Positions 1-64,000 of a stretch of 64,000 nt of DNA are shown here, one piece after another. Position numbers and translations under genes: made by a program. This DNA is from Reichenbachiella carrageenanivorans. Its GTDB lineage: Bacteria; Bacteroidota; Bacteroidia; Cytophagales; Cyclobacteriaceae. The number at the start of each line of letters is the position of its first letter. Position 1 is the first letter of the stretch. Under the pieces are notes generated by a model. The model saw nothing but the letters and a program-made list of their open reading frames with translations, was not told the DNA's origin and did not search any database. The stretch lies in assembly GCF_025639805.1 (NCBI RefSeq), contig NZ_CP106735.1, forward strand, positions 4,125,501-4,189,500. Direction: 5' to 3'.

Positions 1-1719
1 GGACTAGTACCACAAGTCATCTACAACTACACAGAAGGCGATGTGCCTGGTATTTACGGCCCAGAAGTATTGCTCAACAATATAGAAAGTGGTGACAAAG
101 TACTGATTTTTTCCTTGGGCGATTTCGATTACACCACGCTACCTACTACCCTGCTCGACGACTTGGAGACATTAGGCCTGCAACGTAGTGAACTGAATAC
201 CATTGCGAGCGGAAGCGACGAACCAATTATCATGCTTGGTGTAAAAGATGCCGCAGCCAATACGGGACTTATCATTCGAGCAGCGACAACACCGGCAAAC
301 GAGCAACAGCTCAACCTAGACGAACAGCTCAATGGCAGTTTCGATTCTGGGGTGATTTCATCCACTCTCATTGGTCCTGCCCTATCTTGGGATCAAATGA
401 CAGCTAACATAGGCGACTCCCCTAACCCTGCGGATGACACAAAAAATATAACCTTATATGGTGTGAAATCAGATAAAACCGAAGAAGTGTTGTCTCCACC
501 TACCTTAGGCACTGATGGGTATGACCTAAGCGCATTGAGTGTGAGCGACTATCCTTACCTCAGACTACAACTGGATGTAGCTGACCCTGTGCAACAAACT
601 CCTCTTCAACTCAACTCATGGCAAGTAGACTATGAGACTACTCCCGAAGGCCTCCTATTGATCAGCAGCCCCGAAGGTATAGCTGAGTCGGTAGAAGTAC
701 AAGAAGGTCAACCATACAGCAGCGACTATACTTTCTGGAATTATTCAAAAAAGGACTTTCAGGATTCTATCAAAATCAAATATAATCTACTCAATGTAGG
801 AAGTTCAATTCAATTTTCTGACTCACTCAATCTACCAGCACTAGCCAGCGGAGACTCTGCCCAGTTTGAATTTAACTTGACAACCATGGGCAATCAGGGA
901 CTGAACGACATGATCTTAAATTCAAACATCGACTACGCTCATGAATTTTATTCTTTCAACAACACTGTCCGCTTTTCCAACTACCTCAAGGTAAATGCCG
1001 ACGAAACCAACCCATTAGTAGATGTTTCTTTTGATGGTGTACAAATCATGGATGGAGATATCGTATCGCCTACACCGTCTATCGAAGTGTATATCAATGA
1101 CGACAATGCCTTCTTGCTCATGCAAGACACCACAGGGATCAATATCTATCTAAAACAACCTTGTGAAGATTGTGATTATGAACGTGTGGCTTTTAGCAAC
1201 CCAACAGTACAATGGAGCCCTGCTACTACTGATGAAAATTTTAAAGCAACGATCAACCCTGAGCGATTAGAGGATGGCCTGTATGGACTTCGTGTATTGG
1301 CCAATGACGCCTCTGGAAATCCTTCTGGTCTAAAGCCCTACGAAATCAACTTTGAGGTCATCAATGCCTCTACCATCACCAATTTCTACCCATACCCTAA
1401 TCCATTTTCATCAAGTACTCGATTTGTATTTACACTTACAGGATCGGAGTTTCCTGAGGATATTAAAATTCAGATACTTACTGTGACTGGTCGTGTGGTA
1501 AAAGAAATTTTCATGGATGAACTAGGAGCCATCAACATAGGCAATAACAAAACAGACTACGCTTGGGATGGACGAGACAACTATGGAGACCAGTTAGCCA
1601 ATGGCGTATATCTTTACCGTGTACTCATCAAAAATGCTGGAGAAAATTTCAAACATCGAGAAACCTCTGCTGATCGTGGATTCAAAAATGGATTTGGCAA
1701 AATGTACTTACTGAGATAA
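1..1719 (+). CDS. C-terminal part of large T9SS-linked surface protein, possibly PorU2/C25-peptidase-like (5' truncated)
   Basis: The frame is open from base 1, so the gene begins upstream; a GTG at 43 is internal. The visible 572 residues hold an all-beta, low-cysteine extracellular sequence. It starts with a region resembling the ILEI-like domain found after C25 peptidase domains in Bacteroidota. It ends with a FlgD-like Ig fold: YPYPNPF, then a stretch with WDGRDNYGDQLANGVYLYRV, then GKMYLLR as the C-terminus. That ending is what I associate with the large PorU2-like sortase proteins of Cytophagales rather than with ordinary T9SS cargo. The peptidase domain would lie outside the window, so catalysis cannot be judged. 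It converges on the next gene with one base between the stops. Confidence 0.6.
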   Translation, partial: GLVPQVIYNYTEGDVPGIYGPEVLLNNIESGDKVLIFSLGDFDYTTLPTTLLDDLETLGLQRSELNTIASGSDEPIIMLGVKDAAANTGLIIRAATTPANEQQLNLDEQLNGSFDSGVISSTLIGPALSWDQMTANIGDSPNPADDTKNITLYGVKSDKTEEVLSPPTLGTDGYDLSALSVSDYPYLRLQLDVADPVQQTPLQLNSWQVDYETTPEGLLLISSPEGIAESVEVQEGQPYSSDYTFWNYSKKDFQDSIKIKYNLLNVGSSIQFSDSLNLPALASGDSAQFEFNLTTMGNQGLNDMILNSNIDYAHEFYSFNNTVRFSNYLKVNADETNPLVDVSFDGVQIMDGDIVSPTPSIEVYINDDNAFLLMQDTTGINIYLKQPCEDCDYERVAFSNPTVQWSPATTDENFKATINPERLEDGLYGLRVLANDASGNPSGLKPYEINFEVINASTITNFYPYPNPFSSSTRFVFTLTGSEFPEDIKIQILTVTGRVVKEIFMDELGAINIGNNKTDYAWDGRDNYGDQLANGVYLYRVLIKNAGENFKHRETSADRGFKNGFGKMYLLR

Positions 1720-1720
1720 G

Positions 1721-2605
1721 TTATTTCAGTATAGAATTGATCTTTTGCACCACTTTATCAAGGGCTACCGCTTGTTCTTGAATATTTTTCAATTGTGGCT
1801 CGTTAGTTACGCTGCCTTTTTCATGATCCAGGATTTCTAATAAACTTAGTATATTAGATAGCGGACGACGCACCACATGGGCATTGTCATAAGCATAATC
1901 CTCCAACTCGCGATTACGATTCTCTAATTCAATAGTACGTTCATGCACCAGTTCTTCTAGGTTGTTTTGAATGCGTTTGATCTGGCGCTGCTGATTGGTA
2001 AGCAACTCATGTTTCATTGACAATTCTTTGTTCACCAAATCTAGGCGTCTATTGTTGGCCTCGATATGCTCACGTTCTTCATCAAATTTTATCTTTATGT
2101 ATATAATAACCCCTGCTACTATAACCGAGTTGACCAAATAGCTCGCAGCTAATGGGCTCATCAAATTTTGTGGTTTAGCGATGGTAATCAAAATTTCAGC
2201 TTCCGAGTCCAACGTTAAAATCACATTGGTCAAACATAGCGCAAGCACCATATAAAATCTGGTTCGCCCTTCTAATACTCCCAAAAAAAGAACTAGTAAT
2301 GAAAAATACACATAAGAAAAAGCTCCATCAATACCACCATAGAATTTCCAATACATCACATACAACGGCACCCAACTCAAACAATAGAGTTTTACCAGAA
2401 GACTCAAATAGACCCCTCTCTTCCAAACGACCAAAGCCAGCAAGGTAATGGCACATGCTAAGCTATCAATCTTTAGAATGTTCACATCTCCCCCGAGCCA
2501 CAAGCTTTTTAAAATATTTAAAAGCAAAAGGGTAGCGCCACACAGCAAGGCCACTTTGAATAGCTTACTGTTATCATGGGTGATATTTTGGTCAATAGAA
2601 TCCAC
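1721..2605 (-). CDS. Membrane protein with coiled coil and histidine-kinase DHp-like helix, no ATPase domain
   Basis: This 294-residue protein has about six hydrophobic segments in residues 15-175, a long charged coiled coil (about 175-235), then a segment with an H-box-like motif, YDNAHVVRRPLSNILSLLEI. The motif matches the phospho-accepting helix of sensor histidine kinases. The protein stops about 40 residues later, so the HATPase_c domain is missing. It could be a phosphotransfer or dimerisation partner of a separate kinase, or a decayed kinase. It follows the related gene at 2615-3511 by 9 bases in the same direction, so the two are probably co-transcribed. Confidence 0.6.
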   Translation of the reverse strand: MDSIDQNITHDNSKLFKVALLCGATLLLLNILKSLWLGGDVNILKIDSLACAITLLALVVWKRGVYLSLLVKLYCLSWVPLYVMYWKFYGGIDGAFSYVYFSLLVLFLGVLEGRTRFYMVLALCLTNVILTLDSEAEILITIAKPQNLMSPLAASYLVNSVIVAGVIIYIKIKFDEEREHIEANNRRLDLVNKELSMKHELLTNQQRQIKRIQNNLEELVHERTIELENRNRELEDYAYDNAHVVRRPLSNILSLLEILDHEKGSVTNEPQLKNIQEQAVALDKVVQKINSILK

Positions 2606-2614
2606 GTATTACCA

Positions 2615-3511
2615 CTAATTTTCAGGGTTGTAATACACTCCTTTTTTTAATTTGTCTGTCACAGACTTGATAGCCAACTGCAAATGATCCACAGACTGTA
2701 TCAATAAGCTGCCCATCGTCGTTTCTTTAGTTTTATGATCTAATTTATCAATAGACTCTACTGTCGATTCTAAATATGGGCCTATTTCAAAAAGCGTAAC
2801 AGAGAGGTATTGTTCGATAGATTTTCTTTGATGTAAAAGCTTATCACTTCTTTGCTTAATGTTTTCTTCAAGCCATTCATTAGACAGCTGCAACATCTTC
2901 TTTTGCTCCTCCAGCTGTATATTTTGTCTATCTAAGGTCTCTATTTTGCTTTCAAGGTTTTTCCTCTTCTTTCGTAAATTCTCTCGTTTAATATCAAATT
3001 GAGTCTTATGATAAAGTAACGCAGTGGTGACTACAATCATAATCCACAAATAATGGCGTGTATTTTGAAAATTAACACTACCATAATTCATCCAATCACT
3101 TCTGAAAATCCAGATGTATAACAATCCAATTTCTAACAACACGGAAAGCGTCACAAAGAAAATAAGCCAGCGCCCTTTATGAATAAGAGCCATAAGTACC
3201 ATTCCTCCTAAAAAATAGTACTCTCCTGTACCATTGAGGCCATTGAGTACAATCCAATTGGCAAACAAAAAAGCCATAACCAAAAAGGAGAAAGGAACCG
3301 TGATGTATTCAAACCGAATCTGAAAACGCAGTAAAATAAGGGGCATTCCAAACACCACCAACAATGCACAATCCACTACAAGATCTAAATTGACCGTTTC
3401 TAATGGTAAATCACGATAGATAGCAATGACCATGCGTAAAGCTCCTGCTATACAGCCTATCGTAAGTATGTTAGCTTCAAATTGTCGGTTTTGTCGGGCG
3501 TGAAAATGCAT
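2615..3511 (-). CDS. Membrane protein with coiled coil, paralogue of the downstream DHp-like protein
   Basis: This 298-residue protein has the same plan as its downstream neighbour: about six membrane segments (residues 10-165), a lysine/glutamate-rich coiled coil (about 175-225) and a short helical C-terminus. Where the neighbour has a histidine H-box, this one reads SVTLFEIGPYLESTVESI, with no histidine. If the pair derives from sensor kinases, this copy has lost both phosphoacceptor and ATPase domain. It is the first gene of the two-gene unit; its start is followed by hydrophobic sequence, and no better upstream start is visible. Function unknown. Confidence 0.55.
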   Translation of the reverse strand: MHFHARQNRQFEANILTIGCIAGALRMVIAIYRDLPLETVNLDLVVDCALLVVFGMPLILLRFQIRFEYITVPFSFLVMAFLFANWIVLNGLNGTGEYYFLGGMVLMALIHKGRWLIFFVTLSVLLEIGLLYIWIFRSDWMNYGSVNFQNTRHYLWIMIVVTTALLYHKTQFDIKRENLRKKRKNLESKIETLDRQNIQLEEQKKMLQLSNEWLEENIKQRSDKLLHQRKSIEQYLSVTLFEIGPYLESTVESIDKLDHKTKETTMGSLLIQSVDHLQLAIKSVTDKLKKGVYYNPEN

Positions 3512-3665
3512 GGTTAACGGTTAGTGAATACAAAATAAGAAATTTCCCCCGAAAAATCACTACTGTTGTATCAAAACTCAGATGTACAATACCTCATTAT
3601 TTTTTATTTAAAAACAACAAACTTTTTTTGATATTTTTATTCCAATCAGAGAGATACTCTTTATC

Positions 3666-3673
3666 TAAATTTG
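3666..3673 (+). promoter_or_regulatory. Candidate Bacteroidota -7 promoter box
   Basis: TAAATTTG fits the Bacteroidota -7 consensus TAnnTTTG and lies 55 bases before the oxidase-like gene. A convincing -33 TTTG box at the usual spacing is not evident, so this is tentative. Confidence 0.3.
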
Positions 3674-3728
3674 ACATCCTAACCCATTACAATTCGTAGA
3701 AATAGCCTAAACTAATCATTTAATCATT

Positions 3729-4271
3729 ATGGGAAAACTCCTCCCCTCCATCGATGAGCATACGCTCCAATTTATCAAAACACAAAAAATGTTTTTTGTG
3801 GCTACTGCAGCTACTACAGGAAAAGTAAACCTCTCTCCAAAAGGCTCAGACTCTTTCAGAGTACTAAGTCCTAATCAAGTAGCTTGGCTCAACCTGACAG
3901 GTAGTGGCAACGAAACGGCTGCCCACTTACTAGAAAATAACCGAATGACCATCATGATGTGCGCCTTTGAAGGAAAACCCAACATCATGCGGCTCTACGG
4001 CACAGCCAAGGCCATCTACGAGCAAGACCCCGAATGGACAACTTATAGCCCGCTATTCGAGGACAACACTGGCGCTCGCCAAATCTTTCTCATGGAGGTA
4101 AACCAAGTACAGCATTCCTGCGGCATGGCCGTGCCACTATATGACTACATAGAGCAAAGGGATCTCCTTGACAAAACGCATGATAAACTGGGTAGAGAAA
4201 AAGTGAAAGAATACTGGAAAGCAAAAAACATGGTATCACTAGACGGATTGCCTACAGGACAAAAAATATAA
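3729..4271 (+). CDS. Pyridoxamine 5'-phosphate oxidase-related flavin-binding protein
   Basis: The 180 residues have the split-barrel layout of the pyridoxamine-phosphate-oxidase-like family: the FFVATAATTGKVNLSPKG strand pair near residue 22, then VAWLNLTGSGNETAAHLLEN, then a short C-terminal extension. Members bind FMN or F420 and carry out diverse, often unknown, reductions. I infer a cytosolic enzyme and cannot name its substrate. It is followed after a single base by the cation efflux gene, so the two are probably one operon. Confidence 0.75.
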   Translation: MGKLLPSIDEHTLQFIKTQKMFFVATAATTGKVNLSPKGSDSFRVLSPNQVAWLNLTGSGNETAAHLLENNRMTIMMCAFEGKPNIMRLYGTAKAIYEQDPEWTTYSPLFEDNTGARQIFLMEVNQVQHSCGMAVPLYDYIEQRDLLDKTHDKLGREKVKEYWKAKNMVSLDGLPTGQKI

Positions 4272-4272
4272 C

Positions 4273-5160
4273 ATGCCACGTCATCACCACGGACACGACC
4301 ACAACCATCACGATGTAGACAACATCAAGACTGCGTTTTTTCTCAACTTAGGTTTTACCATCGTCGAGATCATAGGCGGACTGTATGTCAATAGTGTGGC
4401 CATTATTTCAGATGCCATTCATGATTTTGGCGATAGCGTAAGCTTGGGTATCTCATGGTATTTTCAAAAAATATCTAAAAAAGGAAGAACTCATACGTTC
4501 TCTTATGGATACAAACGTTTTTCCGTACTAAGTGCCATTCTCAATTCCGTAGTACTGCTTGCGGGGTCCATTTTTATCCTACGAGAAACGATCCCACGAC
4601 TCATCCAACCAGAGCAGCCCGATGCTAAAGGTATGATCCTGCTAGCCATCCTCGGCGTAATCGTGAATGGAGCAGCCGTACTCAAAACCAGAAAAGGAAA
4701 AACTGCCAATGAGAAAGTAGTGTCGCTGCACCTACTAGAAGATGTACTCGGCTGGATAGCGGTGCTTATAGGTAGCATAGTCATGAGCCTAACGAATTTC
4801 CCGATTCTAGATCCCATCCTGTCGCTGATGATTGCTGGCTATATCCTATTCAATGTCTTTAGAAACCTAAAAGCCAGTCTCAAAATTATACTACAGAGCA
4901 TCCCTCCAGAAGTAGATACCGAATCATTGAAAAAACAGCTTCAGCAAATAACGCATGTGGACCAAGTACACGACATGCACACCTGGACGATGGATGGTGA
5001 ATATCATGTAATGACACTCCATCTGGTACTCGACGAAGATGTAGACCTAGATATTGGTGCTGTCATCAAGGCTGAAGCCAGACGAATATTGACAGCTGCT
5101 GAGATCGATCATGTGACCATCGAACTTGAGTCGCCACAGGAGAATTGTGGCCATCCTTGA
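4273..5160 (+). CDS. Cation diffusion facilitator family transporter (CzcD-like)
   Basis: This 295-residue protein starts with a histidine-rich tail (RHHHGHDHNHHD) typical of zinc-efflux CDF proteins. Six membrane segments follow (about 20-205). The metal-site pattern in TM2 reads SDAIHDFGDS, and the one in TM5 reads HLLEDVLGW. The cytoplasmic C-terminal metal-binding domain (about 210-290) contains VHDMHTWTMDGE and HVTIELE. It should export Zn2+, Co2+ or Cd2+ in exchange for protons. It is the last conserved chromosomal gene before the cassette array, which begins about 100 bases beyond its stop. Confidence 0.92.
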   Translation: MPRHHHGHDHNHHDVDNIKTAFFLNLGFTIVEIIGGLYVNSVAIISDAIHDFGDSVSLGISWYFQKISKKGRTHTFSYGYKRFSVLSAILNSVVLLAGSIFILRETIPRLIQPEQPDAKGMILLAILGVIVNGAAVLKTRKGKTANEKVVSLHLLEDVLGWIAVLIGSIVMSLTNFPILDPILSLMIAGYILFNVFRNLKASLKIILQSIPPEVDTESLKKQLQQITHVDQVHDMHTWTMDGEYHVMTLHLVLDEDVDLDIGAVIKAEARRILTAAEIDHVTIELESPQENCGHP

Positions 5161-5258
5161 CTTACTTTCATCCACCTATTGGATCAATAGATTCGACTCC
5201 AAAACAGCCAAAAAAATGCATGAAGCATTTTGACTAACTTTATACCGAACAAACCCTG

Positions 5259-5322
5259 TCCTAACTATTGGGGTATGATCAAAGGGCTCAGGTCGCATAT
5301 TCATTTTAGTGTTTGTTATGGC
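5259..5322 (-). other. attC-like site 1 (distal end of array, degenerate)
   Basis: Read on the minus strand it starts with CCATAAC four bases after the nuclease gene's stop and ends with GTTAGGA at 5259-5265. Its first arm contains CACTAAAATGAATATGCGA, nearly identical to an arm of site 2. The other arm is poorly complementary. This is therefore an eroded or hybrid last site, marking the distal boundary of the array. Confidence 0.6.
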
Positions 5323-5326
5323 CTTT

Positions 5327-7333
5327 TTATTGGTTTACTGCGAGTCTTGTTAGCTCGTCAGAAGCAGCCCTGTTAATTTCAAATCCTTTCTCTTCAAGTT
5401 CCTCAACCACGGACTTTTTAAATTCTAAATTATCAATTAAATGCTTATGATGATGATCGAAGATTTTAAACAAATCGTCCCAAGTCATCGCGTAGATTTC
5501 ATAGTTGCTCACAGATTCTACGAGAAACTTTTTTCCTTTATTTTTTTGTGATTCGTATTTGCCTTCAATAAACGAGTCCACTCGCTTTCCAACAAGTATA
5601 AACTTCCATTTACGTAATTGACTGTTAAAACGAGGTTCATCAATAATGATGTTCATATAGTCTTCCACCTGCCGATATTGATCCTTCCCGATATCAACAC
5701 TTGGGCGCTTCAACTCGACAATGATATTCTCTTCCAAAGTGTACTCATTCGAGTTTGGGTCAGGAACATCAATTTGTCTACAGATAAAAACATCGGGTCT
5801 TTTTAATCGTTTCTTTTCTTCAATCCTGATCTTTTCCTTTTCACCTTTTTCCAGAAAGTACAAGTAGTTACTTAGTACGGTCTCCATGTTTTTATCTGCG
5901 GAAACCAAATGATACTGTTCACCAAATAACCAATAATTGTTCTCTATAACTTGTTGAATATGGTCTCTTTCATTTGTGAAAGGTTCAAGATCAAATACTA
6001 AGGATTTCAAAATTTGAATTACTGTAAGTCTATTCTCTAGAAGTCTAATTATAGCTGCAACGCTTGTGATTTTAGTTTTCCTTAGAGAATCTGCAAGTTC
6101 CTTCCTTTCTTCATCTGAAAGGGAAACAATCCCTTCCATAATATCTAGAACTTTTTCTCGTTCCTCGGAATCAAGAAGTAGGTTCAAAAAGCCTACAAGT
6201 GTTTTACTTGCCTCCTTTTTTAAGCCCTGAAAGATTTTGGGTTGAACACAATAGATCTCCCTGACTACATTTTCTAAATCTTTGAGTCTTAACTGCTCAT
6301 ATTCATTACTTCTGAATTTGGGGAAGATGTTCTTGGAATGATAGTCTTCAATGAGTTTTTCGGCTTGCTGTTTCCTTATGAATTCTTTTTCTTTCTCAAT
6401 AAGAAACTGATTCAGGTTCCGAATCAAAGCTTTGAATGTTCCATCAGCTTGATTCTTACCGTCAAATCCTAGTACGGGTTGATCGGTCTCTGTAAGCTTG
6501 AAGTTTTCAAAATAGGAAGACTGGACATAAACAGAATGATGGAAGTCAATAGCCTTGTTGTTGAAAGATGTGTGTTTTCTTTCGACCTCCTTCTTATCGC
6601 TGTTTAGAAAATAATAGAAGTATTTGTCACCAATCTTAACATTCCACCTAATGAATGAAACGTTGAAGAGTGTGTCACTAATTGTTACTTGAAAGTCTTC
6701 AGAATCGTCAATTATGCTTTGATATTCTAGCGGTTCCCCGTTGATAGATATTTCGTGGTTTGACTCCTTATTCAAATACAAAAACCACCCAAATTCCCCA
6801 GCTAAGTAGTCAACAAAATCTTTAGCCTTTAAGTGATCAGAGGAAAGATCGAAAAAGTCATTAAAGTGTACAATTGTGCCTGTGGCAGCTGAATTCGATA
6901 CCTTGTTTTCAAAGGTGTCAAAAGTGTGCTGCGATGACTTGTTAATGGATATCTTGAATTCTAGGTACTCCCCAGACTCTTCTCTGTAACGGGACTCCCA
7001 AACTACATTGTTGCAAAACAGGCTAAAAGAAAAGCGACCTTTTCCCTTCTTTCCCTTGATAAATCCATCAACGTTATAGGAGCTTGTTTTATTTGAGTCC
7101 AGAAAGTGTCCAAAGGTTTCTCCAATTTTAGATGAGCTAATTCCTTTGCCATCGTCAGTAATGGTAAATTCGTTTAGGTAGCCTAATTCGTTACCATTGT
7201 AATCAATGTTTATGTTAGTTGCACCTGCGTCAAACCCATTCCAAATATATTCGGCAATAGCTTTTTTGTAATCGGAAGGTAATCCGCTTTGCTCTACACT
7301 TTTAGATGTAATTTTTGCGTTGTGCTTTTTCAT
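5327..7333 (-). CDS. GHKL ATPase fused to PD-(D/E)xK nuclease-like domain; probable defence protein
   Basis: The 668 residues start with a Hsp90/MutL-type GHKL ATPase: N-box EYIWNGFDAGA (near 28), DDGKGISSSKIG (near 60) and KGKKGKGRFSFSLF (near 93). A helical middle region follows. The C-terminus has a nuclease-like core: RPDVFI (about 513), IIVELKRPS with E-x-K (about 538) and QVEDYMN, a PD-(D/E)xK arrangement similar to that of DUF4263/Shedu nucleases. GHKL-nuclease fusions (paraMORC-like) are associated with restriction and anti-phage loci. Cassette position supports a defence role, but this is inference. Its start lies 20 bases after the GTTATGG box of site 2. Confidence 0.7.
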   Translation of the reverse strand: MKKHNAKITSKSVEQSGLPSDYKKAIAEYIWNGFDAGATNINIDYNGNELGYLNEFTITDDGKGISSSKIGETFGHFLDSNKTSSYNVDGFIKGKKGKGRFSFSLFCNNVVWESRYREESGEYLEFKISINKSSQHTFDTFENKVSNSAATGTIVHFNDFFDLSSDHLKAKDFVDYLAGEFGWFLYLNKESNHEISINGEPLEYQSIIDDSEDFQVTISDTLFNVSFIRWNVKIGDKYFYYFLNSDKKEVERKHTSFNNKAIDFHHSVYVQSSYFENFKLTETDQPVLGFDGKNQADGTFKALIRNLNQFLIEKEKEFIRKQQAEKLIEDYHSKNIFPKFRSNEYEQLRLKDLENVVREIYCVQPKIFQGLKKEASKTLVGFLNLLLDSEEREKVLDIMEGIVSLSDEERKELADSLRKTKITSVAAIIRLLENRLTVIQILKSLVFDLEPFTNERDHIQQVIENNYWLFGEQYHLVSADKNMETVLSNYLYFLEKGEKEKIRIEEKKRLKRPDVFICRQIDVPDPNSNEYTLEENIIVELKRPSVDIGKDQYRQVEDYMNIIIDEPRFNSQLRKWKFILVGKRVDSFIEGKYESQKNKGKKFLVESVSNYEIYAMTWDDLFKIFDHHHKHLIDNLEFKKSVVEELEEKGFEINRAASDELTRLAVNQ

Positions 7334-7352
7334 TTTCTATTGTCACTATTGG

Positions 7353-7470
7353 CCATAACGACCAACTAAAATGAGTATGCGACCCAGTGGCTAGAAGCAC
7401 CGAAGTATCTGTTTTGTAATGTCCTTTCAGATGACTCAGTTCGCATATTCATTTTAGTGTCTGTTGTGCC
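7353..7470 (-). other. attC site 2
   Basis: A 118-base imperfect palindrome. Plus-strand ends are CCATAAC (7353-7359) and GTTGTGC (7464-7470). The inner arms ACTAAAATGAGTATGCGA and its inverted partner TCGCATATTCATTTTAGT pair with one mismatch. The arms have spacers of five and four bases to the boxes, the slight asymmetry expected of attC. It separates the nuclease gene from the lipoprotein/protease cassette. Confidence 0.85.
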
Positions 7471-7475
7471 TCGTA

Positions 7476-7958
7476 TTATATTTTTCTATACGTTTTGATT
7501 TCTCCCGATTTGATCAGTTCGTTAATCTTCTCGATAGTGTTGTTCTGCTCGTTCGGTTGTCCAAGGTTATACAATTCGTCAAATGGTGAAAAGTCAATGA
7601 TTTTAGATTTCATGGTTTCCAAAGTTGGTGCTTCATCAAGTTCCGAATATTCTTTCAAGGTATATTCAAGATAAACCGTACTTGGGTTCACTCCAATTTG
7701 ATCAAGAAAGTAGCCATTAGAAAGTTCAAAAGGTTTTAAATCCAAAAATCGTTGAACATCTGATGGTGCCGGATAAGATGTGATTGATCCAATCTTTTCG
7801 GAATACATGATTGGTACATTGTTCGAATAATCTTTTTTGCACTTGTAGACAATTACATTTTTTAAATCCATCACATTGAAAGTTGAAACTGCCGTTTTTG
7901 TTGAACTACATCCAAATAGCAGGAGACCACAAGTAATTATATAGATCAAAGCTCTCAT
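7476..7958 (-). CDS. Small lipoprotein, possible partner or inhibitor of the C10 protease
   Basis: This 160-residue protein has a lipoprotein signal peptide, with lipobox LLFGCSS at residues 13-19. The rest is a mixed, mostly polar domain that I do not recognise. Its start overlaps the stop of the C10 protease gene by four bases (ATGA type), so the two are translationally coupled in one cassette. C10 proteases in streptococci and Bacteroides are often encoded beside their own small inhibitors. That makes an inhibitor role plausible, but no motif proves it. The stop codon lies six bases before attC site 2. Confidence 0.6.
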   Translation of the reverse strand: MRALIYIITCGLLLFGCSSTKTAVSTFNVMDLKNVIVYKCKKDYSNNVPIMYSEKIGSITSYPAPSDVQRFLDLKPFELSNGYFLDQIGVNPSTVYLEYTLKEYSELDEAPTLETMKSKIIDFSPFDELYNLGQPNEQNNTIEKINELIKSGEIKTYRKI

Positions 7959-10570
7959 TTCACTAGAAGTTTTTTGGTTTCAGTTATGCCATTGTAATTT
8001 GCTCGTACGAAATAGGTTCCAGAGGATAAATTACTTATTGGTAGTTCTGTTTCATTAGATACATTTTCATTATGCATTATCACCTGCCCTTGAAGGTTGA
8101 TAATTTCCATTCTATCTATTTTATCTGATCCAGTACCCAATCTTACTTTAAACCTGTCCGATGCAGGGTTGGGGTAAATTGTAAAAACGTCTTGGTTTTG
8201 ATCCGTACCCAAAACCATTGATCTTTCAAGGTCAATATCAAGTTGATAAGTGCCGCGTTCACCCAAGAAGTACGGTGAAACCACAATTGTTAAAGTCTTA
8301 TCTCCTTCTGATGTTATTGAGGTTGGCAACAAATCGTCATAAGCCTCTGACCAGTTTTCTCCATCAAACGAATAAAGGAACAGTCCATCGACTGTATACT
8401 CATTTCCATTTCCGCTATTGTATGAATCATGCAATCTGATATCAATGGAGTAGTCAAATCCATCATCCAGTTGTACTGAATAAAAATCCCAATCACTTCC
8501 AACATGGATGTTTGATCCATTTGTTGAGATGGAAAGGTCATTTCCTGAAAAGTTTGCTGCCAGAGAATGGGCATCCTCAAATTCATCGTTATTTTCATAA
8601 TTATCTGGATCCAAAGGTGGAACTTGTAGAATCACCTTGAAAGGATTGATGAATGATGAAGATGAACCCGTGATTTCATAATCATAACCATCCCATTGAT
8701 GAAGTAGAGCCAATAAATAAGTTCCTGGGGGGACGTTTAGGCTGGTTGTTGTGAATGTCAATCCATCAGTGAAATGACATTGAGAGCAAAGGGTAACTCC
8801 AGTCTTTTCTTCAATGGTTGCCACAAATTCCCCTTCTAGGTTGTAAAGTGAAACGTCCAAAATTCCAGTGAACTCTTCCGCTGAATAGTTTGCAACATCA
8901 AGTTTTACCGAAAGAGTACCTTCATTGTATAAGTTTTCGGTGAGAACATCAATGGTGGAATAAAGGCTTATTATGTTCACATTGACAACTTCAATATCTA
9001 CATAGTCTGAGGTTAGAAAATCCCAAAAATCTGCCTTCATACCAACCCAATTTCCTCCCGTTGGTCGATAGAAAATGTAGACTCGATATTCACCGGGTAA
9101 CATGGTAAGTAGTCCGTCAGTACTAAAAGTTAAGCCATTGGTATAGTGAAAGCCGGGTTCTAAGCTCACGCTAGAAATGATTTCAATAAAGTCAACAAAG
9201 ACATCATTCTCGTCAAAAACTGCTGCCCCATAGTCACCATTAAAAGTATTGTTGCCGTCATTAAGAATATCTGTGGAAATCTCAAAATCTTCTCCGTAGG
9301 CAATAGTTGATTTGTTGGAAACAACATCATCGTAGATTTCTAATTCATAAGTCTGGGCTGCATCTGGTGGCTTAATGCCAATCAATGCTTGTTGGTTTTC
9401 ATTGTATGAACCTGCTCCAGATCCAATTCCGCCAGAACCGGGTGTTAGTGCATCCAGTAAATAATAACCATCCAACTGTCCTCCCCAACCCCAATTCATA
9501 TGAAAGAAGTCATTGTTGTCATAACCATCACATACCCAAGTGTGACCACCTTGACCAAACCCTGCATACTGTATAGGTCTACCTGCATCAAGTTCTTCTT
9601 TGAGTAGGTTTTTCCAATCATTGTCAGAATAATCTGCTCGATATAACCCTTGAATGGATTCTTTGTCATATCCGAAATATGTAATTAGACCATGTTGAAC
9701 AGTCTGCTCCTCTGGATAGCCGGGGATTATCACATAGCTTCCACTTCCACCTTCAGAGGCAACATTGTACTGCATTTCGACAGCAACACCGCAATGATAC
9801 ATTAAGGTAGCAACAGCATCGTTTGTGCTATTAATCGTATTAGGCATGGATTCCCAGTCATAGTATGTGGAGCTGAAATTGGCTGAAAGTGTTCCGTATT
9901 TCTCGTGGTTGTAGGAGTGAAAACCAATTCCTTTGGCTGGATATTTCCAGTACTTCATTATCTGTGCCATAGCGGTTGCTGGACAACCTGTAACGGTTAA
10001 TTCCTGATATTGAGCATCGTAGGGACATTTGGCATTAACATAGGGACTTTGATCCCATTTTGTTTCAATCAATGGATCAACGGAATTTGTTTCACTAACC
10101 CTAGCACTTGATGAAGCATCCTTTAATAAGCTTTCCCATCTTGAAGTTACTTCTTGAGTGGGTTCAATATCATTAGCTTGTATGAACCGAATTTGCTTTT
10201 TGTAGGTTTCCAGCCATTTTGCTAGTTGAGGAAAAACTTTATTTTCAGAGTATGTTCCCTCGAAAGAATAACCCAAAATGGGCAATGCAGCATCTTCATT
10301 TGAAACGATTATGAATCCAGTTTCTCCGAAATTATAGATGAAGTATGGGTTATTGGTTGGTGAAGAAAGCCTAGCATTGCTGTTAGTTGATGCTGTTGGA
10401 TATGCTAGAACCAAGTTCAGGTTTTGGGTTGCAATTCTTCCGCTTGAATTTGAAGTTAAACCCGTTAAGAAGTTAGTTGCTACTGCTTTAGCGGTCGGTT
10501 CGTCAATCTGCTTGGCAAACCCAGTTACCGTTAGCAGAAGAAGGAGAATTAAGATTTTTAGCTTTGTCAT
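7955..10570 (-). CDS. C10-family (streptopain-like) cysteine protease with T9SS sorting domain
   Basis: An upstream ATG at 10591 lies in the IS end; the ATG at 10570, just before MTKLKILILLLLLTVTGFA, gives a proper signal peptide and 871 residues. A propeptide (about 20-140) precedes the papain-like domain. The catalytic cysteine is in VTGCPATAMAQIMKYW (near 197) and the histidine in GQGGHTWVCDGY (near 342), followed by HMNWGWGG as in SpeB. Several beta domains follow. The C-terminal 75 residues form a T9SS type A sorting domain (YPNPASDRF to the final LLVK). It should be exported and cell-surface attached or released. An IS3 element ends 20 bases upstream of its start. Confidence 0.9.
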   Translation of the reverse strand: MTKLKILILLLLLTVTGFAKQIDEPTAKAVATNFLTGLTSNSSGRIATQNLNLVLAYPTASTNSNARLSSPTNNPYFIYNFGETGFIIVSNEDAALPILGYSFEGTYSENKVFPQLAKWLETYKKQIRFIQANDIEPTQEVTSRWESLLKDASSSARVSETNSVDPLIETKWDQSPYVNAKCPYDAQYQELTVTGCPATAMAQIMKYWKYPAKGIGFHSYNHEKYGTLSANFSSTYYDWESMPNTINSTNDAVATLMYHCGVAVEMQYNVASEGGSGSYVIIPGYPEEQTVQHGLITYFGYDKESIQGLYRADYSDNDWKNLLKEELDAGRPIQYAGFGQGGHTWVCDGYDNNDFFHMNWGWGGQLDGYYLLDALTPGSGGIGSGAGSYNENQQALIGIKPPDAAQTYELEIYDDVVSNKSTIAYGEDFEISTDILNDGNNTFNGDYGAAVFDENDVFVDFIEIISSVSLEPGFHYTNGLTFSTDGLLTMLPGEYRVYIFYRPTGGNWVGMKADFWDFLTSDYVDIEVVNVNIISLYSTIDVLTENLYNEGTLSVKLDVANYSAEEFTGILDVSLYNLEGEFVATIEEKTGVTLCSQCHFTDGLTFTTTSLNVPPGTYLLALLHQWDGYDYEITGSSSSFINPFKVILQVPPLDPDNYENNDEFEDAHSLAANFSGNDLSISTNGSNIHVGSDWDFYSVQLDDGFDYSIDIRLHDSYNSGNGNEYTVDGLFLYSFDGENWSEAYDDLLPTSITSEGDKTLTIVVSPYFLGERGTYQLDIDLERSMVLGTDQNQDVFTIYPNPASDRFKVRLGTGSDKIDRMEIINLQGQVIMHNENVSNETELPISNLSSGTYFVRANYNGITETKKLLVK

Positions 10571-10625
10571 TTTCGTTAGGAGGTATGTCACGTCCTGAAA
10601 TATGGCTACAGGTTAAAAGTTAAAT

Positions 10626-11483
10626 TTATGCTACTTTGCTGTACACCTGTTCAGGGGTTTTAAGTCCTAAAGATAGGTGTAATCTTTTATTGTTATAGAT
10701 GTCAATTGCGTTTTTAGTTGCCTGTTTTGCATGGCTTGTATTGACAAAACATTGGTCAAGATAAAACTCATCTTTTAGGATGCCATTCACTCTTTCAGCC
10801 ACTGCGTTTTCGTAACAATGGTTCTCCTCTGTCATACTGATTTTCATCTTTCGTTTTAGGAGCTCATTGACATATTGTTTACTGCAATATTGGATGCCTC
10901 TGTCCGAATGATGAATCAAATTTGATCCTGGTTTCGCTTTTCTAAAAGCAGACTTTAACGCCCTGAGACAGCCTGCTAATTCCAATGAATCACTCACATC
11001 AAACCCTACTATTTTCCTTGAATACAAATCGGTAATCAAAGCCAAATAACAGAAGCCTCTGACGGTTCTTATATAGGTGATATCTGATACCCAAACTTGA
11101 TTGGGAACTGTGATATTCAAGTCCTTTATCAAGTTGTTGTACTTGTAAAAATGATGATATGAATTGGTCGTCTTGCAAGAGACTTTCTTACGCCTGACAA
11201 GCATGTCATTGGCTCGTAATATATCGAATAAACGATCTCTGCCTATTTTTATACCTAATCTACTAAAGTCGGTAGCCAGATGCATTTGAAGCTTTTGTGT
11301 GCCTACTCTCGATTGAATTTTTCGCTCCTCTTTGACTAAACTGATCACTTTGGCTTCCGTGCTTTTTTGCACCTCAAAACGCTCTTTACATTTGTAGTAT
11401 GCGTCTCGATTGAGACGCATACTACTACATACTTTTTGAACACTCGCTAGCCCTGTTTTTCTTGATTTTCCTACTGCTCGCAT
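10626..11483 (-). CDS. IS3-family transposase OrfB (DDE integrase)
   Basis: This 285-residue catalytic subunit has an N-terminal HTH_21-like region and an rve integrase core. The DDE residues are visible: VSDITYIRT (D, near 122), HHSDRGIQY (D, near 183) and ENAVAERVNG (E, near 220). Its ATG overlaps the orfA stop as TGATG. The frame is also open upstream to an A8 run at 11503-11510 on the minus strand. A -1 frameshift there would make the OrfAB fusion that IS3 elements normally use. No internal stop is seen, so the gene looks intact. Confidence 0.92.
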   Translation of the reverse strand: MRAVGKSRKTGLASVQKVCSSMRLNRDAYYKCKERFEVQKSTEAKVISLVKEERKIQSRVGTQKLQMHLATDFSRLGIKIGRDRLFDILRANDMLVRRKKVSCKTTNSYHHFYKYNNLIKDLNITVPNQVWVSDITYIRTVRGFCYLALITDLYSRKIVGFDVSDSLELAGCLRALKSAFRKAKPGSNLIHHSDRGIQYCSKQYVNELLKRKMKISMTEENHCYENAVAERVNGILKDEFYLDQCFVNTSHAKQATKNAIDIYNNKRLHLSLGLKTPEQVYSKVA

Positions 11484-11854
11484 CAGGGCTTGATGTTTAA
11501 AGTTTTTTTTAAATCATCCACGCTTTTATAGCCCATATTCTCGGCTGCTACTTCTAAATAAGAGTCAAGCATTAGATTGTCCAGATCTTTCTTCAAGAGT
11601 AAGTCTTTGAGTTGCTGGACTTCTTTTTGGAGCTCCTTAATGCGCCCGATTTCGTCTGTTGTTTCCACAGTTACACGAGTGTTCATAAGGTCTTTCCGGT
11701 CATACTTTTCGATCCACTTATTGAGGGTGGTGCGGTTGATGTCGTAGATGCGACCTATTTCTGTTTTGTTGTATTTACCTGTACTAAGTTCGGCTAAAAC
11801 TTTGAGTTTGTAACCTTCGCTGTACCTGCGATTGATTCCGTCATTCTTATACAT
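11483..11854 (-). CDS. IS3-family transposase OrfA (helix-turn-helix subunit)
   Basis: This 123-residue protein has an N-terminal HTH_8-type domain (RRYSEGYKLKVLAELSTGK, then INRTTLNKWIEKYD) followed by a leucine-zipper coiled coil (about 70-105, ELQKEVQQLKDLLLKKDLDN). It recognises the element ends and partners OrfB. Near its 3' end is a run of eight A followed by C, a standard -1 slippery sequence. The start lies 35 bases inside the right inverted repeat. Confidence 0.9.
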   Translation of the reverse strand: MYKNDGINRRYSEGYKLKVLAELSTGKYNKTEIGRIYDINRTTLNKWIEKYDRKDLMNTRVTVETTDEIGRIKELQKEVQQLKDLLLKKDLDNLMLDSYLEVAAENMGYKSVDDLKKTLNIKP

Positions 11855-11900
11855 TTTGCTACGTGATGTGTAGCCTTATTTTAGGACGGGTCATCCTGCA

Positions 11901-12094
11901 CCATAACGTCCATGTATGAGTCGTGGCGGTTTAAAAGCACTAAAGATAGCGGTTTTCTTCAAGCCAATCCTGCGGATTGGCCGCTAATTTTATTCTCCCA
12001 AGCGAGCCAGTCCGCAGGATTGGCGGACTATCAGACACCCACTAAGCCTCGACTCTACCACCAACCCGCCATGACTTCATACATTATGTTAGCG
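11901..12094 (-). other. attC site 3
   Basis: A 194-base site with CCATAAC at 11901-11907 and GTTAGCG at 12088-12094. Inner arms ATGTATGAGTCGTGGCGG and CCGCCATGACTTCATACAT pair almost fully. Between the arms lies extra dyad sequence: AATCCTGCGGATTGG and its inverted counterpart about 55 bases later. The length is at the upper end for attC sites. The neighbouring gene's stop is six bases away at 12100. Confidence 0.82.
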
Positions 12095-12099
12095 GAAGT

Positions 12100-13008
12100 T
12101 TATTCCAGAAATTTTAATCTTTCATTTGTTAAAAACTCATAGATGAAATTCGCAGTTTCTTTGTTCAAAAGTTTCGAAACTGTGAGATCAAATAGTTTGC
12201 CTTTTAGCAACTGACTCCATGACTTCTTAGAGAGCCTTTCTTGCATTTGTCTCATCTCTTCGAAATCATCATAAATGATTTCTTGACCAAGTCCGAGTTT
12301 GTTCAGTCGTTCAAGTATTTCATCAATTTTTTCATTTAAACTGCTTTCGGTCGCTTGCTTTTCAGTTTTTCGTTTCTTGGAGTTAAGCTTTCTTTCGATG
12401 TAATTAGCACCTTTGACGGTTAGCTGAACCTCACTTTTGTTAGAGTACTTGTCTTTTTTGACGACATAGCCTCTTCTGTCAAGATCATCAGCAATTTCAG
12501 AAGGTTCGTCTGTTCTGTATGGAATATCATTGTAATCAAGTATTAAAGCAATGTCATAATAATTATCATTGAAAACATGTGATAGTTTTTCCAGTATGTA
12601 ATCTTGCTTTTCTCTTATACTATTAATCGTTGGTCGTTCTATCCCCTTTAGTGAATCTATCAGCTTTACATAGTCTCTGAAGAATTTAAAAGTCTTCTTC
12701 AACCTTGTTACTCGATATTTTTGTTCTTCCAGTTCTGGATGTTTGCTTCGTTCAATATCATACCTAAACCCAAAATCGTCTAATAGACTTATTGTACTGG
12801 TGGAAATCATTCCCGTCAGAATTTCAGGTTCAGGTGAGATACTTTTTTGAGCAAAGTCTTCGATCTTTTTCTGAAGTTTCTCAAGTTCCTTTTTAAGCAA
12901 TTCAGGATTAGTCTGTTGAGAATCCGTTAGAGTGTTGATTGAAATAGAAAATCTATCTAGTTCACCAGTAAAGTCTTGATATTTAATTTTGATTAATGTG
13001 AATTTCAC
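12100..13008 (-). CDS. Cassette-encoded cytoplasmic protein of unknown function
   Basis: This 302-residue soluble, charged protein starts with GTG at 13008, 17 bases inside the cassette's GTTAGCG box. It is rich in Lys, Glu and Leu with predicted helices throughout. Residues about 165-210 look winged-helix-like (DDLDRRGYVV, then EVQLTVKGANYIERKL). A coiled-coil segment (about 225-270) contains EMRQMQERLSKKSW. No catalytic motif or membrane segment is seen, and I do not recognise the family. A nucleic-acid-binding or regulatory role is only a guess from the wing-like segment. Confidence 0.6.
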   Translation of the reverse strand: MKFTLIKIKYQDFTGELDRFSISINTLTDSQQTNPELLKKELEKLQKKIEDFAQKSISPEPEILTGMISTSTISLLDDFGFRYDIERSKHPELEEQKYRVTRLKKTFKFFRDYVKLIDSLKGIERPTINSIREKQDYILEKLSHVFNDNYYDIALILDYNDIPYRTDEPSEIADDLDRRGYVVKKDKYSNKSEVQLTVKGANYIERKLNSKKRKTEKQATESSLNEKIDEILERLNKLGLGQEIIYDDFEEMRQMQERLSKKSWSQLLKGKLFDLTVSKLLNKETANFIYEFLTNERLKFLE

Positions 13009-13091
13009 GACTTGCAGTAATTTCCGCTAACCTTTAGCTTTCCTGTCTATAATTAATCAAAGAAATAAAGGTTTTACTTTTAATAGTAAAA

Positions 13092-13235
13092 GAAAGCAAG
13101 CCAGAACTACGCGCTAACCAAGTTACCCAGACTTATCGGGCGATTCAGGGCTTGCTTTCCATTGTTAAATGTTCAGATAGATATTCAGGGATCCCGATCC
13201 GTCGAGATGCCCTAACATCAAGGTTTTGAACTTAA
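13092..13235 (+). ncRNA. Candidate bridge RNA of the IS110 element
   Basis: Two stem-loops fill the left end. The first has a perfect 11-bp stem, GAAAGCAAGCC (13092-13102) with GGCTTGCTTTC (13149-13159). Its loop contains CGCTAAC (13112-13118), identical to the left target flank, and GGGCG (13138-13142), complementary to CGCCC at the right junction. The second is closed by GTTCA (13171) with TGAAC (13227). Its loop contains ATAGATAT (13177-13184), identical to the last bases of the element (14293-14300), and AAGG (13220), complementary to CCTT at the left junction. This is the target-loop and donor-loop plan of IS110 bridge RNAs. Confidence 0.6.
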
Positions 13236-13245
13236 TATTGAAATT

Positions 13246-14265
13246 ATGGAAAATACCACCCCTAAACAAATCTTCTACCCACATATCGTGGGTATAGACA
13301 TTAGCAAAATGAGTATTGATGTGGCTTTGATTAACAGCTCATCGATGAAGTGCAACAATGCCTTGTTTAGTAATGATAGCGAAGGCTTCCGGAAAATGAA
13401 AAGATGGCTTAAACAACATGGCAATGACTGTGGTGAGGACATCCTTTTCTGCATGGAACATACCGGTATCTATACCAGAAACATTGTCAAGTATTTGCTC
13501 AAAAGAGGATGCAAAGTTTGGCTGGAATCCTCCCTGCACATCAAAAGAAGCATGGGACTAATCAGGGGTAAGTCAGACAAAATCGACGCTGAAAGAATTG
13601 CCAATTTTGCTTTTGATCATCAACGTGATGCCAAACTGGTCAAACTCTCACATCCTACCTTAAACCGCCTCAAAGATCTAATGAAAACCAGAATGAGGCT
13701 TCAAAAAAGTTTACACAGTCAGCAAATTGCTGTAGATGAGTTGACCAAAGTAGACCCAAAAGCAGGACGTGAAATCGAAAGAATCAGTAGGTCAGCTATC
13801 AGTGGGTTAAAAAAATCTTTAGATAAAGTTGAAGCCAAAATGGACGAATTGATTCAGATAGATAAACACTTAAAGGCCCTCTACGAATTGGTCACTTCGG
13901 TGAAAAGTGTAGGCAAGGTTTTGGCCGTGGATCTGATCGTTTATACAGAAGGATTTACTCGCATGTTGGACAACCGAAAGCTGGCTTGTTATTGCGGTGT
14001 AGCTCCTTTCGAATACAGTAGTGGAACCAGCATATTTGCCAGTCCAGGCACATCAAGTTTTGCCAACAAACAACTCAAATTTCATCTACACATGTGTGCG
14101 ATGAATGCCATCAAATGTCACAAAGAACTTCGAGGATATTACCTTCGGAAAACCGAAGAAGGGAAAAGTAAAATGAGTGCACTCAATGCAGTGAGAAACA
14201 AACTACTCCATAGAGTAGTCGCCGTAGTAAAAAGAGGAACTCCTTATCAAGAGAAATTGGATTAA
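13246..14265 (+). CDS. IS110-family transposase (DEDD recombinase)
   Basis: This 339-residue protein has an N-terminal RuvC-like DEDD domain: HIVGIDISKMSIDVAL (first D near 16), FCMEHTGIY (E near 69) and GKSDKIDAERIANF (D pair near 104-108). A central coiled coil (about 135-195) follows. The C-terminal Transposase_20 domain includes TSVKSVGKVLAVDLI, ACYCGVAPFEYSSGTS and ASPGTSSFANKQLK, with the conserved serine region. It is the usual length and intact. It is the only plus-strand gene in the array, as expected of an insertion rather than a cassette gene. Confidence 0.95.
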   Translation: MENTTPKQIFYPHIVGIDISKMSIDVALINSSSMKCNNALFSNDSEGFRKMKRWLKQHGNDCGEDILFCMEHTGIYTRNIVKYLLKRGCKVWLESSLHIKRSMGLIRGKSDKIDAERIANFAFDHQRDAKLVKLSHPTLNRLKDLMKTRMRLQKSLHSQQIAVDELTKVDPKAGREIERISRSAISGLKKSLDKVEAKMDELIQIDKHLKALYELVTSVKSVGKVLAVDLIVYTEGFTRMLDNRKLACYCGVAPFEYSSGTSIFASPGTSSFANKQLKFHLHMCAMNAIKCHKELRGYYLRKTEEGKSKMSALNAVRNKLLHRVVAVVKRGTPYQEKLD

Positions 14266-14478
14266 AAAAAGACCAATACGCTTGTTTTTACCATAGATAT
14301 CGCCCAGCTACCCTCCGTGGTGCTTGACGTGTATTTTGTTTCGGTTACAAATTAGGAAAATCTTCGATTTTCATCACTACCTTTTTGATCTAGGTGAGGA
14401 AAAGCGAAGATTTTCCGGTGCTGATAGAAACCGCCGCTCTTGACTCTAGCAGTAATCACCATGGAGTGGTAGGTAATG

Positions 14479-15375
14479 TTATGCCACTTTATGATCTCCA
14501 ATTAGCTTTGTTTTAGATTCAATTAGATTAAGCTTTTTAAAATCCGGAAACAAGTTACTAACATCCTCAGGTGTATTTAGAGAGGGATGAATTTCTAGGC
14601 CTTTGTTGATTAGACTAGATATTGTAACTATTGAATGCTTTAATCTTTCTAAATCCTCGTTATTAGATTCTTTGTAGTATTCATCATTCAATGCCTTTGA
14701 CTCAGTTTCTATGAGAAGTTCAAGTTGCTTTTTTTGTGCGTCGAGAAATACTTCCTTCTGTTCATTGGCCAGCTCAAGGCTCTTTACGTGTTCTTCAAAA
14801 ATTTTCCCTTCTTGCTTTTTCTTATGAATAACGGCGCTTGCCCAAGCGATTCCTCCAACCAAGCCAACCGCTAAAGGACTTGCTACAACAACCACAAACC
14901 AGATTGATCCATTTTCTACACTTTTGATACTCGTATTTCCGTCAATATTCTTGTGTGAAATCGGAATTGAAATTGATTTGTTTAGTTCATTTGATATTTT
15001 GGAAAGTTCAGAAAAATCGTTGGTAGGTGGGAGTTTTATTCTAACAGAATTTTCAAATTCATCCAGAAATACTTCACTCAAAGTTTTGTGCAGGGCTTCA
15101 ATGGCGATTTTTAAATAGTTATAATTGGTTTCAACTAATCTCCGTTGATTTCCGTCAATTTCGGTTTGATCAGTGGTTTTGCTAACAAAAAAATCACTCC
15201 ATAGGGGATCTACCTGTTCTGTAAATAATTCATTTTGATGAAGGATTCTAATGGCTTCTTTTGTTACTTTAATTCCAGATACAGAGCCTTTATCCTTACC
15301 GTAATCAAATTTTACATTAAGCATCAAATTTGGATAAACTTGCTTAACGATTTGTGAAGTATCTCTAATATTCAT
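14479..15375 (-). CDS. Cassette-encoded membrane-anchored coiled-coil protein, unknown function
   Basis: This 298-residue protein has a polar N-terminal half (1-155), one or two hydrophobic helices (about 158-182, IWFVVVVASPLAVGLVGGIA), a basic patch HKKKQ, then a long charged coiled coil (about 185-235) and a helical tail. There is no signal peptide. The family is not recognised. Its ATG is 17 bases inside the GTTATGC box of site 5, and its TAA stop lies inside the attC R box at 14478-14484, tight packing typical of cassettes. A membrane-linked sensor or effector is possible but unproven. Confidence 0.6.
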   Translation of the reverse strand: MNIRDTSQIVKQVYPNLMLNVKFDYGKDKGSVSGIKVTKEAIRILHQNELFTEQVDPLWSDFFVSKTTDQTEIDGNQRRLVETNYNYLKIAIEALHKTLSEVFLDEFENSVRIKLPPTNDFSELSKISNELNKSISIPISHKNIDGNTSIKSVENGSIWFVVVVASPLAVGLVGGIAWASAVIHKKKQEGKIFEEHVKSLELANEQKEVFLDAQKKQLELLIETESKALNDEYYKESNNEDLERLKHSIVTISSLINKGLEIHPSLNTPEDVSNLFPDFKKLNLIESKTKLIGDHKVA

Positions 15376-15391
15376 TCTTATAGGTTATGTG

Positions 15392-15518
15392 GCATAACGC
15401 CACGCTATCAGGCGTGGGGATTTTTATCTTCTAAAGTTAAATAATGCAATGAACTATCCAACAGTTACAATCTTTCCTAAACAACTGAAACCCCATGACT
15501 GATCAGCGAATGTTATGC
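15392..15518 (-). other. attC site 5
   Basis: A 127-base site bounded by GCATAAC (15392-15398) and GTTATGC (15512-15518). Arms CGCTATCAGGCGTGGGG and CCCCATGACTGATCAGCG pair with a few mismatches and one extra base. The stop codon of the gene at 15513-16136 lies inside the right box. Confidence 0.85.
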
Positions 15519-16136
15519 TCTTTTCTTCGGTTTAAAGTTCTCTTGGTTGATTGTTCTAATAAATCTTGAAAGTTCGTTGGATAATTCTGTCACGTTGTTC
15601 ATTCGATGATTTTTGACTGATATTCTTTTTGATACACCTTGAAAGTCCAAGTCGATATCATCTGTTGAAAATTTTCGAGTCAAACGTCTCACTTCATCTT
15701 TACCGATAACTTCAACTTCGGTTAAAGCTTGAAACTTTATAATATCAGGTTCGTGCTGTGTGTCCACCTCCGCGATAATCTCGAAGTTATCAATCTGACC
15801 TGTCAAAATTGGCTCACAAAATTGCCATTTATTTTTATCGTTCTTCAGTTGTTCTCTAAACCCGTGGTTCAATAGCTCTGAAAATGGATGAGTGCTAAAT
15901 GCCTTTCTTCGTTTATGTAAATCCCAAGTTCCTCGAACAGTTCCAACAACAAGTATGAATAGTGGCATTCCTATTCCTGCACCAAAAATCACTGTCAGAA
16001 AGAGTGTTAGTTCAGGTACTTGCCCGTTCAAATAGCCAATTCCGAAAGCTATCAGCACTAGAGCTAGGAAAAGTACTGATGTAAATTTGAACGCAAATAC
16101 AATTTTAGTCTTATTGAGTTGGAAAAATTCTTTCAT
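15513..16136 (-). CDS. Cassette-encoded small membrane protein, unknown function
   Basis: The frame stays open to 16367, but that extension is translated attC sequence (arginine- and proline-rich). The ATG at 16136, 13 bases after the GCATAAC box of site 6, is the natural start and gives 207 residues. Two membrane helices lie near residues 13-33 and 41-66 (VFAFKFTSVLFLALVLIAFG; LTLFLTVIFGAGIGMPLFIL). A cytoplasmic mixed alpha/beta domain (about 75-207) follows and ends in a basic tail FKPKKRA. I do not recognise the family. No catalytic motif is seen. Confidence 0.6.
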   Translation of the reverse strand: MKEFFQLNKTKIVFAFKFTSVLFLALVLIAFGIGYLNGQVPELTLFLTVIFGAGIGMPLFILVVGTVRGTWDLHKRRKAFSTHPFSELLNHGFREQLKNDKNKWQFCEPILTGQIDNFEIIAEVDTQHEPDIIKFQALTEVEVIGKDEVRRLTRKFSTDDIDLDFQGVSKRISVKNHRMNNVTELSNELSRFIRTINQENFKPKKRA

Positions 16137-16148
16137 GCAGTCGATTGA

Positions 16149-16379
16149 GCATAACGTCCGCGTATGGCGAGTGCCCTCGCGGTTTCTAAAAGCAGAAAGA
16201 TAGCCGAATCGCGACAAACCACAAAAGCCTGTATAGCCATTCCTGTTGATTCGAGGCTGCCAGCTAATCCGAATGTCCATTCTACGGCCTTCTACTCTTT
16301 CCGAGCGAAGCGGCGGTGCTGTTGCACGCAACGCTTTTGGTAAGGCAGCATGGGCATTCGCTATCACGCTATGTTATGC
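16149..16379 (-). other. attC site 6
   Basis: The longest site, 231 bases, with GCATAAC at 16149-16155 and GTTATGC at 16373-16379. Arms GCGTATGGCGAGTGCCC and GGGCATTCGCTATCACGC pair. The middle includes a GC-rich stretch unlike surrounding sequence (for example CCGAGCGAAGCGGCGGTGC at about 16301), possibly an added insertion within the variable region. Confidence 0.8.
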
Positions 16380-16389
16380 ACCTTTTTCG

Positions 16390-16794
16390 TTATTCAAGTT
16401 GTTCACGAACCCAGCTGATGTATGCCTGTTCCTTGAAGTCAAACCAGTTTTGACGATACTCAGAGTTGTCTATGGCCCAATTGAATTTGCTGAAAGGTTT
16501 ACGTTGAGAAAGCTGGTTAAAAAGCCGAGTTCGAAAATTCTCGTCAGTTAAGGAGTTCGCAAAGTCTTCCATGACTCTAAATGCCTGATTGGAACCCATC
16601 TTCTCAAATCGTTGGTATTCACCCCAATTTGCATCAATTCTGTCTAGGGTCTCTTGCCAAGCTTCGGGATCAAAATATTCACTGTTCGGGTCGGGGTGAT
16701 GTTCAATCGTACCAGTTGGTTCGTGAAAGAAGCAGAGTTGACCACAATCCAAAAGTTCGGCTATCTCCTTGATATGTTCTTCTGTTGGCTGCAT
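16390..16794 (-). CDS. UPF0158-family protein
   Basis: This 134-residue acidic protein matches the UPF0158 pattern: an N-terminal IAELLDCGQLCFFHEPTG, then RIDANWGEYQRFEKMGSNQA and AFRVMEDFANSL, and a C-terminal FNWAIDNSEYRQNWFDFK and YISWVREQL. Members are small cytosolic proteins of unknown function that recur in mobile cassettes. The ATG lies 22 bases inside the GTTATGC box of site 7, and the stop ten bases before site 6. Confidence 0.75.
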   Translation of the reverse strand: MQPTEEHIKEIAELLDCGQLCFFHEPTGTIEHHPDPNSEYFDPEAWQETLDRIDANWGEYQRFEKMGSNQAFRVMEDFANSLTDENFRTRLFNQLSQRKPFSKFNWAIDNSEYRQNWFDFKEQAYISWVREQLE

Positions 16795-16815
16795 CTGAGT
16801 CTTATAGATCGTGGT

Positions 16816-16946
16816 GCATAACGGTTAGTATATGAAAAGTAGGCGATTTCGAAGCACTAAACTTTCGGTTATGCACAAACTTTGACATGAACCAAAAGCC
16901 TTGAACATACTACTATTTCGCCTATTTTTTATATACATTGTTGGCA
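16816..16946 (-). other. attC site 7
   Basis: A 131-base site with GCATAAC at 16816-16822 and GTTGGCA at 16940-16946. Arms GTATATGAAAAGTAGGCGA and TCGCCTATTTTTTATATAC pair well, with spacers of five and three bases. The different right box (GTTGGCA) equals the start box of the neighbouring DUF1254 cassette. The 140 bases between this site and that gene's stop show no gene. Confidence 0.85.
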
Positions 16947-17088
16947 AATCGTTTTTATTTTCCAAACAGGAATTTAATTTTTGTGAAACCTGAAAAACAG
17001 GTTGTGTACCAGAAATTATCATTGAATACTATGGTTCTACAAAAGAGTGATTTTTCCATGCTAATTTTCATTTAAATTAAAAAATGAC

Positions 17089-18156
17089 TTACTTTTTCTC
17101 AGCAATCGCAATCGAAATAAATTCATTGATGTAGTCGGCCGTAGCTTTAGGGTCGTTTGGTAAATACAAACGCAAAGAAGCATTCCAACCTTCCACAACA
17201 TCGACTGAATAAGACGAACCACTATTGAAATCAACGGTTACGGTTCCATCGCCATTGTCTTTCATACGGTCCATGCTGATGTAGAAATTCTCTTTGGCAA
17301 TCCACGATTTGTCATTATAGGTTGTAATCGAGAAAAATCCGCCATTTTCATAATCTAAGTCAGGCTTAGGGAAGGTTATTGTTTGATTTTTAGCATCGCT
17401 CCCTTGACCTTTAATCAAAGCGGTGTACTGCGCATAAGCAGGAGGTAATCCGCCCCAGCCCATCGCGGCACAGTGTAAATAATCTTTTTCGTTTACATCT
17501 TCTGGTTTAGTACCAAAACCTGTAAAACTTGAAATCTGCAAACCGTCTTCCGTCACATCTTTAATCAGTTTGTTTCTAAATGCTTCCACGTCTTCTGCTT
17601 TATACCCTTTTGCTTCGTAAGGTTTAGCCGATTTGGCATCGATTACCATGCTTTCTTGTGCGCGTTTGGTTTCTTCCATATCGTCAGAAATTCGGGTTCT
17701 TGCCAGAATATAAACATAGTCACCACCAGTTAAATCTTCAGATGAAAGGGTTGCCGTTTCTCCTGCAAAAACAACTTTTCTGGTAAAGTGATTTTCATCA
17801 ATGAGCTGCATCATTTGCATGGCGCCATTTTCCCTTTCGGGGATAGAAAATGTAGCTCCTTTGCTCACATCAACCAACGCCAACGAATAAATAACATCGG
17901 CATTAGAGCGGATAATCGTTTGGTTTTCCATGGTTACCGCCTCTTTGTGTAGCCATTCGTTAATCGGTTTTGCATTTTGCTGAATATTGCAATTCCAGTC
18001 CGTTTCTGCTTTTACGTAATTATCTTTTGTCACCTCCATCTGCGTTGCGGCAGTTTGTTCGGTTTCTTTTGTTTCTGATTTTGTCTTGTGATTGTTGTTG
18101 CATGATGTAAATGCAATCGTGCAAATCATCATTGCTGTAATTGTTATTTTTTTCAT
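17089..18156 (-). CDS. DUF1254/DUF1214-type lipoprotein
   Basis: The ATG at 18156 (not the upstream one at 18204) gives a lipoprotein signal peptide with lipobox AFTSCNNN and 355 residues. The first domain (INEWLHKEAVTMENQTIIRSNADVIYSLALVDVSKG, given here in two parts: residues about 60-75 and 76-95) fits DUF1254. The C-terminal part fits DUF1214: NGGFFSITTYNDKSWIA, then FYISMDRMKDNGDGTVTVDF and LRLYLPNDP. Such proteins are envelope proteins of unclear activity. Its cassette is bounded by matching GTTGGCA/TGCCAAC boxes. Confidence 0.8.
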   Translation of the reverse strand: MKKITITAMMICTIAFTSCNNNHKTKSETKETEQTAATQMEVTKDNYVKAETDWNCNIQQNAKPINEWLHKEAVTMENQTIIRSNADVIYSLALVDVSKGATFSIPERENGAMQMMQLIDENHFTRKVVFAGETATLSSEDLTGGDYVYILARTRISDDMEETKRAQESMVIDAKSAKPYEAKGYKAEDVEAFRNKLIKDVTEDGLQISSFTGFGTKPEDVNEKDYLHCAAMGWGGLPPAYAQYTALIKGQGSDAKNQTITFPKPDLDYENGGFFSITTYNDKSWIAKENFYISMDRMKDNGDGTVTVDFNSGSSYSVDVVEGWNASLRLYLPNDPKATADYINEFISIAIAEKK

Positions 18157-18198
18157 TTTACTGGAGTTATAATTATATAAGTTTTGGTTTTTAATGTT

Positions 18199-18316
18199 TG
18201 CCAACGACCAGCTAAAATCCGTAGGCTGGACATCTGTAAATATCTAGAAAGTATCTTAACCCACCAACCTTGGCAAATATCTCAGTAAGCCTATGGATTT
18301 TTAGCGTCTGTTAGGT
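18199..18316 (-). other. attC site 8
   Basis: A 118-base site with TGCCAAC at 18199-18205 and GTTAGGT at 18310-18316. Arms GCTAAAATCCGTAGGCT and AGCCTATGGATTTTTAGC pair with one extra base and one mismatch. Spacers to the boxes are five and four bases. Confidence 0.87.
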
Positions 18317-18368
18317 TTTCGTGCATTTTTCCGTCCTGTTTCTGCGTTCTTGTTAGTTCGTTGTTTGC

Positions 18369-21300
18369 CTAAATTCGTCCAATATTGTAGAGAGGATTAT
18401 CTTCATCGGTATTATCTTTTTTAAGGTTAAATCGTACTTTAAGAAAATCCCCAACTATTCGGGCATTCTGAATACGAGATTTATTTTCAAGGCCAAGAGT
18501 AGGCAAAATGTGAACCGGACTAGTTTCTAAATGCATTCTGAACTCTTCGGTTTTAAAGGCTTCTAATGGAAATTCTATATAGAATTCCTTTTCATCTTGA
18601 TAAACAATATCATGAAATTTCTTTCCTAATTCTTCTGCATATTCCTCTTCACTTCCCTTAAAATCCTTTAGCTTCTGCTTCGTTTTATAATTGGCAACAA
18701 AAAGCAACATTGCCGATAATATTTGCCAATCTAGCCACCCTTCTCGTCTGAGTTCCCAAACAAATTGATGGAAATGCACATTTTGTGTTAGCTTGCTAAG
18801 AGTGATGTAAAGACCGTTATAACTATTTTTGTATCGTCCCTTAATGGCTTTAATGGCCTCTTTCTTATCATACTTTTGACTTATATCATTTCGCCAAACA
18901 AGAACATCGTTTTGTCTTGGTAAAGAAGCGAATGCGTTGCTATCAATGTTCGCAAGCTCGAATCCATTAAGAAATTCAAATTCCTCTTTTTTAAACAGAA
19001 ATCTATACATTCTTTGATATAGATTTCCAGACAAGGACCTATTAGGTAAGTCAAAATCCTTCAGAAGTCTTTCAAAAAGGTGTTCAAATTCTTCTTTTTT
19101 CAAAAGGCTGAACTCAAGAAGAATCAACTTTAGCGTCAAAGAAACAGATGCTGCGTGAAAATTAATTTCTTCAGGTTTTGGACTATCAAAATGCTTCACA
19201 AAAGCTTTCCAAGTATATGCATCAGTTGAGAGTTGTTCAGGAGCTTGTAAATCCTTCGAAAGTTCAAGCTGAATTCTTAATTCACCCTTAACAAAATGGA
19301 AATCGAATTCAGAAAGTGCCATTTCAGCTAATAATATCTGGAGAAATGAGCAGAACTCCTCCGCAATTGGGATATTATCAAAATTGTTCTCAAACTCAAT
19401 TGTCCACTTAATGCCTAAGGCAAGGAATATAATTTCTGAACTATTTCCGAAATCACTAAGTGGATAACTGTCAATTTTTCTGTCAATCAGATTAATAATC
19501 TTCTCGTCAGGATACTCTTCTTCAATAATCTCAAATGCGGGTTCTATATAGTTTTCTCCAACTGATCCAAGAGATTTCAAAACTTGTTCAGATAGACCAT
19601 TTTCATCTTTAGCAATACTTGGAATTGCTTTTAATATGATTGCGAATGCTGAAAAAGTTTCACCGAGCATCTCTTCTTCAAGAATGTTCAAATCATCTGA
19701 GCTAAATTCAAATCTGGATGTAATAAAGAGACGAAAATCCCGAATTGCAGAAAGCCACCTTCCCTGCAGAAAATCATAATAAAATAGCATATTGAATCCC
19801 TTGATCAATTTGTCAAAATAGATTTCAGTTGTGCCATTTAATAATATCCATAGCCCAGAAAGTGCGTAATTCTTTGCTGCGATATTCAGACCCATAGAGG
19901 AGTATAATTGCGAGATGTTTAGAAGAGCAAGAATATGACCTTCGATTGTTTCGCTACGATAGTAGAGGTCTTTTGCTTTATGAAAATAATCCAGAGCTTT
20001 TAACAAGAGCCTTCTATCCTTTGATTGCATATAGGAATAACCTCGTTGCACCTGTACTTTAGCCTTACTGAAATCTCCATCTCTTTTGCTTATTAAATCA
20101 TCCAGTTTTTCATTAAAGGCTTCTAGCTCATTGATCAATTCTAAAAACTTATCGGAATCTATTTTCAATAAGAAAGCACAGTATTTATTGATTCGCTCTC
20201 CAAAAGTTGTTACGTGGTATAAATCTGCCTTATCAATATTTTCAAGAACTTTAGAGTAGTACTTAACTAGCTCTTTAGGTATTTCTTTTCTCTTTTCAAG
20301 GTTGCTCATCAGAAGAGCTTGGTTGCCTAAAATCTCGTAATAATGGCAGATATCATTTGGATTGATTGAGACTGACAACCTGTTTTCAATTTCTATCTTT
20401 AGATTTTTATTCCACTCAATTATTTGTGCAAACTCAATATCTAATTTTTTCGAAAGAGAGGTAGTAAAGCAGATATTGAGTATAGCCTGATAATCTTCGA
20501 GTTCTTGTGGATTTTTAAAGTTGTTCAAGTTGCCAAGGTATTCTTTAACAAGGGTCTCATCACCCAATAGATCTCCTGTTGGTTGCTTGAAGTTTTCCTC
20601 AGGTAAAACCCTCAGCCAGACATATTCATAAACTGCCTTATTCCTGAGGTACTCGTCTAAGTCAAGTTCCTTGATATAAAAATTCAAAAGGGTAATCCAG
20701 AACTCTGAGTGACGATGTAGATGGCTATTTCGTCTACAATGTCTTCCAGCATCAATGATTTCAAATAGCTCTCCAAGGATTAAATGATCAATTTTTTCAA
20801 CTTCATTCCATCGAGCTTTTACTTCCCAATACCATCGGTCAGTGTCGGAAGAGCTTGACTTTATAAGGCGTTCTAAAATTTTACTGTTAAGATTCCTTTC
20901 TTCAGGTATTTTTTGAGTTGCCTTCAGAGAGGCTTCCTTGTAAAGAATACCAAATAAGGACTCTATTTGATGATCTCCTAGATTCAGGTTCAGGTTTTTG
21001 AGACGCAGATTGATTCTATCAATTGTTTCGGAAAACTCTAATTGAGGATTTGTTTCTCCAAAAGACCATTTAATATTTCTAACAAAGCTTTCCCATTCTG
21101 TATCCTGAATTGATTTTAGTTGCTCTAATGATTCTGAAATTATTTTAGGCTCATATTCCTCTTTTAATTGTTCTGACTTAGATGTTACATATTCAGTAAT
21201 TATTGCCTTTGTTAATTGTTTACATTTCTCAATTAAATCAGATTCAAGATTATCCTGATTTTCATACCATTGTCTTAGGAGTTCGGCATTGTTGTCTTTG

Positions 21301-21647
21301 TATTTTCCCGCAATACTGGTATTTGTTTCAAAAACGAATTCTTTGTCAAAATCTTTGTATCCAGTCTTTATGTGGAGAAAAAAGAAGTTTATTAGGCTTT
21401 TTACAATTTCCTCACTCTTAAATGAGAAGTTTGAGGCATAGAGTTTGACTTGTCTGAATTTCAATTTTCCATTGGATTCATCTCTTTGAAAAATGTCATC
21501 CTCAAATTCACAGAAAATCTCTTCATCCAGCCCGTCTTGATAGTTTTCAATCCATAATTCTAAAGTTCGAAGTATTTGATACTGATAGCCTCTTTGGGAA
21601 TCAACTGCTTCGGTATTTCTCTGATATATATGGAGTTGGTTATTCAT
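18369..21647 (-). CDS. Large cassette protein: DUF4297-like nuclease domain plus helical-repeat region
   Basis: The 1092 residues begin RGYQYQILRTLELWIENY, then E47, EDD (49-51) and FRQVK (64-68). This matches the start of DUF4297/Cap4-type dsDNA nucleases, whose PD-(D/E)xK core uses acidic residues followed by Q-x-K. The remaining 900 residues are helical and repeat-like, with TPR-like pieces (ALDYFHKAKDLYYRSETIEG; LALLNISQLYSSMGLNIAAK). No P-loop, transmembrane segment or signal peptide is visible, so it is not a STAND NTPase. A nuclease with a solenoid sensor for phage defence is the best inference. It is a single gene filling a 3.4 kb cassette, unusually large. Confidence 0.55.
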   Translation of the reverse strand: MNNQLHIYQRNTEAVDSQRGYQYQILRTLELWIENYQDGLDEEIFCEFEDDIFQRDESNGKLKFRQVKLYASNFSFKSEEIVKSLINFFFLHIKTGYKDFDKEFVFETNTSIAGKYKDNNAELLRQWYENQDNLESDLIEKCKQLTKAIITEYVTSKSEQLKEEYEPKIISESLEQLKSIQDTEWESFVRNIKWSFGETNPQLEFSETIDRINLRLKNLNLNLGDHQIESLFGILYKEASLKATQKIPEERNLNSKILERLIKSSSSDTDRWYWEVKARWNEVEKIDHLILGELFEIIDAGRHCRRNSHLHRHSEFWITLLNFYIKELDLDEYLRNKAVYEYVWLRVLPEENFKQPTGDLLGDETLVKEYLGNLNNFKNPQELEDYQAILNICFTTSLSKKLDIEFAQIIEWNKNLKIEIENRLSVSINPNDICHYYEILGNQALLMSNLEKRKEIPKELVKYYSKVLENIDKADLYHVTTFGERINKYCAFLLKIDSDKFLELINELEAFNEKLDDLISKRDGDFSKAKVQVQRGYSYMQSKDRRLLLKALDYFHKAKDLYYRSETIEGHILALLNISQLYSSMGLNIAAKNYALSGLWILLNGTTEIYFDKLIKGFNMLFYYDFLQGRWLSAIRDFRLFITSRFEFSSDDLNILEEEMLGETFSAFAIILKAIPSIAKDENGLSEQVLKSLGSVGENYIEPAFEIIEEEYPDEKIINLIDRKIDSYPLSDFGNSSEIIFLALGIKWTIEFENNFDNIPIAEEFCSFLQILLAEMALSEFDFHFVKGELRIQLELSKDLQAPEQLSTDAYTWKAFVKHFDSPKPEEINFHAASVSLTLKLILLEFSLLKKEEFEHLFERLLKDFDLPNRSLSGNLYQRMYRFLFKKEEFEFLNGFELANIDSNAFASLPRQNDVLVWRNDISQKYDKKEAIKAIKGRYKNSYNGLYITLSKLTQNVHFHQFVWELRREGWLDWQILSAMLLFVANYKTKQKLKDFKGSEEEYAEELGKKFHDIVYQDEKEFYIEFPLEAFKTEEFRMHLETSPVHILPTLGLENKSRIQNARIVGDFLKVRFNLKKDNTDEDNPLYNIGRI

Positions 21648-21755
21648 CCTTAGTTAAGTGCGAAAATAAAATTAAAGCTATTTTGCAAGTTTTAGTCTGT
21701 GGTTTGGCTTGACTTGCAATTATCAAGAGGATAATCCTCTGCGTCACGGCATGAA

Positions 21756-21877
21756 ACCTAACGGTCTTGTATAACCGCCAGTTATGGGGTTATATGCGTT
21801 AATATCCGGTTGAGCATATTCCGATTGGATTTGGACTTAGTAGAATCTGCCGTAATTGCGGTTATATAATGTTGGCA
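21756..21877 (-). other. attC site 9
   Basis: A 122-base site with ACCTAAC at 21756-21762 and GTTGGCA at 21871-21877. Arms TATAACCGCCAGTTATGG and CCGTAATTGCGGTTATA pair with small bulges. It lies five bases from the amidohydrolase stop. Confidence 0.86.
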
Positions 21878-21881
21878 ACAG

Positions 21882-23615
21882 TTACTCTAATTCATATACC
21901 TTTTTTCCTTCTTTTATAGATTCTAAGACTTGAATGTCGTGAATTTGAATTGGGTCAATTTTAAGTGGGTTTTTATCTAAAATCACAAAATCAGCTAATT
22001 TACCAACTGTAAGTGTACCCTTTCTCCCTTCTTCAAAGTACTGGAAAGCTGCCCAATCTGTTAAGGTTTTCAATCCTTCATAAACTGTAATTCTTTGGTC
22101 TGCACCTAGTACTTTACCGCTTCGCGTTACACGGTTAACAGTAGCATCCAATACGCGCATTGAGTTAGGAAAGGTGACTGGTGCATCGTGATGTGAAGTG
22201 ATAGTAAGTCCAGCGTCAATCACATCTCTACAAGGAGAAATATAGTCTGCTCTTGGCTCTCCCAATACAGACTCTTTATGCCAATCTCCCCAATAAAAGG
22301 TATGCATAGGAAATAGAGAAGGAAGGATACTTAATTCAACCAATTCAGGAATTTGATCTTTACGTAAGGTTTGCCCGTGAATAAGTACAGTTCTGTGATC
22401 TAGATATCCAAATTCTTTTTCGGCAGCCCCTACAGCTTTTATGTATTGATCTATAGCAGCATCTCCATTACTATGACATAAAATTTGCCATTTGTTTTTA
22501 AAAGCCGTTTTTACATATTCGGTTGCTTTATCGTCATCCATAATCGGATAACCTTCATAGCACCCTGTTCTACCTTCAGGATTCACATGATAACATTTGG
22601 TAAGCCAAGCTGTTTTTCCTTGTGGAGAACCATCTAAAGTTAACTTTACACCTCCTAATCTAAACTTGTTTTTATACTGGTGTGTTGGTGTATAAGTTCC
22701 TTCTGCAACTTGTTCGATGCCTAAAGTCATATCCGGGTAGGCAACGACATCAATATAATAAGCTTGTTCATCGGCTGCTTTTCTAAGTGCAGCAAGCTGA
22801 TCTGTTGTCGTTCTACCATCTTGTGCTGTTAAGTAGCCTTTTTTGGCATATTCGTCTTGACCTTGCTTAATACACTTGGCTGCCATATCATCGTCAATTT
22901 TCCCTAATACAGGGAATAAGACTTTAAAAAAAGCAGCTTCTTCTAAGACTCCGTTAGGATTTCCGTTGCTATCTTTTCTTATGACGCCTCCATCGGGGTT
23001 AGGTGTATTTGCTGTGTAGCCCATTAGCTCTAATCCCTTGGAGTTGATAGAAGCTAAATGTCCCGATTGATGAATAATAATAACAGGCAGATCGGTACTT
23101 ACTTTGTCTAAATCAGAAGCTTTTGGATGATCTTTTTCTGCTAATTGAGAATCATCATAACCGTTACCAATTATCCATCCCAATTTTTCTAAAACATATT
23201 TACCTGTTTCTGTTTCCTTGTATTCATTTAATGTTTCAACTACAGAATTAAAGTCTACACCAGGACCATCAGGTGGTGGTAAAATATTCGCACACATAGC
23301 TGTAAAGCCTACATTGTAAAAATGCCCATGTCCGTCCAGAAATGCCGGAAGCATTGTTTTTCCTTCCAAATCCACTTGATTTGCTTTGTTGTAATTTTCC
23401 GATGCCTCGTCTTTGTTTCCTACAAAAACGATTTTCCCATTTTCTTCTACAACTGCTTCTGCATAAGTTGGCTCATCGCTTTCCATTGTAATAATGTCGC
23501 CATTGTAGTAGATTGTAGCCGTTTTTTCAACTACTGAAGTTTCTTTTTTCGTTTGATTGCAGCAAATAAAAACTATAGCAATCAAAATTGTCATTATAAG
23601 AAATTTAGTTTTCAT
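21882..23615 (-). CDS. Exported amidohydrolase family 3 lipoprotein (YtcJ-like)
   Basis: This 577-residue protein starts with a lipoprotein signal peptide (lipobox VFICCNQ). The metal-dependent amidohydrolase fold follows: N-terminal beta part with GKTMLPAFLDGHGHFYNVG (metal-binding H-x-H near 97-99), VIIIHQSGHLASINSKGLEL, KLTLDGSPQGKTAWLT, ILCHSNGDAAIDQY, TSHHDAPVTFPN and the C-terminal GKLADFVILDKNPL. The substrate is unknown; YtcJ-like enzymes hydrolyse exo-N-acyl bonds. It is the cassette nearest the right end, where an integrase would lie in a complete integron, and its start is 21 bases from the TGCCAAC box. Confidence 0.88.
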   Translation of the reverse strand: MKTKFLIMTILIAIVFICCNQTKKETSVVEKTATIYYNGDIITMESDEPTYAEAVVEENGKIVFVGNKDEASENYNKANQVDLEGKTMLPAFLDGHGHFYNVGFTAMCANILPPPDGPGVDFNSVVETLNEYKETETGKYVLEKLGWIIGNGYDDSQLAEKDHPKASDLDKVSTDLPVIIIHQSGHLASINSKGLELMGYTANTPNPDGGVIRKDSNGNPNGVLEEAAFFKVLFPVLGKIDDDMAAKCIKQGQDEYAKKGYLTAQDGRTTTDQLAALRKAADEQAYYIDVVAYPDMTLGIEQVAEGTYTPTHQYKNKFRLGGVKLTLDGSPQGKTAWLTKCYHVNPEGRTGCYEGYPIMDDDKATEYVKTAFKNKWQILCHSNGDAAIDQYIKAVGAAEKEFGYLDHRTVLIHGQTLRKDQIPELVELSILPSLFPMHTFYWGDWHKESVLGEPRADYISPCRDVIDAGLTITSHHDAPVTFPNSMRVLDATVNRVTRSGKVLGADQRITVYEGLKTLTDWAAFQYFEEGRKGTLTVGKLADFVILDKNPLKIDPIQIHDIQVLESIKEGKKVYELE

Positions 23616-23635
23616 ATCGCTGTTTTTATAATTGT

Positions 23636-23690
23636 TGCCAACATCCGGATATCAACCACTAGTGGTTGATATATCCCTTACATCCGGGAT
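23636..23690 (-). other. Terminal recombination site (short attC or attI-like)
   Basis: TGCCAAC at 23636-23642 forms the start box of the first cassette. Next to it is a tight palindrome at 23647-23676 (GATATCAACCAC and GTGGTTGATAT) around ACTAGT, then CTTACAT where a GTTRRRY box is expected. It has only one good box, so it is either a short degenerate attC from a lost cassette or the insertion (attI-type) site. Confidence 0.5.
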
Positions 23691-23805
23691 TTATCCGTTT
23701 TTATACGTTTAAAAATACACTTATTTTTTCAGCATCCTGCAAAGACATCAATAACCTCGAAATATAAGTAGCTAGTTCAGTTTTGGTTTTAATTGCTACT
23801 ATCGC

Positions 23806-24807
23806 TTACAACCCAGCCAAAAAAGCCATCGTATCTACCCCATCGGCATAGTCCGCCAGAGCAGGTTTTTGTGCTTCGCCAAATGGAACCTGACCTTGAG
23901 CTGCGCCTACTACACACTGAATTTTTTCAGCTGATCCTGACAGCCAGTCATTCAGCTCATTTGTATCCGTATACTCCTGATAAAACAAAACCGAAATCGG
24001 AGACACCAATTCTTCGCTGGCTCTGATAAGCAAAAACTCCGTATCGAGATGAGGCTCTCGATTTACCAAATAGATGGATTTGTTATAGTCATAATTGTTA
24101 CGATACTTGTGATGATTCGCAATAGAAGCAAAGGGTTTCAACCCATCCAAAAATGGAGTAAAACTATACCCCTTGGGTACAAATACTTTTGACACATTGC
24201 GACAGCCTAGGCCGTAATATTGAAAAATGTCATGACCTAATTTCTCAAAATCCGCAGACGTCTCCTTTCCTGTGAGCACAGCTACTGAGGTGCGGTTTTT
24301 ACGAATCACATGGGGCTTGCTTTTGAAATAGTATTCGAAATATCTAGCTGTATTATCGCTACCCGTAGCGATAAAGGCATCTGCCTCATTAAGCCGCTCT
24401 ACGAATGTGACTTGTGTTTCAAACTCAGGTGCTATTTGAAAAAGAGTATCCAAAACATAGCGCATCAAAATACCATCCTTCGAACTCATCTTGATCATCA
24501 GATGGTGACCAGACATAAGCACACACAATACATCATGAAACCCTACCAAAGGAATATTGCCTGCTGCTATCACACCAATTTTTTTCGGTGAGATTTGACT
24601 GAAGTCATACGCCTTCAGCCAGATTTCCAAATCTGATTTGTTTAAAAAAAGACCGATTCCATCGAGAGCCCTTTTGACGCTATCCGCTGTAAACCAGGCA
24701 TTTTCATTTTTAGCGCTCAAGTAGAGCTCGTCGTGCGCCTCCTCTGTGAGATTTTTTAATCGACTTCCTAGTGTTTCAAAGGATATAATTCGGTCTTCCA
24801 ACAACAT
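23806..24807 (-). CDS. LuxC-like acyl-CoA reductase
   Basis: This 333-residue protein fits the LuxC acyl-CoA/fatty-acid reductase family: KIGVIAAGNIPLVGFHD (cofactor-binding region near 78), VLMSGHHLMIKMSSKDG, FIATGSDNTARYFEYYF and DIFQYYGLGCRNVSKVFVPK with a conserved cysteine as candidate nucleophile (near 205). It would reduce an acyl-CoA to an aldehyde using NADPH. In Bacteroidota this gene commonly sits beside the small dicluster ferredoxin, here divergent across a 106-base promoter region. The cassette array ends about 115 bases beyond its stop. Confidence 0.85.
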   Translation of the reverse strand: MLLEDRIISFETLGSRLKNLTEEAHDELYLSAKNENAWFTADSVKRALDGIGLFLNKSDLEIWLKAYDFSQISPKKIGVIAAGNIPLVGFHDVLCVLMSGHHLMIKMSSKDGILMRYVLDTLFQIAPEFETQVTFVERLNEADAFIATGSDNTARYFEYYFKSKPHVIRKNRTSVAVLTGKETSADFEKLGHDIFQYYGLGCRNVSKVFVPKGYSFTPFLDGLKPFASIANHHKYRNNYDYNKSIYLVNREPHLDTEFLLIRASEELVSPISVLFYQEYTDTNELNDWLSGSAEKIQCVVGAAQGQVPFGEAQKPALADYADGVDTMAFLAGL

Positions 24808-24839
24808 AAATGAAATAAATCAGTATAGGTAAACAAAGC

Positions 24840-24879
24840 TGCCAAACATTTTGGCACGCAAAATTAATCCTTATTTTTG
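24840..24879 (+). promoter_or_regulatory. Ferredoxin promoter with overlapping palindrome
   Basis: TATTTTTG at 24872-24879 fits the -7 box TAnnTTTG, with TTTG at 24850-24853 as a -33 box. TGCCAAA-CAT-TTTGGCA (24840-24856) is a perfect 7-bp inverted repeat covering the -33 box, suggesting repressor control. Confidence 0.5.
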
Positions 24880-24907
24880 CACACTTATTTTAAGTATTAA
24901 TAAATAA

Positions 24908-25261
<354 letters not shown>

Positions 25262-25307
25262 AAAAGACAAGACACCCAAAGCCAAATATTTGGCAACAAT
25301 GATATAT

Positions 25308-25338
25308 ACCACGTCCTTTTCGGACGTGGTTTTTTTTT
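25308..25338 (+). terminator. Rho-independent terminator after ferredoxin
   Basis: ACCACGTCC and GGACGTGGT pair as a perfect 9-bp stem with a TTTTC loop, followed by eight T. Confidence 0.93.
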
Positions 25339-25363
25339 GCTCTTTTCCTTCTAAATTTAACTA

Positions 25364-25972
25364 ATGAAAGATAACTACAGTCACATAAGGAGCTACATGA
25401 ATCTAATCTCTCCTATCTCAGACAACTCCTGGAAAGACATACTTTCGATTTTTAAAAAAACAACCTTAGAAAAAGGAGACTATTTCGCCAAAGTAGGCCG
25501 TGTAGAAAATCAGTTTGGCATCTTACTAGACGGTGTGTTACGTGCTTATATAACCAATGGAAATGGCTCTGAGTATACCAAAACATTATTCACACCTACC
25601 CATTTCAAAACACCCATTTCCTATGTAGGCGCATTAACCTCGTTAGTAACTATGTCTCCTAATCAAGTCAGTATTCAGGCCCTCACTCCATCGGAAATGT
25701 TAACTGGCAATTACCTTGATTGGAAATCTTTGATGGATCATAATCAAGAAATAGCTACTTGGAGCAGAAAAATGACTGAATTGTTTTTTATTGGAAAAGA
25801 ACTCCGTGAATTTGAATATTTCACACTTCATGCTGACGAACGATACAAACTATTCAGAATGCGCTACCCCGAACTTGAAAACCTCATCACTCAATATCAG
25901 ATTGCTCATTTTTTAGGTATCACTCCTACGCAACTCAGTAGAATCCGTAAAAAAATATTCAGAGAAGACTAA
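25364..25972 (+). CDS. Crp/Fnr-family transcriptional regulator
   Basis: This 202-residue protein has an N-terminal cyclic-nucleotide-binding-like barrel (LEKGDYFAKVGRVENQFGIL, then LDGVLRAYITNGNGSEYTK, residues 32-75) and a C-terminal helix-turn-helix (YQIAHFLGITPTQLSRIRKK, near 178-197). It lacks Fnr-type cysteines. In Bacteroidota such short Crp-like proteins often act on unknown ligands. It is a stand-alone gene; target unknown. Confidence 0.85.
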   Translation: MKDNYSHIRSYMNLISPISDNSWKDILSIFKKTTLEKGDYFAKVGRVENQFGILLDGVLRAYITNGNGSEYTKTLFTPTHFKTPISYVGALTSLVTMSPNQVSIQALTPSEMLTGNYLDWKSLMDHNQEIATWSRKMTELFFIGKELREFEYFTLHADERYKLFRMRYPELENLITQYQIAHFLGITPTQLSRIRKKIFRED

Positions 25973-26041
25973 TCGCTTTACATATGTAAATGGATTAGTC
26001 TATTGTTAGGCTCATATTTGACTCAAACAAAATAGCTAAAT

Positions 26042-26314
26042 ATGAAACTACGATTTATTATCCTCTCTCTATTTTTATGCACACTTGCCAGCTGCGAAGA
26101 AGACGAACCTGAAACCAATTGCTACAACTGCACCAGACTAATTCAAACGCTCAACAAGGATGCTATACTTATCCTGACCCAAGAAGATCAATATGAACTT
26201 TGCAATAAGACAAAAGAAGAAATCACACAATTCGAGTTGGACAATCGCAAAGACGTAACAACAAGCAGTGGGGGTAAACAAGAGTTTTTCACAAACTGTT
26301 TTCTTATTGAATAA
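26042..26314 (+). CDS. Small cysteine-rich lipoprotein
   Basis: This 90-residue protein has signal peptide MKLRFIILSLFLCTLASC, with lipobox TLASC, and a mature part with four further cysteines (NCYNC, LCN, NCF) that may form disulfides. The family is not recognised; it is probably a periplasmic or surface lipoprotein. It is followed by a bidirectional terminator. Confidence 0.7.
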   Translation: MKLRFIILSLFLCTLASCEEDEPETNCYNCTRLIQTLNKDAILILTQEDQYELCNKTKEEITQFELDNRKDVTTSSGGKQEFFTNCFLIE

Positions 26315-26329
26315 ACGCCCGTTTAGCGT

Positions 26330-26363
26330 ATAATCACACTGTGCCGAGGTACAGTGTGATTAT
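26330..26363. terminator. Bidirectional terminator hairpin
   Basis: ATAATCACACTGT (26330-26342) and ACAGTGTGATTAT (26351-26363) form a perfect 13-bp stem between two convergent genes. Confidence 0.8.
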
Positions 26364-26368
26364 TTAGA

Positions 26369-28684
26369 CTATCTCAATCCAATCCCTACCACAACCACAT
26401 CGTCGGTCTGAGGACTGTCTTTTTTCCAAGACGTGAAATCTTCTTTAAGTACCTTTTTCTGATCCTCAAAACTCTGTCCATTGAACTGCTTGAGCTGGCT
26501 CAACAAGACTTCTTTGGTGATCTTCTGTCCCTGACTATTTTCTTGATCATAATAACCATTGGTAAACAAATAGAGCTTATCCCCTACCTTGTAGTCTATG
26601 GTCTTGCGATCAAAGGTAGGATTGTCCGACAGATAACGAAGACCTACCGAAAATGAATTGCCTGGGTATTCCGTTAATGTCCCATTCTTTGAGACTACAT
26701 GCAAACAACTATTAGCACCTGCATAGTAGATTTTCTGAGCCACCTCTTCTATGATGAGTACCGAAACATCCATAGAGTCCATCAACTTATTGCCCAGCGA
26801 TTTCACTTTGAGTGAGTGATCGAATTTACGATCCAATAGGCTCAACACCTTTTCAGGGTAATAGACCTTATTGACGCTAAAAATTTCATTGATCAAAGAC
26901 AATCCCAGCATGCTCAAGAACCCTCCCGATACCCCTGAGCTAGTCGCATTGGATACAATGACTATTTTATAACCTGCCACCTGCTTGAACCAATAAAAAT
27001 CTCCTGATACATTTTTCTTGGGCTTGAAGTAAATGAAAGAGGATGGAAATAAATCTCGGAAAGAATCTTCATCTCCCAAGATCAGGGTTTGCAATTGGCT
27101 CGCATATTTCATTTCGGACGTCATGCCTGCTTGCTTGCTTTTTATTTGATCGCGCTCTTCCTGAACCTTATTTCGCTCTGTCTCCAGAAACAAGCCCAAC
27201 TGGCGTACGGCGATCAATGGAGGAACCAAATTACCAGACTCATCCATGTATTGGACTTTGTCCTCTTCTATAAGTTGTTTTCTTCTATCTTGAGGAATAC
27301 CAAGATACTCACTGACCGAATACATATTATACCCTCTTTCTGATATTCTTACAGACACTTGGGTCACGTCCATTTCTGGAGTAGTCATGGTTTTTTCCTG
27401 TTCATCCATATCTGCGATAAACGAACCATACCGTTCCTGTAGTGGCGACACTCTCAGCCCAATGGTTTTTTTAATCAAATAAAACATCCCCAAAGCAATA
27501 GAACTGGTAAAAGTGAAACACACTAAAACACCAATCGACTGTACGGCAAGCTGAGTCCAACGGTCATTAGCCAATAGGTCAGCATCACCAAAAATTGCTA
27601 CAGACAAAGTACCAAACACGCCGCCAAAACCGTGCACAGCAATGGCCCCTACAGGATCATCTAGATGCCACTTCTCAGCAATTACTACATAAAAGTAGTT
27701 ATGAATGATGCCTGCTAAAAAACCGATCGCCAAGCTATTGATAGGCGACACCACATTGCAACAAGCAGTAATGGCGACTAGACCAGTAAGGCTACCTCCT
27801 GCTATTTTTTCTATCACATCTTTCTTTTTCTGGAAAAAATAGGCGTGAAAGAAAGCTGCAAAACATGCTGCTGCCCCAGCCAAGTTGGTATTGAGTATAA
27901 TCTTAACTACGTCATCATTGAAAGCCAATGTACTACCGCCATTGAATCCCCACCAGCCAAGCCAGAGGATCATAACCCCCAAAATACTATATGAATAATC
28001 TGAGGATTTCATGGGTTGAATGCGCTTCAAGGCATCGTACCTACCAATCCGTGGGCCTACCATATATATCCCCATCACTGCGATCCATGCCCCCGTAGAG
28101 TGCACTACTGTAGAGCCTGCAAAATCCATAAATCCTAAACTAGCCAACCATGGCATGTTGTTAGGATCTGCCAAATTTCCCCACGCCCAATAGCCGAAAA
28201 TGGGATAGATCACCGTAGCGGTCATCAATGAAGCTATAAAATAAGGAATCACGGCCGTTCGTCCTGACATGGCACCAGATACAATCGTAAGCGCTGTACC
28301 TGCAAATGCTAACTGAAACAAAAAGAAGATCAACTCTTTGCCTGTGTCTAATCCTTCGCCGAACAAATACCCGGAACCGAAAAAACCAGACTCAGAAGAG
28401 CCAAACATAACACCATAACCAACAAGGAAAAAGGCAATACTACCAGCCACCCAATCCAAAAGGTTTTTGGCTCCGATACCAGCTCGATGTTCTTTTTTGA
28501 CCAATCCAGTTTCGAGCACTTTGAATCCCGCCTGCATAAAAAAGACCAATGCGGCAGCCACAAGCACCCAGAGATCATTGATATTGAGAGACACTTCGGC
28601 CTCTACCTGATCAGACAACGAAACACCACCAAACGATGGCAAACTAAATAATAATATTAGAGTAATGAGGTAAGTTTTCAACAT
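26369..28684 (-). CDS. amt: Ammonium transporter fused to SpoIIE/PP2C-like domain
   Basis: The 771 residues start with a signal peptide and an Amt transporter domain of about eleven helices (35-420; FFMQAGFKVLETGLVKKEHR and STVVHSTGAWIAVMG are recognisable). A linker helix and coiled coil (about 500-540) lead to a SpoIIE-like PP2C fold (545-771) with SGDFYWFK (near 566). The second metal motif, normally D-x-x-G-H-G, reads SNATSSGVSGGF and has lost the aspartate and histidine. The final TDDVVVVGIG is kept. It should transport ammonium across the inner membrane; the cytoplasmic domain may be a non-catalytic sensor or a weak phosphatase. No GlnK gene is adjacent. Confidence 0.88.
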   Translation of the reverse strand: MLKTYLITLILLFSLPSFGGVSLSDQVEAEVSLNINDLWVLVAAALVFFMQAGFKVLETGLVKKEHRAGIGAKNLLDWVAGSIAFFLVGYGVMFGSSESGFFGSGYLFGEGLDTGKELIFFLFQLAFAGTALTIVSGAMSGRTAVIPYFIASLMTATVIYPIFGYWAWGNLADPNNMPWLASLGFMDFAGSTVVHSTGAWIAVMGIYMVGPRIGRYDALKRIQPMKSSDYSYSILGVMILWLGWWGFNGGSTLAFNDDVVKIILNTNLAGAAACFAAFFHAYFFQKKKDVIEKIAGGSLTGLVAITACCNVVSPINSLAIGFLAGIIHNYFYVVIAEKWHLDDPVGAIAVHGFGGVFGTLSVAIFGDADLLANDRWTQLAVQSIGVLVCFTFTSSIALGMFYLIKKTIGLRVSPLQERYGSFIADMDEQEKTMTTPEMDVTQVSVRISERGYNMYSVSEYLGIPQDRRKQLIEEDKVQYMDESGNLVPPLIAVRQLGLFLETERNKVQEERDQIKSKQAGMTSEMKYASQLQTLILGDEDSFRDLFPSSFIYFKPKKNVSGDFYWFKQVAGYKIVIVSNATSSGVSGGFLSMLGLSLINEIFSVNKVYYPEKVLSLLDRKFDHSLKVKSLGNKLMDSMDVSVLIIEEVAQKIYYAGANSCLHVVSKNGTLTEYPGNSFSVGLRYLSDNPTFDRKTIDYKVGDKLYLFTNGYYDQENSQGQKITKEVLLSQLKQFNGQSFEDQKKVLKEDFTSWKKDSPQTDDVVVVGIGLR

Positions 28685-29031
28685 ACAAATCCGAGCTTTG
28701 GTAAAACAACTGATTGATCATTTTTGGATTTTTGCTGTTAAAAACTACACGGAGATGAGATATACCTCTAGCCACACCTTTGTGCAGGAACAATCACTTT
28801 TTCTCTCGCTTAGCTCATCTAAAGGTGGAAAAAAGCCACCCTTTTGATACCTCAAAAATAGATGGTGCACTCATGGATTAAAATGACAGGAAACAGACAA
28901 CCAACCTCTTTAACCTCAAGGCAAAAACTGTTAAAAAACATATAAATCAAGTAACACACACTTTATCAAAAATTTAAAGTTTCAAAGCTCTGCTTATTGA
29001 AAATCTGACCTTTCTATGCGAGATTACAATT
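28685..29031. promoter_or_regulatory. 347-bp divergent intergenic region
   Basis: No gene is seen. On the minus strand TATTTTTG (28853-28860) fits the -7 consensus and could drive the ammonium transporter with a leader of about 170 bases. The leader contains an imperfect hairpin AAAGGTGG/CCACCCTTT near 28821. No strong plus-strand promoter is evident. Confidence 0.35.
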
Positions 29032-30069
29032 ATGAATAAGAGTATCAAAATATTCATTGCCCTTGTACTCTTGGTATTTCTGGCTTATTGGCAAGGACCT
29101 CAGACCGTTTTTGAGCCCGTATCGAGTGAAATTGTTCCCCTTGATGTTCCCATCACAAAGCTGGACAGTATGCTTACAGCATTCGAGAGTCAATTTCCAC
29201 ATATCAAACCTGAAAATGAGTCTAGAATAATCTGGGCAGACACCGTAAGACAAACACCCTATGCTATGGTCTACCTACATGGCTTCTCTGCAGGCGTCAT
29301 GGAATCGGATCCTGTACATCGAATACTGGCCAAAAAATACGGATGCAATCTCTATCTGGCGAGACTCTCTCATCACGGATTAAGCGGACAAGATGCCTTC
29401 GAGGGGCTTACCCCAGCTGCACTAATGCATTCGGCAGCAGAAGCCGTAGCCGTAGGACGAGTAATAGGCAAAAAAGTAATCTTAATCTCTTGCTCCACAG
29501 GAGGCACTTTATCAATCTACCTCACTGCCCACAATCCTGATTTGATCGACGCACAAATCCTATACTCCCCCAATACAGCTATCGATGATCCCACTGCAGC
29601 CTTACTCAACAAGCCCTGGGGCAAACACCTGACCCAGCTTGTCATAGGCGACTATAAAATCGGGGATTCTACTCATATAGACACACCCATAGCCCGCTAC
29701 TGGACGTTAACTTACCGTTCCGATGCACTAATAGCCCTACAAGAACTACTAGACCAGACTATGAAAGATGAAGTATTTGAACAAATCTCTTCCCCCTATT
29801 TTATTGGTTATTATTACAAAAACGAAGAGGAGTCTGATCATGTCATCTCTGTACCAGGCATCATAGATTTTGATAGCAAAACAAAAACACCTGCTAATCA
29901 AAAGCGAGTGGTCCCCTTCCCCAACGTAGGGCATCATGTCATGGCCTCCGACCTACAGTCCAAAGACATCGAAAGTGTGATAAAAGAAACCAGCTTATTC
30001 ATAGAACAAGTGTTGGGGCTATCTCCCACATCATACGATTCGCTCAATAGAAACGGCATCAAATTGTAA
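29032..30069 (+). CDS. Membrane-anchored alpha/beta hydrolase
   Basis: This 345-residue protein has an N-terminal membrane anchor or signal (IKIFIALVLLVFLAYW). The hydrolase core has AMVYLHGFSAG (oxyanion region near 77), nucleophile elbow LISCSTGGTLSIYL (serine near 155), and catalytic histidine in NVGHHVMASD (near 303). It is likely an exported esterase or lipase-type enzyme. The substrate is unknown and the gene stands alone. Confidence 0.8.
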   Translation: MNKSIKIFIALVLLVFLAYWQGPQTVFEPVSSEIVPLDVPITKLDSMLTAFESQFPHIKPENESRIIWADTVRQTPYAMVYLHGFSAGVMESDPVHRILAKKYGCNLYLARLSHHGLSGQDAFEGLTPAALMHSAAEAVAVGRVIGKKVILISCSTGGTLSIYLTAHNPDLIDAQILYSPNTAIDDPTAALLNKPWGKHLTQLVIGDYKIGDSTHIDTPIARYWTLTYRSDALIALQELLDQTMKDEVFEQISSPYFIGYYYKNEEESDHVISVPGIIDFDSKTKTPANQKRVVPFPNVGHHVMASDLQSKDIESVIKETSLFIEQVLGLSPTSYDSLNRNGIKL

Positions 30070-30149
30070 ATATGCTAAAATTGAAAATGAGAGTCGAAAA
30101 TCAACCCAATATTGTCTAATTTCGAGTTTTGTCATCCAAAATCTATTGT

Positions 30150-30719
30150 ATGAGTATCCCTAAAGCGAATTCTGTAAGTTATTCTAAAACTACCATCACC
30201 GAACTGATGATCCCCTCCTATGCCAATTTTGGAGGAAAGATTCATGGTGGAATCTTGTTATCGCTTATAGATAAAGTAGCCTATGCCTGTGCGAGTAAGC
30301 ATGCGGCCAACTACTGCGTGACTGTATCGGTAGATAATGTGGATTTTTTAGAACCTGTAGAAGTAGGTGATCTTGTACACCTCAAGGCGTCTGTTGTCTA
30401 TGTGGGCAATTCGTCATTGGTCGTGGGTATCAATGTAATCGCAGAAAACGTGAAAGAAGGCACGGTTAAAAAAACCAACAACTCCTACGTAACCATGGTA
30501 GCCAAAGGGGAAGATGACAAGCCAACTAACGTACCTGAGCTCATCCTAGAATCTCAAGAAGAGGTCAGACTATTCTTAGAAGCGATCAAAAGAAAAGAAT
30601 TGAAAAAAGACTACCGCAAAAAGGTAAAAGAAGTCTCGGATATGCTAGCAGACAATACACCCAAGGACTTGCTAGAAGCTGAAAGATGTGTGCTAGAGTT
30701 GAAAAAATTCTCTCTTTAA
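30150..30719 (+). CDS. Acyl-CoA thioesterase, hotdog fold (YciA/BACH-like)
   Basis: The ATG at 30150 is preferred over an upstream TTG at 30129 because MSIPKANSVSYSKTTITELM begins the family pattern; this gives 189 residues. Hotdog motif: YANFGGKIHGGILLSLIDKV, then CVTVSVDNVDFLEPVEVGDL. The C-terminal 60 residues form a charged helical tail. It hydrolyses acyl-CoA to free acid and CoA in the cytosol. Its stop overlaps that of the convergent next gene by four bases. Confidence 0.85.
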   Translation: MSIPKANSVSYSKTTITELMIPSYANFGGKIHGGILLSLIDKVAYACASKHAANYCVTVSVDNVDFLEPVEVGDLVHLKASVVYVGNSSLVVGINVIAENVKEGTVKKTNNSYVTMVAKGEDDKPTNVPELILESQEEVRLFLEAIKRKELKKDYRKKVKEVSDMLADNTPKDLLEAERCVLELKKFSL

Positions 30720-31090
30720 ACCAATTGATGAAGCCCCTCTTTTGTTTTCAACATTTTTGATTTTATACCAAAGGCTTCCATCATTACACGTGCTGCTCCA
30801 CGAATCAATAAACTCGGCGAAATAATTGTAATGTGACTGATTCTATTTTTGTGTTTTTTCATAGCCGTATACCACTCCTTTCTAGCAGAAGGCTCAAAAC
30901 CTGTCATTTGGGAGCAGTCCCATACAAAACGGTATGCAACATCTACATTAGCGTCAAACAAGCCAGACCAATACCGAGTCGCATTCTCTGAGGCATCTAA
31001 AGTAAACTTATCTTTAAACGAGAAATAAATACAGTTTTGGCCAAGCTCAGGTGCCAAACGTATGGAAATTTTTGGATGCGTATAAGTCAT
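30716..31090 (-). CDS. Small STAS/SpoIIAA-like cytosolic protein
   Basis: This 124-residue protein has alternating strands and helices: CIYFSFKDKFTLDASENA, then YRFVWDCSQMTGFEPSARKE and HITIISPSLLIRGAARVMM. The VWDCSQMTGFE/ISPS pattern recalls STAS or SpoIIAA-like folds that bind regulators. The family is not firmly recognised. It has its own short upstream region and overlaps the thioesterase gene tail-to-tail. Confidence 0.5.
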   Translation of the reverse strand: MTYTHPKISIRLAPELGQNCIYFSFKDKFTLDASENATRYWSGLFDANVDVAYRFVWDCSQMTGFEPSARKEWYTAMKKHKNRISHITIISPSLLIRGAARVMMEAFGIKSKMLKTKEGLHQLV

Positions 31091-31164
31091 AATGGCTAGA
31101 TTTTGAATTACATCCCAAGAAGCTGCTTCTCAAATTTAACACATACTTCTTATTGTTTCCACCA

Positions 31165-32034
31165 TCAATCCTCCGTCTCAGGAAACACAATCGTACGATT
31201 GCCAGTGACGATGATTCTGTGATCCAAATGATACTTCACCGCTTTGCTCAGCACTTTTCGCTCTATATCCGAGCCTATTTGTGCCAAACTCGCAGGCGTA
31301 CTGGCATGAGACACTCGCTCTACATCTTGCTCTATAATTGGCCCCTCATCTAGGTCGTCTGTGGCATAGTGCGCTGTAGCTCCGATCATCTTCACCCCTC
31401 TCTCATAGGCTCTTCGGTACGGGTTTGCTCCCTGAAAAGCAGGTAAAAAAGCATGATGAATATTGATAATTTTCTCCTGATATTGATTGATAAAATCAGA
31501 GGACAGAATTCTCATGAACCGAGCCATCACAATCAAATCTACATCATGCTCAGCTAGCAGTTTCAAAATCACACCTTGCTGCGCCACCCAATTCTCACCA
31601 TTGATTGGCAGGTAATGAAAAGGCACACCAAACTGATCAGCCACATATTTTACACTTTCATGATTGGCTATAACAAGCGGAATATGACAATGTAGTTTGC
31701 CTTCTCCGTGTTTTTCCAAAATATCATACAGACAGTGTGTAGTCTTAGAGGCCATGATGGCGACATTCCTTTTGTCTTCGCTATAGTGCACCCGCCATTT
31801 GAGCGCCAACTTATCGGCCACTTGACTAAACCGTGAGGAAAGCTCTTCTCTCCCATAAGTCAAATCTTTGGCATCCAAACTGACACGCATAAAATAGGCC
31901 TCTTGAATCGTGTCTGTAAACTGCTGACAGCTAAGGATATTGAAACCCTCTTCGTAGAAAAATGTAGTGACTTTAGAAATGATCCCCTTGCTATCGTGGC
32001 ATTGGATCAGAAATGTGATTTTATTTTCGGACAT
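31165..32034 (-). CDS. purU: Formyltetrahydrofolate deformylase
   Basis: This 289-residue protein has an N-terminal ACT domain (FLIQCHDSKGIISKVTTFFY, residues 8-85) and a formyl-transferase-like hydrolase domain. Catalytic residues are seen in INIHHAFLPAFQGANPY (N-x-H, near 225) and ATDDLDEGPIIEQD (D, near 262). It hydrolyses 10-formyl-THF to formate and THF, supplying formate to PurT and balancing one-carbon units. Full length. Confidence 0.95.
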   Translation of the reverse strand: MSENKITFLIQCHDSKGIISKVTTFFYEEGFNILSCQQFTDTIQEAYFMRVSLDAKDLTYGREELSSRFSQVADKLALKWRVHYSEDKRNVAIMASKTTHCLYDILEKHGEGKLHCHIPLVIANHESVKYVADQFGVPFHYLPINGENWVAQQGVILKLLAEHDVDLIVMARFMRILSSDFINQYQEKIINIHHAFLPAFQGANPYRRAYERGVKMIGATAHYATDDLDEGPIIEQDVERVSHASTPASLAQIGSDIERKVLSKAVKYHLDHRIIVTGNRTIVFPETED

Positions 32035-32133
32035 AGATTCCCTTACTTATTTTAGTTTTTTGGGGAGTTGTCTTGGCTAAGATAGCCAGACTTTCGCTTT
32101 TGCCATTTGAGAAATGGATTAAAAACCCAACGT

Positions 32134-32370
32134 TTATTCGGCCTCTTCTGCACGCTGAGGCCGCAAGGCATCCCTTACGGCGATCATGTCTTTTTCTTCA
32201 ATAATCATATAGGCAATGCTGTGCATATCAGTCATATCTTCTGTGCCTATACCCATCGTTTTTATACTCTCCCTTTCGGCAAATTCTTTTAGATGTATGG
32301 CATGATGCTCAGCCGTACCTTTGGCATATTGCCCATGCATATCCCAGATCATTTTTATTTTTCTTTCCAT
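32134..32370 (-). CDS. Small conserved protein in pab operon
   Basis: This 78-residue protein starts with MERKIKMIWDMHGQYAKGTA and contains HHAIHLKEFAERE and MHSIAYMIIEEKDM. It is probably a small ferredoxin-fold (dimeric alpha/beta barrel-like) protein, but I do not recognise the family. Its ATG overlaps the pabC stop by one base (TAATG), so it is translationally coupled to folate biosynthesis genes. Confidence 0.6.
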   Translation of the reverse strand: MERKIKMIWDMHGQYAKGTAEHHAIHLKEFAERESIKTMGIGTEDMTDMHSIAYMIIEEKDMIAVRDALRPQRAEEAE

Positions 32371-32963
32371 TATCGATTTATGTTTTTAATATCAATCTCT
32401 ACAACGCCCAGATCTAGCATTGCGTTGATAAGGGAAACCTTTTCAAATTTACCCAAATCATCCAGACTAATGGTGGTCTTTTGGATCAGTCCCTGATCGA
32501 GCAGTGACTGCCTCCGTACTCCTTCTAGTAGCGGCGAATCTGGCGTCCACCACTCCTCCCCATCATAGAAAGCCAGATTGGCAAAATAGCTATCCGTGAC
32601 ACTTCCGTCTTTCACAATGATAATATTGTCTTGATCAGCCCGCAAAGTATAGAGTTGGTCTAAGGCACGGCGGTTTTCATACTTAAATCGGTAATCAATG
32701 TTCCCACCTTCCACGATTTGAAGCGTCTCTATTGTGGGTGTTTGATAAGATTGAAAATCTATTGTGAAATTATCCTTATCATATACCACTTTACATTTGT
32801 GTTTCTCTTTGCTAGGTACTTTTCGAATAATTTTGGCCAATTTCATAGGCCTAGCCAGCAAGCCATAATTAGTGAAAAAAGTACGATTCAATCGTGCCTG
32901 ATGCAAATCCAACAGAAGGGCTTCCCCATCCTCACAACAAATACTCTCAATGAACTGGGACAT
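32370..32963 (-). CDS. pabC: Aminotransferase class IV, aminodeoxychorismate lyase
   Basis: This 197-residue protein is a short member of the PLP-dependent fold-type IV family: HQARLNRTFF at the N-terminus, KCKVVYDKDN, IVKDGSVTDSYFANLAFYDG (the conserved T-x-S-x-x-N region, near 118-135) and a final PLLEGVRRQSLLDQGLIQ. It should convert 4-amino-4-deoxychorismate to p-aminobenzoate and pyruvate. It overlaps pabB upstream by 17 bases, which supports the assignment. Confidence 0.85.
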   Translation of the reverse strand: MSQFIESICCEDGEALLLDLHQARLNRTFFTNYGLLARPMKLAKIIRKVPSKEKHKCKVVYDKDNFTIDFQSYQTPTIETLQIVEGGNIDYRFKYENRRALDQLYTLRADQDNIIIVKDGSVTDSYFANLAFYDGEEWWTPDSPLLEGVRRQSLLDQGLIQKTTISLDDLGKFEKVSLINAMLDLGVVEIDIKNINR

Positions 32964-33918
32964 ATACTTTATCTATCATTTCTTGATATTCAGCAGCCGC
33001 ATCACTCAAAAAATGAATACCTCCGCCACTCTTATAGACGAGCTGCTCGTCTTGTTTTTCTATGTAGCGAATCATCACGCCGCTATCAAAATTCCGCCCA
33101 TCAAAATACCCTACTATCCCCGTGTAGTAGCCGCGTTGATACCCCTCTACTTGATCGATGATATCCAAGGTTTTCTGCTTGGGTGCTCCACAAATCGAGC
33201 CTGCCGGCAATAACGAATAGATGATCTCACCAAGCTGCTTCTGATAATTAGCGGCAAGCTGCCCCGTGATCTTAGAGCTCACTTGTAGTAGGTGCTTTTC
33301 GCTCGTGCGAATTTCATCAATGTATCGAAAGTCCTCTACTTTCACCTGATGAGCAAACTGGCTCATATCGTTGCGAATCAGGTCTACAATAGTGGCATGC
33401 TCTGCCATTTCTTTGTCGCTAGTCAAGATGGTCTCTGCCGCATGAGGCAACCCTGCATCTATCGTTCCTTTCATCGGATAAGATGATATTTTCCCTTCTT
33501 GTATTTTGATAAAAATCTCTGGTGAAAAGACCACAAATTGATCTTTGTACCAAAGTTTGTACTTGGCCTTGCTGTGATAGAATATTTCCTTGAGACTTGC
33601 CGTAGTGGTTATCGGTGTAGGCTGAGTCAAGTTCAGTAGATAGGTGTTTCCCTTGGCAATCTCTGCATGTACAGTTTCATATTTGGCTTTGAAATCAGAA
33701 AAGGTCATGGGTGTACGATTCAAACGTATAGCCGCAGAAGGTACCACTGACTGCTCGAAATTTCTCACGCCATTGATATCAAACAAAAGCTGATCAGCTT
33801 TAATTTGATCGATGGGTAGCACTTGGTTATTTGCACATTGAAAATCAGTGATCAACAAGAAAGGAGTGCCCGACGAGGCCAATAAATTGATTTGCTGAAT
33901 GGCGGCGGATTTATTCAC
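32947..33918 (-). CDS. pabB: Aminodeoxychorismate synthase component I
   Basis: This 323-residue protein is the catalytic chorismate-binding domain without the long N-terminal region of larger PabB proteins. Recognisable motifs: KGTIDAGLPHAAETILTSDK, HATIVDLIRNDMSQFA, GSICGAPKQKTLDIID and QRGYYTGIVGYFDG. It aminates chorismate to aminodeoxychorismate. It is in an operon with pabC and overlaps both neighbours by a few bases. Confidence 0.93.
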   Translation of the reverse strand: MNKSAAIQQINLLASSGTPFLLITDFQCANNQVLPIDQIKADQLLFDINGVRNFEQSVVPSAAIRLNRTPMTFSDFKAKYETVHAEIAKGNTYLLNLTQPTPITTTASLKEIFYHSKAKYKLWYKDQFVVFSPEIFIKIQEGKISSYPMKGTIDAGLPHAAETILTSDKEMAEHATIVDLIRNDMSQFAHQVKVEDFRYIDEIRTSEKHLLQVSSKITGQLAANYQKQLGEIIYSLLPAGSICGAPKQKTLDIIDQVEGYQRGYYTGIVGYFDGRNFDSGVMIRYIEKQDEQLVYKSGGGIHFLSDAAAEYQEMIDKVYVPVH

Positions 33919-34225
33919 TTTTGATCTTATGCTTTTGACGGGTCATGCGGTACCACGTCTTCTTTTCGAAGTCCCAAAAGAACGCAAATTGTCCGAAAAG
34001 AAAGCCATAGATCAGCAGGATTATGTTGTAGATCGGTAAGATAAAAATGTAATACAAAATGGTGTAGATAGTCTGGTGGCCATCACTTCCGCTAATCCAT
34101 CCAACAATAGGTGTTTTGAGCCACATCACAGTAAAACCTGTACATGCGAAAGTGACCAAAACCAAGATCACTTGCCTCACACTATCGAGCTTCCACCGTT
34201 TTTTCAATGATTGCAAAAAACCCAT
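33911..34225 (-). CDS. Small membrane protein (DUF6787-like)
   Basis: This 104-residue protein has two hydrophobic segments (VILVLVTFACTGFTVMWLK, residues 20-38; YIFILPIYNIILLIYGFLFG, near 62-82) and ends in FWDFEKKTWYRMTRQK. It resembles the small DUF6787-type Bacteroidota proteins sometimes named after prolipoprotein diacylglyceryl transferase, without its catalytic residues. It overlaps pabB by eight bases. Function unknown. Confidence 0.55.
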   Translation of the reverse strand: MGFLQSLKKRWKLDSVRQVILVLVTFACTGFTVMWLKTPIVGWISGSDGHQTIYTILYYIFILPIYNIILLIYGFLFGQFAFFWDFEKKTWYRMTRQKHKIKSE

Positions 34226-34228
34226 GAT

Positions 34229-34966
34229 CTAGTAGAGCTTATCCATAAATTTATTCTTCTTAGCAAGCTCCGAAGAAGATTTGTCTAACACTAAAAATTG
34301 CTCCCAAAAATCATTGACGGGCACTCCTGCAATCACCTTGACAGGTTCTTTTTTGATCGGGTGAATAAAGTCTAACGATCGAGCGTGGAGATTGATACTG
34401 GCGTCTGGATTGGGCTTAGCAAATCCGTACTTGAGATCGCCTCGAATCGGACAACCCATAGAAGCCAACTGTACACGAATCTGATGTGGACGTCCTGTCA
34501 CAGGCCTTACCTCCAGCAAGTAATGATCATTGAGCTTACCTAATACCTTATAACTCAGTTCCGCTCTTTGTGCTCCATCTCGTGGCACATCATAGGCCGT
34601 GGTTTTATTGGTTTTTTCATCTTTTTGTAAGTAATGTACCAATTTATCCTCCTTCTTTGGTGGCTTGCTTTTCACCACAGCCCAGTAGGTTTTATTGATT
34701 TTCCGATCCTTAAATAGCTTATTCATACGCTCCAGCGCCTTGGACGTACGGGCAAATACGACCGCACCACTTACAGGACGGTCGAGCCTGTGCACAGTAC
34801 CGAGAAAGACATCTCCTGGTTTGTCGTATTTCTTTTTGATATACTCCTTGCAGTAATCAAGCAATGGTTTATCCCGGGTCTTGTCTCCTTGCACCAATAC
34901 CCCTGAAGCTTTATCTACGATGAGCAAATGATTGTCTTCATATATCACTATAAACGGCTTCCCCAT
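34229..34966 (-). CDS. RluA-family pseudouridine synthase
   Basis: This 245-residue protein has the RluA catalytic motif HRLDRPVSGAVVFAR (Asp near 63) and the family blocks IYEDNHLLIVDKASGVLVQG, AELSYKVLGKLNDHYLLEV, GRPHQIRVQLASMGCPIRGD and NLHARSLDFIHP. There is no S4 domain. It isomerises uridine in rRNA or tRNA; the exact site is not inferable. Its ATG shares one base with the DUF5686 stop. Confidence 0.92.
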   Translation of the reverse strand: MGKPFIVIYEDNHLLIVDKASGVLVQGDKTRDKPLLDYCKEYIKKKYDKPGDVFLGTVHRLDRPVSGAVVFARTSKALERMNKLFKDRKINKTYWAVVKSKPPKKEDKLVHYLQKDEKTNKTTAYDVPRDGAQRAELSYKVLGKLNDHYLLEVRPVTGRPHQIRVQLASMGCPIRGDLKYGFAKPNPDASINLHARSLDFIHPIKKEPVKVIAGVPVNDFWEQFLVLDKSSSELAKKNKFMDKLY

Positions 34967-37449
34967 TACAAATTGATTTTCATGTTTAACTTAAAAAATA
35001 AATTGTCTCTCGTAGACTCGTACGCATACGCACCATATCGATAGACTGCATCAAACCCAAACCCCATGTATCCTACATCGAAATAATTGAGCCTGATTAG
35101 CTTTTTGATCCCGATTCCCGATTCAAAATAGCCCTCTTCCATGGTCTTGAATGCTACCCCTTGGTGGCGTTCAGGGTGAGTCAGTCTTCCAATACCTGAG
35201 TTATGATACACAATCAATTCGGGCTTCATCACTCGGTTAGAGATCAAAAAGTTGCCAAAGTTATGATTGAAAAACAAAGCAACCTGCTGATCCGACAAAA
35301 ATTCGTAAATATCCATCGTTTGAAAATACTCTGGCACACTCAAACTCGACGAGGCATTACCCAAGCCTGTAATCATATGACCATAAGGCACATCGCCCGA
35401 AACATAGGCTGCCCTGACCAAAAATTCTGACTTACCCAACACATATTTCTTTTTGTATTCTGCACTCATGTCTACTCGGTGATAATTGAAATCCCCCCCC
35501 AACCAGCCCGAATTGGCATGACTGTATTTGAAATTGAAAACTGGGAAATCATAATCATAAAGCACCTTGCGCCCATACAAGTCTAAATACTGCTCGTTTT
35601 TCACATACCTAAAAGAAAGAGACACCTCATTGATATGATAATAGGTATTGGTATAGTCTGTATTGTTGTATTGGTAATCATAGGTTGGTTTTTGATCCGA
35701 AGTAGATACACTCGTCTGCGCATAGAGAAAAGGAGCTATTCGCCTATTCAAACTGAGTTTGTAGGTTTCGTGACGGTCGAACAAACTCCCCTGAAAAGAT
35801 CGAATTAAATCTTCGATACTCGATATTTTGCCTTCGAAAAACCGCTGTACACCCACTTCTCTTAAATCATTCTGATAAGTAAACAAAAGCCAAGTATCTG
35901 TTCTTTTATCAAAATTCCACCTCACATTGGTGCCATATTTCCATTCTTCGTCTGCAAATCCATATCCACCATACCCCCCCAATTTCAATCTTTCAGAAAA
36001 ATTGTTATTGGTTTCCAACCCTGCTCCCAATCTAAACTTTTCATAATTATTGATCCCAAAGAGATCATCTATACGTAGATCTACCATACCCATCTTCAAT
36101 CGCATGGTCAGTACGGCTTCTGCCACGCCTTCGATCACTCGTAGGCTCTTGTACATCGAGTCCATGGCCACGAATGTATTCAGCTCCATCGAATCCAATG
36201 GCACGGCTCTATTGGCATTCAATATTTGTTCTTGCTGCTTTTTATCTACCCGATTCAGCGCTATTCCTACATCACTAAAGTCCTTTTTTGAGTAATTGGT
36301 TTCTAGGTTAATGTCCGACAGATAGCGTCGGTTTTCTAACACCAGATTTCTTCCATAAAATTTAAATTCTTTAAAAATAATATCTGTATTGAGCTGCACT
36401 GGAAACCACTGCCCTTTCACCTTAGCATAGCGCTGCTGGATGCTCACGTCGATTTTGGAATTGGCTACCTGAGATTTAGCGGTCACATTGGTTAGGGCGT
36501 ATTCTTTGGCATGTACCCATAGAAAACCTTCCAACCCATCGAATTTTTTACCTTTTTTAGGTGCATAGCTCACCACAAATACTGTGTCTGTTTCGAAAAA
36601 AGTGGTATCTTCTATATAAAAGTCATATTGAGAAAGACCCGACGGGTTGATTGGGTTGATATAATCCTTGTCGAAAATATCCAACACGTCATTGTAAAAC
36701 CCAAAAGGCTGATACAGACCACTAAAAGCAGCAAACAACCCACCCCTCAAGCCTGAAATCTGTGTCGCCAGTATAGTTTCATTTTTGAGTCCAGGTTCAA
36801 TAAATTTAGTTTCTGACACAGACTCTGCCACATACAAATGGCGCGTATTAAAGGAACTGTCAACCTTAAAAAATTTAGTATCAGCTTTGGCTATAGTATC
36901 AGATTCATCGGTACTATAATCCTCACTTTGTTCTTTCATCAATATTGCCAGAGAATCAGCCGTTTTGGTATCTGCGTCTAGGTGATATACATCTTTGGTG
37001 TAGGACTTATAACTATACTGTGGAAACCTCGCTGGGTCGTGTTTCTTGCGGTTGGCGATCACCTGTCGCATCAAAATATTAGCAGGGTTCTCCCCTGCTT
37101 CAAAAATCAGTTCCTCCAATTCTGTCACCTCCTTTTCCAAGAAAATAATCGGTGATTGGTTAATTTCAGCCACAGTCAATTGCTTTCGCACAAAACCGAC
37201 GTGTTGGAATGTGATGGTACCTTGATAACCAGTCGGGACAGCCAAATTGAAACGCCCATCTATGTCTGATATAGTACCAGTGCTGGTTCCACTGATCGCT
37301 ACAGTCACAAAAGTCAGGGCTTCGTTGTCATCGCTCGAAAATATACGACCAGACACGGATTGAGCAAATAAATTCCCTCCTAGCAGGGTCATCGTCAGCC
37401 ACGCAGCTACAGCAAAATATACAGTTTTGGCAGAATTGGTGTTCATCAA
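34966..37449 (-). CDS. DUF5686 outer-membrane protein with carboxypeptidase-like regulatory domain
   Basis: This 827-residue protein starts with a signal peptide (about 1-29, GGNLFAQS), then a CarboxypepD_reg-like beta-sandwich (31-110: SGRIFSSDDNEALTFVTVAI and FQHVGFVRKQLTV). A long beta-rich domain follows, with Ig-like and membrane-barrel strands to the C-terminal FKLNMKINL, an outer-membrane-type ending. The layout is that of DUF5686 proteins, abundant in Bacteroidota and of unclear role in the envelope. It heads the rluA-pabBC operon. Confidence 0.85.
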   Translation of the reverse strand: MMNTNSAKTVYFAVAAWLTMTLLGGNLFAQSVSGRIFSSDDNEALTFVTVAISGTSTGTISDIDGRFNLAVPTGYQGTITFQHVGFVRKQLTVAEINQSPIIFLEKEVTELEELIFEAGENPANILMRQVIANRKKHDPARFPQYSYKSYTKDVYHLDADTKTADSLAILMKEQSEDYSTDESDTIAKADTKFFKVDSSFNTRHLYVAESVSETKFIEPGLKNETILATQISGLRGGLFAAFSGLYQPFGFYNDVLDIFDKDYINPINPSGLSQYDFYIEDTTFFETDTVFVVSYAPKKGKKFDGLEGFLWVHAKEYALTNVTAKSQVANSKIDVSIQQRYAKVKGQWFPVQLNTDIIFKEFKFYGRNLVLENRRYLSDINLETNYSKKDFSDVGIALNRVDKKQQEQILNANRAVPLDSMELNTFVAMDSMYKSLRVIEGVAEAVLTMRLKMGMVDLRIDDLFGINNYEKFRLGAGLETNNNFSERLKLGGYGGYGFADEEWKYGTNVRWNFDKRTDTWLLFTYQNDLREVGVQRFFEGKISSIEDLIRSFQGSLFDRHETYKLSLNRRIAPFLYAQTSVSTSDQKPTYDYQYNNTDYTNTYYHINEVSLSFRYVKNEQYLDLYGRKVLYDYDFPVFNFKYSHANSGWLGGDFNYHRVDMSAEYKKKYVLGKSEFLVRAAYVSGDVPYGHMITGLGNASSSLSVPEYFQTMDIYEFLSDQQVALFFNHNFGNFLISNRVMKPELIVYHNSGIGRLTHPERHQGVAFKTMEEGYFESGIGIKKLIRLNYFDVGYMGFGFDAVYRYGAYAYESTRDNLFFKLNMKINL

Positions 37450-37649
37450 AAAAATGGCAAAAATTTGACCAGTTATGATTGAAAGTTATATAGATGACAT
37501 CTTAAACCAAGATTTCCCTCACCCATACCTAAAACAATCAAATCCCTTTAACGTAACTCTTCAAAATTGTTTTAACCTAACTGAGCTGCATTAAAAAAAC
37601 ACACAGACTTCCAAAACAAATTCCAATTACGCACAAGCTGTGAAATTAC

Positions 37650-39233
37650 CTAAAACTCACTGGTAAAGTGGAATTCCATGTCTGGAAAATTATCCTGTAC
37701 CATTTGTAACCATGCTTTGGATTCTGCCATAAAGACCAATTTGCCATCTTTGTCTTTGGCAATGTGTCGGTACTTGGAATCTATAAACTCGTCTAACTTC
37801 TTTTTGTCTTTGCTACTGATCCAGCAAGCCTTATATAGATTCATTGGCATAAATCTACAAGTAGCACCGTATTCGTGTAGCAACCTGTGCTGGATAACTT
37901 CAAACTGAAGTGCACCCACTGTGCCCACTACTTTACGAGCGCCCATTTCATAGGTAAAAAGCTGGGCCACCCCTTCGTCCATGAGCTGCTTGAGTCCTTT
38001 CTCTAGCTGTTTGGTTTTCATGGCATCCATGTTTACCACTTCTCTAAATATCTCTGGAGAGAAACTAGGAATCCCTTTATACGTTCCTTTTTCACCTTCA
38101 CTGAGGGTATCGCCTATTTTCAAATTTCCAGTATCATACAGGCCTACGATATCGCCAGGAAAGGCTTCATCGATCACTTCTTTGCTCTGCGCCATAAAGG
38201 CTGTGGCATTTGAAAATCTAAATTTCTTGTCTAATCTGGTATGATAATAATTACTACCTCTAGAAAACTGCCCAGCACACACTCTCACGAAGGCAATTCT
38301 GTTTCTGTGCTTCGGGTCCATATTGGCATGAATTTTAAACACAAAACCTGAAAACTTGTTCTCTTCTGGCATGATCTGACGCTCTTCTGTATATCTCGGT
38401 GCAGGACCAGGAGCGATGTCGATAAAACAATCCAACAGCTCCTGCACGCCAAAATTATTGACCGCACTACCAAAAAATACTGGTGCTACTTCGCCATTTC
38501 TATAGGTCTCTATGTCAAATGCAGGATATCCTCCATCTACCAGCTCTACATCTTCTCGCAACGTTTTAGCATATCTCTCTCCAATCAATTCATCCAAAAC
38601 AGGATCGTTGATATCTTCTATACTAATATCATTGTCTTTATCGAGCTTTTGTTTACTGGCTGTAAATAATTTCAGTTTCTTTTCATACAAGCTATATACG
38701 CCCTTGAACGTCTTGCCCATACTGATTGGCCAACTGAGCGGACGCACCTTTATATTTAGTTTGGCTTCGATTTCATCGAGCAAATCGTAAGGGTCTTGAC
38801 CTTCTCTATCTAGTTTATTGATAAACACCATCACGGGAGTGTTTCTCATGCGACACACCTCCATCAGTTTTTCCGTTTGGATCTCTACTCCCTTCACACA
38901 GTCCACGACTAGCACCACACTATCCACAGCGGTCAGCGTACGATAGGTATCCTCTGCAAAATCTTGGTGACCTGGAGTATCCAGCAGATTGATTCGTCGG
39001 TTCTTATAGTCGAAGCCCATTACAGATGTAGCTACCGAAATCCCCCTTTGCTTCTCAATCTCCATGAAATCCGAGGTAGCATGCCGGTCGATTTTATTCG
39101 ACTTTACTGCGCCAGCCGTTTTGATCGCCCCTCCAAAAAGCAAGAGCTTTTCCGTCAGGGTCGTCTTTCCCGCATCCGGGTGACTGATGATACCAAAGGT
39201 TTTTCGTTTTTCTATTTCTGCTGAGAGACTCAT
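37650..39233 (-). CDS. prfC: Peptide chain release factor 3
   Basis: This 527-residue translational GTPase has G1 [20 protein letters not shown], switch [19 protein letters not shown]4 [10 protein letters not shown] and the RF3 domains to [19 protein letters not shown]. It recycles RF1/RF2 from terminated ribosomes. The length fits the family. It starts near the promoter region shared with the divergent holin-like gene. Confidence 0.96.
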
Positions 39234-39460
39234 ACTTAAATTATCGCTATTTGGAAAAAGCCAATGGTAGTCACCATCAGCTAATAACTAGTTCCCATTA
39301 ACCAAGGGAAAATCGGGCGCAAAGATAGTAGAGTTGTGAGTATTCTAGTGCTCAGCATCCAACTTTGATATTATTTATAAAGATGTCATCGCAACAGCTG
39401 TGTATAGAATTGTTACATTTAGTAACTTCAAAAGTTGAATCATCTACTTACCTACAAAAC

Positions 39461-39814
39461 ATGGAAACTTTAATTAGACTTATTTTATCTGCCATTGCCG
39501 TTTTGATCTGTGCCTACATATTGCCTGGTGCGCATGTCGATGGCTTTTTAAGTGCCTTGGTGGCCGCTGGAGTCTTGGTCGTCGTCAACATCATACTCAA
39601 GCCTATCCTGATCATACTGACGATACCTATAACTGCAATAACTCTCGGACTTTTCCTACTTTTCATCAATACCTTCATGATCCTCATTGTGAGCTGGCTT
39701 GTCCCTGGGTTCAATATAGATGGTTTTTGGTGGGCATTCGCTTACAGCTTTGCCCTATCTATTGTCAACTCCATTTTTGAAGCCATGCAAGGCAATAGTT
39801 CAAACAATCAATAA
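39461..39814 (+). CDS. Phage-holin-4-type small membrane protein
   Basis: The ATG at 39461 is preferred because METLIRLILSAIAVLICAYI begins the family; an upstream ATG at 39365 adds an unrelated tail. The 117 residues have four membrane segments. The name holin is historical: PF04020-like proteins are common chromosomal membrane proteins, and nothing here suggests a phage. It is followed closely by another small membrane gene. Confidence 0.8.
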   Translation: METLIRLILSAIAVLICAYILPGAHVDGFLSALVAAGVLVVVNIILKPILIILTIPITAITLGLFLLFINTFMILIVSWLVPGFNIDGFWWAFAYSFALSIVNSIFEAMQGNSSNNQ

Positions 39815-39827
39815 AACAGACAACTAC

Positions 39828-40037
39828 ATGAAGAACATCAAATCAGGAATTTTATATTTATTAATTGGGGGATTTTTCGTCTATTGGGCGGAGACCCATT
39901 CGCCAAAAAAACTAGGACAAGCCATCGGAAATGTCTTTAGTGGCTCCTATACCATGGATGAAACTTCCTACTATATATGTCTGGGGCTCGGAATAGCCAT
40001 AGGCCTATTAGGTTTATTTAAGATTCTAAAGAAATAG
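39828..40037 (+). CDS. Small two-helix membrane protein
   Basis: An ATG at 39828 gives 69 residues: MKNIKSGILYLLIGGFFVYW, then a polar loop (AETHSPKKLGQAIGNVFSGS) and a second helix (CLGLGIAIGLLGLFKILKK). It follows the holin-like gene by 13 bases in the same direction. Not recognised; the longer frame from 39720 overlaps the preceding gene and is unlikely. Confidence 0.55.
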   Translation: MKNIKSGILYLLIGGFFVYWAETHSPKKLGQAIGNVFSGSYTMDETSYYICLGLGIAIGLLGLFKILKK

Positions 40038-40149
40038 ATCAACCCTTTTTATGCTTACTGGCAAAACATCAGGCATAGACTTTCATAAAAAAACACACCT
40101 CACTAATCCAAACAGAGTTTCAACCCCTGCTTGAATTTTCGCACCATTT

Positions 40150-40266
40150 GTCAGTCTGCCTGAAACCCACCCTCCCAATTCGTCAGTCGACATTCCTAAT
40201 TTCAAATCCTATTCTGCCAATCTGTCACCACATCAGTCGGTTTTTCGCATTGGCATAGCTGTTGAT
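40150..40266 (+). promoter_or_regulatory. dnaK upstream region: GTCAGTC repeats and sigma-54-like element
   Basis: GTCAGTC occurs at 40150 and 40182, GTCACC at 40224 and ATCAGTCGG at 40232. TTGGCATAGCTGTTGAT (40250-40266) resembles the sigma-54 pattern TGGCAC-N5-TTGC, with GG and G at the right spacing though the final C is A. The leader to the ATG is 58 bases. This suggests activator-controlled heat-shock expression. Confidence 0.45.
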
Positions 40267-40323
40267 AAAAGCCTTTACAGTTATTAGAAAAGAATTTAAG
40301 AAAGCGATAAATAAATTTATATC

Positions 40324-42240
40324 ATGGGAAAAATAATCGGAATCGATTTAGGAACTACCAACTCTTGCGTATCTGTAATGGAAGGTAATGAGCCTGTCGT
40401 TATCCCAAATAGCGAGGGCAAAAGAACGACTCCTTCTATTGTGGCCTTTTTGGACGGCGGTAAAGGAGAAAGAAAAGTGGGTGACCCTGCCAAAAGACAG
40501 GCCATCACCAATCCACAAAACACCATTAGCTCTGTCAAGAGATTTATGGGTAAAAAATTCTCTGAAGTTTCTGACGAGATGAAGAATGTCTCTTATGCTG
40601 TCGAAAGTGGAAACAACGACGTAGTAAGAGTAAAAATTGGAGACAGAACTTACACTCCTCAAGAATTGTCTGCCATTATTCTTCAAAAAATGAAGACAAC
40701 GGCAGAAGACTACTTGGGTACTGATGTAAAAGAAGCTGTAATTACTGTACCTGCTTACTTCAACGATGCAGAAAGACAAGCCACTAAAGAGGCTGGAGCA
40801 ATCGCAGGTTTAGAAGTAAAAAGAATCATCAATGAGCCTACTGCTGCGGCATTGGCTTATGGACTAGACAAGAAAAATGCAGATATGAAAATCGCTGTGT
40901 ATGACCTTGGTGGTGGTACATTCGATATTTCTATTCTGGAGTTGGGCGATGGTGTATTCGAAGTGAAATCCACCAACGGTGATGTACACCTCGGCGGAGA
41001 CGACTTTGACTCTGTGATCATCCAGTGGTTGGCAGACGAGTTTAAAAACGACGAAGGTATCGACCTTAGAAAGGATCCTATGGCACTTCAACGTTTAAAA
41101 GAAGCTGCTGAAAAAGCAAAAATCGAATTGTCTAGCTCTACGAGCACAGAGATCAATTTGCCATATATCATGCCTGTAGATGGTGTACCTAAGCACTTGG
41201 TTAGAACTTTGTCTAGAGCGAAGTTTGAGCAATTGGCAGACACCTTGGTCAAAAGATCAATGAAGCCAGTAGAGAAAGCCTTGAAAGATTCTGGTCTTTC
41301 TAAATCTGAAATCGACGAAGTAATCTTGGTAGGCGGATCTACTCGTATTCCAATCATCCAAGAAGAAGTAGAAAAATTCTTTGGCAAAAAGCCTTCTAAA
41401 GGTGTAAACCCTGACGAAGTAGTAGCAGTAGGTGCGGCCATCCAAGGTGGTGTATTGACTGGCGAAGTGAAAGATGTATTGTTGCTAGATGTGACTCCAT
41501 TGGCTTTGGGTATCGAAACCATGGGTGGTGTATTCACCAAGTTGATCGAAGCCAACACAACGATCCCAACGAAAAAGTCTGAGGTATTCTCTACGGCAGC
41601 CGATAATCAACCATCTGTAGAAATCCACGTGATCCAAGGTGAAAGACCAATGGCGAAGGACAACAGAAGTTTGGGTAGATTCCACTTGGACGGTATTCCA
41701 CCAGCACCAAGAGGTATTCCTCAGATCGAAGTGATCTTTGACATAGATGCTAACGGTATCATGAATGTGACCTCTAAAGACAAAGGCACAAACAAAGAAC
41801 AAAGTATCAGAATCGAAGCGTCTTCAGGATTGACTGACGAAGAAATCGAAAGAATGAAGCAAGAGGCTGAAGCCAACGCTGAATCTGACAAAGTGGAAAA
41901 AGAGAAAATAGAAAAACTCAATGGAGCAGATTCTATGATCTTCCAAACTGAAAAGCAGTTGAACGAATTTGGCGATAAATTGTCTGATGACAACAAAGGC
42001 AAAATCAGCACTGCCCTAGAGAAGCTAAAAGAAGCACACAAAAGTGCAGATCTAGCAGCTATCGACACAGCTATGGAAGAAATGAACAAAGCATGGGAAG
42101 GTGCATCTCAAGAAATGTACGCGGCTTCTCAAGGTGCTGAAGGTGGAGCCCCTGGGGCTGACGCTGGCTCTGAGGCTGGTGCTACCGATTCAGAAGTATC
42201 TGATGTAGAGTTCGAAGAAGTAGACGAAGAGAAGAAATAA
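40324..42240 (+). CDS. dnaK: Molecular chaperone DnaK (Hsp70)
   Basis: This 638-residue protein has [16 protein letters not shown] (phosphate 1), [36 protein letters not shown] (phosphate 2) and [20 protein letters not shown] in the ATPase domain, then the substrate domain (about 385-510), a helical lid and an acidic EEVDEEKK tail. It refolds proteins with DnaJ and GrpE, neither of which is adjacent here. A strong terminator follows at 42348. Confidence 0.98.
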
Positions 42241-42347
42241 TTTTCGACTCCAGTGAAAATCGAAAATTATTGATGAGCTAGGTCAACTCTAGTAATAGAG
42301 CAACCATAAGATCATCACTAGCAATTAGCTAGACTCAATATAGATAC

Positions 42348-42382
42348 AAAGCCTTTCTGGTTTCCCCAGAAAGGCTTTTTTT
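42348..42382 (+). terminator. Rho-independent terminator after dnaK
   Basis: AAAGCCTTTCTGG and CCAGAAAGGCTTT form a perfect 13-bp stem with a short loop and a T-rich tail. Confidence 0.92.
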
Positions 42383-42508
42383 ATGATGTTAAGCCTAAAA
42401 ATTCACTAGTTAATTAATTCTGCAAGATTGTTTTCTATCTTAGCCAAAGTATTATGAACAAACGATCTTAAGTCGATCAAATAATCTCTTACTATTTCCT
42501 AAGACCTA

Positions 42509-43123
42509 ATGAATCCAACCAACTTAAAATCACTTTTTTTTGTATTATTTAGTCTAATATTTAGCTTCTCCAGTTTTAGTCAAGATTCATACTTCGGCAT
42601 AAAAGGGGGTTACAATAATTCAACTCTTCATTCATCTAATGATGCTAGCCTAGGAATCCAATCTAGAAGCACGTATGGTTTAGGCGTAGTTTTTTGCAGC
42701 GCTCCAGACGAGGGAAAGTTAGGGATTGGTTATTCTCTAGAACTTGGATATATGAGAAAAGGCGCCAAAATAGACCACGACACACTCGACTATAAGTTTC
42801 ACTATATCAACATGCCACTTCTGATCGATTTCTATCCTATAAAACAGATTAAATTAAGCATAGGACCTGAGTTTTCCTTCTTAGCTGGCGCAAACAACCA
42901 CTCTAACGACTCCACAAAAACGAGTATTTTAAATACTTACAACAAAAAAATGGAGGTTTCTGGCATAGCAAGCATTAGTGGTTCTGTGACCTTTTTCATG
43001 GATTTAGGCATGCGATATAGCTACTCTTTCACTAAAATATCGAAATACGATGGCATATTAGATAGACAAGACCTATACAACAGTTATGTTCAGGTTTTTA
43101 TCTTATTAAAAATCGCCAACTAA
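42509..43123 (+). CDS. Outer-membrane beta-barrel protein (PorT-like)
   Basis: This 204-residue protein has a signal peptide (LFSLIFSFSSFSQDSYF, cleavage near residue 25) and alternating amphipathic strands: YFGIKGGYNNSTLHSS, GLGVVFCSAPDEGKLGIGYS, LELGYMRKGAKI, HYINMPLLIDFYPIKQIKLS. This is the small barrel layout of PorT-family or outer-membrane-beta-barrel domain proteins. Function unknown. It is flanked by strong terminators, so it is monocistronic. Confidence 0.8.
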   Translation: MNPTNLKSLFFVLFSLIFSFSSFSQDSYFGIKGGYNNSTLHSSNDASLGIQSRSTYGLGVVFCSAPDEGKLGIGYSLELGYMRKGAKIDHDTLDYKFHYINMPLLIDFYPIKQIKLSIGPEFSFLAGANNHSNDSTKTSILNTYNKKMEVSGIASISGSVTFFMDLGMRYSYSFTKISKYDGILDRQDLYNSYVQVFILLKIAN

Positions 43124-43146
43124 CAACCCTTTCATTTTTTTATTAA

Positions 43147-43192
43147 AAAAGGCCTTATGGTTTTGTCAAATGACAAAACCATAAGGCCTTTT
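43147..43192. terminator. Bidirectional terminator, 22-bp perfect stem
   Basis: AAAAGGCCTTATGG with its extension TTTTGTCA pairs with the exact inverse after a two-base loop, with A/T tails on both sides. It lies between the barrel gene and the convergent sulfatase gene. Confidence 0.93.
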
Positions 43193-43208
43193 AAATATCT
43201 GCTCTAAT

Positions 43209-44762
43209 TTATTTCAGTTCTAGCTTTGTTGTGTTTTTACTAAACTCCTCTCCTCTGATAGCAAAAAATCCAGCTTTCATTTCAGCCAGTTTTTCTGGAT
43301 TGGTCTCAGCCAAATTTTGTTGTTGGCCTAGATCTTCTTTGAGATTGTACAATGCGAAATCTGGCAAATTACCCAATTCGATATTCACCTCTTTGCTGAT
43401 CGCCGCTCCCTTGTATGGAGGGATCAATACCCAATCGCCTTTTCTGTAAGCCGTACGAGTATTAGCTTCGATCACCAGTTCTTCCCTCGCCGAAGTAGAA
43501 CGCCCTAAAAAGGCATCGAGAATCGGCTCACTATCCTTGCCCACTGTAGTACTACCCACCAACTGCGCCATGGAAGTCAACAAATCTACCTGACAAACCA
43601 ATGCCTCAGAAACTGCTGGTTCGATCGTCCCTTTCCAATAAGTGATAAAAGGCACATGAGTACCCGCTTCGAACAAGCTGTACTTGCCTCCTCTAAACGG
43701 TCCCCAAGGTTTATGATCGCCTAACTTTTCCACAGCGTCATCATTGTACCCATCATTAATGACAGGGCCATTATCACTAGAAAATACAATCAAGGTATTC
43801 TCCAAGATTCCTTCCTCTTCCAAAGTTTTGATAAACTCACCAATACACCAATCCGCTTCCAAAATCACGTCTCCTCTGGGACCCATTCCAGATTTTCCTG
43901 CAAATCTCGGATGCGGCGTACGAGGCACATGAGGTTGCTGCATGGCATAGTACAAGAAAAAGGGTGCTTCTTTGTGCTCTTTCACATACTGCTTGGCTTT
44001 CGTTAAAAAATGATCTGCCATGTCTTCGTCTACCCATTTAGCAGACTCACCACCTTTCATGTAGCCAATCCTTGGTATCCCGTTCACAATAGAACTATTG
44101 TGTCCATGATGCCACATCATTTTAAGCAATTCAGGATTATCTAATCCAGTCGGCTGACCCTCAAAATTCTCTTTGTAATTGATCTCAATCGGATCATTAG
44201 GGTCTAACCCATCCACTCTACCATTGTCTATATACACTGTAGGTACACGGTCTTGAGTAGCTGCCATGATATACGACTCGTCAAAACCTACCTGATTAGG
44301 ACCTGGTGTGATTTCTTCATTCCAATTTACATGGCCAGTACCTAGTCCTAAATGCCATTTGCCTATTACGGCCGTTTGATAGCCATTGGCTTGGAGCATT
44401 TTAGGCAAGGTCATCTGTGCAGTATCTATCAACAACGGTGCTGTGCCAGGCAAAATCCTCGCCCCTTTTTTCCGCCAAGGATACTCCCCTGTGAGCAAAG
44501 CATATCTACTCGGCGTACAAGTAGATGAAGTAGCGTAGCCATTCACGAATCTCACTCCTCCTGAAGCTAATCGGTCTATATTAGGCGTGCTAATCGTGTT
44601 GGATCCATTGGCACTGATATCTCCATAGCCCAAATCGTCTGTATAAATGACTACAATATTAGGCTTAGGTACAGCGGAAGATTCTTCCGATTGCGATGGT
44701 TCTTTAGTAGGCGTGCAGGCATACAAACAGCCTAACACAATGGCCAAAAATGTGTGTTTCAT
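43209..44762 (-). CDS. Sulfatase (arylsulfatase-type) lipoprotein
   Basis: Starts at 44822 and 44768 also exist; the ATG at 44762 gives the cleanest lipoprotein signal (MKHTFLAIVLGCLYACTPTK, lipobox LYAC) and 517 residues. The formylglycine motif is CTPSRYALLTG (near 62-72). Metal ligands show in NIVVIYTDDLGYGDIS and in IVFSSDNGPVINDG. It hydrolyses sulfate esters, probably of algal polysaccharides, in the periplasm or at the surface. An anaerobic or FGE-type maturase is needed and is not in the window. Confidence 0.92.
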   Translation of the reverse strand: MKHTFLAIVLGCLYACTPTKEPSQSEESSAVPKPNIVVIYTDDLGYGDISANGSNTISTPNIDRLASGGVRFVNGYATSSTCTPSRYALLTGEYPWRKKGARILPGTAPLLIDTAQMTLPKMLQANGYQTAVIGKWHLGLGTGHVNWNEEITPGPNQVGFDESYIMAATQDRVPTVYIDNGRVDGLDPNDPIEINYKENFEGQPTGLDNPELLKMMWHHGHNSSIVNGIPRIGYMKGGESAKWVDEDMADHFLTKAKQYVKEHKEAPFFLYYAMQQPHVPRTPHPRFAGKSGMGPRGDVILEADWCIGEFIKTLEEEGILENTLIVFSSDNGPVINDGYNDDAVEKLGDHKPWGPFRGGKYSLFEAGTHVPFITYWKGTIEPAVSEALVCQVDLLTSMAQLVGSTTVGKDSEPILDAFLGRSTSAREELVIEANTRTAYRKGDWVLIPPYKGAAISKEVNIELGNLPDFALYNLKEDLGQQQNLAETNPEKLAEMKAGFFAIRGEEFSKNTTKLELK

Positions 44763-45287
44763 ATTCATATCTTGATCTCTATTATCTATTAGGAAAGAGC
44801 AATATAAAAAGACTTCATTCATCCGTAAAGCAATCCTTGAATTAAAACGTAATTTTTACGTTAATTCATTCTTAGAAATGAAAAAATTCACATTTCAACT
44901 TATTTCTTAACGAAACAACACCTACTCTATTTGTCTATTTCAAGGCACCACAGCTTTAACCTGCATGATGGATTAGGACTTGGTGATGAGAGGTTAAAAA
45001 GCGATAAATCAGGAAGTTTTGCGAAGAAAGCATAGCACCGCTATGATGACGAGTAAAACGAAACGAAGTGTCTGATTTGAAACTGTTTCAGCTCGGAATA
45101 GATTTCATTAATGCATAAAAGCAGGTTTAAATGAAAGTCTCATATTATTTTATATTGAAGTGATTCCTCGGGTTGATTACACTCCATTAACAAACCCTAA
45201 CGATAGTCAACAAACAGATAACACTACGAAAACCACCAAGCAACATGATAAGATGAGATTTGTTTTTCAATATAAAACAAAGAACTA
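44763..45287. repeat. Intergenic region with long imperfect hairpin (45006-45078)
   Basis: No gene is seen in these 525 bases. At 45006-45078 an imperfect palindrome is nested: AAATCAG with CTGATTT, TTTTGC with GTAAAA, and centre CATAGC-ACC-GCTATG. It is too long and irregular for a terminator. It may be a repetitive extragenic (REP-like) element; copies elsewhere cannot be checked in this window. The rest is AT-rich with unassigned promoters. Confidence 0.45.
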
Positions 45288-48200
45288 ATGAAACTAAAAA
45301 GTTTACTCATCCTTACTTTACTTGCTTTGGGCCTCAGTGCACAAGCGCAATTAACTACTGGAGACATTGCCTTCACGGCTTTCAACACTGACGGAGATGA
45401 CGATATTGCCTTCGTGACATTCGAGGATATCGCCCCTAATACGACCATCTATTTTGCCGATTCGGAACTGACTGACGGCGCTTTCGGCGACGACGAAGGG
45501 GACGTGATCTGGGTATCAGGAGCAAATCCGATTCCTGCAGGCACAGTGATTACTATTTCTTCAATAAGCGATGCGGGTGTTGCATCTATCGGCACTGTGA
45601 CAGGCGATACTGGTCTTTCATCAAGTGGAGAAGCTGTCTTTGCTTACCTCGGCACTGATGTACGTGTAGTCACTACTTTCCTTGCTGCTATCTCTAATCT
45701 AGATTCAGGGTTTGGAGACTTGTCTGGCTCTGGATTATACAAGGGTTCTACAGCCATCGTATTGACAGAAACTGCCGATATAGCAGAATACGTAGGGCCT
45801 AAAACTGGGATCGACAAAAACGGATACCTTTCATATCTCAACGATATGTCTAACTGGGTGATACAAGATACTGAAGACGATGATCAAAATGACACTGTAA
45901 GCCCAGATCTACCTTTTAACACGACCACATTTGGAATTTCTGCCACAGACGTTACCCCTCCCAATGTGGCTGGTATTGAAGTGGTCTCTCAAAATACAAT
46001 TCACGTTGTTTTCACTGAAAATGTGGATGAAGTTAGTGCTACTACTACCTCCAACTATGTTTTCTCTCCATCGTCTACAATCAGCGATATTACTTACGAT
46101 GAGCCTACCCAAACAGCTACCCTCTCTCACAGTGGTCTGACTCCAGGTGCCAGTACTACATTGGCCATATCAAACATCGAAGATTTGGCTTCCAACAGCA
46201 TGGCTTCTACTTACACAAGCGAAGCTTTCTACTTCAACCCTACGACGCCAGAGTTGATAATTACAGAAATCATGTACAACGCACCTTCCGATGCTTCTAA
46301 TGATTTAGAATTTATCGAAATATACAACGCTGGAGAAGCTACTGCAGCCCTGGGTGGCATTCAGGTCGTTGACGAAGGAAATTTTGCTTTTTCATTTCCC
46401 CAAATGGATTTGGCTGCTGGTGAAACAGTACTCCTAGCAACTAACCCCACCGCAGCAGGGACGTTCTACAGCAAAACTTTCCTTGCGCTAGCCGCCAGCT
46501 CTGGCAATTTGCTGGGCAATGGCGGTGAATTGTTGCAAATTAAAAATACAGATGGCACAACCCTATTCGAAGTAGAATACGACGATGCAAGTCCTTGGGC
46601 TACTGATGCAGATGGCAATGGCCCTTCATTGGAATTGATTGCGCTAAATAAAGATACAGACGATGGTGCCAGCTGGGTGGCTTCTTCTACGCTCGTAGCT
46701 CAATCTGAAGGTCTTGATGTATTTGCTTCTCCTGGTATTTTCACAGAAGTGACTACTCCAGCACTCAGCTTCGACGAAGAATATGTGACAGTAAGCACCG
46801 AAGATGCGACAGTGACCATCACCGTCACGCTATCTGATCCTTCTACAAGTGAAATCACTGTAGATGCTGATTTAGTAGATGGATTTGGTTCGTCTAGCAT
46901 CATTATGGACACTAAGACCTTAACTTTCCCTGCAAATAGTACTGCATCTCAAACTTTCACAGTAGACCTTACTGCTTCTGCTAATAACAATGATTACTTC
47001 TTCGTCTTACAACTGGGCAATGCCGCTCATGCTGACCTAGGGTCTCTCACTGAGACAGTAGTCTATGTGCTCAATGAAGACATAGCAGCTCCTACAGCTT
47101 CTAGTGAGTTGATCATAGCCCATGCCACTAGCTACCTAGTAGATGAAGATGGTTCTGCAGAGATCGTAGCTTTTGACAAGGACACTGAGCGGTTGTTTGT
47201 CTTGAACTCTACGGCCACTAAAGTGGAAATATTAGACTTCAGCAATCCACGAGCGATCACTTCGATCAAAAGCATTGACATGACCTCATATGGTAATGGC
47301 GCTACAAGTATTGCCGTAAAGGACGGACTCATAGCTGCAACTGTAGTGGGCGAAAATTTTGCCGATGGTGGCAAAGTCATATTCATGGATACAGACGGAG
47401 TTATTCATTCATCTGTGACTGTGGGCAACTTGCCCGACATGGTTACATTTAGCCCTGATGGCAAATACGTATTGACTGCCAACGAAGGCCAGCCCAATGA
47501 CGACTATAGCGTAGACCCAGAAGGTAGCATCTCCATGATCGATATCTCTGGTGACATTACGGAGTTGACTCAAAGTGATGTAACTACACTTACTTTTAAT
47601 GCTTTTGATACTCAGATCGATGATTTAAGAACTGCTGGTGTACGTGTATTTGGTTTGAATGCGTCTGTATCTGAAGACATGGAACCAGAGTATATCACCA
47701 TAAGTTCAGACTCTAAAACTGCCTGGGTGTCTCTTCAGGAAAACAATGCCTTGGCCACCATCAATTTGGAAACAAAGACCATTACTGAAATCAACGCTTT
47801 GGGCGTAAAAGATCACAGTTTGGCTAAAAACTCTTTGGATGCATCTGACAAAACAGAGGACGTGATCATGGCCAACTGGCCTGTAAAAGGCATGTATATG
47901 CCAGATGCAATTGCTAGCTATACAGTCAATAATGTAACCTATGTAGTAACTGCCAACGAAGGAGACCAACGTGAGTATGATGGAATAGACGAAGATGTGA
48001 CCATTAGCGATGCAGAGTATGTACTAGACCCTACTACATTCCCTCAAGCTGACTTGATGAAAAAAGAATTTACAATCGGCAGATTGGCAGTATCTCCCTA
48101 CTCAGGTGATACAGACAACGACGGAGACTTCGACGAAATTCATGCCTTTGGCGCAAGGTCTTTTAGTATTTGGAATACTTCTACAAACGAGATCGTTTAC

Positions 48201-48866
48201 GACAGTGGCAATGACTTCGAATTGATTACTGCTCTGGATCCTACTTATGGAGAGCTATTCAATGCCAGCAATTCGAACAACAATTTTAAAAACAGAAGTG
48301 ACAACAAAGGACCTGAGCCAGAAGGAATCACTGTAGCAGAAATCGACGGCAAGCAATATGCTTTTATTACACTAGAGCGTACGGGTGGATTGATGACATA
48401 CAACATCACAGACCCACTAGCTCCAGTATTTGTTGATTATTCTAACAACAGAGACCTAGGAGAAGATGAAGGTGGCGACTTAGGGCCAGAAGGCATCATC
48501 TATATCGACCCTGTGAGTAGCCCAGCAGATACTGCTCTGATCGTAATGGCCAATGAAGTAAGTGCTACTGTAAGTGTCTATTACATCAAAAACGTAATAG
48601 TGAGTGCTGAAGAAGAGGAAGAAGAAACATCTGAGGTCACTGCTGTGTCTCCAGAAAACTCTAACGCACTAAAAGTGTATCCTACACCAGCATCAGACAA
48701 AGTATATTTTAGCCAGCCAACTAGCTATACACTACACGACATGAATGGTGCCCAGCTAAAGCAAGGAACACATGCGGTAAGCTTACATACTTCAGACTTG
48801 ACCAACGGTATCTATATCCTGAAAAATGCCCAAGGCCAATCGACCAAAATAGTAATTACTCACTAA
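45288..48866 (+). CDS. Choice-of-anchor I family protein with lamin-tail domain and T9SS sorting domain
   Basis: This 1192-residue protein starts with a signal peptide (LILTLLALGLSAQAQ). An N-terminal domain (25-220) and a Big_5-like domain (VTPPNVAGIEVVSQN) lead to a lamin-tail domain (about 320-440, LIITEIMYNAPSDASNDLEF). A choice-of-anchor I beta-propeller follows (about 610-1100: LPDMVTFSPDGKYVLTANEG, GPEPEGITVAEIDGKQYAFI). The T9SS type A signal forms the last 70 residues (LKVYPTPASDKVYF to TKIVITH). It is a large secreted surface protein, possibly nuclease- or phosphatase-associated in related proteins, but no catalytic site is evident. Confidence 0.88.
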   Translation: MKLKSLLILTLLALGLSAQAQLTTGDIAFTAFNTDGDDDIAFVTFEDIAPNTTIYFADSELTDGAFGDDEGDVIWVSGANPIPAGTVITISSISDAGVASIGTVTGDTGLSSSGEAVFAYLGTDVRVVTTFLAAISNLDSGFGDLSGSGLYKGSTAIVLTETADIAEYVGPKTGIDKNGYLSYLNDMSNWVIQDTEDDDQNDTVSPDLPFNTTTFGISATDVTPPNVAGIEVVSQNTIHVVFTENVDEVSATTTSNYVFSPSSTISDITYDEPTQTATLSHSGLTPGASTTLAISNIEDLASNSMASTYTSEAFYFNPTTPELIITEIMYNAPSDASNDLEFIEIYNAGEATAALGGIQVVDEGNFAFSFPQMDLAAGETVLLATNPTAAGTFYSKTFLALAASSGNLLGNGGELLQIKNTDGTTLFEVEYDDASPWATDADGNGPSLELIALNKDTDDGASWVASSTLVAQSEGLDVFASPGIFTEVTTPALSFDEEYVTVSTEDATVTITVTLSDPSTSEITVDADLVDGFGSSSIIMDTKTLTFPANSTASQTFTVDLTASANNNDYFFVLQLGNAAHADLGSLTETVVYVLNEDIAAPTASSELIIAHATSYLVDEDGSAEIVAFDKDTERLFVLNSTATKVEILDFSNPRAITSIKSIDMTSYGNGATSIAVKDGLIAATVVGENFADGGKVIFMDTDGVIHSSVTVGNLPDMVTFSPDGKYVLTANEGQPNDDYSVDPEGSISMIDISGDITELTQSDVTTLTFNAFDTQIDDLRTAGVRVFGLNASVSEDMEPEYITISSDSKTAWVSLQENNALATINLETKTITEINALGVKDHSLAKNSLDASDKTEDVIMANWPVKGMYMPDAIASYTVNNVTYVVTANEGDQREYDGIDEDVTISDAEYVLDPTTFPQADLMKKEFTIGRLAVSPYSGDTDNDGDFDEIHAFGARSFSIWNTSTNEIVYDSGNDFELITALDPTYGELFNASNSNNNFKNRSDNKGPEPEGITVAEIDGKQYAFITLERTGGLMTYNITDPLAPVFVDYSNNRDLGEDEGGDLGPEGIIYIDPVSSPADTALIVMANEVSATVSVYYIKNVIVSAEEEEEETSEVTAVSPENSNALKVYPTPASDKVYFSQPTSYTLHDMNGAQLKQGTHAVSLHTSDLTNGIYILKNAQGQSTKIVITH

Positions 48867-48929
48867 TCAATCGAGTCATCCACAACACAACAACATCAAC
48901 GTAGTATCAACCACTTATACTACATTTCT

Positions 48930-48965
48930 AAAGCACAGTCCAAATAGGTTGGACTGTGCTTTTTT
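48930..48965 (+). terminator. Rho-independent terminator
   Basis: AAAGCACAGTCCA and TGGACTGTGCTTT form a perfect 13-bp stem with a T-rich tail, ending the plus-strand surface protein gene. Confidence 0.92.
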
Positions 48966-48990
48966 ATTCTTACTATTAAGTTATAAAACA

Positions 48991-49019
48991 AAAAGGCCTT
49001 AGCTTTTGGCTAAGACCTT
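48991..49019 (-). terminator. Rho-independent terminator for the FKBP gene
   Basis: On the minus strand AAGGTCTTAGC and GCTAAGGCCTT pair with one G-T wobble around CAAAA, followed by TTTG. Confidence 0.75.
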
Positions 49020-49044
49020 CAATATTCTTAATCAGTACTTAAAA

Positions 49045-49656
49045 TTAAGCCACTTCGATCAATTCGATTTCAAAAATCAATGCCGAGAAAGGTGCGATGT
49101 CTGCTCCTGCTCCTCTTTCGCCATAGGCCAAATCTTGTGGTATAAAAAGTCTCCATTTATCCCCTGGCACCATTAATTGTAAAGCCTCAGTCCATCCTGC
49201 AATCACACCATTCACTGGAAATGTAGCTGGCTGACCACGTTGTACAGAGCTATCAAACACCTTTCCGTCGATCAACGTACCTGTGTAATGCGTAGTCACT
49301 TGGCTAGCAGGTGTAGGCTTAGTACCTGACGCATCGCCAGACTCGATCACTTCATATTGCAACCCGCTAGGCAAAGTAGTTACTCCTTCTTTTACGGCAT
49401 TTACAGCCAAGAATGCTTCACCTTTTTCTTTAGCATCACCAGCAGCTTCTGCTTTCAATTCGCCAATTTTCTTTTGGATCACTTGGTTGATTTCATCAAC
49501 TGTCAATTCGCTGTGGCCAGCAAATGCATCACCCATTCCACTCATAAAAGCATCCAGATCAAAAATGGTGTTAAATCCTTCGTTGATAAAATTGGTACCT
49601 ACGCTTTGTCCTAGTCCGTAACTGAATTTTTGCTCTTCAGTATTTAATTCTGTCAT
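49045..49656 (-). CDS. FKBP-type peptidyl-prolyl cis-trans isomerase (FklB-like)
   Basis: This 203-residue protein has an N-terminal dimerisation region (FSYGLGQSVGTNFINEGFN, then AFMSGMGDAFAG) typical of FklB/Mip proteins. The FKBP domain (about 100-203) contains VTTHYTGTLIDGKVFDSSVQ, VIAGWTEALQLMVPGDKWRL and IPQDLAYGERGAG. It has no signal peptide, so it is cytosolic. It accelerates proline isomerisation in folding. Confidence 0.94.
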   Translation of the reverse strand: MTELNTEEQKFSYGLGQSVGTNFINEGFNTIFDLDAFMSGMGDAFAGHSELTVDEINQVIQKKIGELKAEAAGDAKEKGEAFLAVNAVKEGVTTLPSGLQYEVIESGDASGTKPTPASQVTTHYTGTLIDGKVFDSSVQRGQPATFPVNGVIAGWTEALQLMVPGDKWRLFIPQDLAYGERGAGADIAPFSALIFEIELIEVA

Positions 49657-49773
49657 TGTCTCTTTTTTTAATAAAGGTGCAAAGGTAGGCCTTTCGAAAA
49701 GGCTATCAAACCGATACCGTTTTCATTTTCTTATGAAACACCACAGGCTTTCATTAAGATTTTGAATTCAATA

Positions 49774-51315
49774 CTACCAATCAATCGGAAAGTAGTCCTT
49801 TAAGAATTTACCGCACCAGTGCTCGCCCCTATTGATACCATCAAAAACAGGATCCATCACACGAGCAGCACCATCCACAATATCAAGCGGGGGTTGAAAG
49901 TCATGTACCTCTTCTTTGAATTTAGCAATTTGAGCAGGATCTTCATCCGTCACCCAACCCGTATCTACAGCATTCATATAAATGCCATATTTGGCTAATT
50001 CTCCTGCCGATGTATGCGTCAGCATATTGAGCGCAGCCTTAGCCATGTTGGTATGTGGGTGGCGTGGTTCTTTTTTGAATCGATAAAATTTGCCCTCCAT
50101 AGCCGTCACGTTCACGATGTGCTTGATACCCGTATTTTCTCTTTTCATCATGGTAGAAAGGCGGTTGCAAAGCACAAAAGGTGCGATGGAATTGACCAAC
50201 TGAACCTCTAAAAGTTCTGGAGTAGGCACCTCTCCCAATTTAAGTCTCCAAGAGTTGGTCGTACGCAAGTCTACCTGCTGCAGATCCACATCCAGTTTCC
50301 CTTCGGGGAAAACCTCTTCATTTTGCAAAGCCCCATCGTAGCTGTATGGAATCTGCGACAATTGTGCAGAAGCACGCAGCCCAAGACCTGGCGCTTTCTC
50401 ATTCCAAGACACTGCCAACGTAGAAGTATCTTTTCCTGATGAGCTTACCGCTCCGATACGATCGAGGCAGTTGTGATGGCTCGTAAGCAACTGCTGCACA
50501 TCCACCGAATGCTCGTGAAAAGGCAAACTCTCCTTCTCCATCATATGTGCATAAAACCCTGGCGGACGACGAACAGTCTGAGCGGCATTGTTGATCAGAA
50601 TATCTAGGCGATCGTAGGTCTGCTCGATGTAGGTACAAAACAGCTCCACACTCGGCGTGTGACGCAAGTCCAACCCATGGATATGCAATCGATCACTCCA
50701 TTTATAAAAATCTTTTTCTTTGGCAAATCGAATGGCAGAGTCGGCTGGGAAACGAGTAGTAGCAATCACAGTCGCCCCTGCTCGAAGCATCATGAGCGTG
50801 ACATGATAGCCGATTTTCAGCCGTGAGCCAGTCATCAAAGCTACTTGCCCTGTCAGGTCAGCAGTCTGAAAGCGCTTGGCATAATTCAAGTCTCCACAGG
50901 TCTCGCACATGGTATCGTAGAAAGGATGCAGCTTGGTATATTCAGCTTTGCACACATAGCAGTTGCGAGGCGAATTCAGCTCTTGCCCTTCCATATCCAG
51001 CTTGGCAGCAGGAAGCAGGATCTGATCAGGAGCTTCGAAGATTTTAGCCGTGCGTGCCGAGCGAATACCTGTGGCTTCTCGGGCTTGCTTGTCTTGCTTC
51101 CTGATTTCCGTTTTTTCTTTGTTTTTGAGGTCTTTTCTTCGCTTGCGCAATTCGGTTCTGTCTGGGCGAGACACCTCACCTGCTGCTTTCATCAAAGCCA
51201 CTCGCTGCTCTTCCGTCAGCTCTACTAGCGCCTCACTATTATCTACCAATCCTTGAAGCGTAGCCAAACACGCCTCAAGTTCTTCCTTACTGATATTTTT
51301 CTTCTCTGTTTCCAT
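49774..51315 (-). CDS. SDR-family protein with N-terminal zinc ribbon
   Basis: This 513-residue protein has a basic helical N-terminus ([20 protein letters not shown], 54-73) and a zinc-ribbon-like segment (CYVC near 119, CETC near 136). A short-chain dehydrogenase fold follows, with [20 protein letters not shown] (near 158) and [16 protein letters not shown] (near 240). The Y-x-x-x-K motif expected near residue 425 reads [14 protein letters not shown], with Thr for Tyr. In this large SDR subgroup that substitution may be general. The activity is uncertain; a redox or RNA-linked role would be a guess. Confidence 0.75.
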
Positions 51316-51393
51316 TCGAGGCGCAAAGATATATTAAAGAGCTTACTTGAAGTAACCTCTTTAATAGGTGAAAATTAACCCTACCTTTGCCGC

Positions 51394-52707
51394 ATGTCAG
51401 GACAAATCAAAGATCAAGCGGCCATCCTCAGCAAATTGGGCATCAGCCAACTCAATCCCATGCAAATTGCTGCACAAGAAGCCATCACCCATCATGACGA
51501 AGTGGTACTCCTCTCTCCTACAGGTACTGGCAAGACGTTAGCATTTTTATTACCTCTTTTACCTTACTTAGACGTTAGCTTAGAGCAAGTACAACTTTTG
51601 ATCTTGGTTCCTTCACGGGAATTGGCCATTCAGATCGAACAGGTAGTACGAGAGATGGGTAGTGGCTTTAAAGCCAATGCCGTCTATGGCGGACGCGCAG
51701 GGTCTAAAGACAAAATAGACTTGAAACGAGCGCCTGCTATTTTGATCGGTACACCTGGCCGAATCGCAGATCACTTCCGCAGAGAAACCATCGACACTAG
51801 CCATATCCATACCTTAGTGCTCGATGAATTTGACAAATCCTTAGAGGTAGGCTTCGAACCCGAAATGACCGAGATCATTGAATCTCTACCCGCTAACACA
51901 AAAAAAATACTGACCTCTGCCACCCAAAAAGTAGAAATTCCTGACTTCGTAAGCATTCGTAATCCAGAAAATCTCAATTTTCTAAGCGATGACGAAAGCA
52001 AACTCACGCTCAAACTCATTACTGCTTCGTCAAGCGACAAGCTAAACGCACTGATACAGCTGATCGGACACATCGGTGAAGGCAGTGGCATTATTTTCTG
52101 CAATTTCAAAGACACCATCCAAGAAGTGAGCGATGCGCTATATGATCACAAGATCAGCCATGCTTGTTTTTATGGCGGACTAGAACAACAAGACCGTGAA
52201 CGTGCTTTGATCAAATTTAGAAATGGCACAAGCCGATTGCTGCTGGCTACTGACTTGGCAGCCAGAGGGATTGACGTGCCCGCTTTGGACTTTATCATCC
52301 ACTATCAATTGCCACCCAAAAAAGAAGAGTTTACGCACAGAAATGGACGGACAGCTCGTATGCAGCAGGACGGCACTGCCTATTTACTGAAAGGCAAAAA
52401 CGAAAAACTGCCTGACTTCATTAAAGGATTAGATGAGGAAACAATTAGCGGTTCGGCTAGGTTTCACGATAGCGAATGGACGACACTTTTTATCTCTGGC
52501 GGTAGAAAAGATAAAATCTCAAAAGGCGACATTGCAGGGTTGTTTATGAAACAGGGAAACCTAAACAAAGAAGAATTGGGGATGATCGAACTCAAGCAAG
52601 ACTGCTCATTTGTGGCCGTGCCCCAATCGAAAGCCAACTCACTTATACAGCAGTTGAACAACAGTAGATTGAAAAAGAAGAAAGTAAGAATTAGCCCATT
52701 AGACTAA
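51394..52707 (+). CDS. DEAD-box RNA helicase with DbpA-type RNA-binding domain
   Basis: This 437-residue protein has Q-motif [15 protein letters not shown], Walker A SPTGTGKT, Walker B DEFD (not DEAD), SAT (TSATQ), and [12 protein letters not shown] in domain 2. Its C-terminus (about 365-437, [19 protein letters not shown]) looks like the DbpA RNA-binding fold that directs helicases to 23S rRNA. It probably helps ribosome assembly. It overlaps the VF530 gene by one base. Confidence 0.92.
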
Positions 52708-53006
52708 TGAGTGATACTCCAAACGAACAGCCCAACAACCCTCTGCATGGGGTAAAACTAGCAGATATGCTCGAAGAGTTGGTAGAAAAATGTGGCTGGG
52801 AAAACCTAGGTCAAGAGGTCAATATAAAATGTTTTACCCACGACCCTTCTATCAAATCAAGTTTGAAATTTCTCCGACAGACACCCTGGGCCAGAGAAAA
52901 ATTGGAGCGCTTTTACCTACATGTACTCAAGCGTGGCTATAGCCGCCGAGTGAAACCCAAACGCGAACCAGGAAAGCCTAGGTACTACAAGAAGAAATCA
53001 GATTGA
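52707..53006 (+). CDS. VF530-family small DNA-binding protein
   Basis: This 99-residue protein matches the VF530/DUF2132 family: [20 protein letters not shown], then [20 protein letters not shown] and [17 protein letters not shown]. It has a lysine- and arginine-rich tail. The fold is a small helical bundle with reported DNA binding. Its ATG overlaps the helicase stop (TAATG), so the two are co-expressed. Confidence 0.9.
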
Positions 53007-53217
53007 AAATAGAGCTGAACCTGCTAGTGGGGAGCATCGTCATTCCCCGAAGCGATGCAGGAGCTTTCTGGGAATCCACATCGGCAAGTTATGCTATCAT
53101 CAAAACTAACCACATCACTGGTGCAAGTTTAGCAAAAGCGTGGCTAATCTAATCAAGCATTTGAAATGTAATCATCCATCCATATTTCCCTCCCCTTATA
53201 TGATTATTATCATGATT

Positions 53218-53265
53218 TTAATAAAGGATAAAATTATCCTTTATTAAAGAATAGCTGTACTTTTG
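53218..53265 (+). promoter_or_regulatory. Rrf2 gene operator and promoter
   Basis: TTAATAAAGGATAA and TTATCCTTTATTAA (53218-53247) are perfect 14-bp inverted arms around AA. TACTTTTG (53258-53265) fits the -7 box TAnnTTTG, so the operator covers the -33 region. This is the form expected for autorepression by the Rrf2 regulator. A matching half-site, TTAAGGATAA, lies at 53734 before the haemoglobin gene. The remaining gap 53007-53217 shows no gene. Confidence 0.75.
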
Positions 53266-53285
53266 ATTCATAAAACAAAGCAATT

Positions 53286-53720
53286 ATGTTTTCAAAAGCA
53301 TGTATGTACGGAATCAGAGCCAGTATCTATGTCTCTTCGCAGTCGCTCAAAGACAACAAAGTAGGTCTGATCGATATTGCCAACAATATAGAATCACCGA
53401 CAGCATTTACCGCCAAGGTGCTGCAACAATTGGTGCGTAGTGGCATCATAGATTCGACCAAAGGACCTACAGGAGGCTTCCTGATCGACCCCAAGCGAAT
53501 AGATGAAGTAAAACTTAGTCAAATTGTAGATGCCATAGATGGTGACTCCATCTATAAAGGCTGCGGGCTGGGACTAACAGCCTGTGATGCATCACAACCC
53601 TGCCCTGTACATGAGCAGTTTGCCAAAGTACGCAACGAACTCCGACACATGCTCGAAAGCACCAGTCTATATGAACTTGCCACAGGACTAGACATTGGTT
53701 TGACTTATTTGAAGAGGTGA
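53286..53720 (+). CDS. Rrf2-family Fe-S-dependent repressor (NsrR/IscR-like)
   Basis: This 144-residue protein has a winged helix (FSKACMYGIRASIYVSSQS, TAKVLQQLVRSGIIDSTKGP, TGGF) and a cluster-binding loop with three cysteines in KGCGLGLTACDASQPCPVH (near 97-114). This is the NsrR/IscR arrangement that senses nitric oxide or Fe-S status. It heads the NO/Fe-S-stress genes and is preceded by a strong palindromic operator. Confidence 0.92.
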   Translation: MFSKACMYGIRASIYVSSQSLKDNKVGLIDIANNIESPTAFTAKVLQQLVRSGIIDSTKGPTGGFLIDPKRIDEVKLSQIVDAIDGDSIYKGCGLGLTACDASQPCPVHEQFAKVRNELRHMLESTSLYELATGLDIGLTYLKR

Positions 53721-53779
53721 AAAATAGATTGAATTAAGGATAATTTGATCAGCTATAATACAAAAGTGACCCACTAATC

Positions 53780-54169
53780 ATGACACAAGAGATTCTACAA
53801 ATAGAAGACATCAAAAAGCTAGTAAACAGCTTCTACGCTAAAGTACGTAAAGACGATGTACTCGCTGATATTTTTAATGCTCGTATTGGCAACCGCTGGC
53901 CAGAGCACCTAGAGAAGATGTATCGGTTTTGGCAAACGGTGCTTCTGGAGGAGCACACCTACTTTGGCAGCCCATTTTTACCTCACGCTAATTTGCCCAT
54001 AGCAGCAGAGCATTTCGACCGCTGGATTCAGTTGTTTTTTCAGACCATTGACGAGGAGTTTCACGGCGAGAAAGCAGAAAGAGCCAAATGGCAAGGTCAA
54101 CGCATGGCTGAAATGTTTCTATCCAAAATTGAGTATCACCGCGAAAACAAAAGCAAGCCACTACTATGA
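53780..54169 (+). CDS. Group III truncated haemoglobin
   Basis: This 129-residue protein has the group III features: FYAKVRKDDVLADIFNARIG, WPEHLEKMYRFWQTVLL, proximal histidine in IAAEHFDRWIQLFFQTIDE (near 76) and a short C-terminal tail. It likely binds haem and detoxifies NO or transfers oxygen. It follows the Rrf2 gene and overlaps the next by four bases. Confidence 0.93.
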   Translation: MTQEILQIEDIKKLVNSFYAKVRKDDVLADIFNARIGNRWPEHLEKMYRFWQTVLLEEHTYFGSPFLPHANLPIAAEHFDRWIQLFFQTIDEEFHGEKAERAKWQGQRMAEMFLSKIEYHRENKSKPLL

Positions 54170-54687
54170 AAACCGTAAAATATCCCCTCGTTACTGCGTC
54201 TGTATTTCTATGGATAGGGTTTGTAGGTGCCATTAGTTTTATGGAGGCCTGGCTCAAATTTCAAGCACCAGGCATTACGGTCACGCTCGGTTTGGGTATT
54301 GGTAGATTGGTGTTTTTCGCACTCAATAAAGTAGAATGGGTACTAGCATTGGCTATAGCGATCTCCTACCTAGCCAACAAAGAACCTCTACTAAACAACC
54401 CGAATGGCTACTACTGGATATCCGTAGTCCTACTGACCCTCCAGACCGTCTGGCTCCTGCCTGTACTCGACCATCGAGCCGAACTGCTCATTCAAGGAAT
54501 AGAAATACCTTCCGCCCCATACCATTTGATATATGTGGGCACAGAAATAGTAAAAATATCATCGCTGATAATATTCGGCATCAAACAATTTAGAGCACAT
54601 TTAAAAAACGCTTATCATGAAAATCAAAGAGAATCAAATCATTGGCGAACTGGTAGCACAACACTACAAAGTAGCTCGCGTATTTAA
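54166..54687 (+). CDS. Four-helix membrane protein in NO-stress cluster
   Basis: This 173-residue protein has four hydrophobic segments (ASVFLWIGFVGAISFM; WVLALAIAISYLA; WISVVLLTLQTVWLL; IVKISSLIIFGI), with a helical polar C-terminus after residue 150. I do not recognise the family. Its reading frame runs 71 bases into the Ric gene; the final 24 residues are therefore encoded within that gene. Context suggests a role near haem or electron transport. Confidence 0.6.
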   Translation: MKTVKYPLVTASVFLWIGFVGAISFMEAWLKFQAPGITVTLGLGIGRLVFFALNKVEWVLALAIAISYLANKEPLLNNPNGYYWISVVLLTLQTVWLLPVLDHRAELLIQGIEIPSAPYHLIYVGTEIVKISSLIIFGIKQFRAHLKNAYHENQRESNHWRTGSTTLQSSSRI

Positions 54688-55354
54688 AAAGCACAACATA
54701 GATTTTTGTTGTAAAGGCAACAGGACATTGGACGAAGCCTGCCAAACCTCTCCCGACTATCTAAAAACAGTGATCGAAGAACTGGAAGCTGAGATCAACC
54801 AAACGGAAAGTGCCACAATCGACTTTCAAACTTGGCCATTGGACCTACTAGCCGATTATATCGAAAAGAAACACCACCGATATGTGCAAGAAAAAACAAT
54901 TGAGATCCAGCCCTATCTCAATAAAATTTGTAACGTGCACGGCGCACAACATCCTGAGCTTATAGAAATCAAAAAGCTCTTTGACGAAGCTGCTGGCGAA
55001 CTGGCCGCCCATATGAAAAAGGAAGAGCTGATTCTATTTCCTATCGTTAGAAAAATGGTAAAAAAACAAAGCGAAGGTCAGTCATGGGAAGGGGTGCATT
55101 TTGGCACCGTACAAAACCCCATACAAATGATGATGATGGAACACGAAACGGAAGGAGACCGATTTGCTAAAATAGCTACGCTCAGCAACAACTACACCCC
55201 TCCAAAAGAAGCATGCAACACATATGCTGTCACCTTTGCCTTGCTCCAAGAGTTTGAAGACGACTTGCATTTACATATTCATTTAGAAAATAATATTTTG
55301 TTTCCTAAAGCCGTAGTTTTAGAACAAAACATGAATAAAACAACGATCGAATGA
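54617..55354 (+). CDS. ric: Iron-sulfur cluster repair di-iron protein (Ric/ScdA/YtfE)
   Basis: This 245-residue protein has an N-terminal ScdA_N domain (HNIDFCCKGNRTLDEAC, near 25-41) and a hemerythrin-like di-iron domain. Ligand histidines and glutamates show in EKKHHRYVQEKT, HGAQHPELIEIK, MKKEELILFP, MMEHETEGDR and LHLHIHLENNILFP. It repairs Fe-S clusters after nitrosative or oxidative damage. The cluster places it under the Rrf2 regulator. Confidence 0.95.
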   Translation: MKIKENQIIGELVAQHYKVARVFKKHNIDFCCKGNRTLDEACQTSPDYLKTVIEELEAEINQTESATIDFQTWPLDLLADYIEKKHHRYVQEKTIEIQPYLNKICNVHGAQHPELIEIKKLFDEAAGELAAHMKKEELILFPIVRKMVKKQSEGQSWEGVHFGTVQNPIQMMMMEHETEGDRFAKIATLSNNYTPPKEACNTYAVTFALLQEFEDDLHLHIHLENNILFPKAVVLEQNMNKTTIE

Positions 55355-55373
55355 TCTAACCGTTTAGAAGTAT

Positions 55374-55403
55374 AGGCTGGTTTGAAAAATCATAAACCAG
55401 CCT
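55374..55403 (+). other. Hairpin between ric and downstream gene
   Basis: AGGCTGGTTT and AAACCAGCCT form a 10-bp perfect stem with a 10-base loop. No T-run follows, so partial termination or mRNA stabilisation is more likely than full termination. Confidence 0.6.
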
Positions 55404-55437
55404 GCTACATGAATTTTTAAAACTAAATAACGATACC

Positions 55438-55758
55438 ATGAGCCAACAAATCTTCTACGACACCGTGAGTGAAGCCACCAAGGGCTTGACCCAACGAGGC
55501 TACACCACAGACTTGAAAGTACTCGCTGAGAACGAATGTCTGGTTTGCCAAAGCACAAGCAAACAACTCTCTCCTGATGAATTTGTAATCGACGAAGTAC
55601 ATCGATTCGAAGGAGATACCGATCCATCAGACGAAATGATCGTTTATGCCATTTCGTCTATGCATCACGATATCAAAGGCATATTGGTAAACGCCTATGG
55701 GGTAGATGCCGACACCTCCACTTTTCAAATCATTAAGCATCTAAATACACACCTATGA
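55438..55758 (+). CDS. Small conserved protein in NO-stress cluster
   Basis: This 106-residue protein starts MSQQIFYDTVSEATKGLTQR and contains CLVCQSTSKQLSPDEFVIDE and ISSMHHDIKGILVNAYG. Related proteins are sometimes named phosphoribosylpyrophosphate synthetase, but no PRPP motif is visible. Function unknown. Its stop overlaps the hemerythrin gene start by four bases. Confidence 0.65.
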   Translation: MSQQIFYDTVSEATKGLTQRGYTTDLKVLAENECLVCQSTSKQLSPDEFVIDEVHRFEGDTDPSDEMIVYAISSMHHDIKGILVNAYGVDADTSTFQIIKHLNTHL

Positions 55759-56219
55759 AACCAACACCCATTAAAAGGAACGAACACCTCAAACCCATCA
55801 GCCGAGAACACCATCAAGGACTCCTGCTCTGTTGGAAAATCAGAACAGGTCTAAGCCTAAACATACCCATCAAAAGAATCAAAAAATATACAGACTGGTT
55901 TTATCAGGAGCACTTACTCCCCCATTTTGAATTAGAAGAAAAACACCTCTTTCCTATTTTGGACGAGCAACACGAAATGGTGACTAAAGCCAAAGCTGAG
56001 CACCGCCGACTCAAAAGGTTGTTTGAAGCAAAAGATGAACTCGAAAAAAAGATAAGTCTGATCGAAGAAGAGCTAGAAAGTCATATTCGGTTTGAAGAGC
56101 GGGTATTATTCAACGAAATCCAATCCGTGGCTACAGCCGAACAGCTGCAACACATCGATAAAGTACATCAAGAGGAAAAATTTGTAGAGAACCTATCAGA
56201 CCCTTTTTGGAAAAAATGA
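55755..56219 (+). CDS. Hemerythrin-domain protein
   Basis: This 154-residue helical protein has di-iron ligands in SREHHQGLLLCWKIR, HFELEEKHLFPILDEQHEM, AEHRRLKRLF and HIRFEERVLFNEIQ. It is related to the C-terminal domain of Ric and could bind O2 or NO or act in iron handling. It overlaps its neighbours on both sides by four bases, indicating tight translational coupling. Confidence 0.9.
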   Translation: MKPTPIKRNEHLKPISREHHQGLLLCWKIRTGLSLNIPIKRIKKYTDWFYQEHLLPHFELEEKHLFPILDEQHEMVTKAKAEHRRLKRLFEAKDELEKKISLIEEELESHIRFEERVLFNEIQSVATAEQLQHIDKVHQEEKFVENLSDPFWKK

Positions 56220-56539
56220 AAAACACCATTCAGTTTACCGTAGTTGTAGAAGGTCATAACCACTCTCTTTCCACTTACCCTGATGCTTATCCCAATGTGA
56301 TGACTCTCATCAAAGACCAGCTGCTCCTCGACGATTTTGGTGAATGCGGCGGCATGGGTAGATGTGCGACTTGCGTGATAAATACCCAAGGACTCTCTGG
56401 CGAATCCACCATCAAAGAAAGAAACGAACCAGCTACCTTACACAAATATGGGCTAGATGATCCAGGCACCCGTTTGTCGTGCCAGCTCTTTGTTTCACCT
56501 GATCTAGAAGGCACTGAATTGACCTTGATAGAAGTATAG
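56216..56539 (+). CDS. 2Fe-2S ferredoxin
   Basis: Start 56216 (ATGA overlap with the hemerythrin stop) is preferred over 56207 because MKNTIQFTVVVEGHNHSLS begins the fold; this gives 107 residues. Cluster cysteines: ECGGMGRCATC (near 42-52) and RLSCQLFV (near 88). It belongs to the plant/adrenodoxin-type class. It would feed electrons to the di-iron or haem proteins of this operon; the partner is inferred. Confidence 0.9.
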   Translation: MKNTIQFTVVVEGHNHSLSTYPDAYPNVMTLIKDQLLLDDFGECGGMGRCATCVINTQGLSGESTIKERNEPATLHKYGLDDPGTRLSCQLFVSPDLEGTELTLIEV

Positions 56540-56705
56540 GTACTCACCTACTTAGTAACAAGTCCTCTCTCATGCCATGCACGAAACGAGCCCGCAAGTA
56601 TTTACTTTCATAATAAAAACTTATTTGGCAACACTTATACCTACCTTTGCGGCATAGAGAGATGCCGAAGTGCATTTCAGCACATTAAAGCACATAAAGC
56701 AGGGA

Positions 56706-57950
56706 ATGAAATTCAACGAATTGCCACTCATTGCGCCTATATTGAAGGCGCTCCAAGATAAAAACTACTCCGAACCTACAGCCATACAAGAAAAAGCCAT
56801 ACCGCTGGTATTGCAACAAAATGACGTGATGGGCTGTGCCCAAACAGGCACTGGTAAAACAGCTGCTTTTGCTATACCTATCATCCAGCGTATCCACGAA
56901 TTGGAAGAAGGAAAAAGCGGAAAGCCTCAACTCCTGTCCCTAATCGTGACACCTACACGTGAGCTAGCCATACAGATCGACGACAACATCCGCCTGTACA
57001 GCAAATACACGAACCTGAAACACGCCGTGATATTCGGTGGCGTAAAGCAAGGACAGCAAGTAGAAAAAATGAAACGTGGTGTGCATGTATTAGTCGCCAC
57101 ACCAGGCCGATTACTCGACTTGATCACACAAGGTCATATTTCACTAAGTCAGGTCAAAATTTTCGTACTCGACGAAGCTGACCGTATGCTCGACATGGGT
57201 TTTGTAAACGACGTAAAGAAACTACTGAAGCTCTTGCCAACCAAGCGACAGTCGCTCTTCTTCTCCGCCACCATGCCCAAAAGCATCCTCAATCTGGCCA
57301 ACGAAATACTGACCAACCCTAAGAAAATAGAAGTAAGTCCAGTCTCATCTACTGCTGAGACTATCCAACAATACTTGTATTATACCAACAGATCCGACAA
57401 GAAAAAACTGCTGATGCACATCCTCAAGGATGAAAAAATGGATCAGGTATTAATTTTTGGAAGAACCAAGCACGGCGCCGATCGTATCGTTCGGGATTTG
57501 CAAAAGCACAAAATCAAGTCGGCGGCTATTCATGGCGACAAAGCTCAAAACCAACGCCAAAAAGCACTGACCGATTTCAAATCGGGCAAGCTCAGGGTAT
57601 TGGTAGCTACAGATATCGCTGCACGTGGCATCGACATCGACAAGCTCAAGTATGTAATCAATTTCGACGTGCCCGAGGCTGCTGAGACTTATGTACACCG
57701 CATAGGTAGATCTGGTCGTGCAGGGGAGTCTGGTATCGCCATCACTATGTCTGAGCCTGAAGAAAACACACTGGTGAAGGACATAGAGAAGCTGACCAAA
57801 CAAAGCATCCCTGTGATCAAAGATCAGCCGTTTCCCCAAACGGAAAAGCCGATGACAGACGCAGAGAAAAAAGAATGGAACAAAGAAAAACAACGCCGCA
57901 AGCAGGAATTTTTCGCCAATAGAAATAAAAACAAATCTGGTAGACGTTAG
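56706..57950 (+). CDS. rhlE: DEAD-box RNA helicase (RhlE-type)
   Basis: The ATG at 56706 (MKFNELPLIAPILKALQDKN) fits family starts; an upstream ATG at 56670 adds twelve residues. The 414 residues contain Q-motif YSEPTAIQEKAIPLVL, AQTGTGKT, VLDEADRMLDMGF, FSATMP and YVHRIGRSGRAGE, with a basic tail KNKSGRR. It unwinds RNA, likely in ribosome assembly or cold adaptation. The final codons and stop lie inside a terminator hairpin. Confidence 0.94.
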   Translation: MKFNELPLIAPILKALQDKNYSEPTAIQEKAIPLVLQQNDVMGCAQTGTGKTAAFAIPIIQRIHELEEGKSGKPQLLSLIVTPTRELAIQIDDNIRLYSKYTNLKHAVIFGGVKQGQQVEKMKRGVHVLVATPGRLLDLITQGHISLSQVKIFVLDEADRMLDMGFVNDVKKLLKLLPTKRQSLFFSATMPKSILNLANEILTNPKKIEVSPVSSTAETIQQYLYYTNRSDKKKLLMHILKDEKMDQVLIFGRTKHGADRIVRDLQKHKIKSAAIHGDKAQNQRQKALTDFKSGKLRVLVATDIAARGIDIDKLKYVINFDVPEAAETYVHRIGRSGRAGESGIAITMSEPEENTLVKDIEKLTKQSIPVIKDQPFPQTEKPMTDAEKKEWNKEKQRRKQEFFANRNKNKSGRR

Positions 57951-57968
57951 TCTACCAGATTTGTTTTT
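57931..57968 (+). terminator. Terminator overlapping the rhlE stop codon
   Basis: ACAAATCTGGTAGAC (57931-57945) and GTCTACCAGATTTGT (57950-57964) form a perfect 15-bp stem around GTTA, with a short T tail. The left arm encodes the last residues of the helicase. Confidence 0.88.
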
Positions 57969-58060
57969 CATGTGACTATTTTGAAGAAAATGTTAATCCT
58001 CGAATAGATTACTTAACCTCAAATAACTTATTAAACAAGTCTCATCAAGTAACGAGACAC

Positions 58061-58630
58061 CTACATCCCCAACCGTTTCATAACTAAGCTATCTATCGCC
58101 TGACACAGAGAGAGTGGCTTTACGGTCCGCCAGTTTTGGATATCGAGCGAACCACCAAAATTGATGTAGCCATCTACGTTATAGTTGGTCATTTCTTCGA
58201 CCACAAAATCCCTAAAACCTATGCCTACTATCCAGCCATCCTCCACGTCTTCGAGCCACTCTTCGTAGTAGCTATCGTCTGATCCATGAAAATTCAGTAC
58301 ATTTTCACCGATCAAAATATACTTATTGATTCCCTCGAGCTGTAGTTCATCGAGGATGTTTCGTTTGAGGTTCATGATGTCGTTGTTGATGGCATCGTTC
58401 CACTCTCCGATAAACTCCAGGATTACATAGCCCAGATCATAGTCTGCAAACAAAGTCTTGAGATACAAGGTCTCTGAGCCAAAATTGTCCCAAGCTGGAT
58501 CGATATAGTAGCCATAGATCGTCTCTGAATATAGATTGTAGTTGTACTCCTTACCATGAAAAGGCGACAAGGGGTCATTAGCCGAATCATAATGTTTGAG
58601 CCAGCCGCTATAAGGTTCTATGTTATGCAT
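58061..58630 (-). CDS. Acidic cytosolic protein of unknown function
   Basis: This 189-residue acidic, aromatic-rich protein contains GYVILEFIGEWNDAINNDIM, GINKYILIGENVLNFHGSDD and DVEDGWIVGIGFRDFVVEEM. No signal peptide or membrane segment is seen. I do not recognise it beyond similarity in style to conserved Bacteroidota hypotheticals. Its start overlaps the murQ stop by eight bases, so it is in the amino-sugar operon. Confidence 0.65.
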   Translation of the reverse strand: MHNIEPYSGWLKHYDSANDPLSPFHGKEYNYNLYSETIYGYYIDPAWDNFGSETLYLKTLFADYDLGYVILEFIGEWNDAINNDIMNLKRNILDELQLEGINKYILIGENVLNFHGSDDSYYEEWLEDVEDGWIVGIGFRDFVVEEMTNYNVDGYINFGGSLDIQNWRTVKPLSLCQAIDSLVMKRLGM

Positions 58631-59438
58631 CTTCAGCGTTGTAGTGATCGATTGCTTTTCTGACAGACCCCTGTGATTTTACGAGTAGCTCTGCTTTAGT
58701 TCTACTTATACCCGTCTCTTCCATCACCATACGAATCGCCCGATCTACCAACTTTTCATTGCTTAACTGCATATCTACCATTTTGTTGCCTTGTACATGA
58801 CCGAGCCTGATCATGGTAGCCGTAGAGATCATATTGAGTACCAGCTTTTGTGCAGTACCAGCTTTCATACGTGTGCTGCCCGTCACAAACTCTGGCCCTA
58901 CGACTACTTCTATGGGGTATTGTGCCGTGGCAGCCATTTCGCTACCTGTATTGCAGGTGATGCAACCCGTCACCAATCCGGCCGCATTGGCTTGCGCCAA
59001 ACCGCCGATCACATAGGGCGTACGCCCCGAGGCCGCAATACCGATCAGTACATCCTTATCGGAAATACCGAAAGCCTGTACATCTCGCCAAGCCTGCTTC
59101 GGATCGTCCTCGGCATGCTCCACAGACTTGCGAATGGCGCCGTCGCCACCTGCGATCACACCCACCACTTTGCCTTGCGGCAAACCATAGGTAGGAGGTA
59201 TCTCAGAAGCATCTACCACACCCAATCGACCACTGGTACCAGCTCCAATGTAAAACAAACGACCACCCTTGGACATCTTGGCTACTATCTGCTGTACGAG
59301 GGCTTCTATACTAGGGATGACCTTCTCTACAGCCATAGGCACCGTTTGATCCTCCTTGTTCATATTGGTAAGCAAGTCGGTCACCGACATGTGCTGCAGG
59401 TCGGTATAGTTCGAAGGGGATTCGGTCGTATTCTTCAT
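58623..59438 (-). CDS. murQ: N-acetylmuramic acid 6-phosphate etherase
   Basis: This 271-residue SIS-domain protein is slightly short but complete: IGAGTSGRLGVVDASEIPPT (near 62), GVIAGGDGAIRKSVEHAEDD, IGIAASGRTPYVIGGL, GPEFVTGSTRMKAGTAQKLV and a C-terminal GRAD-like helix (AKELLVKSQGSVRKAIDH). It cleaves the lactyl ether of MurNAc-6-P to GlcNAc-6-P and D-lactate. It works with the upstream sugar kinase. Confidence 0.95.
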   Translation of the reverse strand: MKNTTESPSNYTDLQHMSVTDLLTNMNKEDQTVPMAVEKVIPSIEALVQQIVAKMSKGGRLFYIGAGTSGRLGVVDASEIPPTYGLPQGKVVGVIAGGDGAIRKSVEHAEDDPKQAWRDVQAFGISDKDVLIGIAASGRTPYVIGGLAQANAAGLVTGCITCNTGSEMAATAQYPIEVVVGPEFVTGSTRMKAGTAQKLVLNMISTATMIRLGHVQGNKMVDMQLSNEKLVDRAIRMVMEETGISRTKAELLVKSQGSVRKAIDHYNAEDA

Positions 59439-59491
59439 GTTTCAAAAATGAAGGAATCCAACGGAAATGGGAAGGGAAATCAGAGTATTTT

Positions 59492-60331
59492 TTACTTCGG
59501 CTGGTGATAGGCAATGAGCCCATCGATAGGCCCCACCACAATGTCTTTGATTTGGATATCCATGTCGGCACCTACTTTTCTGAGTACCTCTTCATAATAA
59601 TAGGCTACCGATCCGGTAAAATGTACAGGCACGTTTTTATAGTTTGTGTACTTCATCACGTTGACCTCTATGAATCGTTTGAACGCATCGTACACCAATT
59701 GATATATCATAGGATCTTTAAGGTACTTAAAGATAAATTTGGAAAAGCTCGACAGATATAAAATCGGCATGTGATGATGGTAGATATTGTTGAGAATATC
59801 AGGTGCCTCTAAGCCGAATTCTTCATCAAACTGTTCTCTAATATAGACAGGAAGTTCTTTTTTGAAATAGTGTTTTAAAAACTGCTTACCTAGGTAATTG
59901 CCACTTCCTTCATCTCCTAAGATATAGCCCAGCGACCGTACATTTTCTATGATTCCTATACCATCATACAGGCAGGAATTAGATCCTGTACCAAGGATAC
60001 AGGCAATACCGGGTTCGATACCGCAAAGTGAACGCGCCGCAGCCAACATATCGTGATTGACCTCAATTTTAGCATTTGGGAAAAGCTGCATAAAACAATC
60101 TCTAATCGTCTGCTTATTTCTATTGGACGAGCAACCCGCTCCATAGAAATACACCTCTTTGAATGGCGTATCGATATATTCGATCAATCCCATACGCATC
60201 ACCTCCAATATACCAGAAGCATCCAAATAATACGGATTGATCCCTCCCGACCGGGCATGAAATACATTTTGTTTGGAATCAATGACCCTCCATTCTGTCT
60301 TTGTAGAGCCGCTTTCTGCTATTAGAATCAT
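59492..60331 (-). CDS. BadF/BadG-type N-acetylglucosamine/muramic acid kinase
   Basis: This 279-residue ASKHA kinase has phosphate-binding IAESGSTKTEWRVIDS (residues 3-18), YGAGCSSNRNK, IACILGTGSNSCLYDG and GYILGDEGSGNYLGKQFL. It probably phosphorylates amino sugars released from the cell wall, supplying MurQ. The MurNAc versus GlcNAc preference cannot be read from sequence. It starts the three-gene minus-strand operon. Confidence 0.88.
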   Translation of the reverse strand: MILIAESGSTKTEWRVIDSKQNVFHARSGGINPYYLDASGILEVMRMGLIEYIDTPFKEVYFYGAGCSSNRNKQTIRDCFMQLFPNAKIEVNHDMLAAARSLCGIEPGIACILGTGSNSCLYDGIGIIENVRSLGYILGDEGSGNYLGKQFLKHYFKKELPVYIREQFDEEFGLEAPDILNNIYHHHMPILYLSSFSKFIFKYLKDPMIYQLVYDAFKRFIEVNVMKYTNYKNVPVHFTGSVAYYYEEVLRKVGADMDIQIKDIVVGPIDGLIAYHQPK

Positions 60332-60432
60332 ACCTTTCTTGAGTGTTAAGCACTGTTTGCTTTTGTGCGAGCTTCGAAAATAACAAATTCTGGTAGATTC
60401 GATGAGTATGTCAACGATTATATGGTGGATTT

Positions 60433-60666
60433 TTACGCCAATTTACCAATCACTTCAAACTTCTCAAAGACCTTGGCTGTATGTGGCGCTTCGGCCAATT
60501 CTTCGGTAAGATCTTGTCCTGCCCAATGCTCGTAATGCTTACCATCTCTCCACATGCGCGAAGCAGATACATCGTAGATTTGGCCATCTAAAGCCACCCA
60601 GATTTCTTCTCTATCTTGCCCATTGCGCAAAGCAAGTTGTTGTTTGGTATATACAGGCAGCTCCAT
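60433..60666 (-). CDS. Cytochrome b5-like haem/steroid-binding protein
   Basis: The ATG at 60666 overlaps the mutS2 stop (ATGA), giving 77 residues; a TTG one codon earlier is less likely. The protein has VALDGQIYDVSASRMWRDGK and HYEHWAGQDLTEEL, the pattern of small soluble cytochrome b5-like domain proteins. The axial histidines are not certain. It is co-translated with mutS2; no functional link is known. Confidence 0.82.
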   Translation of the reverse strand: MELPVYTKQQLALRNGQDREEIWVALDGQIYDVSASRMWRDGKHYEHWAGQDLTEELAEAPHTAKVFEKFEVIGKLA

Positions 60667-63053
60667 CAATCCCCCAAAGTCACTACCGTGATACCTGCAC
60701 CACCGTGCTCTATATGTTCATCTTTGGCACTCAGCACTTTAGGGTTTTCACGCAAGACATTTCGAACCAGTTCACGCAAGACGCCATGTCCTTTTCCATG
60801 CAGTATTTTCACTTCTACATACCCCAATAGTAGCGCTTCGTCGATGTAGTATTCTACCTTACCTATCGCTTCTTCCGCCCTTACTCCTCGGATATCTAGC
60901 GTGGCACTAAAACTCGCCATCTTGTCATTGAGGTTGATACCCGTCATCGTCTGCACTCGCTGATCCGTCGTTTTCTTGAATTCCTTTGAAGATATCTTCA
61001 CCAAATCATTAAGCTTGACTCTAGACTTGAGACCACCCAGCAACAATTCTGCATGCTTGCCTTTGATGCTATCCACCTCTCCTACTGCCCCAGACTTCAA
61101 TTGCACTTTGTCGCCTACCTGTATAGGGCTTACATCCACTACTTTTGGTTTTTCCTTTACCGCCTCTTTTTTTACTACTTTTTCGGCGTGTGCTTTGAGC
61201 GCTTCGCGAGCTTCGAGTGTACGCTTCTGGTCTGCTTTGGACTCCTTGATGGCTTTGATAGTGGCTTCAATTTTCTTATTCGAAGACTGAATCACACGAG
61301 CCGCTTCATCTTGCGCTTGCTTGATGACTTTCGTCTTCTCCTTTTCCAGATATTTTTTCAGATCTTCATAGTCCTTGATAGCATCAGAAAGTCGAGCATT
61401 TTTTGCTTCAATCGCCTTTTTATCTTTAGCAATTTGATTTTTCTCTGATTCAAGTTCACTCAGCAATCGATCAAACTGCACGTGTGAAATACCCGCCTTC
61501 TTCTTGGCTCGATTGAGCATTTCTGGATTTAGACCAATCTTGCCTGCAATCTCCAAAGCAAACGAACTACCTGGCTTACCGATTTCCAATTCGTACATCG
61601 GCTCTAGCTGCTTCACGTCAAATTTCATCGCCGCATTCACAATGCCGTTTTCCTTATCCGCTACTTTTTTCAGGTTGCCATAGTGGGTGGTGATAGCACC
61701 AAAAGACTGTGCCTTATTAAGCTCTAGCAATACCACTTCTGCGATGGCTCCGCCAAACTGAGGTTCGGTACCTGTGCCAAACTCATCAATAAGAAAGAGC
61801 GTATTTCGTGTGGCGTTTTCCAAAAAATATTTCATGTTCGTCAAGTGCGAACTATAAGTACTCAAGTCGTTTTCTATCGATTGTTCATCTCCTATATCGA
61901 TAAAAATGGCTTGAAAAGTGCCAAATTCTGAGCTTTCCGATGCTGAGACTGGCAACCCACATTGCACCATATATTGGAGTAGACCTATCGTCTTGATACA
62001 GACTGACTTGCCGCCGGCATTAGGGCCAGAGATAAGCATTATTCTTTTTTCTCGCGACAGCGAAATATGAAGCGGAACAATCTTTTTTCCTTGTTCATTT
62101 AGAGCTGCCTCTAGTATAGGATGTCTCGCTCGCTGCCAGTTGATCTTTTGACTTTTTGAAAGCTCAGGACAGGTACAATCGAAATCGATACCAAATTTGG
62201 CTTTGGCTCGTATGAAATCGATAACACCGAGGATTTTTATACCTTTTCTCACTTCAGGCAAATGCCCCCTCAATTCATCCGTCAGTACGGTCAATATCCT
62301 AACTATCTCCCTACGTTCAGCATACTGGAGCTCACGAATTTCGTTGTTGATCTCCAAGGCCTCTGCTGGTTCCATGTACACGGTTTGCCCTGTGGCTGAT
62401 TCATCATGTACAAACCCCTTGACGTGTCGCTTGTGCTCTGCCAACACAGGGATCACCATTCTACCTTCTCTGATGGTCAGTGCTGGTGTTTCTGGGCAAT
62501 AGCCATGCTTGCTGGCTTCTTTCAATATTTTATTAACGGCCGTCCTCGCTCGTATTTGGCTTTTGGATATGGCGCTACGAATAGACATCAGCTCACGACT
62601 GGCATCATCCCTAAGCTGTCCTTTTTCGTCTATTTTTTTCTCTAGTTCTATATACAAAGAGTCGCCCAAATCAATATGCGACACGCGCTCGCTCAGCACG
62701 GGATAATCTTCCTGATGATGTTCAAAAAATCGAAGCATTTTCAATAAAGTACCCAGTACCAATTTTACATCAAAAAACTCATCTTCGTCTAGGAAATTGC
62801 CTGGCAATTCGGCCCGCTTGAGGCTAGGGGAAACATCTGTATAATTGGACTGAGGAAATGATGATCCACTGGAGAGAATCTTAATAAACTCACGGGTCTG
62901 GTCCATCCACTCATTGATTTTGGACGTATGGGTTGTCAGCGTCAAACGATCCACATAGTCCTCACCTAATGTACTCAAGCACCGGTCTTTGATCAACTGC
63001 TTAATTTTGTCAAAACCTAATTTGACCTCAATATCTTTTGGATAAAAATTCAA
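60666..63053 (-). CDS. mutS2: MutS2 (endonuclease/ribosome-rescue ATPase)
   Basis: The 795 residues have core and clamp regions (1-320), the MutS ATPase (Walker A LISGPNAGGKSVCIKT near 335; LIDEFGTGTEPQFGGAIAEV near 415), a coiled coil with SEKNQIAKDKKAIEAKNARL (about 510-640), a KOW-like segment (VGDKVQLKSGAVGEVDSI) and a C-terminal Smr nuclease domain (LDIRG, then ILHGKGHGVLRELVR). It suppresses recombination and acts on collided ribosomes in some bacteria. Confidence 0.96.
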   Translation of the reverse strand: MNFYPKDIEVKLGFDKIKQLIKDRCLSTLGEDYVDRLTLTTHTSKINEWMDQTREFIKILSSGSSFPQSNYTDVSPSLKRAELPGNFLDEDEFFDVKLVLGTLLKMLRFFEHHQEDYPVLSERVSHIDLGDSLYIELEKKIDEKGQLRDDASRELMSIRSAISKSQIRARTAVNKILKEASKHGYCPETPALTIREGRMVIPVLAEHKRHVKGFVHDESATGQTVYMEPAEALEINNEIRELQYAERREIVRILTVLTDELRGHLPEVRKGIKILGVIDFIRAKAKFGIDFDCTCPELSKSQKINWQRARHPILEAALNEQGKKIVPLHISLSREKRIMLISGPNAGGKSVCIKTIGLLQYMVQCGLPVSASESSEFGTFQAIFIDIGDEQSIENDLSTYSSHLTNMKYFLENATRNTLFLIDEFGTGTEPQFGGAIAEVVLLELNKAQSFGAITTHYGNLKKVADKENGIVNAAMKFDVKQLEPMYELEIGKPGSSFALEIAGKIGLNPEMLNRAKKKAGISHVQFDRLLSELESEKNQIAKDKKAIEAKNARLSDAIKDYEDLKKYLEKEKTKVIKQAQDEAARVIQSSNKKIEATIKAIKESKADQKRTLEAREALKAHAEKVVKKEAVKEKPKVVDVSPIQVGDKVQLKSGAVGEVDSIKGKHAELLLGGLKSRVKLNDLVKISSKEFKKTTDQRVQTMTGINLNDKMASFSATLDIRGVRAEEAIGKVEYYIDEALLLGYVEVKILHGKGHGVLRELVRNVLRENPKVLSAKDEHIEHGGAGITVVTLGD

Positions 63054-63062
63054 GAATAATAA

Positions 63063-63659
63063 TTATTTTAATACTGAATCTCGTGTGATTGCTCGTGGCT
63101 TAATAGTCGCTTTTCTCTGCCTCAGTGTATCGCTGGCTATAGTCAATGAATCTCGTGGAACCAACAATGAATCAACTATAGCCAAAGAATCTTGTAGCAC
63201 AAACAGCGAATCTACAGCTAAAGAATCTAGTGATACTGACAAAGAGTCCTGCTCCATTGTCAAGGAGTCTCCCTCAACTGCCATCGAATCATTCTCTAGC
63301 TTCACCTGCATCAACTCCGAATCTTCCTGATAGCCGCGCTTCTGTATCACATTGAGACTGTCTACCACTATGGTGTAGATTTTGTCGAGCAAGATTGGAT
63401 TAGACAAGTAGTATTGATAGCTGACTTCATACTGAGGCTTGTCCACACCACGTTTTTCGAATAGTTCTCTTTCTAGTGTATTGTACACCGCATAGGCGGA
63501 GTCATTGGAAAGACGCAACTTATCCACCCTGGCTTCCAGTATGTGTATGTCTATTAGCAATTCGACCATAGTAGCTGAAGGAATAATCTCCTGCTGGTCT
63601 TTGGTAGAACTACAACTGAATCCCACGATAACATTTATTAACAAAAAATATTTTTTCAC
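63063..63659 (-). CDS. DUF4296 lipoprotein with DSL-rich repeat tail
   Basis: This 198-residue protein has lipobox VGFSCSS (residue 16 Cys). The DUF4296 domain (25-110) contains MVELLIDIHILEARVDKLRL and YSYY-like VSYQYYLSNPILLDKIY. The tail (about 115-180) is a degenerate repeat with DSL roughly every six to eight residues, likely a flexible or helical linker. It follows mutS2 upstream by ten bases in the same direction. Outer-membrane role inferred, function unknown. Confidence 0.85.
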   Translation of the reverse strand: MKKYFLLINVIVGFSCSSTKDQQEIIPSATMVELLIDIHILEARVDKLRLSNDSAYAVYNTLERELFEKRGVDKPQYEVSYQYYLSNPILLDKIYTIVVDSLNVIQKRGYQEDSELMQVKLENDSMAVEGDSLTMEQDSLSVSLDSLAVDSLFVLQDSLAIVDSLLVPRDSLTIASDTLRQRKATIKPRAITRDSVLK

Positions 63660-63712
63660 AAACCCATAATATTAAGTAATGGCTTAATTTTAGCGCCTCA
63701 AAAGTACAATGA

Positions 63713-64000
63713 ATGAAGGACATCCTCAAGAAGCTTAGGAAATACGAGATCAGGATCAGGAAGGCTATAAATTCCCAGATGCAAGGCGACTTTCATTCGA
63801 TTTTCAAAGGCTCTGGTCTGGAATTCGACGATGTGCGCTCCTATCAATACGGGGATGATGTACGCTCCATCGACTGGAATGTTTCGGCTAAGGGGCACGG
63901 CACTTTTGTAAAAACCTTCAAAGAAGAAAAAGAACAAAACGTATTTTTCATCCTCGATGTCAGCGCCTCTCAAAAAATCGGTAAGGCAGGAAACCAGAAA
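63713..64000 (+). CDS. DUF58-domain protein (3' truncated)
   Basis: Translation from ATG 63713 gives 96 residues running off the window: MKDILKKLRKYEIRIRKAIN at the start, then FKGSGLEFDDVRSYQYGDDV and DWNVSAKGHGTFVKTF. This is the conserved start of DUF58 proteins, usually encoded with a MoxR ATPase and von Willebrand-type membrane proteins (BatA/BatB). A different ATG at 63709 is out of frame. The MoxR gene is not in the visible part. Confidence 0.88.
   Translation, partial: MKDILKKLRKYEIRIRKAINSQMQGDFHSIFKGSGLEFDDVRSYQYGDDVRSIDWNVSAKGHGTFVKTFKEEKEQNVFFILDVSASQKIGKAGNQK

Follow-up and report, generated by a model that had tools for sequence, protein, structure and literature searches.

The window analysed here, a 64,000-nt stretch of the Reichenbachiella carrageenanivorans chromosome (NZ_CP106735.1, positions 4,125,501-4,189,500; assembly GCF_025639805.1), contains an array of gene cassettes that is very probably one of at least four arrays of a dispersed integron system. 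Its cognate integrase, which lacks the insert specific to integron integrases (IntI), would act on it in trans from a locus 650 kb away. Positions are numbered within the window unless a locus prefix is given.

The window array, its cassettes and sister arrays

The array spans 5282-23679 and comprises eight attC sites (seven intact and one split by an IS110 element), one cut attC and a copy of an attI site at its high end. Its features, from the attI end onwards, are as follows:

23640-23679, minus strand: attI copy at the first-cassette end, ending at GTT; shares 37 of 40 bases with the integrase-side attI (L023:2964-3003)
21756-23640, minus: cassette 1, amidohydrolase gene (21882-23615) and attC (21756-21877)
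18199-21756, minus: cassette 2, gene for 1092 aa (18369-21647; Cap4 nuclease domain, PADLOC match to LmuA), likely in phage defence as judged from these matches, and attC (18199-18316)
16816-18199, minus: cassette 3, gene 17089-18204, which matches DUF1254 and whose start codon is uncertain, and attC (16816-16946)
16149-16816, minus: cassette 4, UPF0158 gene (16390-16794) and attC (16149-16379)
15392-16149, minus: cassette 5, ORF from 15513 without Pfam match (longest version to 16367, start judged by eye to lie near 16138) and attC (15392-15518)
13025-15375, minus: cassette 6, gene 14479-15375 without Pfam match and the eighth attC (14301-14485 plus 13025-13030), its G|TT core split by the IS110 element
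13031-14300, plus: IS110-family element of 1270 bp, transposase 13246-14265
11901-13025, minus: cassette 7, gene 12100-13008 without Pfam match and attC (11901-12094)
~10585-11895 (ends approximate), minus: IS3-type insertion sequence, ORFs 10626-11483 and 11483-11854
7353-10591, minus: cassette 8, C10 peptidase gene (7955-10591; with an I69 inhibitor domain and a sorting tail for secretion), 160-aa ORF (7476-7958) and attC (7353-7469)
5282-7353, minus: cassette 9, HATPase_c_3 gene (5327-7333) and the 5′ arm alone of the last attC (~5282-5321)
5236-5281, no strand assigned: ~46-bp stretch that cuts the last attC, probably an insertion-element remnant; a congener has it too, at 95.7%, close to where its array ends (L212:843-888)

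All cassette genes lie on the minus strand, as the first-pass annotation had stated for the native genes, and of the array's plus-strand genes only the IS110 transposase has a Pfam match. That annotation also listed nine palindromic sites and a terminal half-site. Borne out are seven intact attC, one split and one cut; the reading of 23630-23700 as half an attC was abandoned once the match to the attI emerged. Nor do the RYYYAAC and GTTRRRY boxes ascribed to the sites hold in strict form, each fitting one of the seven intact attC, in which AACA...CGTT is the constant part. A strand-oriented scan for AACA...CGTT with paired arms (score of at least 24) returned seven sites on the minus strand and none on the plus strand of the 18.6-kb array, none on either strand of the window's other 45 kb and none in dinucleotide-shuffled sequence totalling 372,940 bp; relaxed to 22, it gave one match outside the array and four in the shuffles. 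The one-strand cassettes are punctuated by attC, as in classical integrons, and the original reading of the locus as integron cassette structure is supported. An Rfam scan of the window gave no match at gathering scores.

The array is flanked by a CDF and a LuxC-like gene, which are separated by only ~190 bp in one and ~35 bp in another of seven congeners. Sister genomes lack the array at that place. It may have originated through insertion of a piece carrying an attI between these two genes. Five congeners have attC arrays of their own (18, 19, 9, 2 and 1 sites), built from attC families that are common with this genome and from cassettes that are not, with one exception: the UPF0158 cassette recurs at L209:12641-13108 (82.5% over 469 bp). 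With the array absent from its place in sister genomes and a single cassette shared, the conserved gene order that would have spoken against cassette exchange did not occur. The arrays show cassette turnover.

A search of the rest of the genome, which like the comparison of sister genomes had been suggested at the outset, revealed three arrays besides that of the window, bringing those found so far to four, and a tyrosine recombinase gene at L023:1816-2991, 650 kb from the window array, that is followed by an attI and then directly by one of these other arrays. The cassettes run from this attI on the integrase's own strand, and include an exact 851-bp cassette duplicate extending from GTT to GTT. 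As in classical integrons, an attI adjoins the integrase gene, and the duplicate and the congener-shared cassette show that cassettes are separate units that end at G|TT and can be exchanged.

An integrase family without the IntI-specific insert

The integrase matches the IntI model TIGR02249 in two stretches at 191.3 bits (cut-off 265), leaving model positions 179-239 unmatched; it falls short because the IntI-specific domain of classical integron integrases is absent. The insert, which forms the I2 helix, appears in the alignment as a gap of ~42 residues, and the spacing from ArgI to HxxRH is 91 in all 14 family members measured versus 133 in all 12 IntI measured. Six residues, R239, K264, H328, R331, H354 and Y363, which we take to be the catalytic set, are invariant in 18 of 18 family sequences. 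By sequence, the integrase matches PDB entries 5hxy and 4a8e; by fold, 5hxy ranks first and IntI4 (2a3v) next, the predicted structure of the whole protein having a pTM of only 0.47.

Relative to IntI, the integrase has ~100 extra N-terminal residues, which weakly resemble the N-terminal DNA-binding domains of HARP (SMARCAL1) and XPB. The best match to the HARP domain PF07443 (23.0 bits, under the Pfam cut-off of 25) comes from a distant member, the close family giving no sequence match; a profile of the N-terminal part found HARP 4o66 among PDB sequences at an E-value of 0.76 only, ranked below unrelated chains; and Foldseek gave no match to the domain at E≤0.001. The literature searched, mainly open-access journal articles, yielded no paper treating HARP together with XPB. 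Perhaps this domain replaces I2.

The genomic link between integrase, attI and attC recurs in many genomes. Eighty named Bacteroidota contigs with integrase relatives (1,145,021 bp) were searched with R1, a covariance model built from 19 attC sites of our genome only. At E≤0.05 it gave 49 matches, spread over 29 loci and without exception downstream and in sense orientation; as R1 is limited to sites of up to ~135 nt, long attC are undercounted. (Two broader MAFFT alignments considered as the basis of a second model had misplaced arms and were not used.) The oriented scan at the same threshold of 24 found 216 sites in 347,642 bp of downstream sense sequence versus three downstream antisense, with six and one in 704,878 bp upstream and five in 1,042,926 bp of shuffled loci. 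At least one site was present in 52, and at least two in 40, of the 59 loci with at least 500 bp downstream. Behind the integrase gene, an attI-like palindrome with GTT occurs in 67 of 78 testable loci, counting our own, which failed the strict test. Among upstream windows the same feature was seen in 95 of 787, and among shuffles in 205 of 1,560. Sixteen further regions agree: all 11 that extend more than 1 kb past the gene carry a site co-oriented with the integrase, which in ten cases lies 0.7-3.2 kb away. Where in-frame stops were reported for matches in congeners or the phylum, the alignment may simply have run over the terminal stop codon, and we do not claim pseudogenes.

Mobilisation of the window array

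The first-pass annotation had left open how the array is mobilised. Since the array bears an attI, and since an integrase with an attI and array of its own is encoded in the genome, mobilisation in trans by that integrase is now the likely answer. The proposed system would comprise the window array, with its own attI and nine cassettes, and a tyrosine recombinase belonging to a group, seen here in Bacteroidota, without the IntI-specific domain. This enzyme would place and shuffle cassettes between attC and the attI that lies at the 3′ end of its gene, cutting at G|TT, and attC would presumably take part in single-stranded, folded form. A role of the HARP/XPB-like domain in recognising the folded attC, in place of the I2 helix, is a tentative suggestion, to which we give somewhat less than even weight.

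It is very unlikely that the cassettes are moved by XerCD of the host or by a recombinase of phage type, the integrase family being a Xer paralogue that acts on attI palindromes and these palindromes only a landing site. The attI is near-palindromic in many loci, which we take to be dif-like; the catalytic domain resembles those of XerA, XerC and XerD, and the best NCBIfam match of the integrase is XerA (NF040815, XerA_Arch), at 222.4 bits just above the cut-off of 220. The missing I2 helix fits a Xer paralogue as well, being presented in PMC7790495 as the innovation that brought integron integrases to single-strand recombination. However, the cassette-start GTT lies outside the palindrome in most loci, as expected of attI x attC recombination, and the integrase is 31-32% identical to IntI1 and IntI2 versus 27-28% to two of the genome's own recombinases taken as XerC/D. 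It also shares the C-terminal end '.PLD' with IntI1, and differs from the Xer proteins in its extra N-terminal domain and its attI/attC context; a search of seven other recombinase loci of the genome, its Xer loci among them, found no attC site in 49,068 strand-bases. In a recombinase tree, from which 14 of 58 rows were dropped by choice (six IntI near-copies or a fusion, one near-copy subfamily row and seven long-branch own recombinases) and two more for want of the HxxRH motif, two Xer rows separate from all others (97/98). The root was placed there by choice, so the tree itself does not show a closer kinship of the family with IntI. As regards an origin of IntI within the insert-less group, the test did not reject a monophyletic set of insert-less rows (p-AU 0.297).

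We give only slight credence to an ordinary CALIN, in which the array would be left over from an integron with canonical IntI that lost intI, its cassettes would be moved by an outside IntI, and the recombinase family would be a bystander. The locus had been called a CALIN, correctly insofar as at least two close attC occur with no integrase adjoining (one 4.4-kb gap houses the IS3-type element) and none of the genome's 13 PF00589 matches lies in the window, as first stated. CALINs may arise through loss of intI, according to PMC8618304, and in the rest of the phylum sample canonical IntI is frequent (84 of 296). In contrast to a CALIN, the array bears an attI that matches that of its own genome's integrase, a likely cognate enzyme in the same chromosome with an array of its own; integrase, attI and attC occur together in many genera; and a sample of the class had canonical IntI over the cut-off in one of 345 genomes versus insert-less integrases in 15 of 345, ours included.

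That the palindromes are terminators or other dispersed intergenic repeats, as their position between co-oriented genes, their stable folding on either strand and a further hairpin inside one attC loop (11963-12024) might suggest, has negligible probability and is largely refuted already by the exact GTT-to-GTT duplicate, the cassette in common with a congener's array, the near-absence of sites on the other strand and upstream, and the position of IS110 at G|TT (between ...GCG and TT...) in six of six genomic copies inspected.

Relation to known integrons and to tet(X)

The dispersed system resembles classical sedentary chromosomal integrons in its tyrosine recombinase gene with adjacent attI, its one-strand arrays of cassettes, each closed by an attC that has an AAC...GTT core and arms that pair, and the exchange of cassettes between genomes with a G|TT boundary. 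It differs in an integrase that lacks the ~42-residue insert, is extended at its N-terminus and is co-directional with the cassettes, its stop codon being followed by attI; in a near-palindromic attI; and in attC boxes that mostly depart from the strict consensus. Relatives of this integrase, which lacks a domain regarded as essential, lie beside similar arrays in many other Bacteroidota.

In PMC9668308, the IntI-specific domain is described as necessary for integron recombination. Insert-less integrases on attI/attC arrays make that need directly testable: without I2, either another domain does its job or attC is used differently. The first-pass remark that such arrays are rarely described in Bacteroidota fits the two sources consulted, one listing the phylum among those with integrons (PMC8618304) and one naming a single complete integron in Bacteroidetes, that of Salinibacter ruber M1 (PMC9024848); yet the insert-less system itself is not rare there. 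It would help to explain the apparent near-absence of complete integrons from Bacteroidetes and would give a major marine and gut phylum a gene-capture platform.

We hold about as likely as not a broader reading in which Bacteroidota have an integron class of their own, with I2-less integrases that recognise folded attC by a HARP/XPB-like N-terminal domain. This class would be the main integron system of the class Bacteroidia, would have escaped notice since the IntI-specific domain is demanded in searches for integrons, and would be the platform that captured tet(X) before it reached Acinetobacter and Enterobacteriaceae. Such a system would suggest a route of tet(X) mobilisation. Among the titles and abstract openings searched, mainly of open-access journal articles, no paper was found that treats tet(X) as a cassette. 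Here tet(X) appears to be a cassette of the same kind as those in the arrays of insert-less integrases. In the tet(X3) context of Acinetobacter ('xerD'/TnpF - tet(X3) - ISCR2), the 'xerD' fragment is a relative of the integrase (51% over residues 150-380) and is followed, as at the integrase loci, by an attI-like palindrome, whose GTT lies 18 bp before tet(X3). Unlike those loci, this context has a shortened integrase fragment and a cut attC, and the fragment groups with another subfamily row (L112, 71%).

The window array and its probable integrase

The array of the window (window 5282-23679) lies on the minus strand between two flanking genes:

Window 4273-5160, CDF transporter gene, flanking the array
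Window 23806-24807, LuxC-like acyl-CoA reductase gene, flanking the array

It holds nine cassettes. Of the nine attC sites that separate them, seven are intact, one is split by an IS110 element and the last is truncated; the sites form long hairpins on folding. The strict textbook boxes (RYYYAAC, GTTRRRY) ascribed to them in the first-pass annotation do not hold, each being satisfied at just 1/7 intact sites, and the single-strand bias feature of attC was not consistent among the sites inspected. A plain scan for AAC...GTT with paired arms gives chance matches elsewhere in the window too. An oriented scan (AACA...CGTT, score ≥24) finds seven sites, all on the minus strand and inside the array, with no site on either strand of the other 45 kb of the window or in any of 20 shuffles; with the threshold at ≥22, one match falls outside the array and four occur in the shuffles. 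The loop of the attC at window 11901-12094 contains a 19-nt inverted repeat (11963-12024, 95% complementary), and this site therefore has a hairpin within a hairpin.

The chromosome is a single contig of 4,812,735 bp, with the window at 4,125,501-4,189,500. The earlier statement that the window encodes no tyrosine recombinase is borne out, as none of the 13 PF00589 matches in the genome lies within it. A search of the whole genome for intI yields no canonical integrase, the TIGR02249 cut-off being passed nowhere; it does yield a best match, which we refer to as the integrase:

4,798,813-4,799,988, integrase ORF of ~392 residues, best TIGR02249 (IntI) match in the genome, in two stretches

Directly past its stop codon lies attI, a near-palindrome ending in GTT that shares 37/40 bases with window 23679-23640. 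Cassettes follow this attI on the integrase strand, two of them identical across 851 bp, a stretch bounded precisely by GTT at either end. An exact 92-bp copy of the integrase 3′ end and attI (L022:12239-12330, in a stretch of this genome) starts another array upstream, running opposite to the integrase array, and there is a fourth near 2.78 Mb; the search for more attC sites elsewhere in the genome has thus revealed three arrays besides that of the window. The own-genome stretches fetched contain 26 sites scoring ≥22 in array orientation (7 + 5 + 10 + 1 + 3), and two other such matches there and one in the window, all off-array, are taken as chance. The whole-genome attC scan used R1 alone, a covariance model trained on 19 sites of this genome only, which detects short sites; it gave 6 matches among the best 150 scored of 934 first-look candidates.

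Linkage and distribution in other genomes

Relatives of the integrase are numerous: 7,878 out of 7,998 candidates scored reach E≤1e-20, 120 of them listed, and a scan of named genomes listed 80 loci among 503 confirmed stretches. R1 gave 49 matches in 29 of these loci at E≤0.05 (E-values that are rough by the tool's own account), 49/49 downstream on the integrase strand, and the oriented scan placed 216 sites downstream in sense, versus 3 in antisense downstream, and 6 and 1 upstream. In 67 of the 78 loci whose sequence extends far enough (own included), a palindrome with GTT after it stands ≤130 bp past the stop codon; the same pattern occurs in 205/1,560 base-shuffled and 95/787 upstream windows. 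Sequences of attC are common to several genera; that at window 16816-16946 matches loci of Gillisia, Maribacter and Arenibacter (L069, L070, L084, L094).

Class and phylum were sampled evenly, with one genome per species. The integrase is present at E≤1e-100 in 15/345 class-sample genomes (own included) and 15/178 genera, and canonical IntI exceeds its cut-off in 1/345. In the phylum sample canonical IntI is frequent (84/296), with just one of the 84 genomes (G037) belonging to Bacteroidia, the class of this genome, and a relative of the integrase occurs at E≤1e-60 in 61/296 (own included). Sixteen regions were fetched from 15 of these 61 genomes (integrase identity 35-53%). Five have no site in sequence that ends 0.1-0.25 kb beyond the integrase gene; the remaining eleven all have at least one on the integrase strand, the first at 0.7-3.2 kb in ten and only at ~10 kb, overlapped by an opposite-strand match, in L228. 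Many draft contigs among the relatives' loci (L026-L105) stop ≤300 bp behind the integrase, as expected if attI/attC repeats break assemblies, and such breaks may have hidden arrays from view.

Cassette turnover and cargo

Counting this one, 6/8 genomes in the genus have the integrase, in one case by a fragment match. Comparison with sister genomes for cassette gain and loss, as proposed earlier, finds an array at the place of the window array in 0/7 congeners. By aligned ends, the CDF and LuxC-like genes are ~190 bp apart in G597 and ~35 bp in G596; G599 and G598 have 0.7-0.8 kb of other sequence between them (in G599 a desaturase-like gene, by eye), and G595, G600 and G601 have no CDF match within 20 kb around LuxC. 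Two isolated matches ≥22 (L197, L198) lie elsewhere in these stretches. Behind the congeners' integrases, stretches of 20-40 kb contain 18, 19, 9, 2 and 1 sites (≥22), with 4 antisense matches. Nearly all matches of these arrays to our own are attC sites or integrase, the exceptions being one whole UPF0158 cassette that R. ulvae also has, short array-end stretches and an IS3 stretch. With attC families common and cassettes mostly different, this is, by sequence comparison, cassette turnover.

Among the products of the window cassettes are a HATPase, an amidohydrolase, a C10 peptidase bearing a secretion sorting tail and a Cap4-nuclease protein that matches LmuA; several others have no Pfam match. 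Array B (L022:6577-9158) carries genes for an N6 methyltransferase and a DraIII-like restriction enzyme, which together with the Cap4/LmuA-like cassette suggests defence cargo.

The context of tet(X)

Among those listed, the best-scoring plasmid relatives outside Bacteroidota are 'xerD/TnpF' fragments of Acinetobacter and one uncultured-bacterium plasmid, with 51% identity to the integrase over residues 150-380. Such a fragment precedes tet(X3) in both of two records examined; the 'xerD' next to tet(X3) is a shortened integrase relative. Four tet(X) records were examined among 293 with a match:

L107:5043-7115, candidate tet(X) cassette region
L138:80-1490, candidate tet(X) cassette region
L139:4009-5341, candidate tet(X) cassette region
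L138:1358-1490, full attC-like site after tet(X), Empedobacter falsenii plasmid, score 33.4
L139:5209-5341, full attC-like site after tet(X), Bacteroides fragilis plasmid, score 35.2

In L107 an attI-like palindrome follows the 'xerD' fragment, its GTT (5880) standing 18 bp ahead of tet(X3), and behind the gene an attC-like arm begins. A GTT also stands ahead of tet(X) in L138 and L139; homology with the tet(X3) context starts exactly at GTT in Empedobacter (query position 191) and 8 bp ahead of it in B. fragilis. Scattered scanner matches scoring 20-26 occur in L106 and L107, away from cassette ends. Judged from sequence, tet(X) appears to be a gene cassette of this kind of integron. Flavobacteriaceae as the source of tet(X) is an idea already published (PMC11615727; a reference title in PMC8635130); a literature search of titles and starts of abstracts found no cassette reading of tet(X).

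An IS110-family element sits at the G|TT core in 6/6 copies inspected (window 13031-14300, L022, L023, L024 and two in L172, all from this genome). These copies resemble the IS1111-attC elements of other bacteria.
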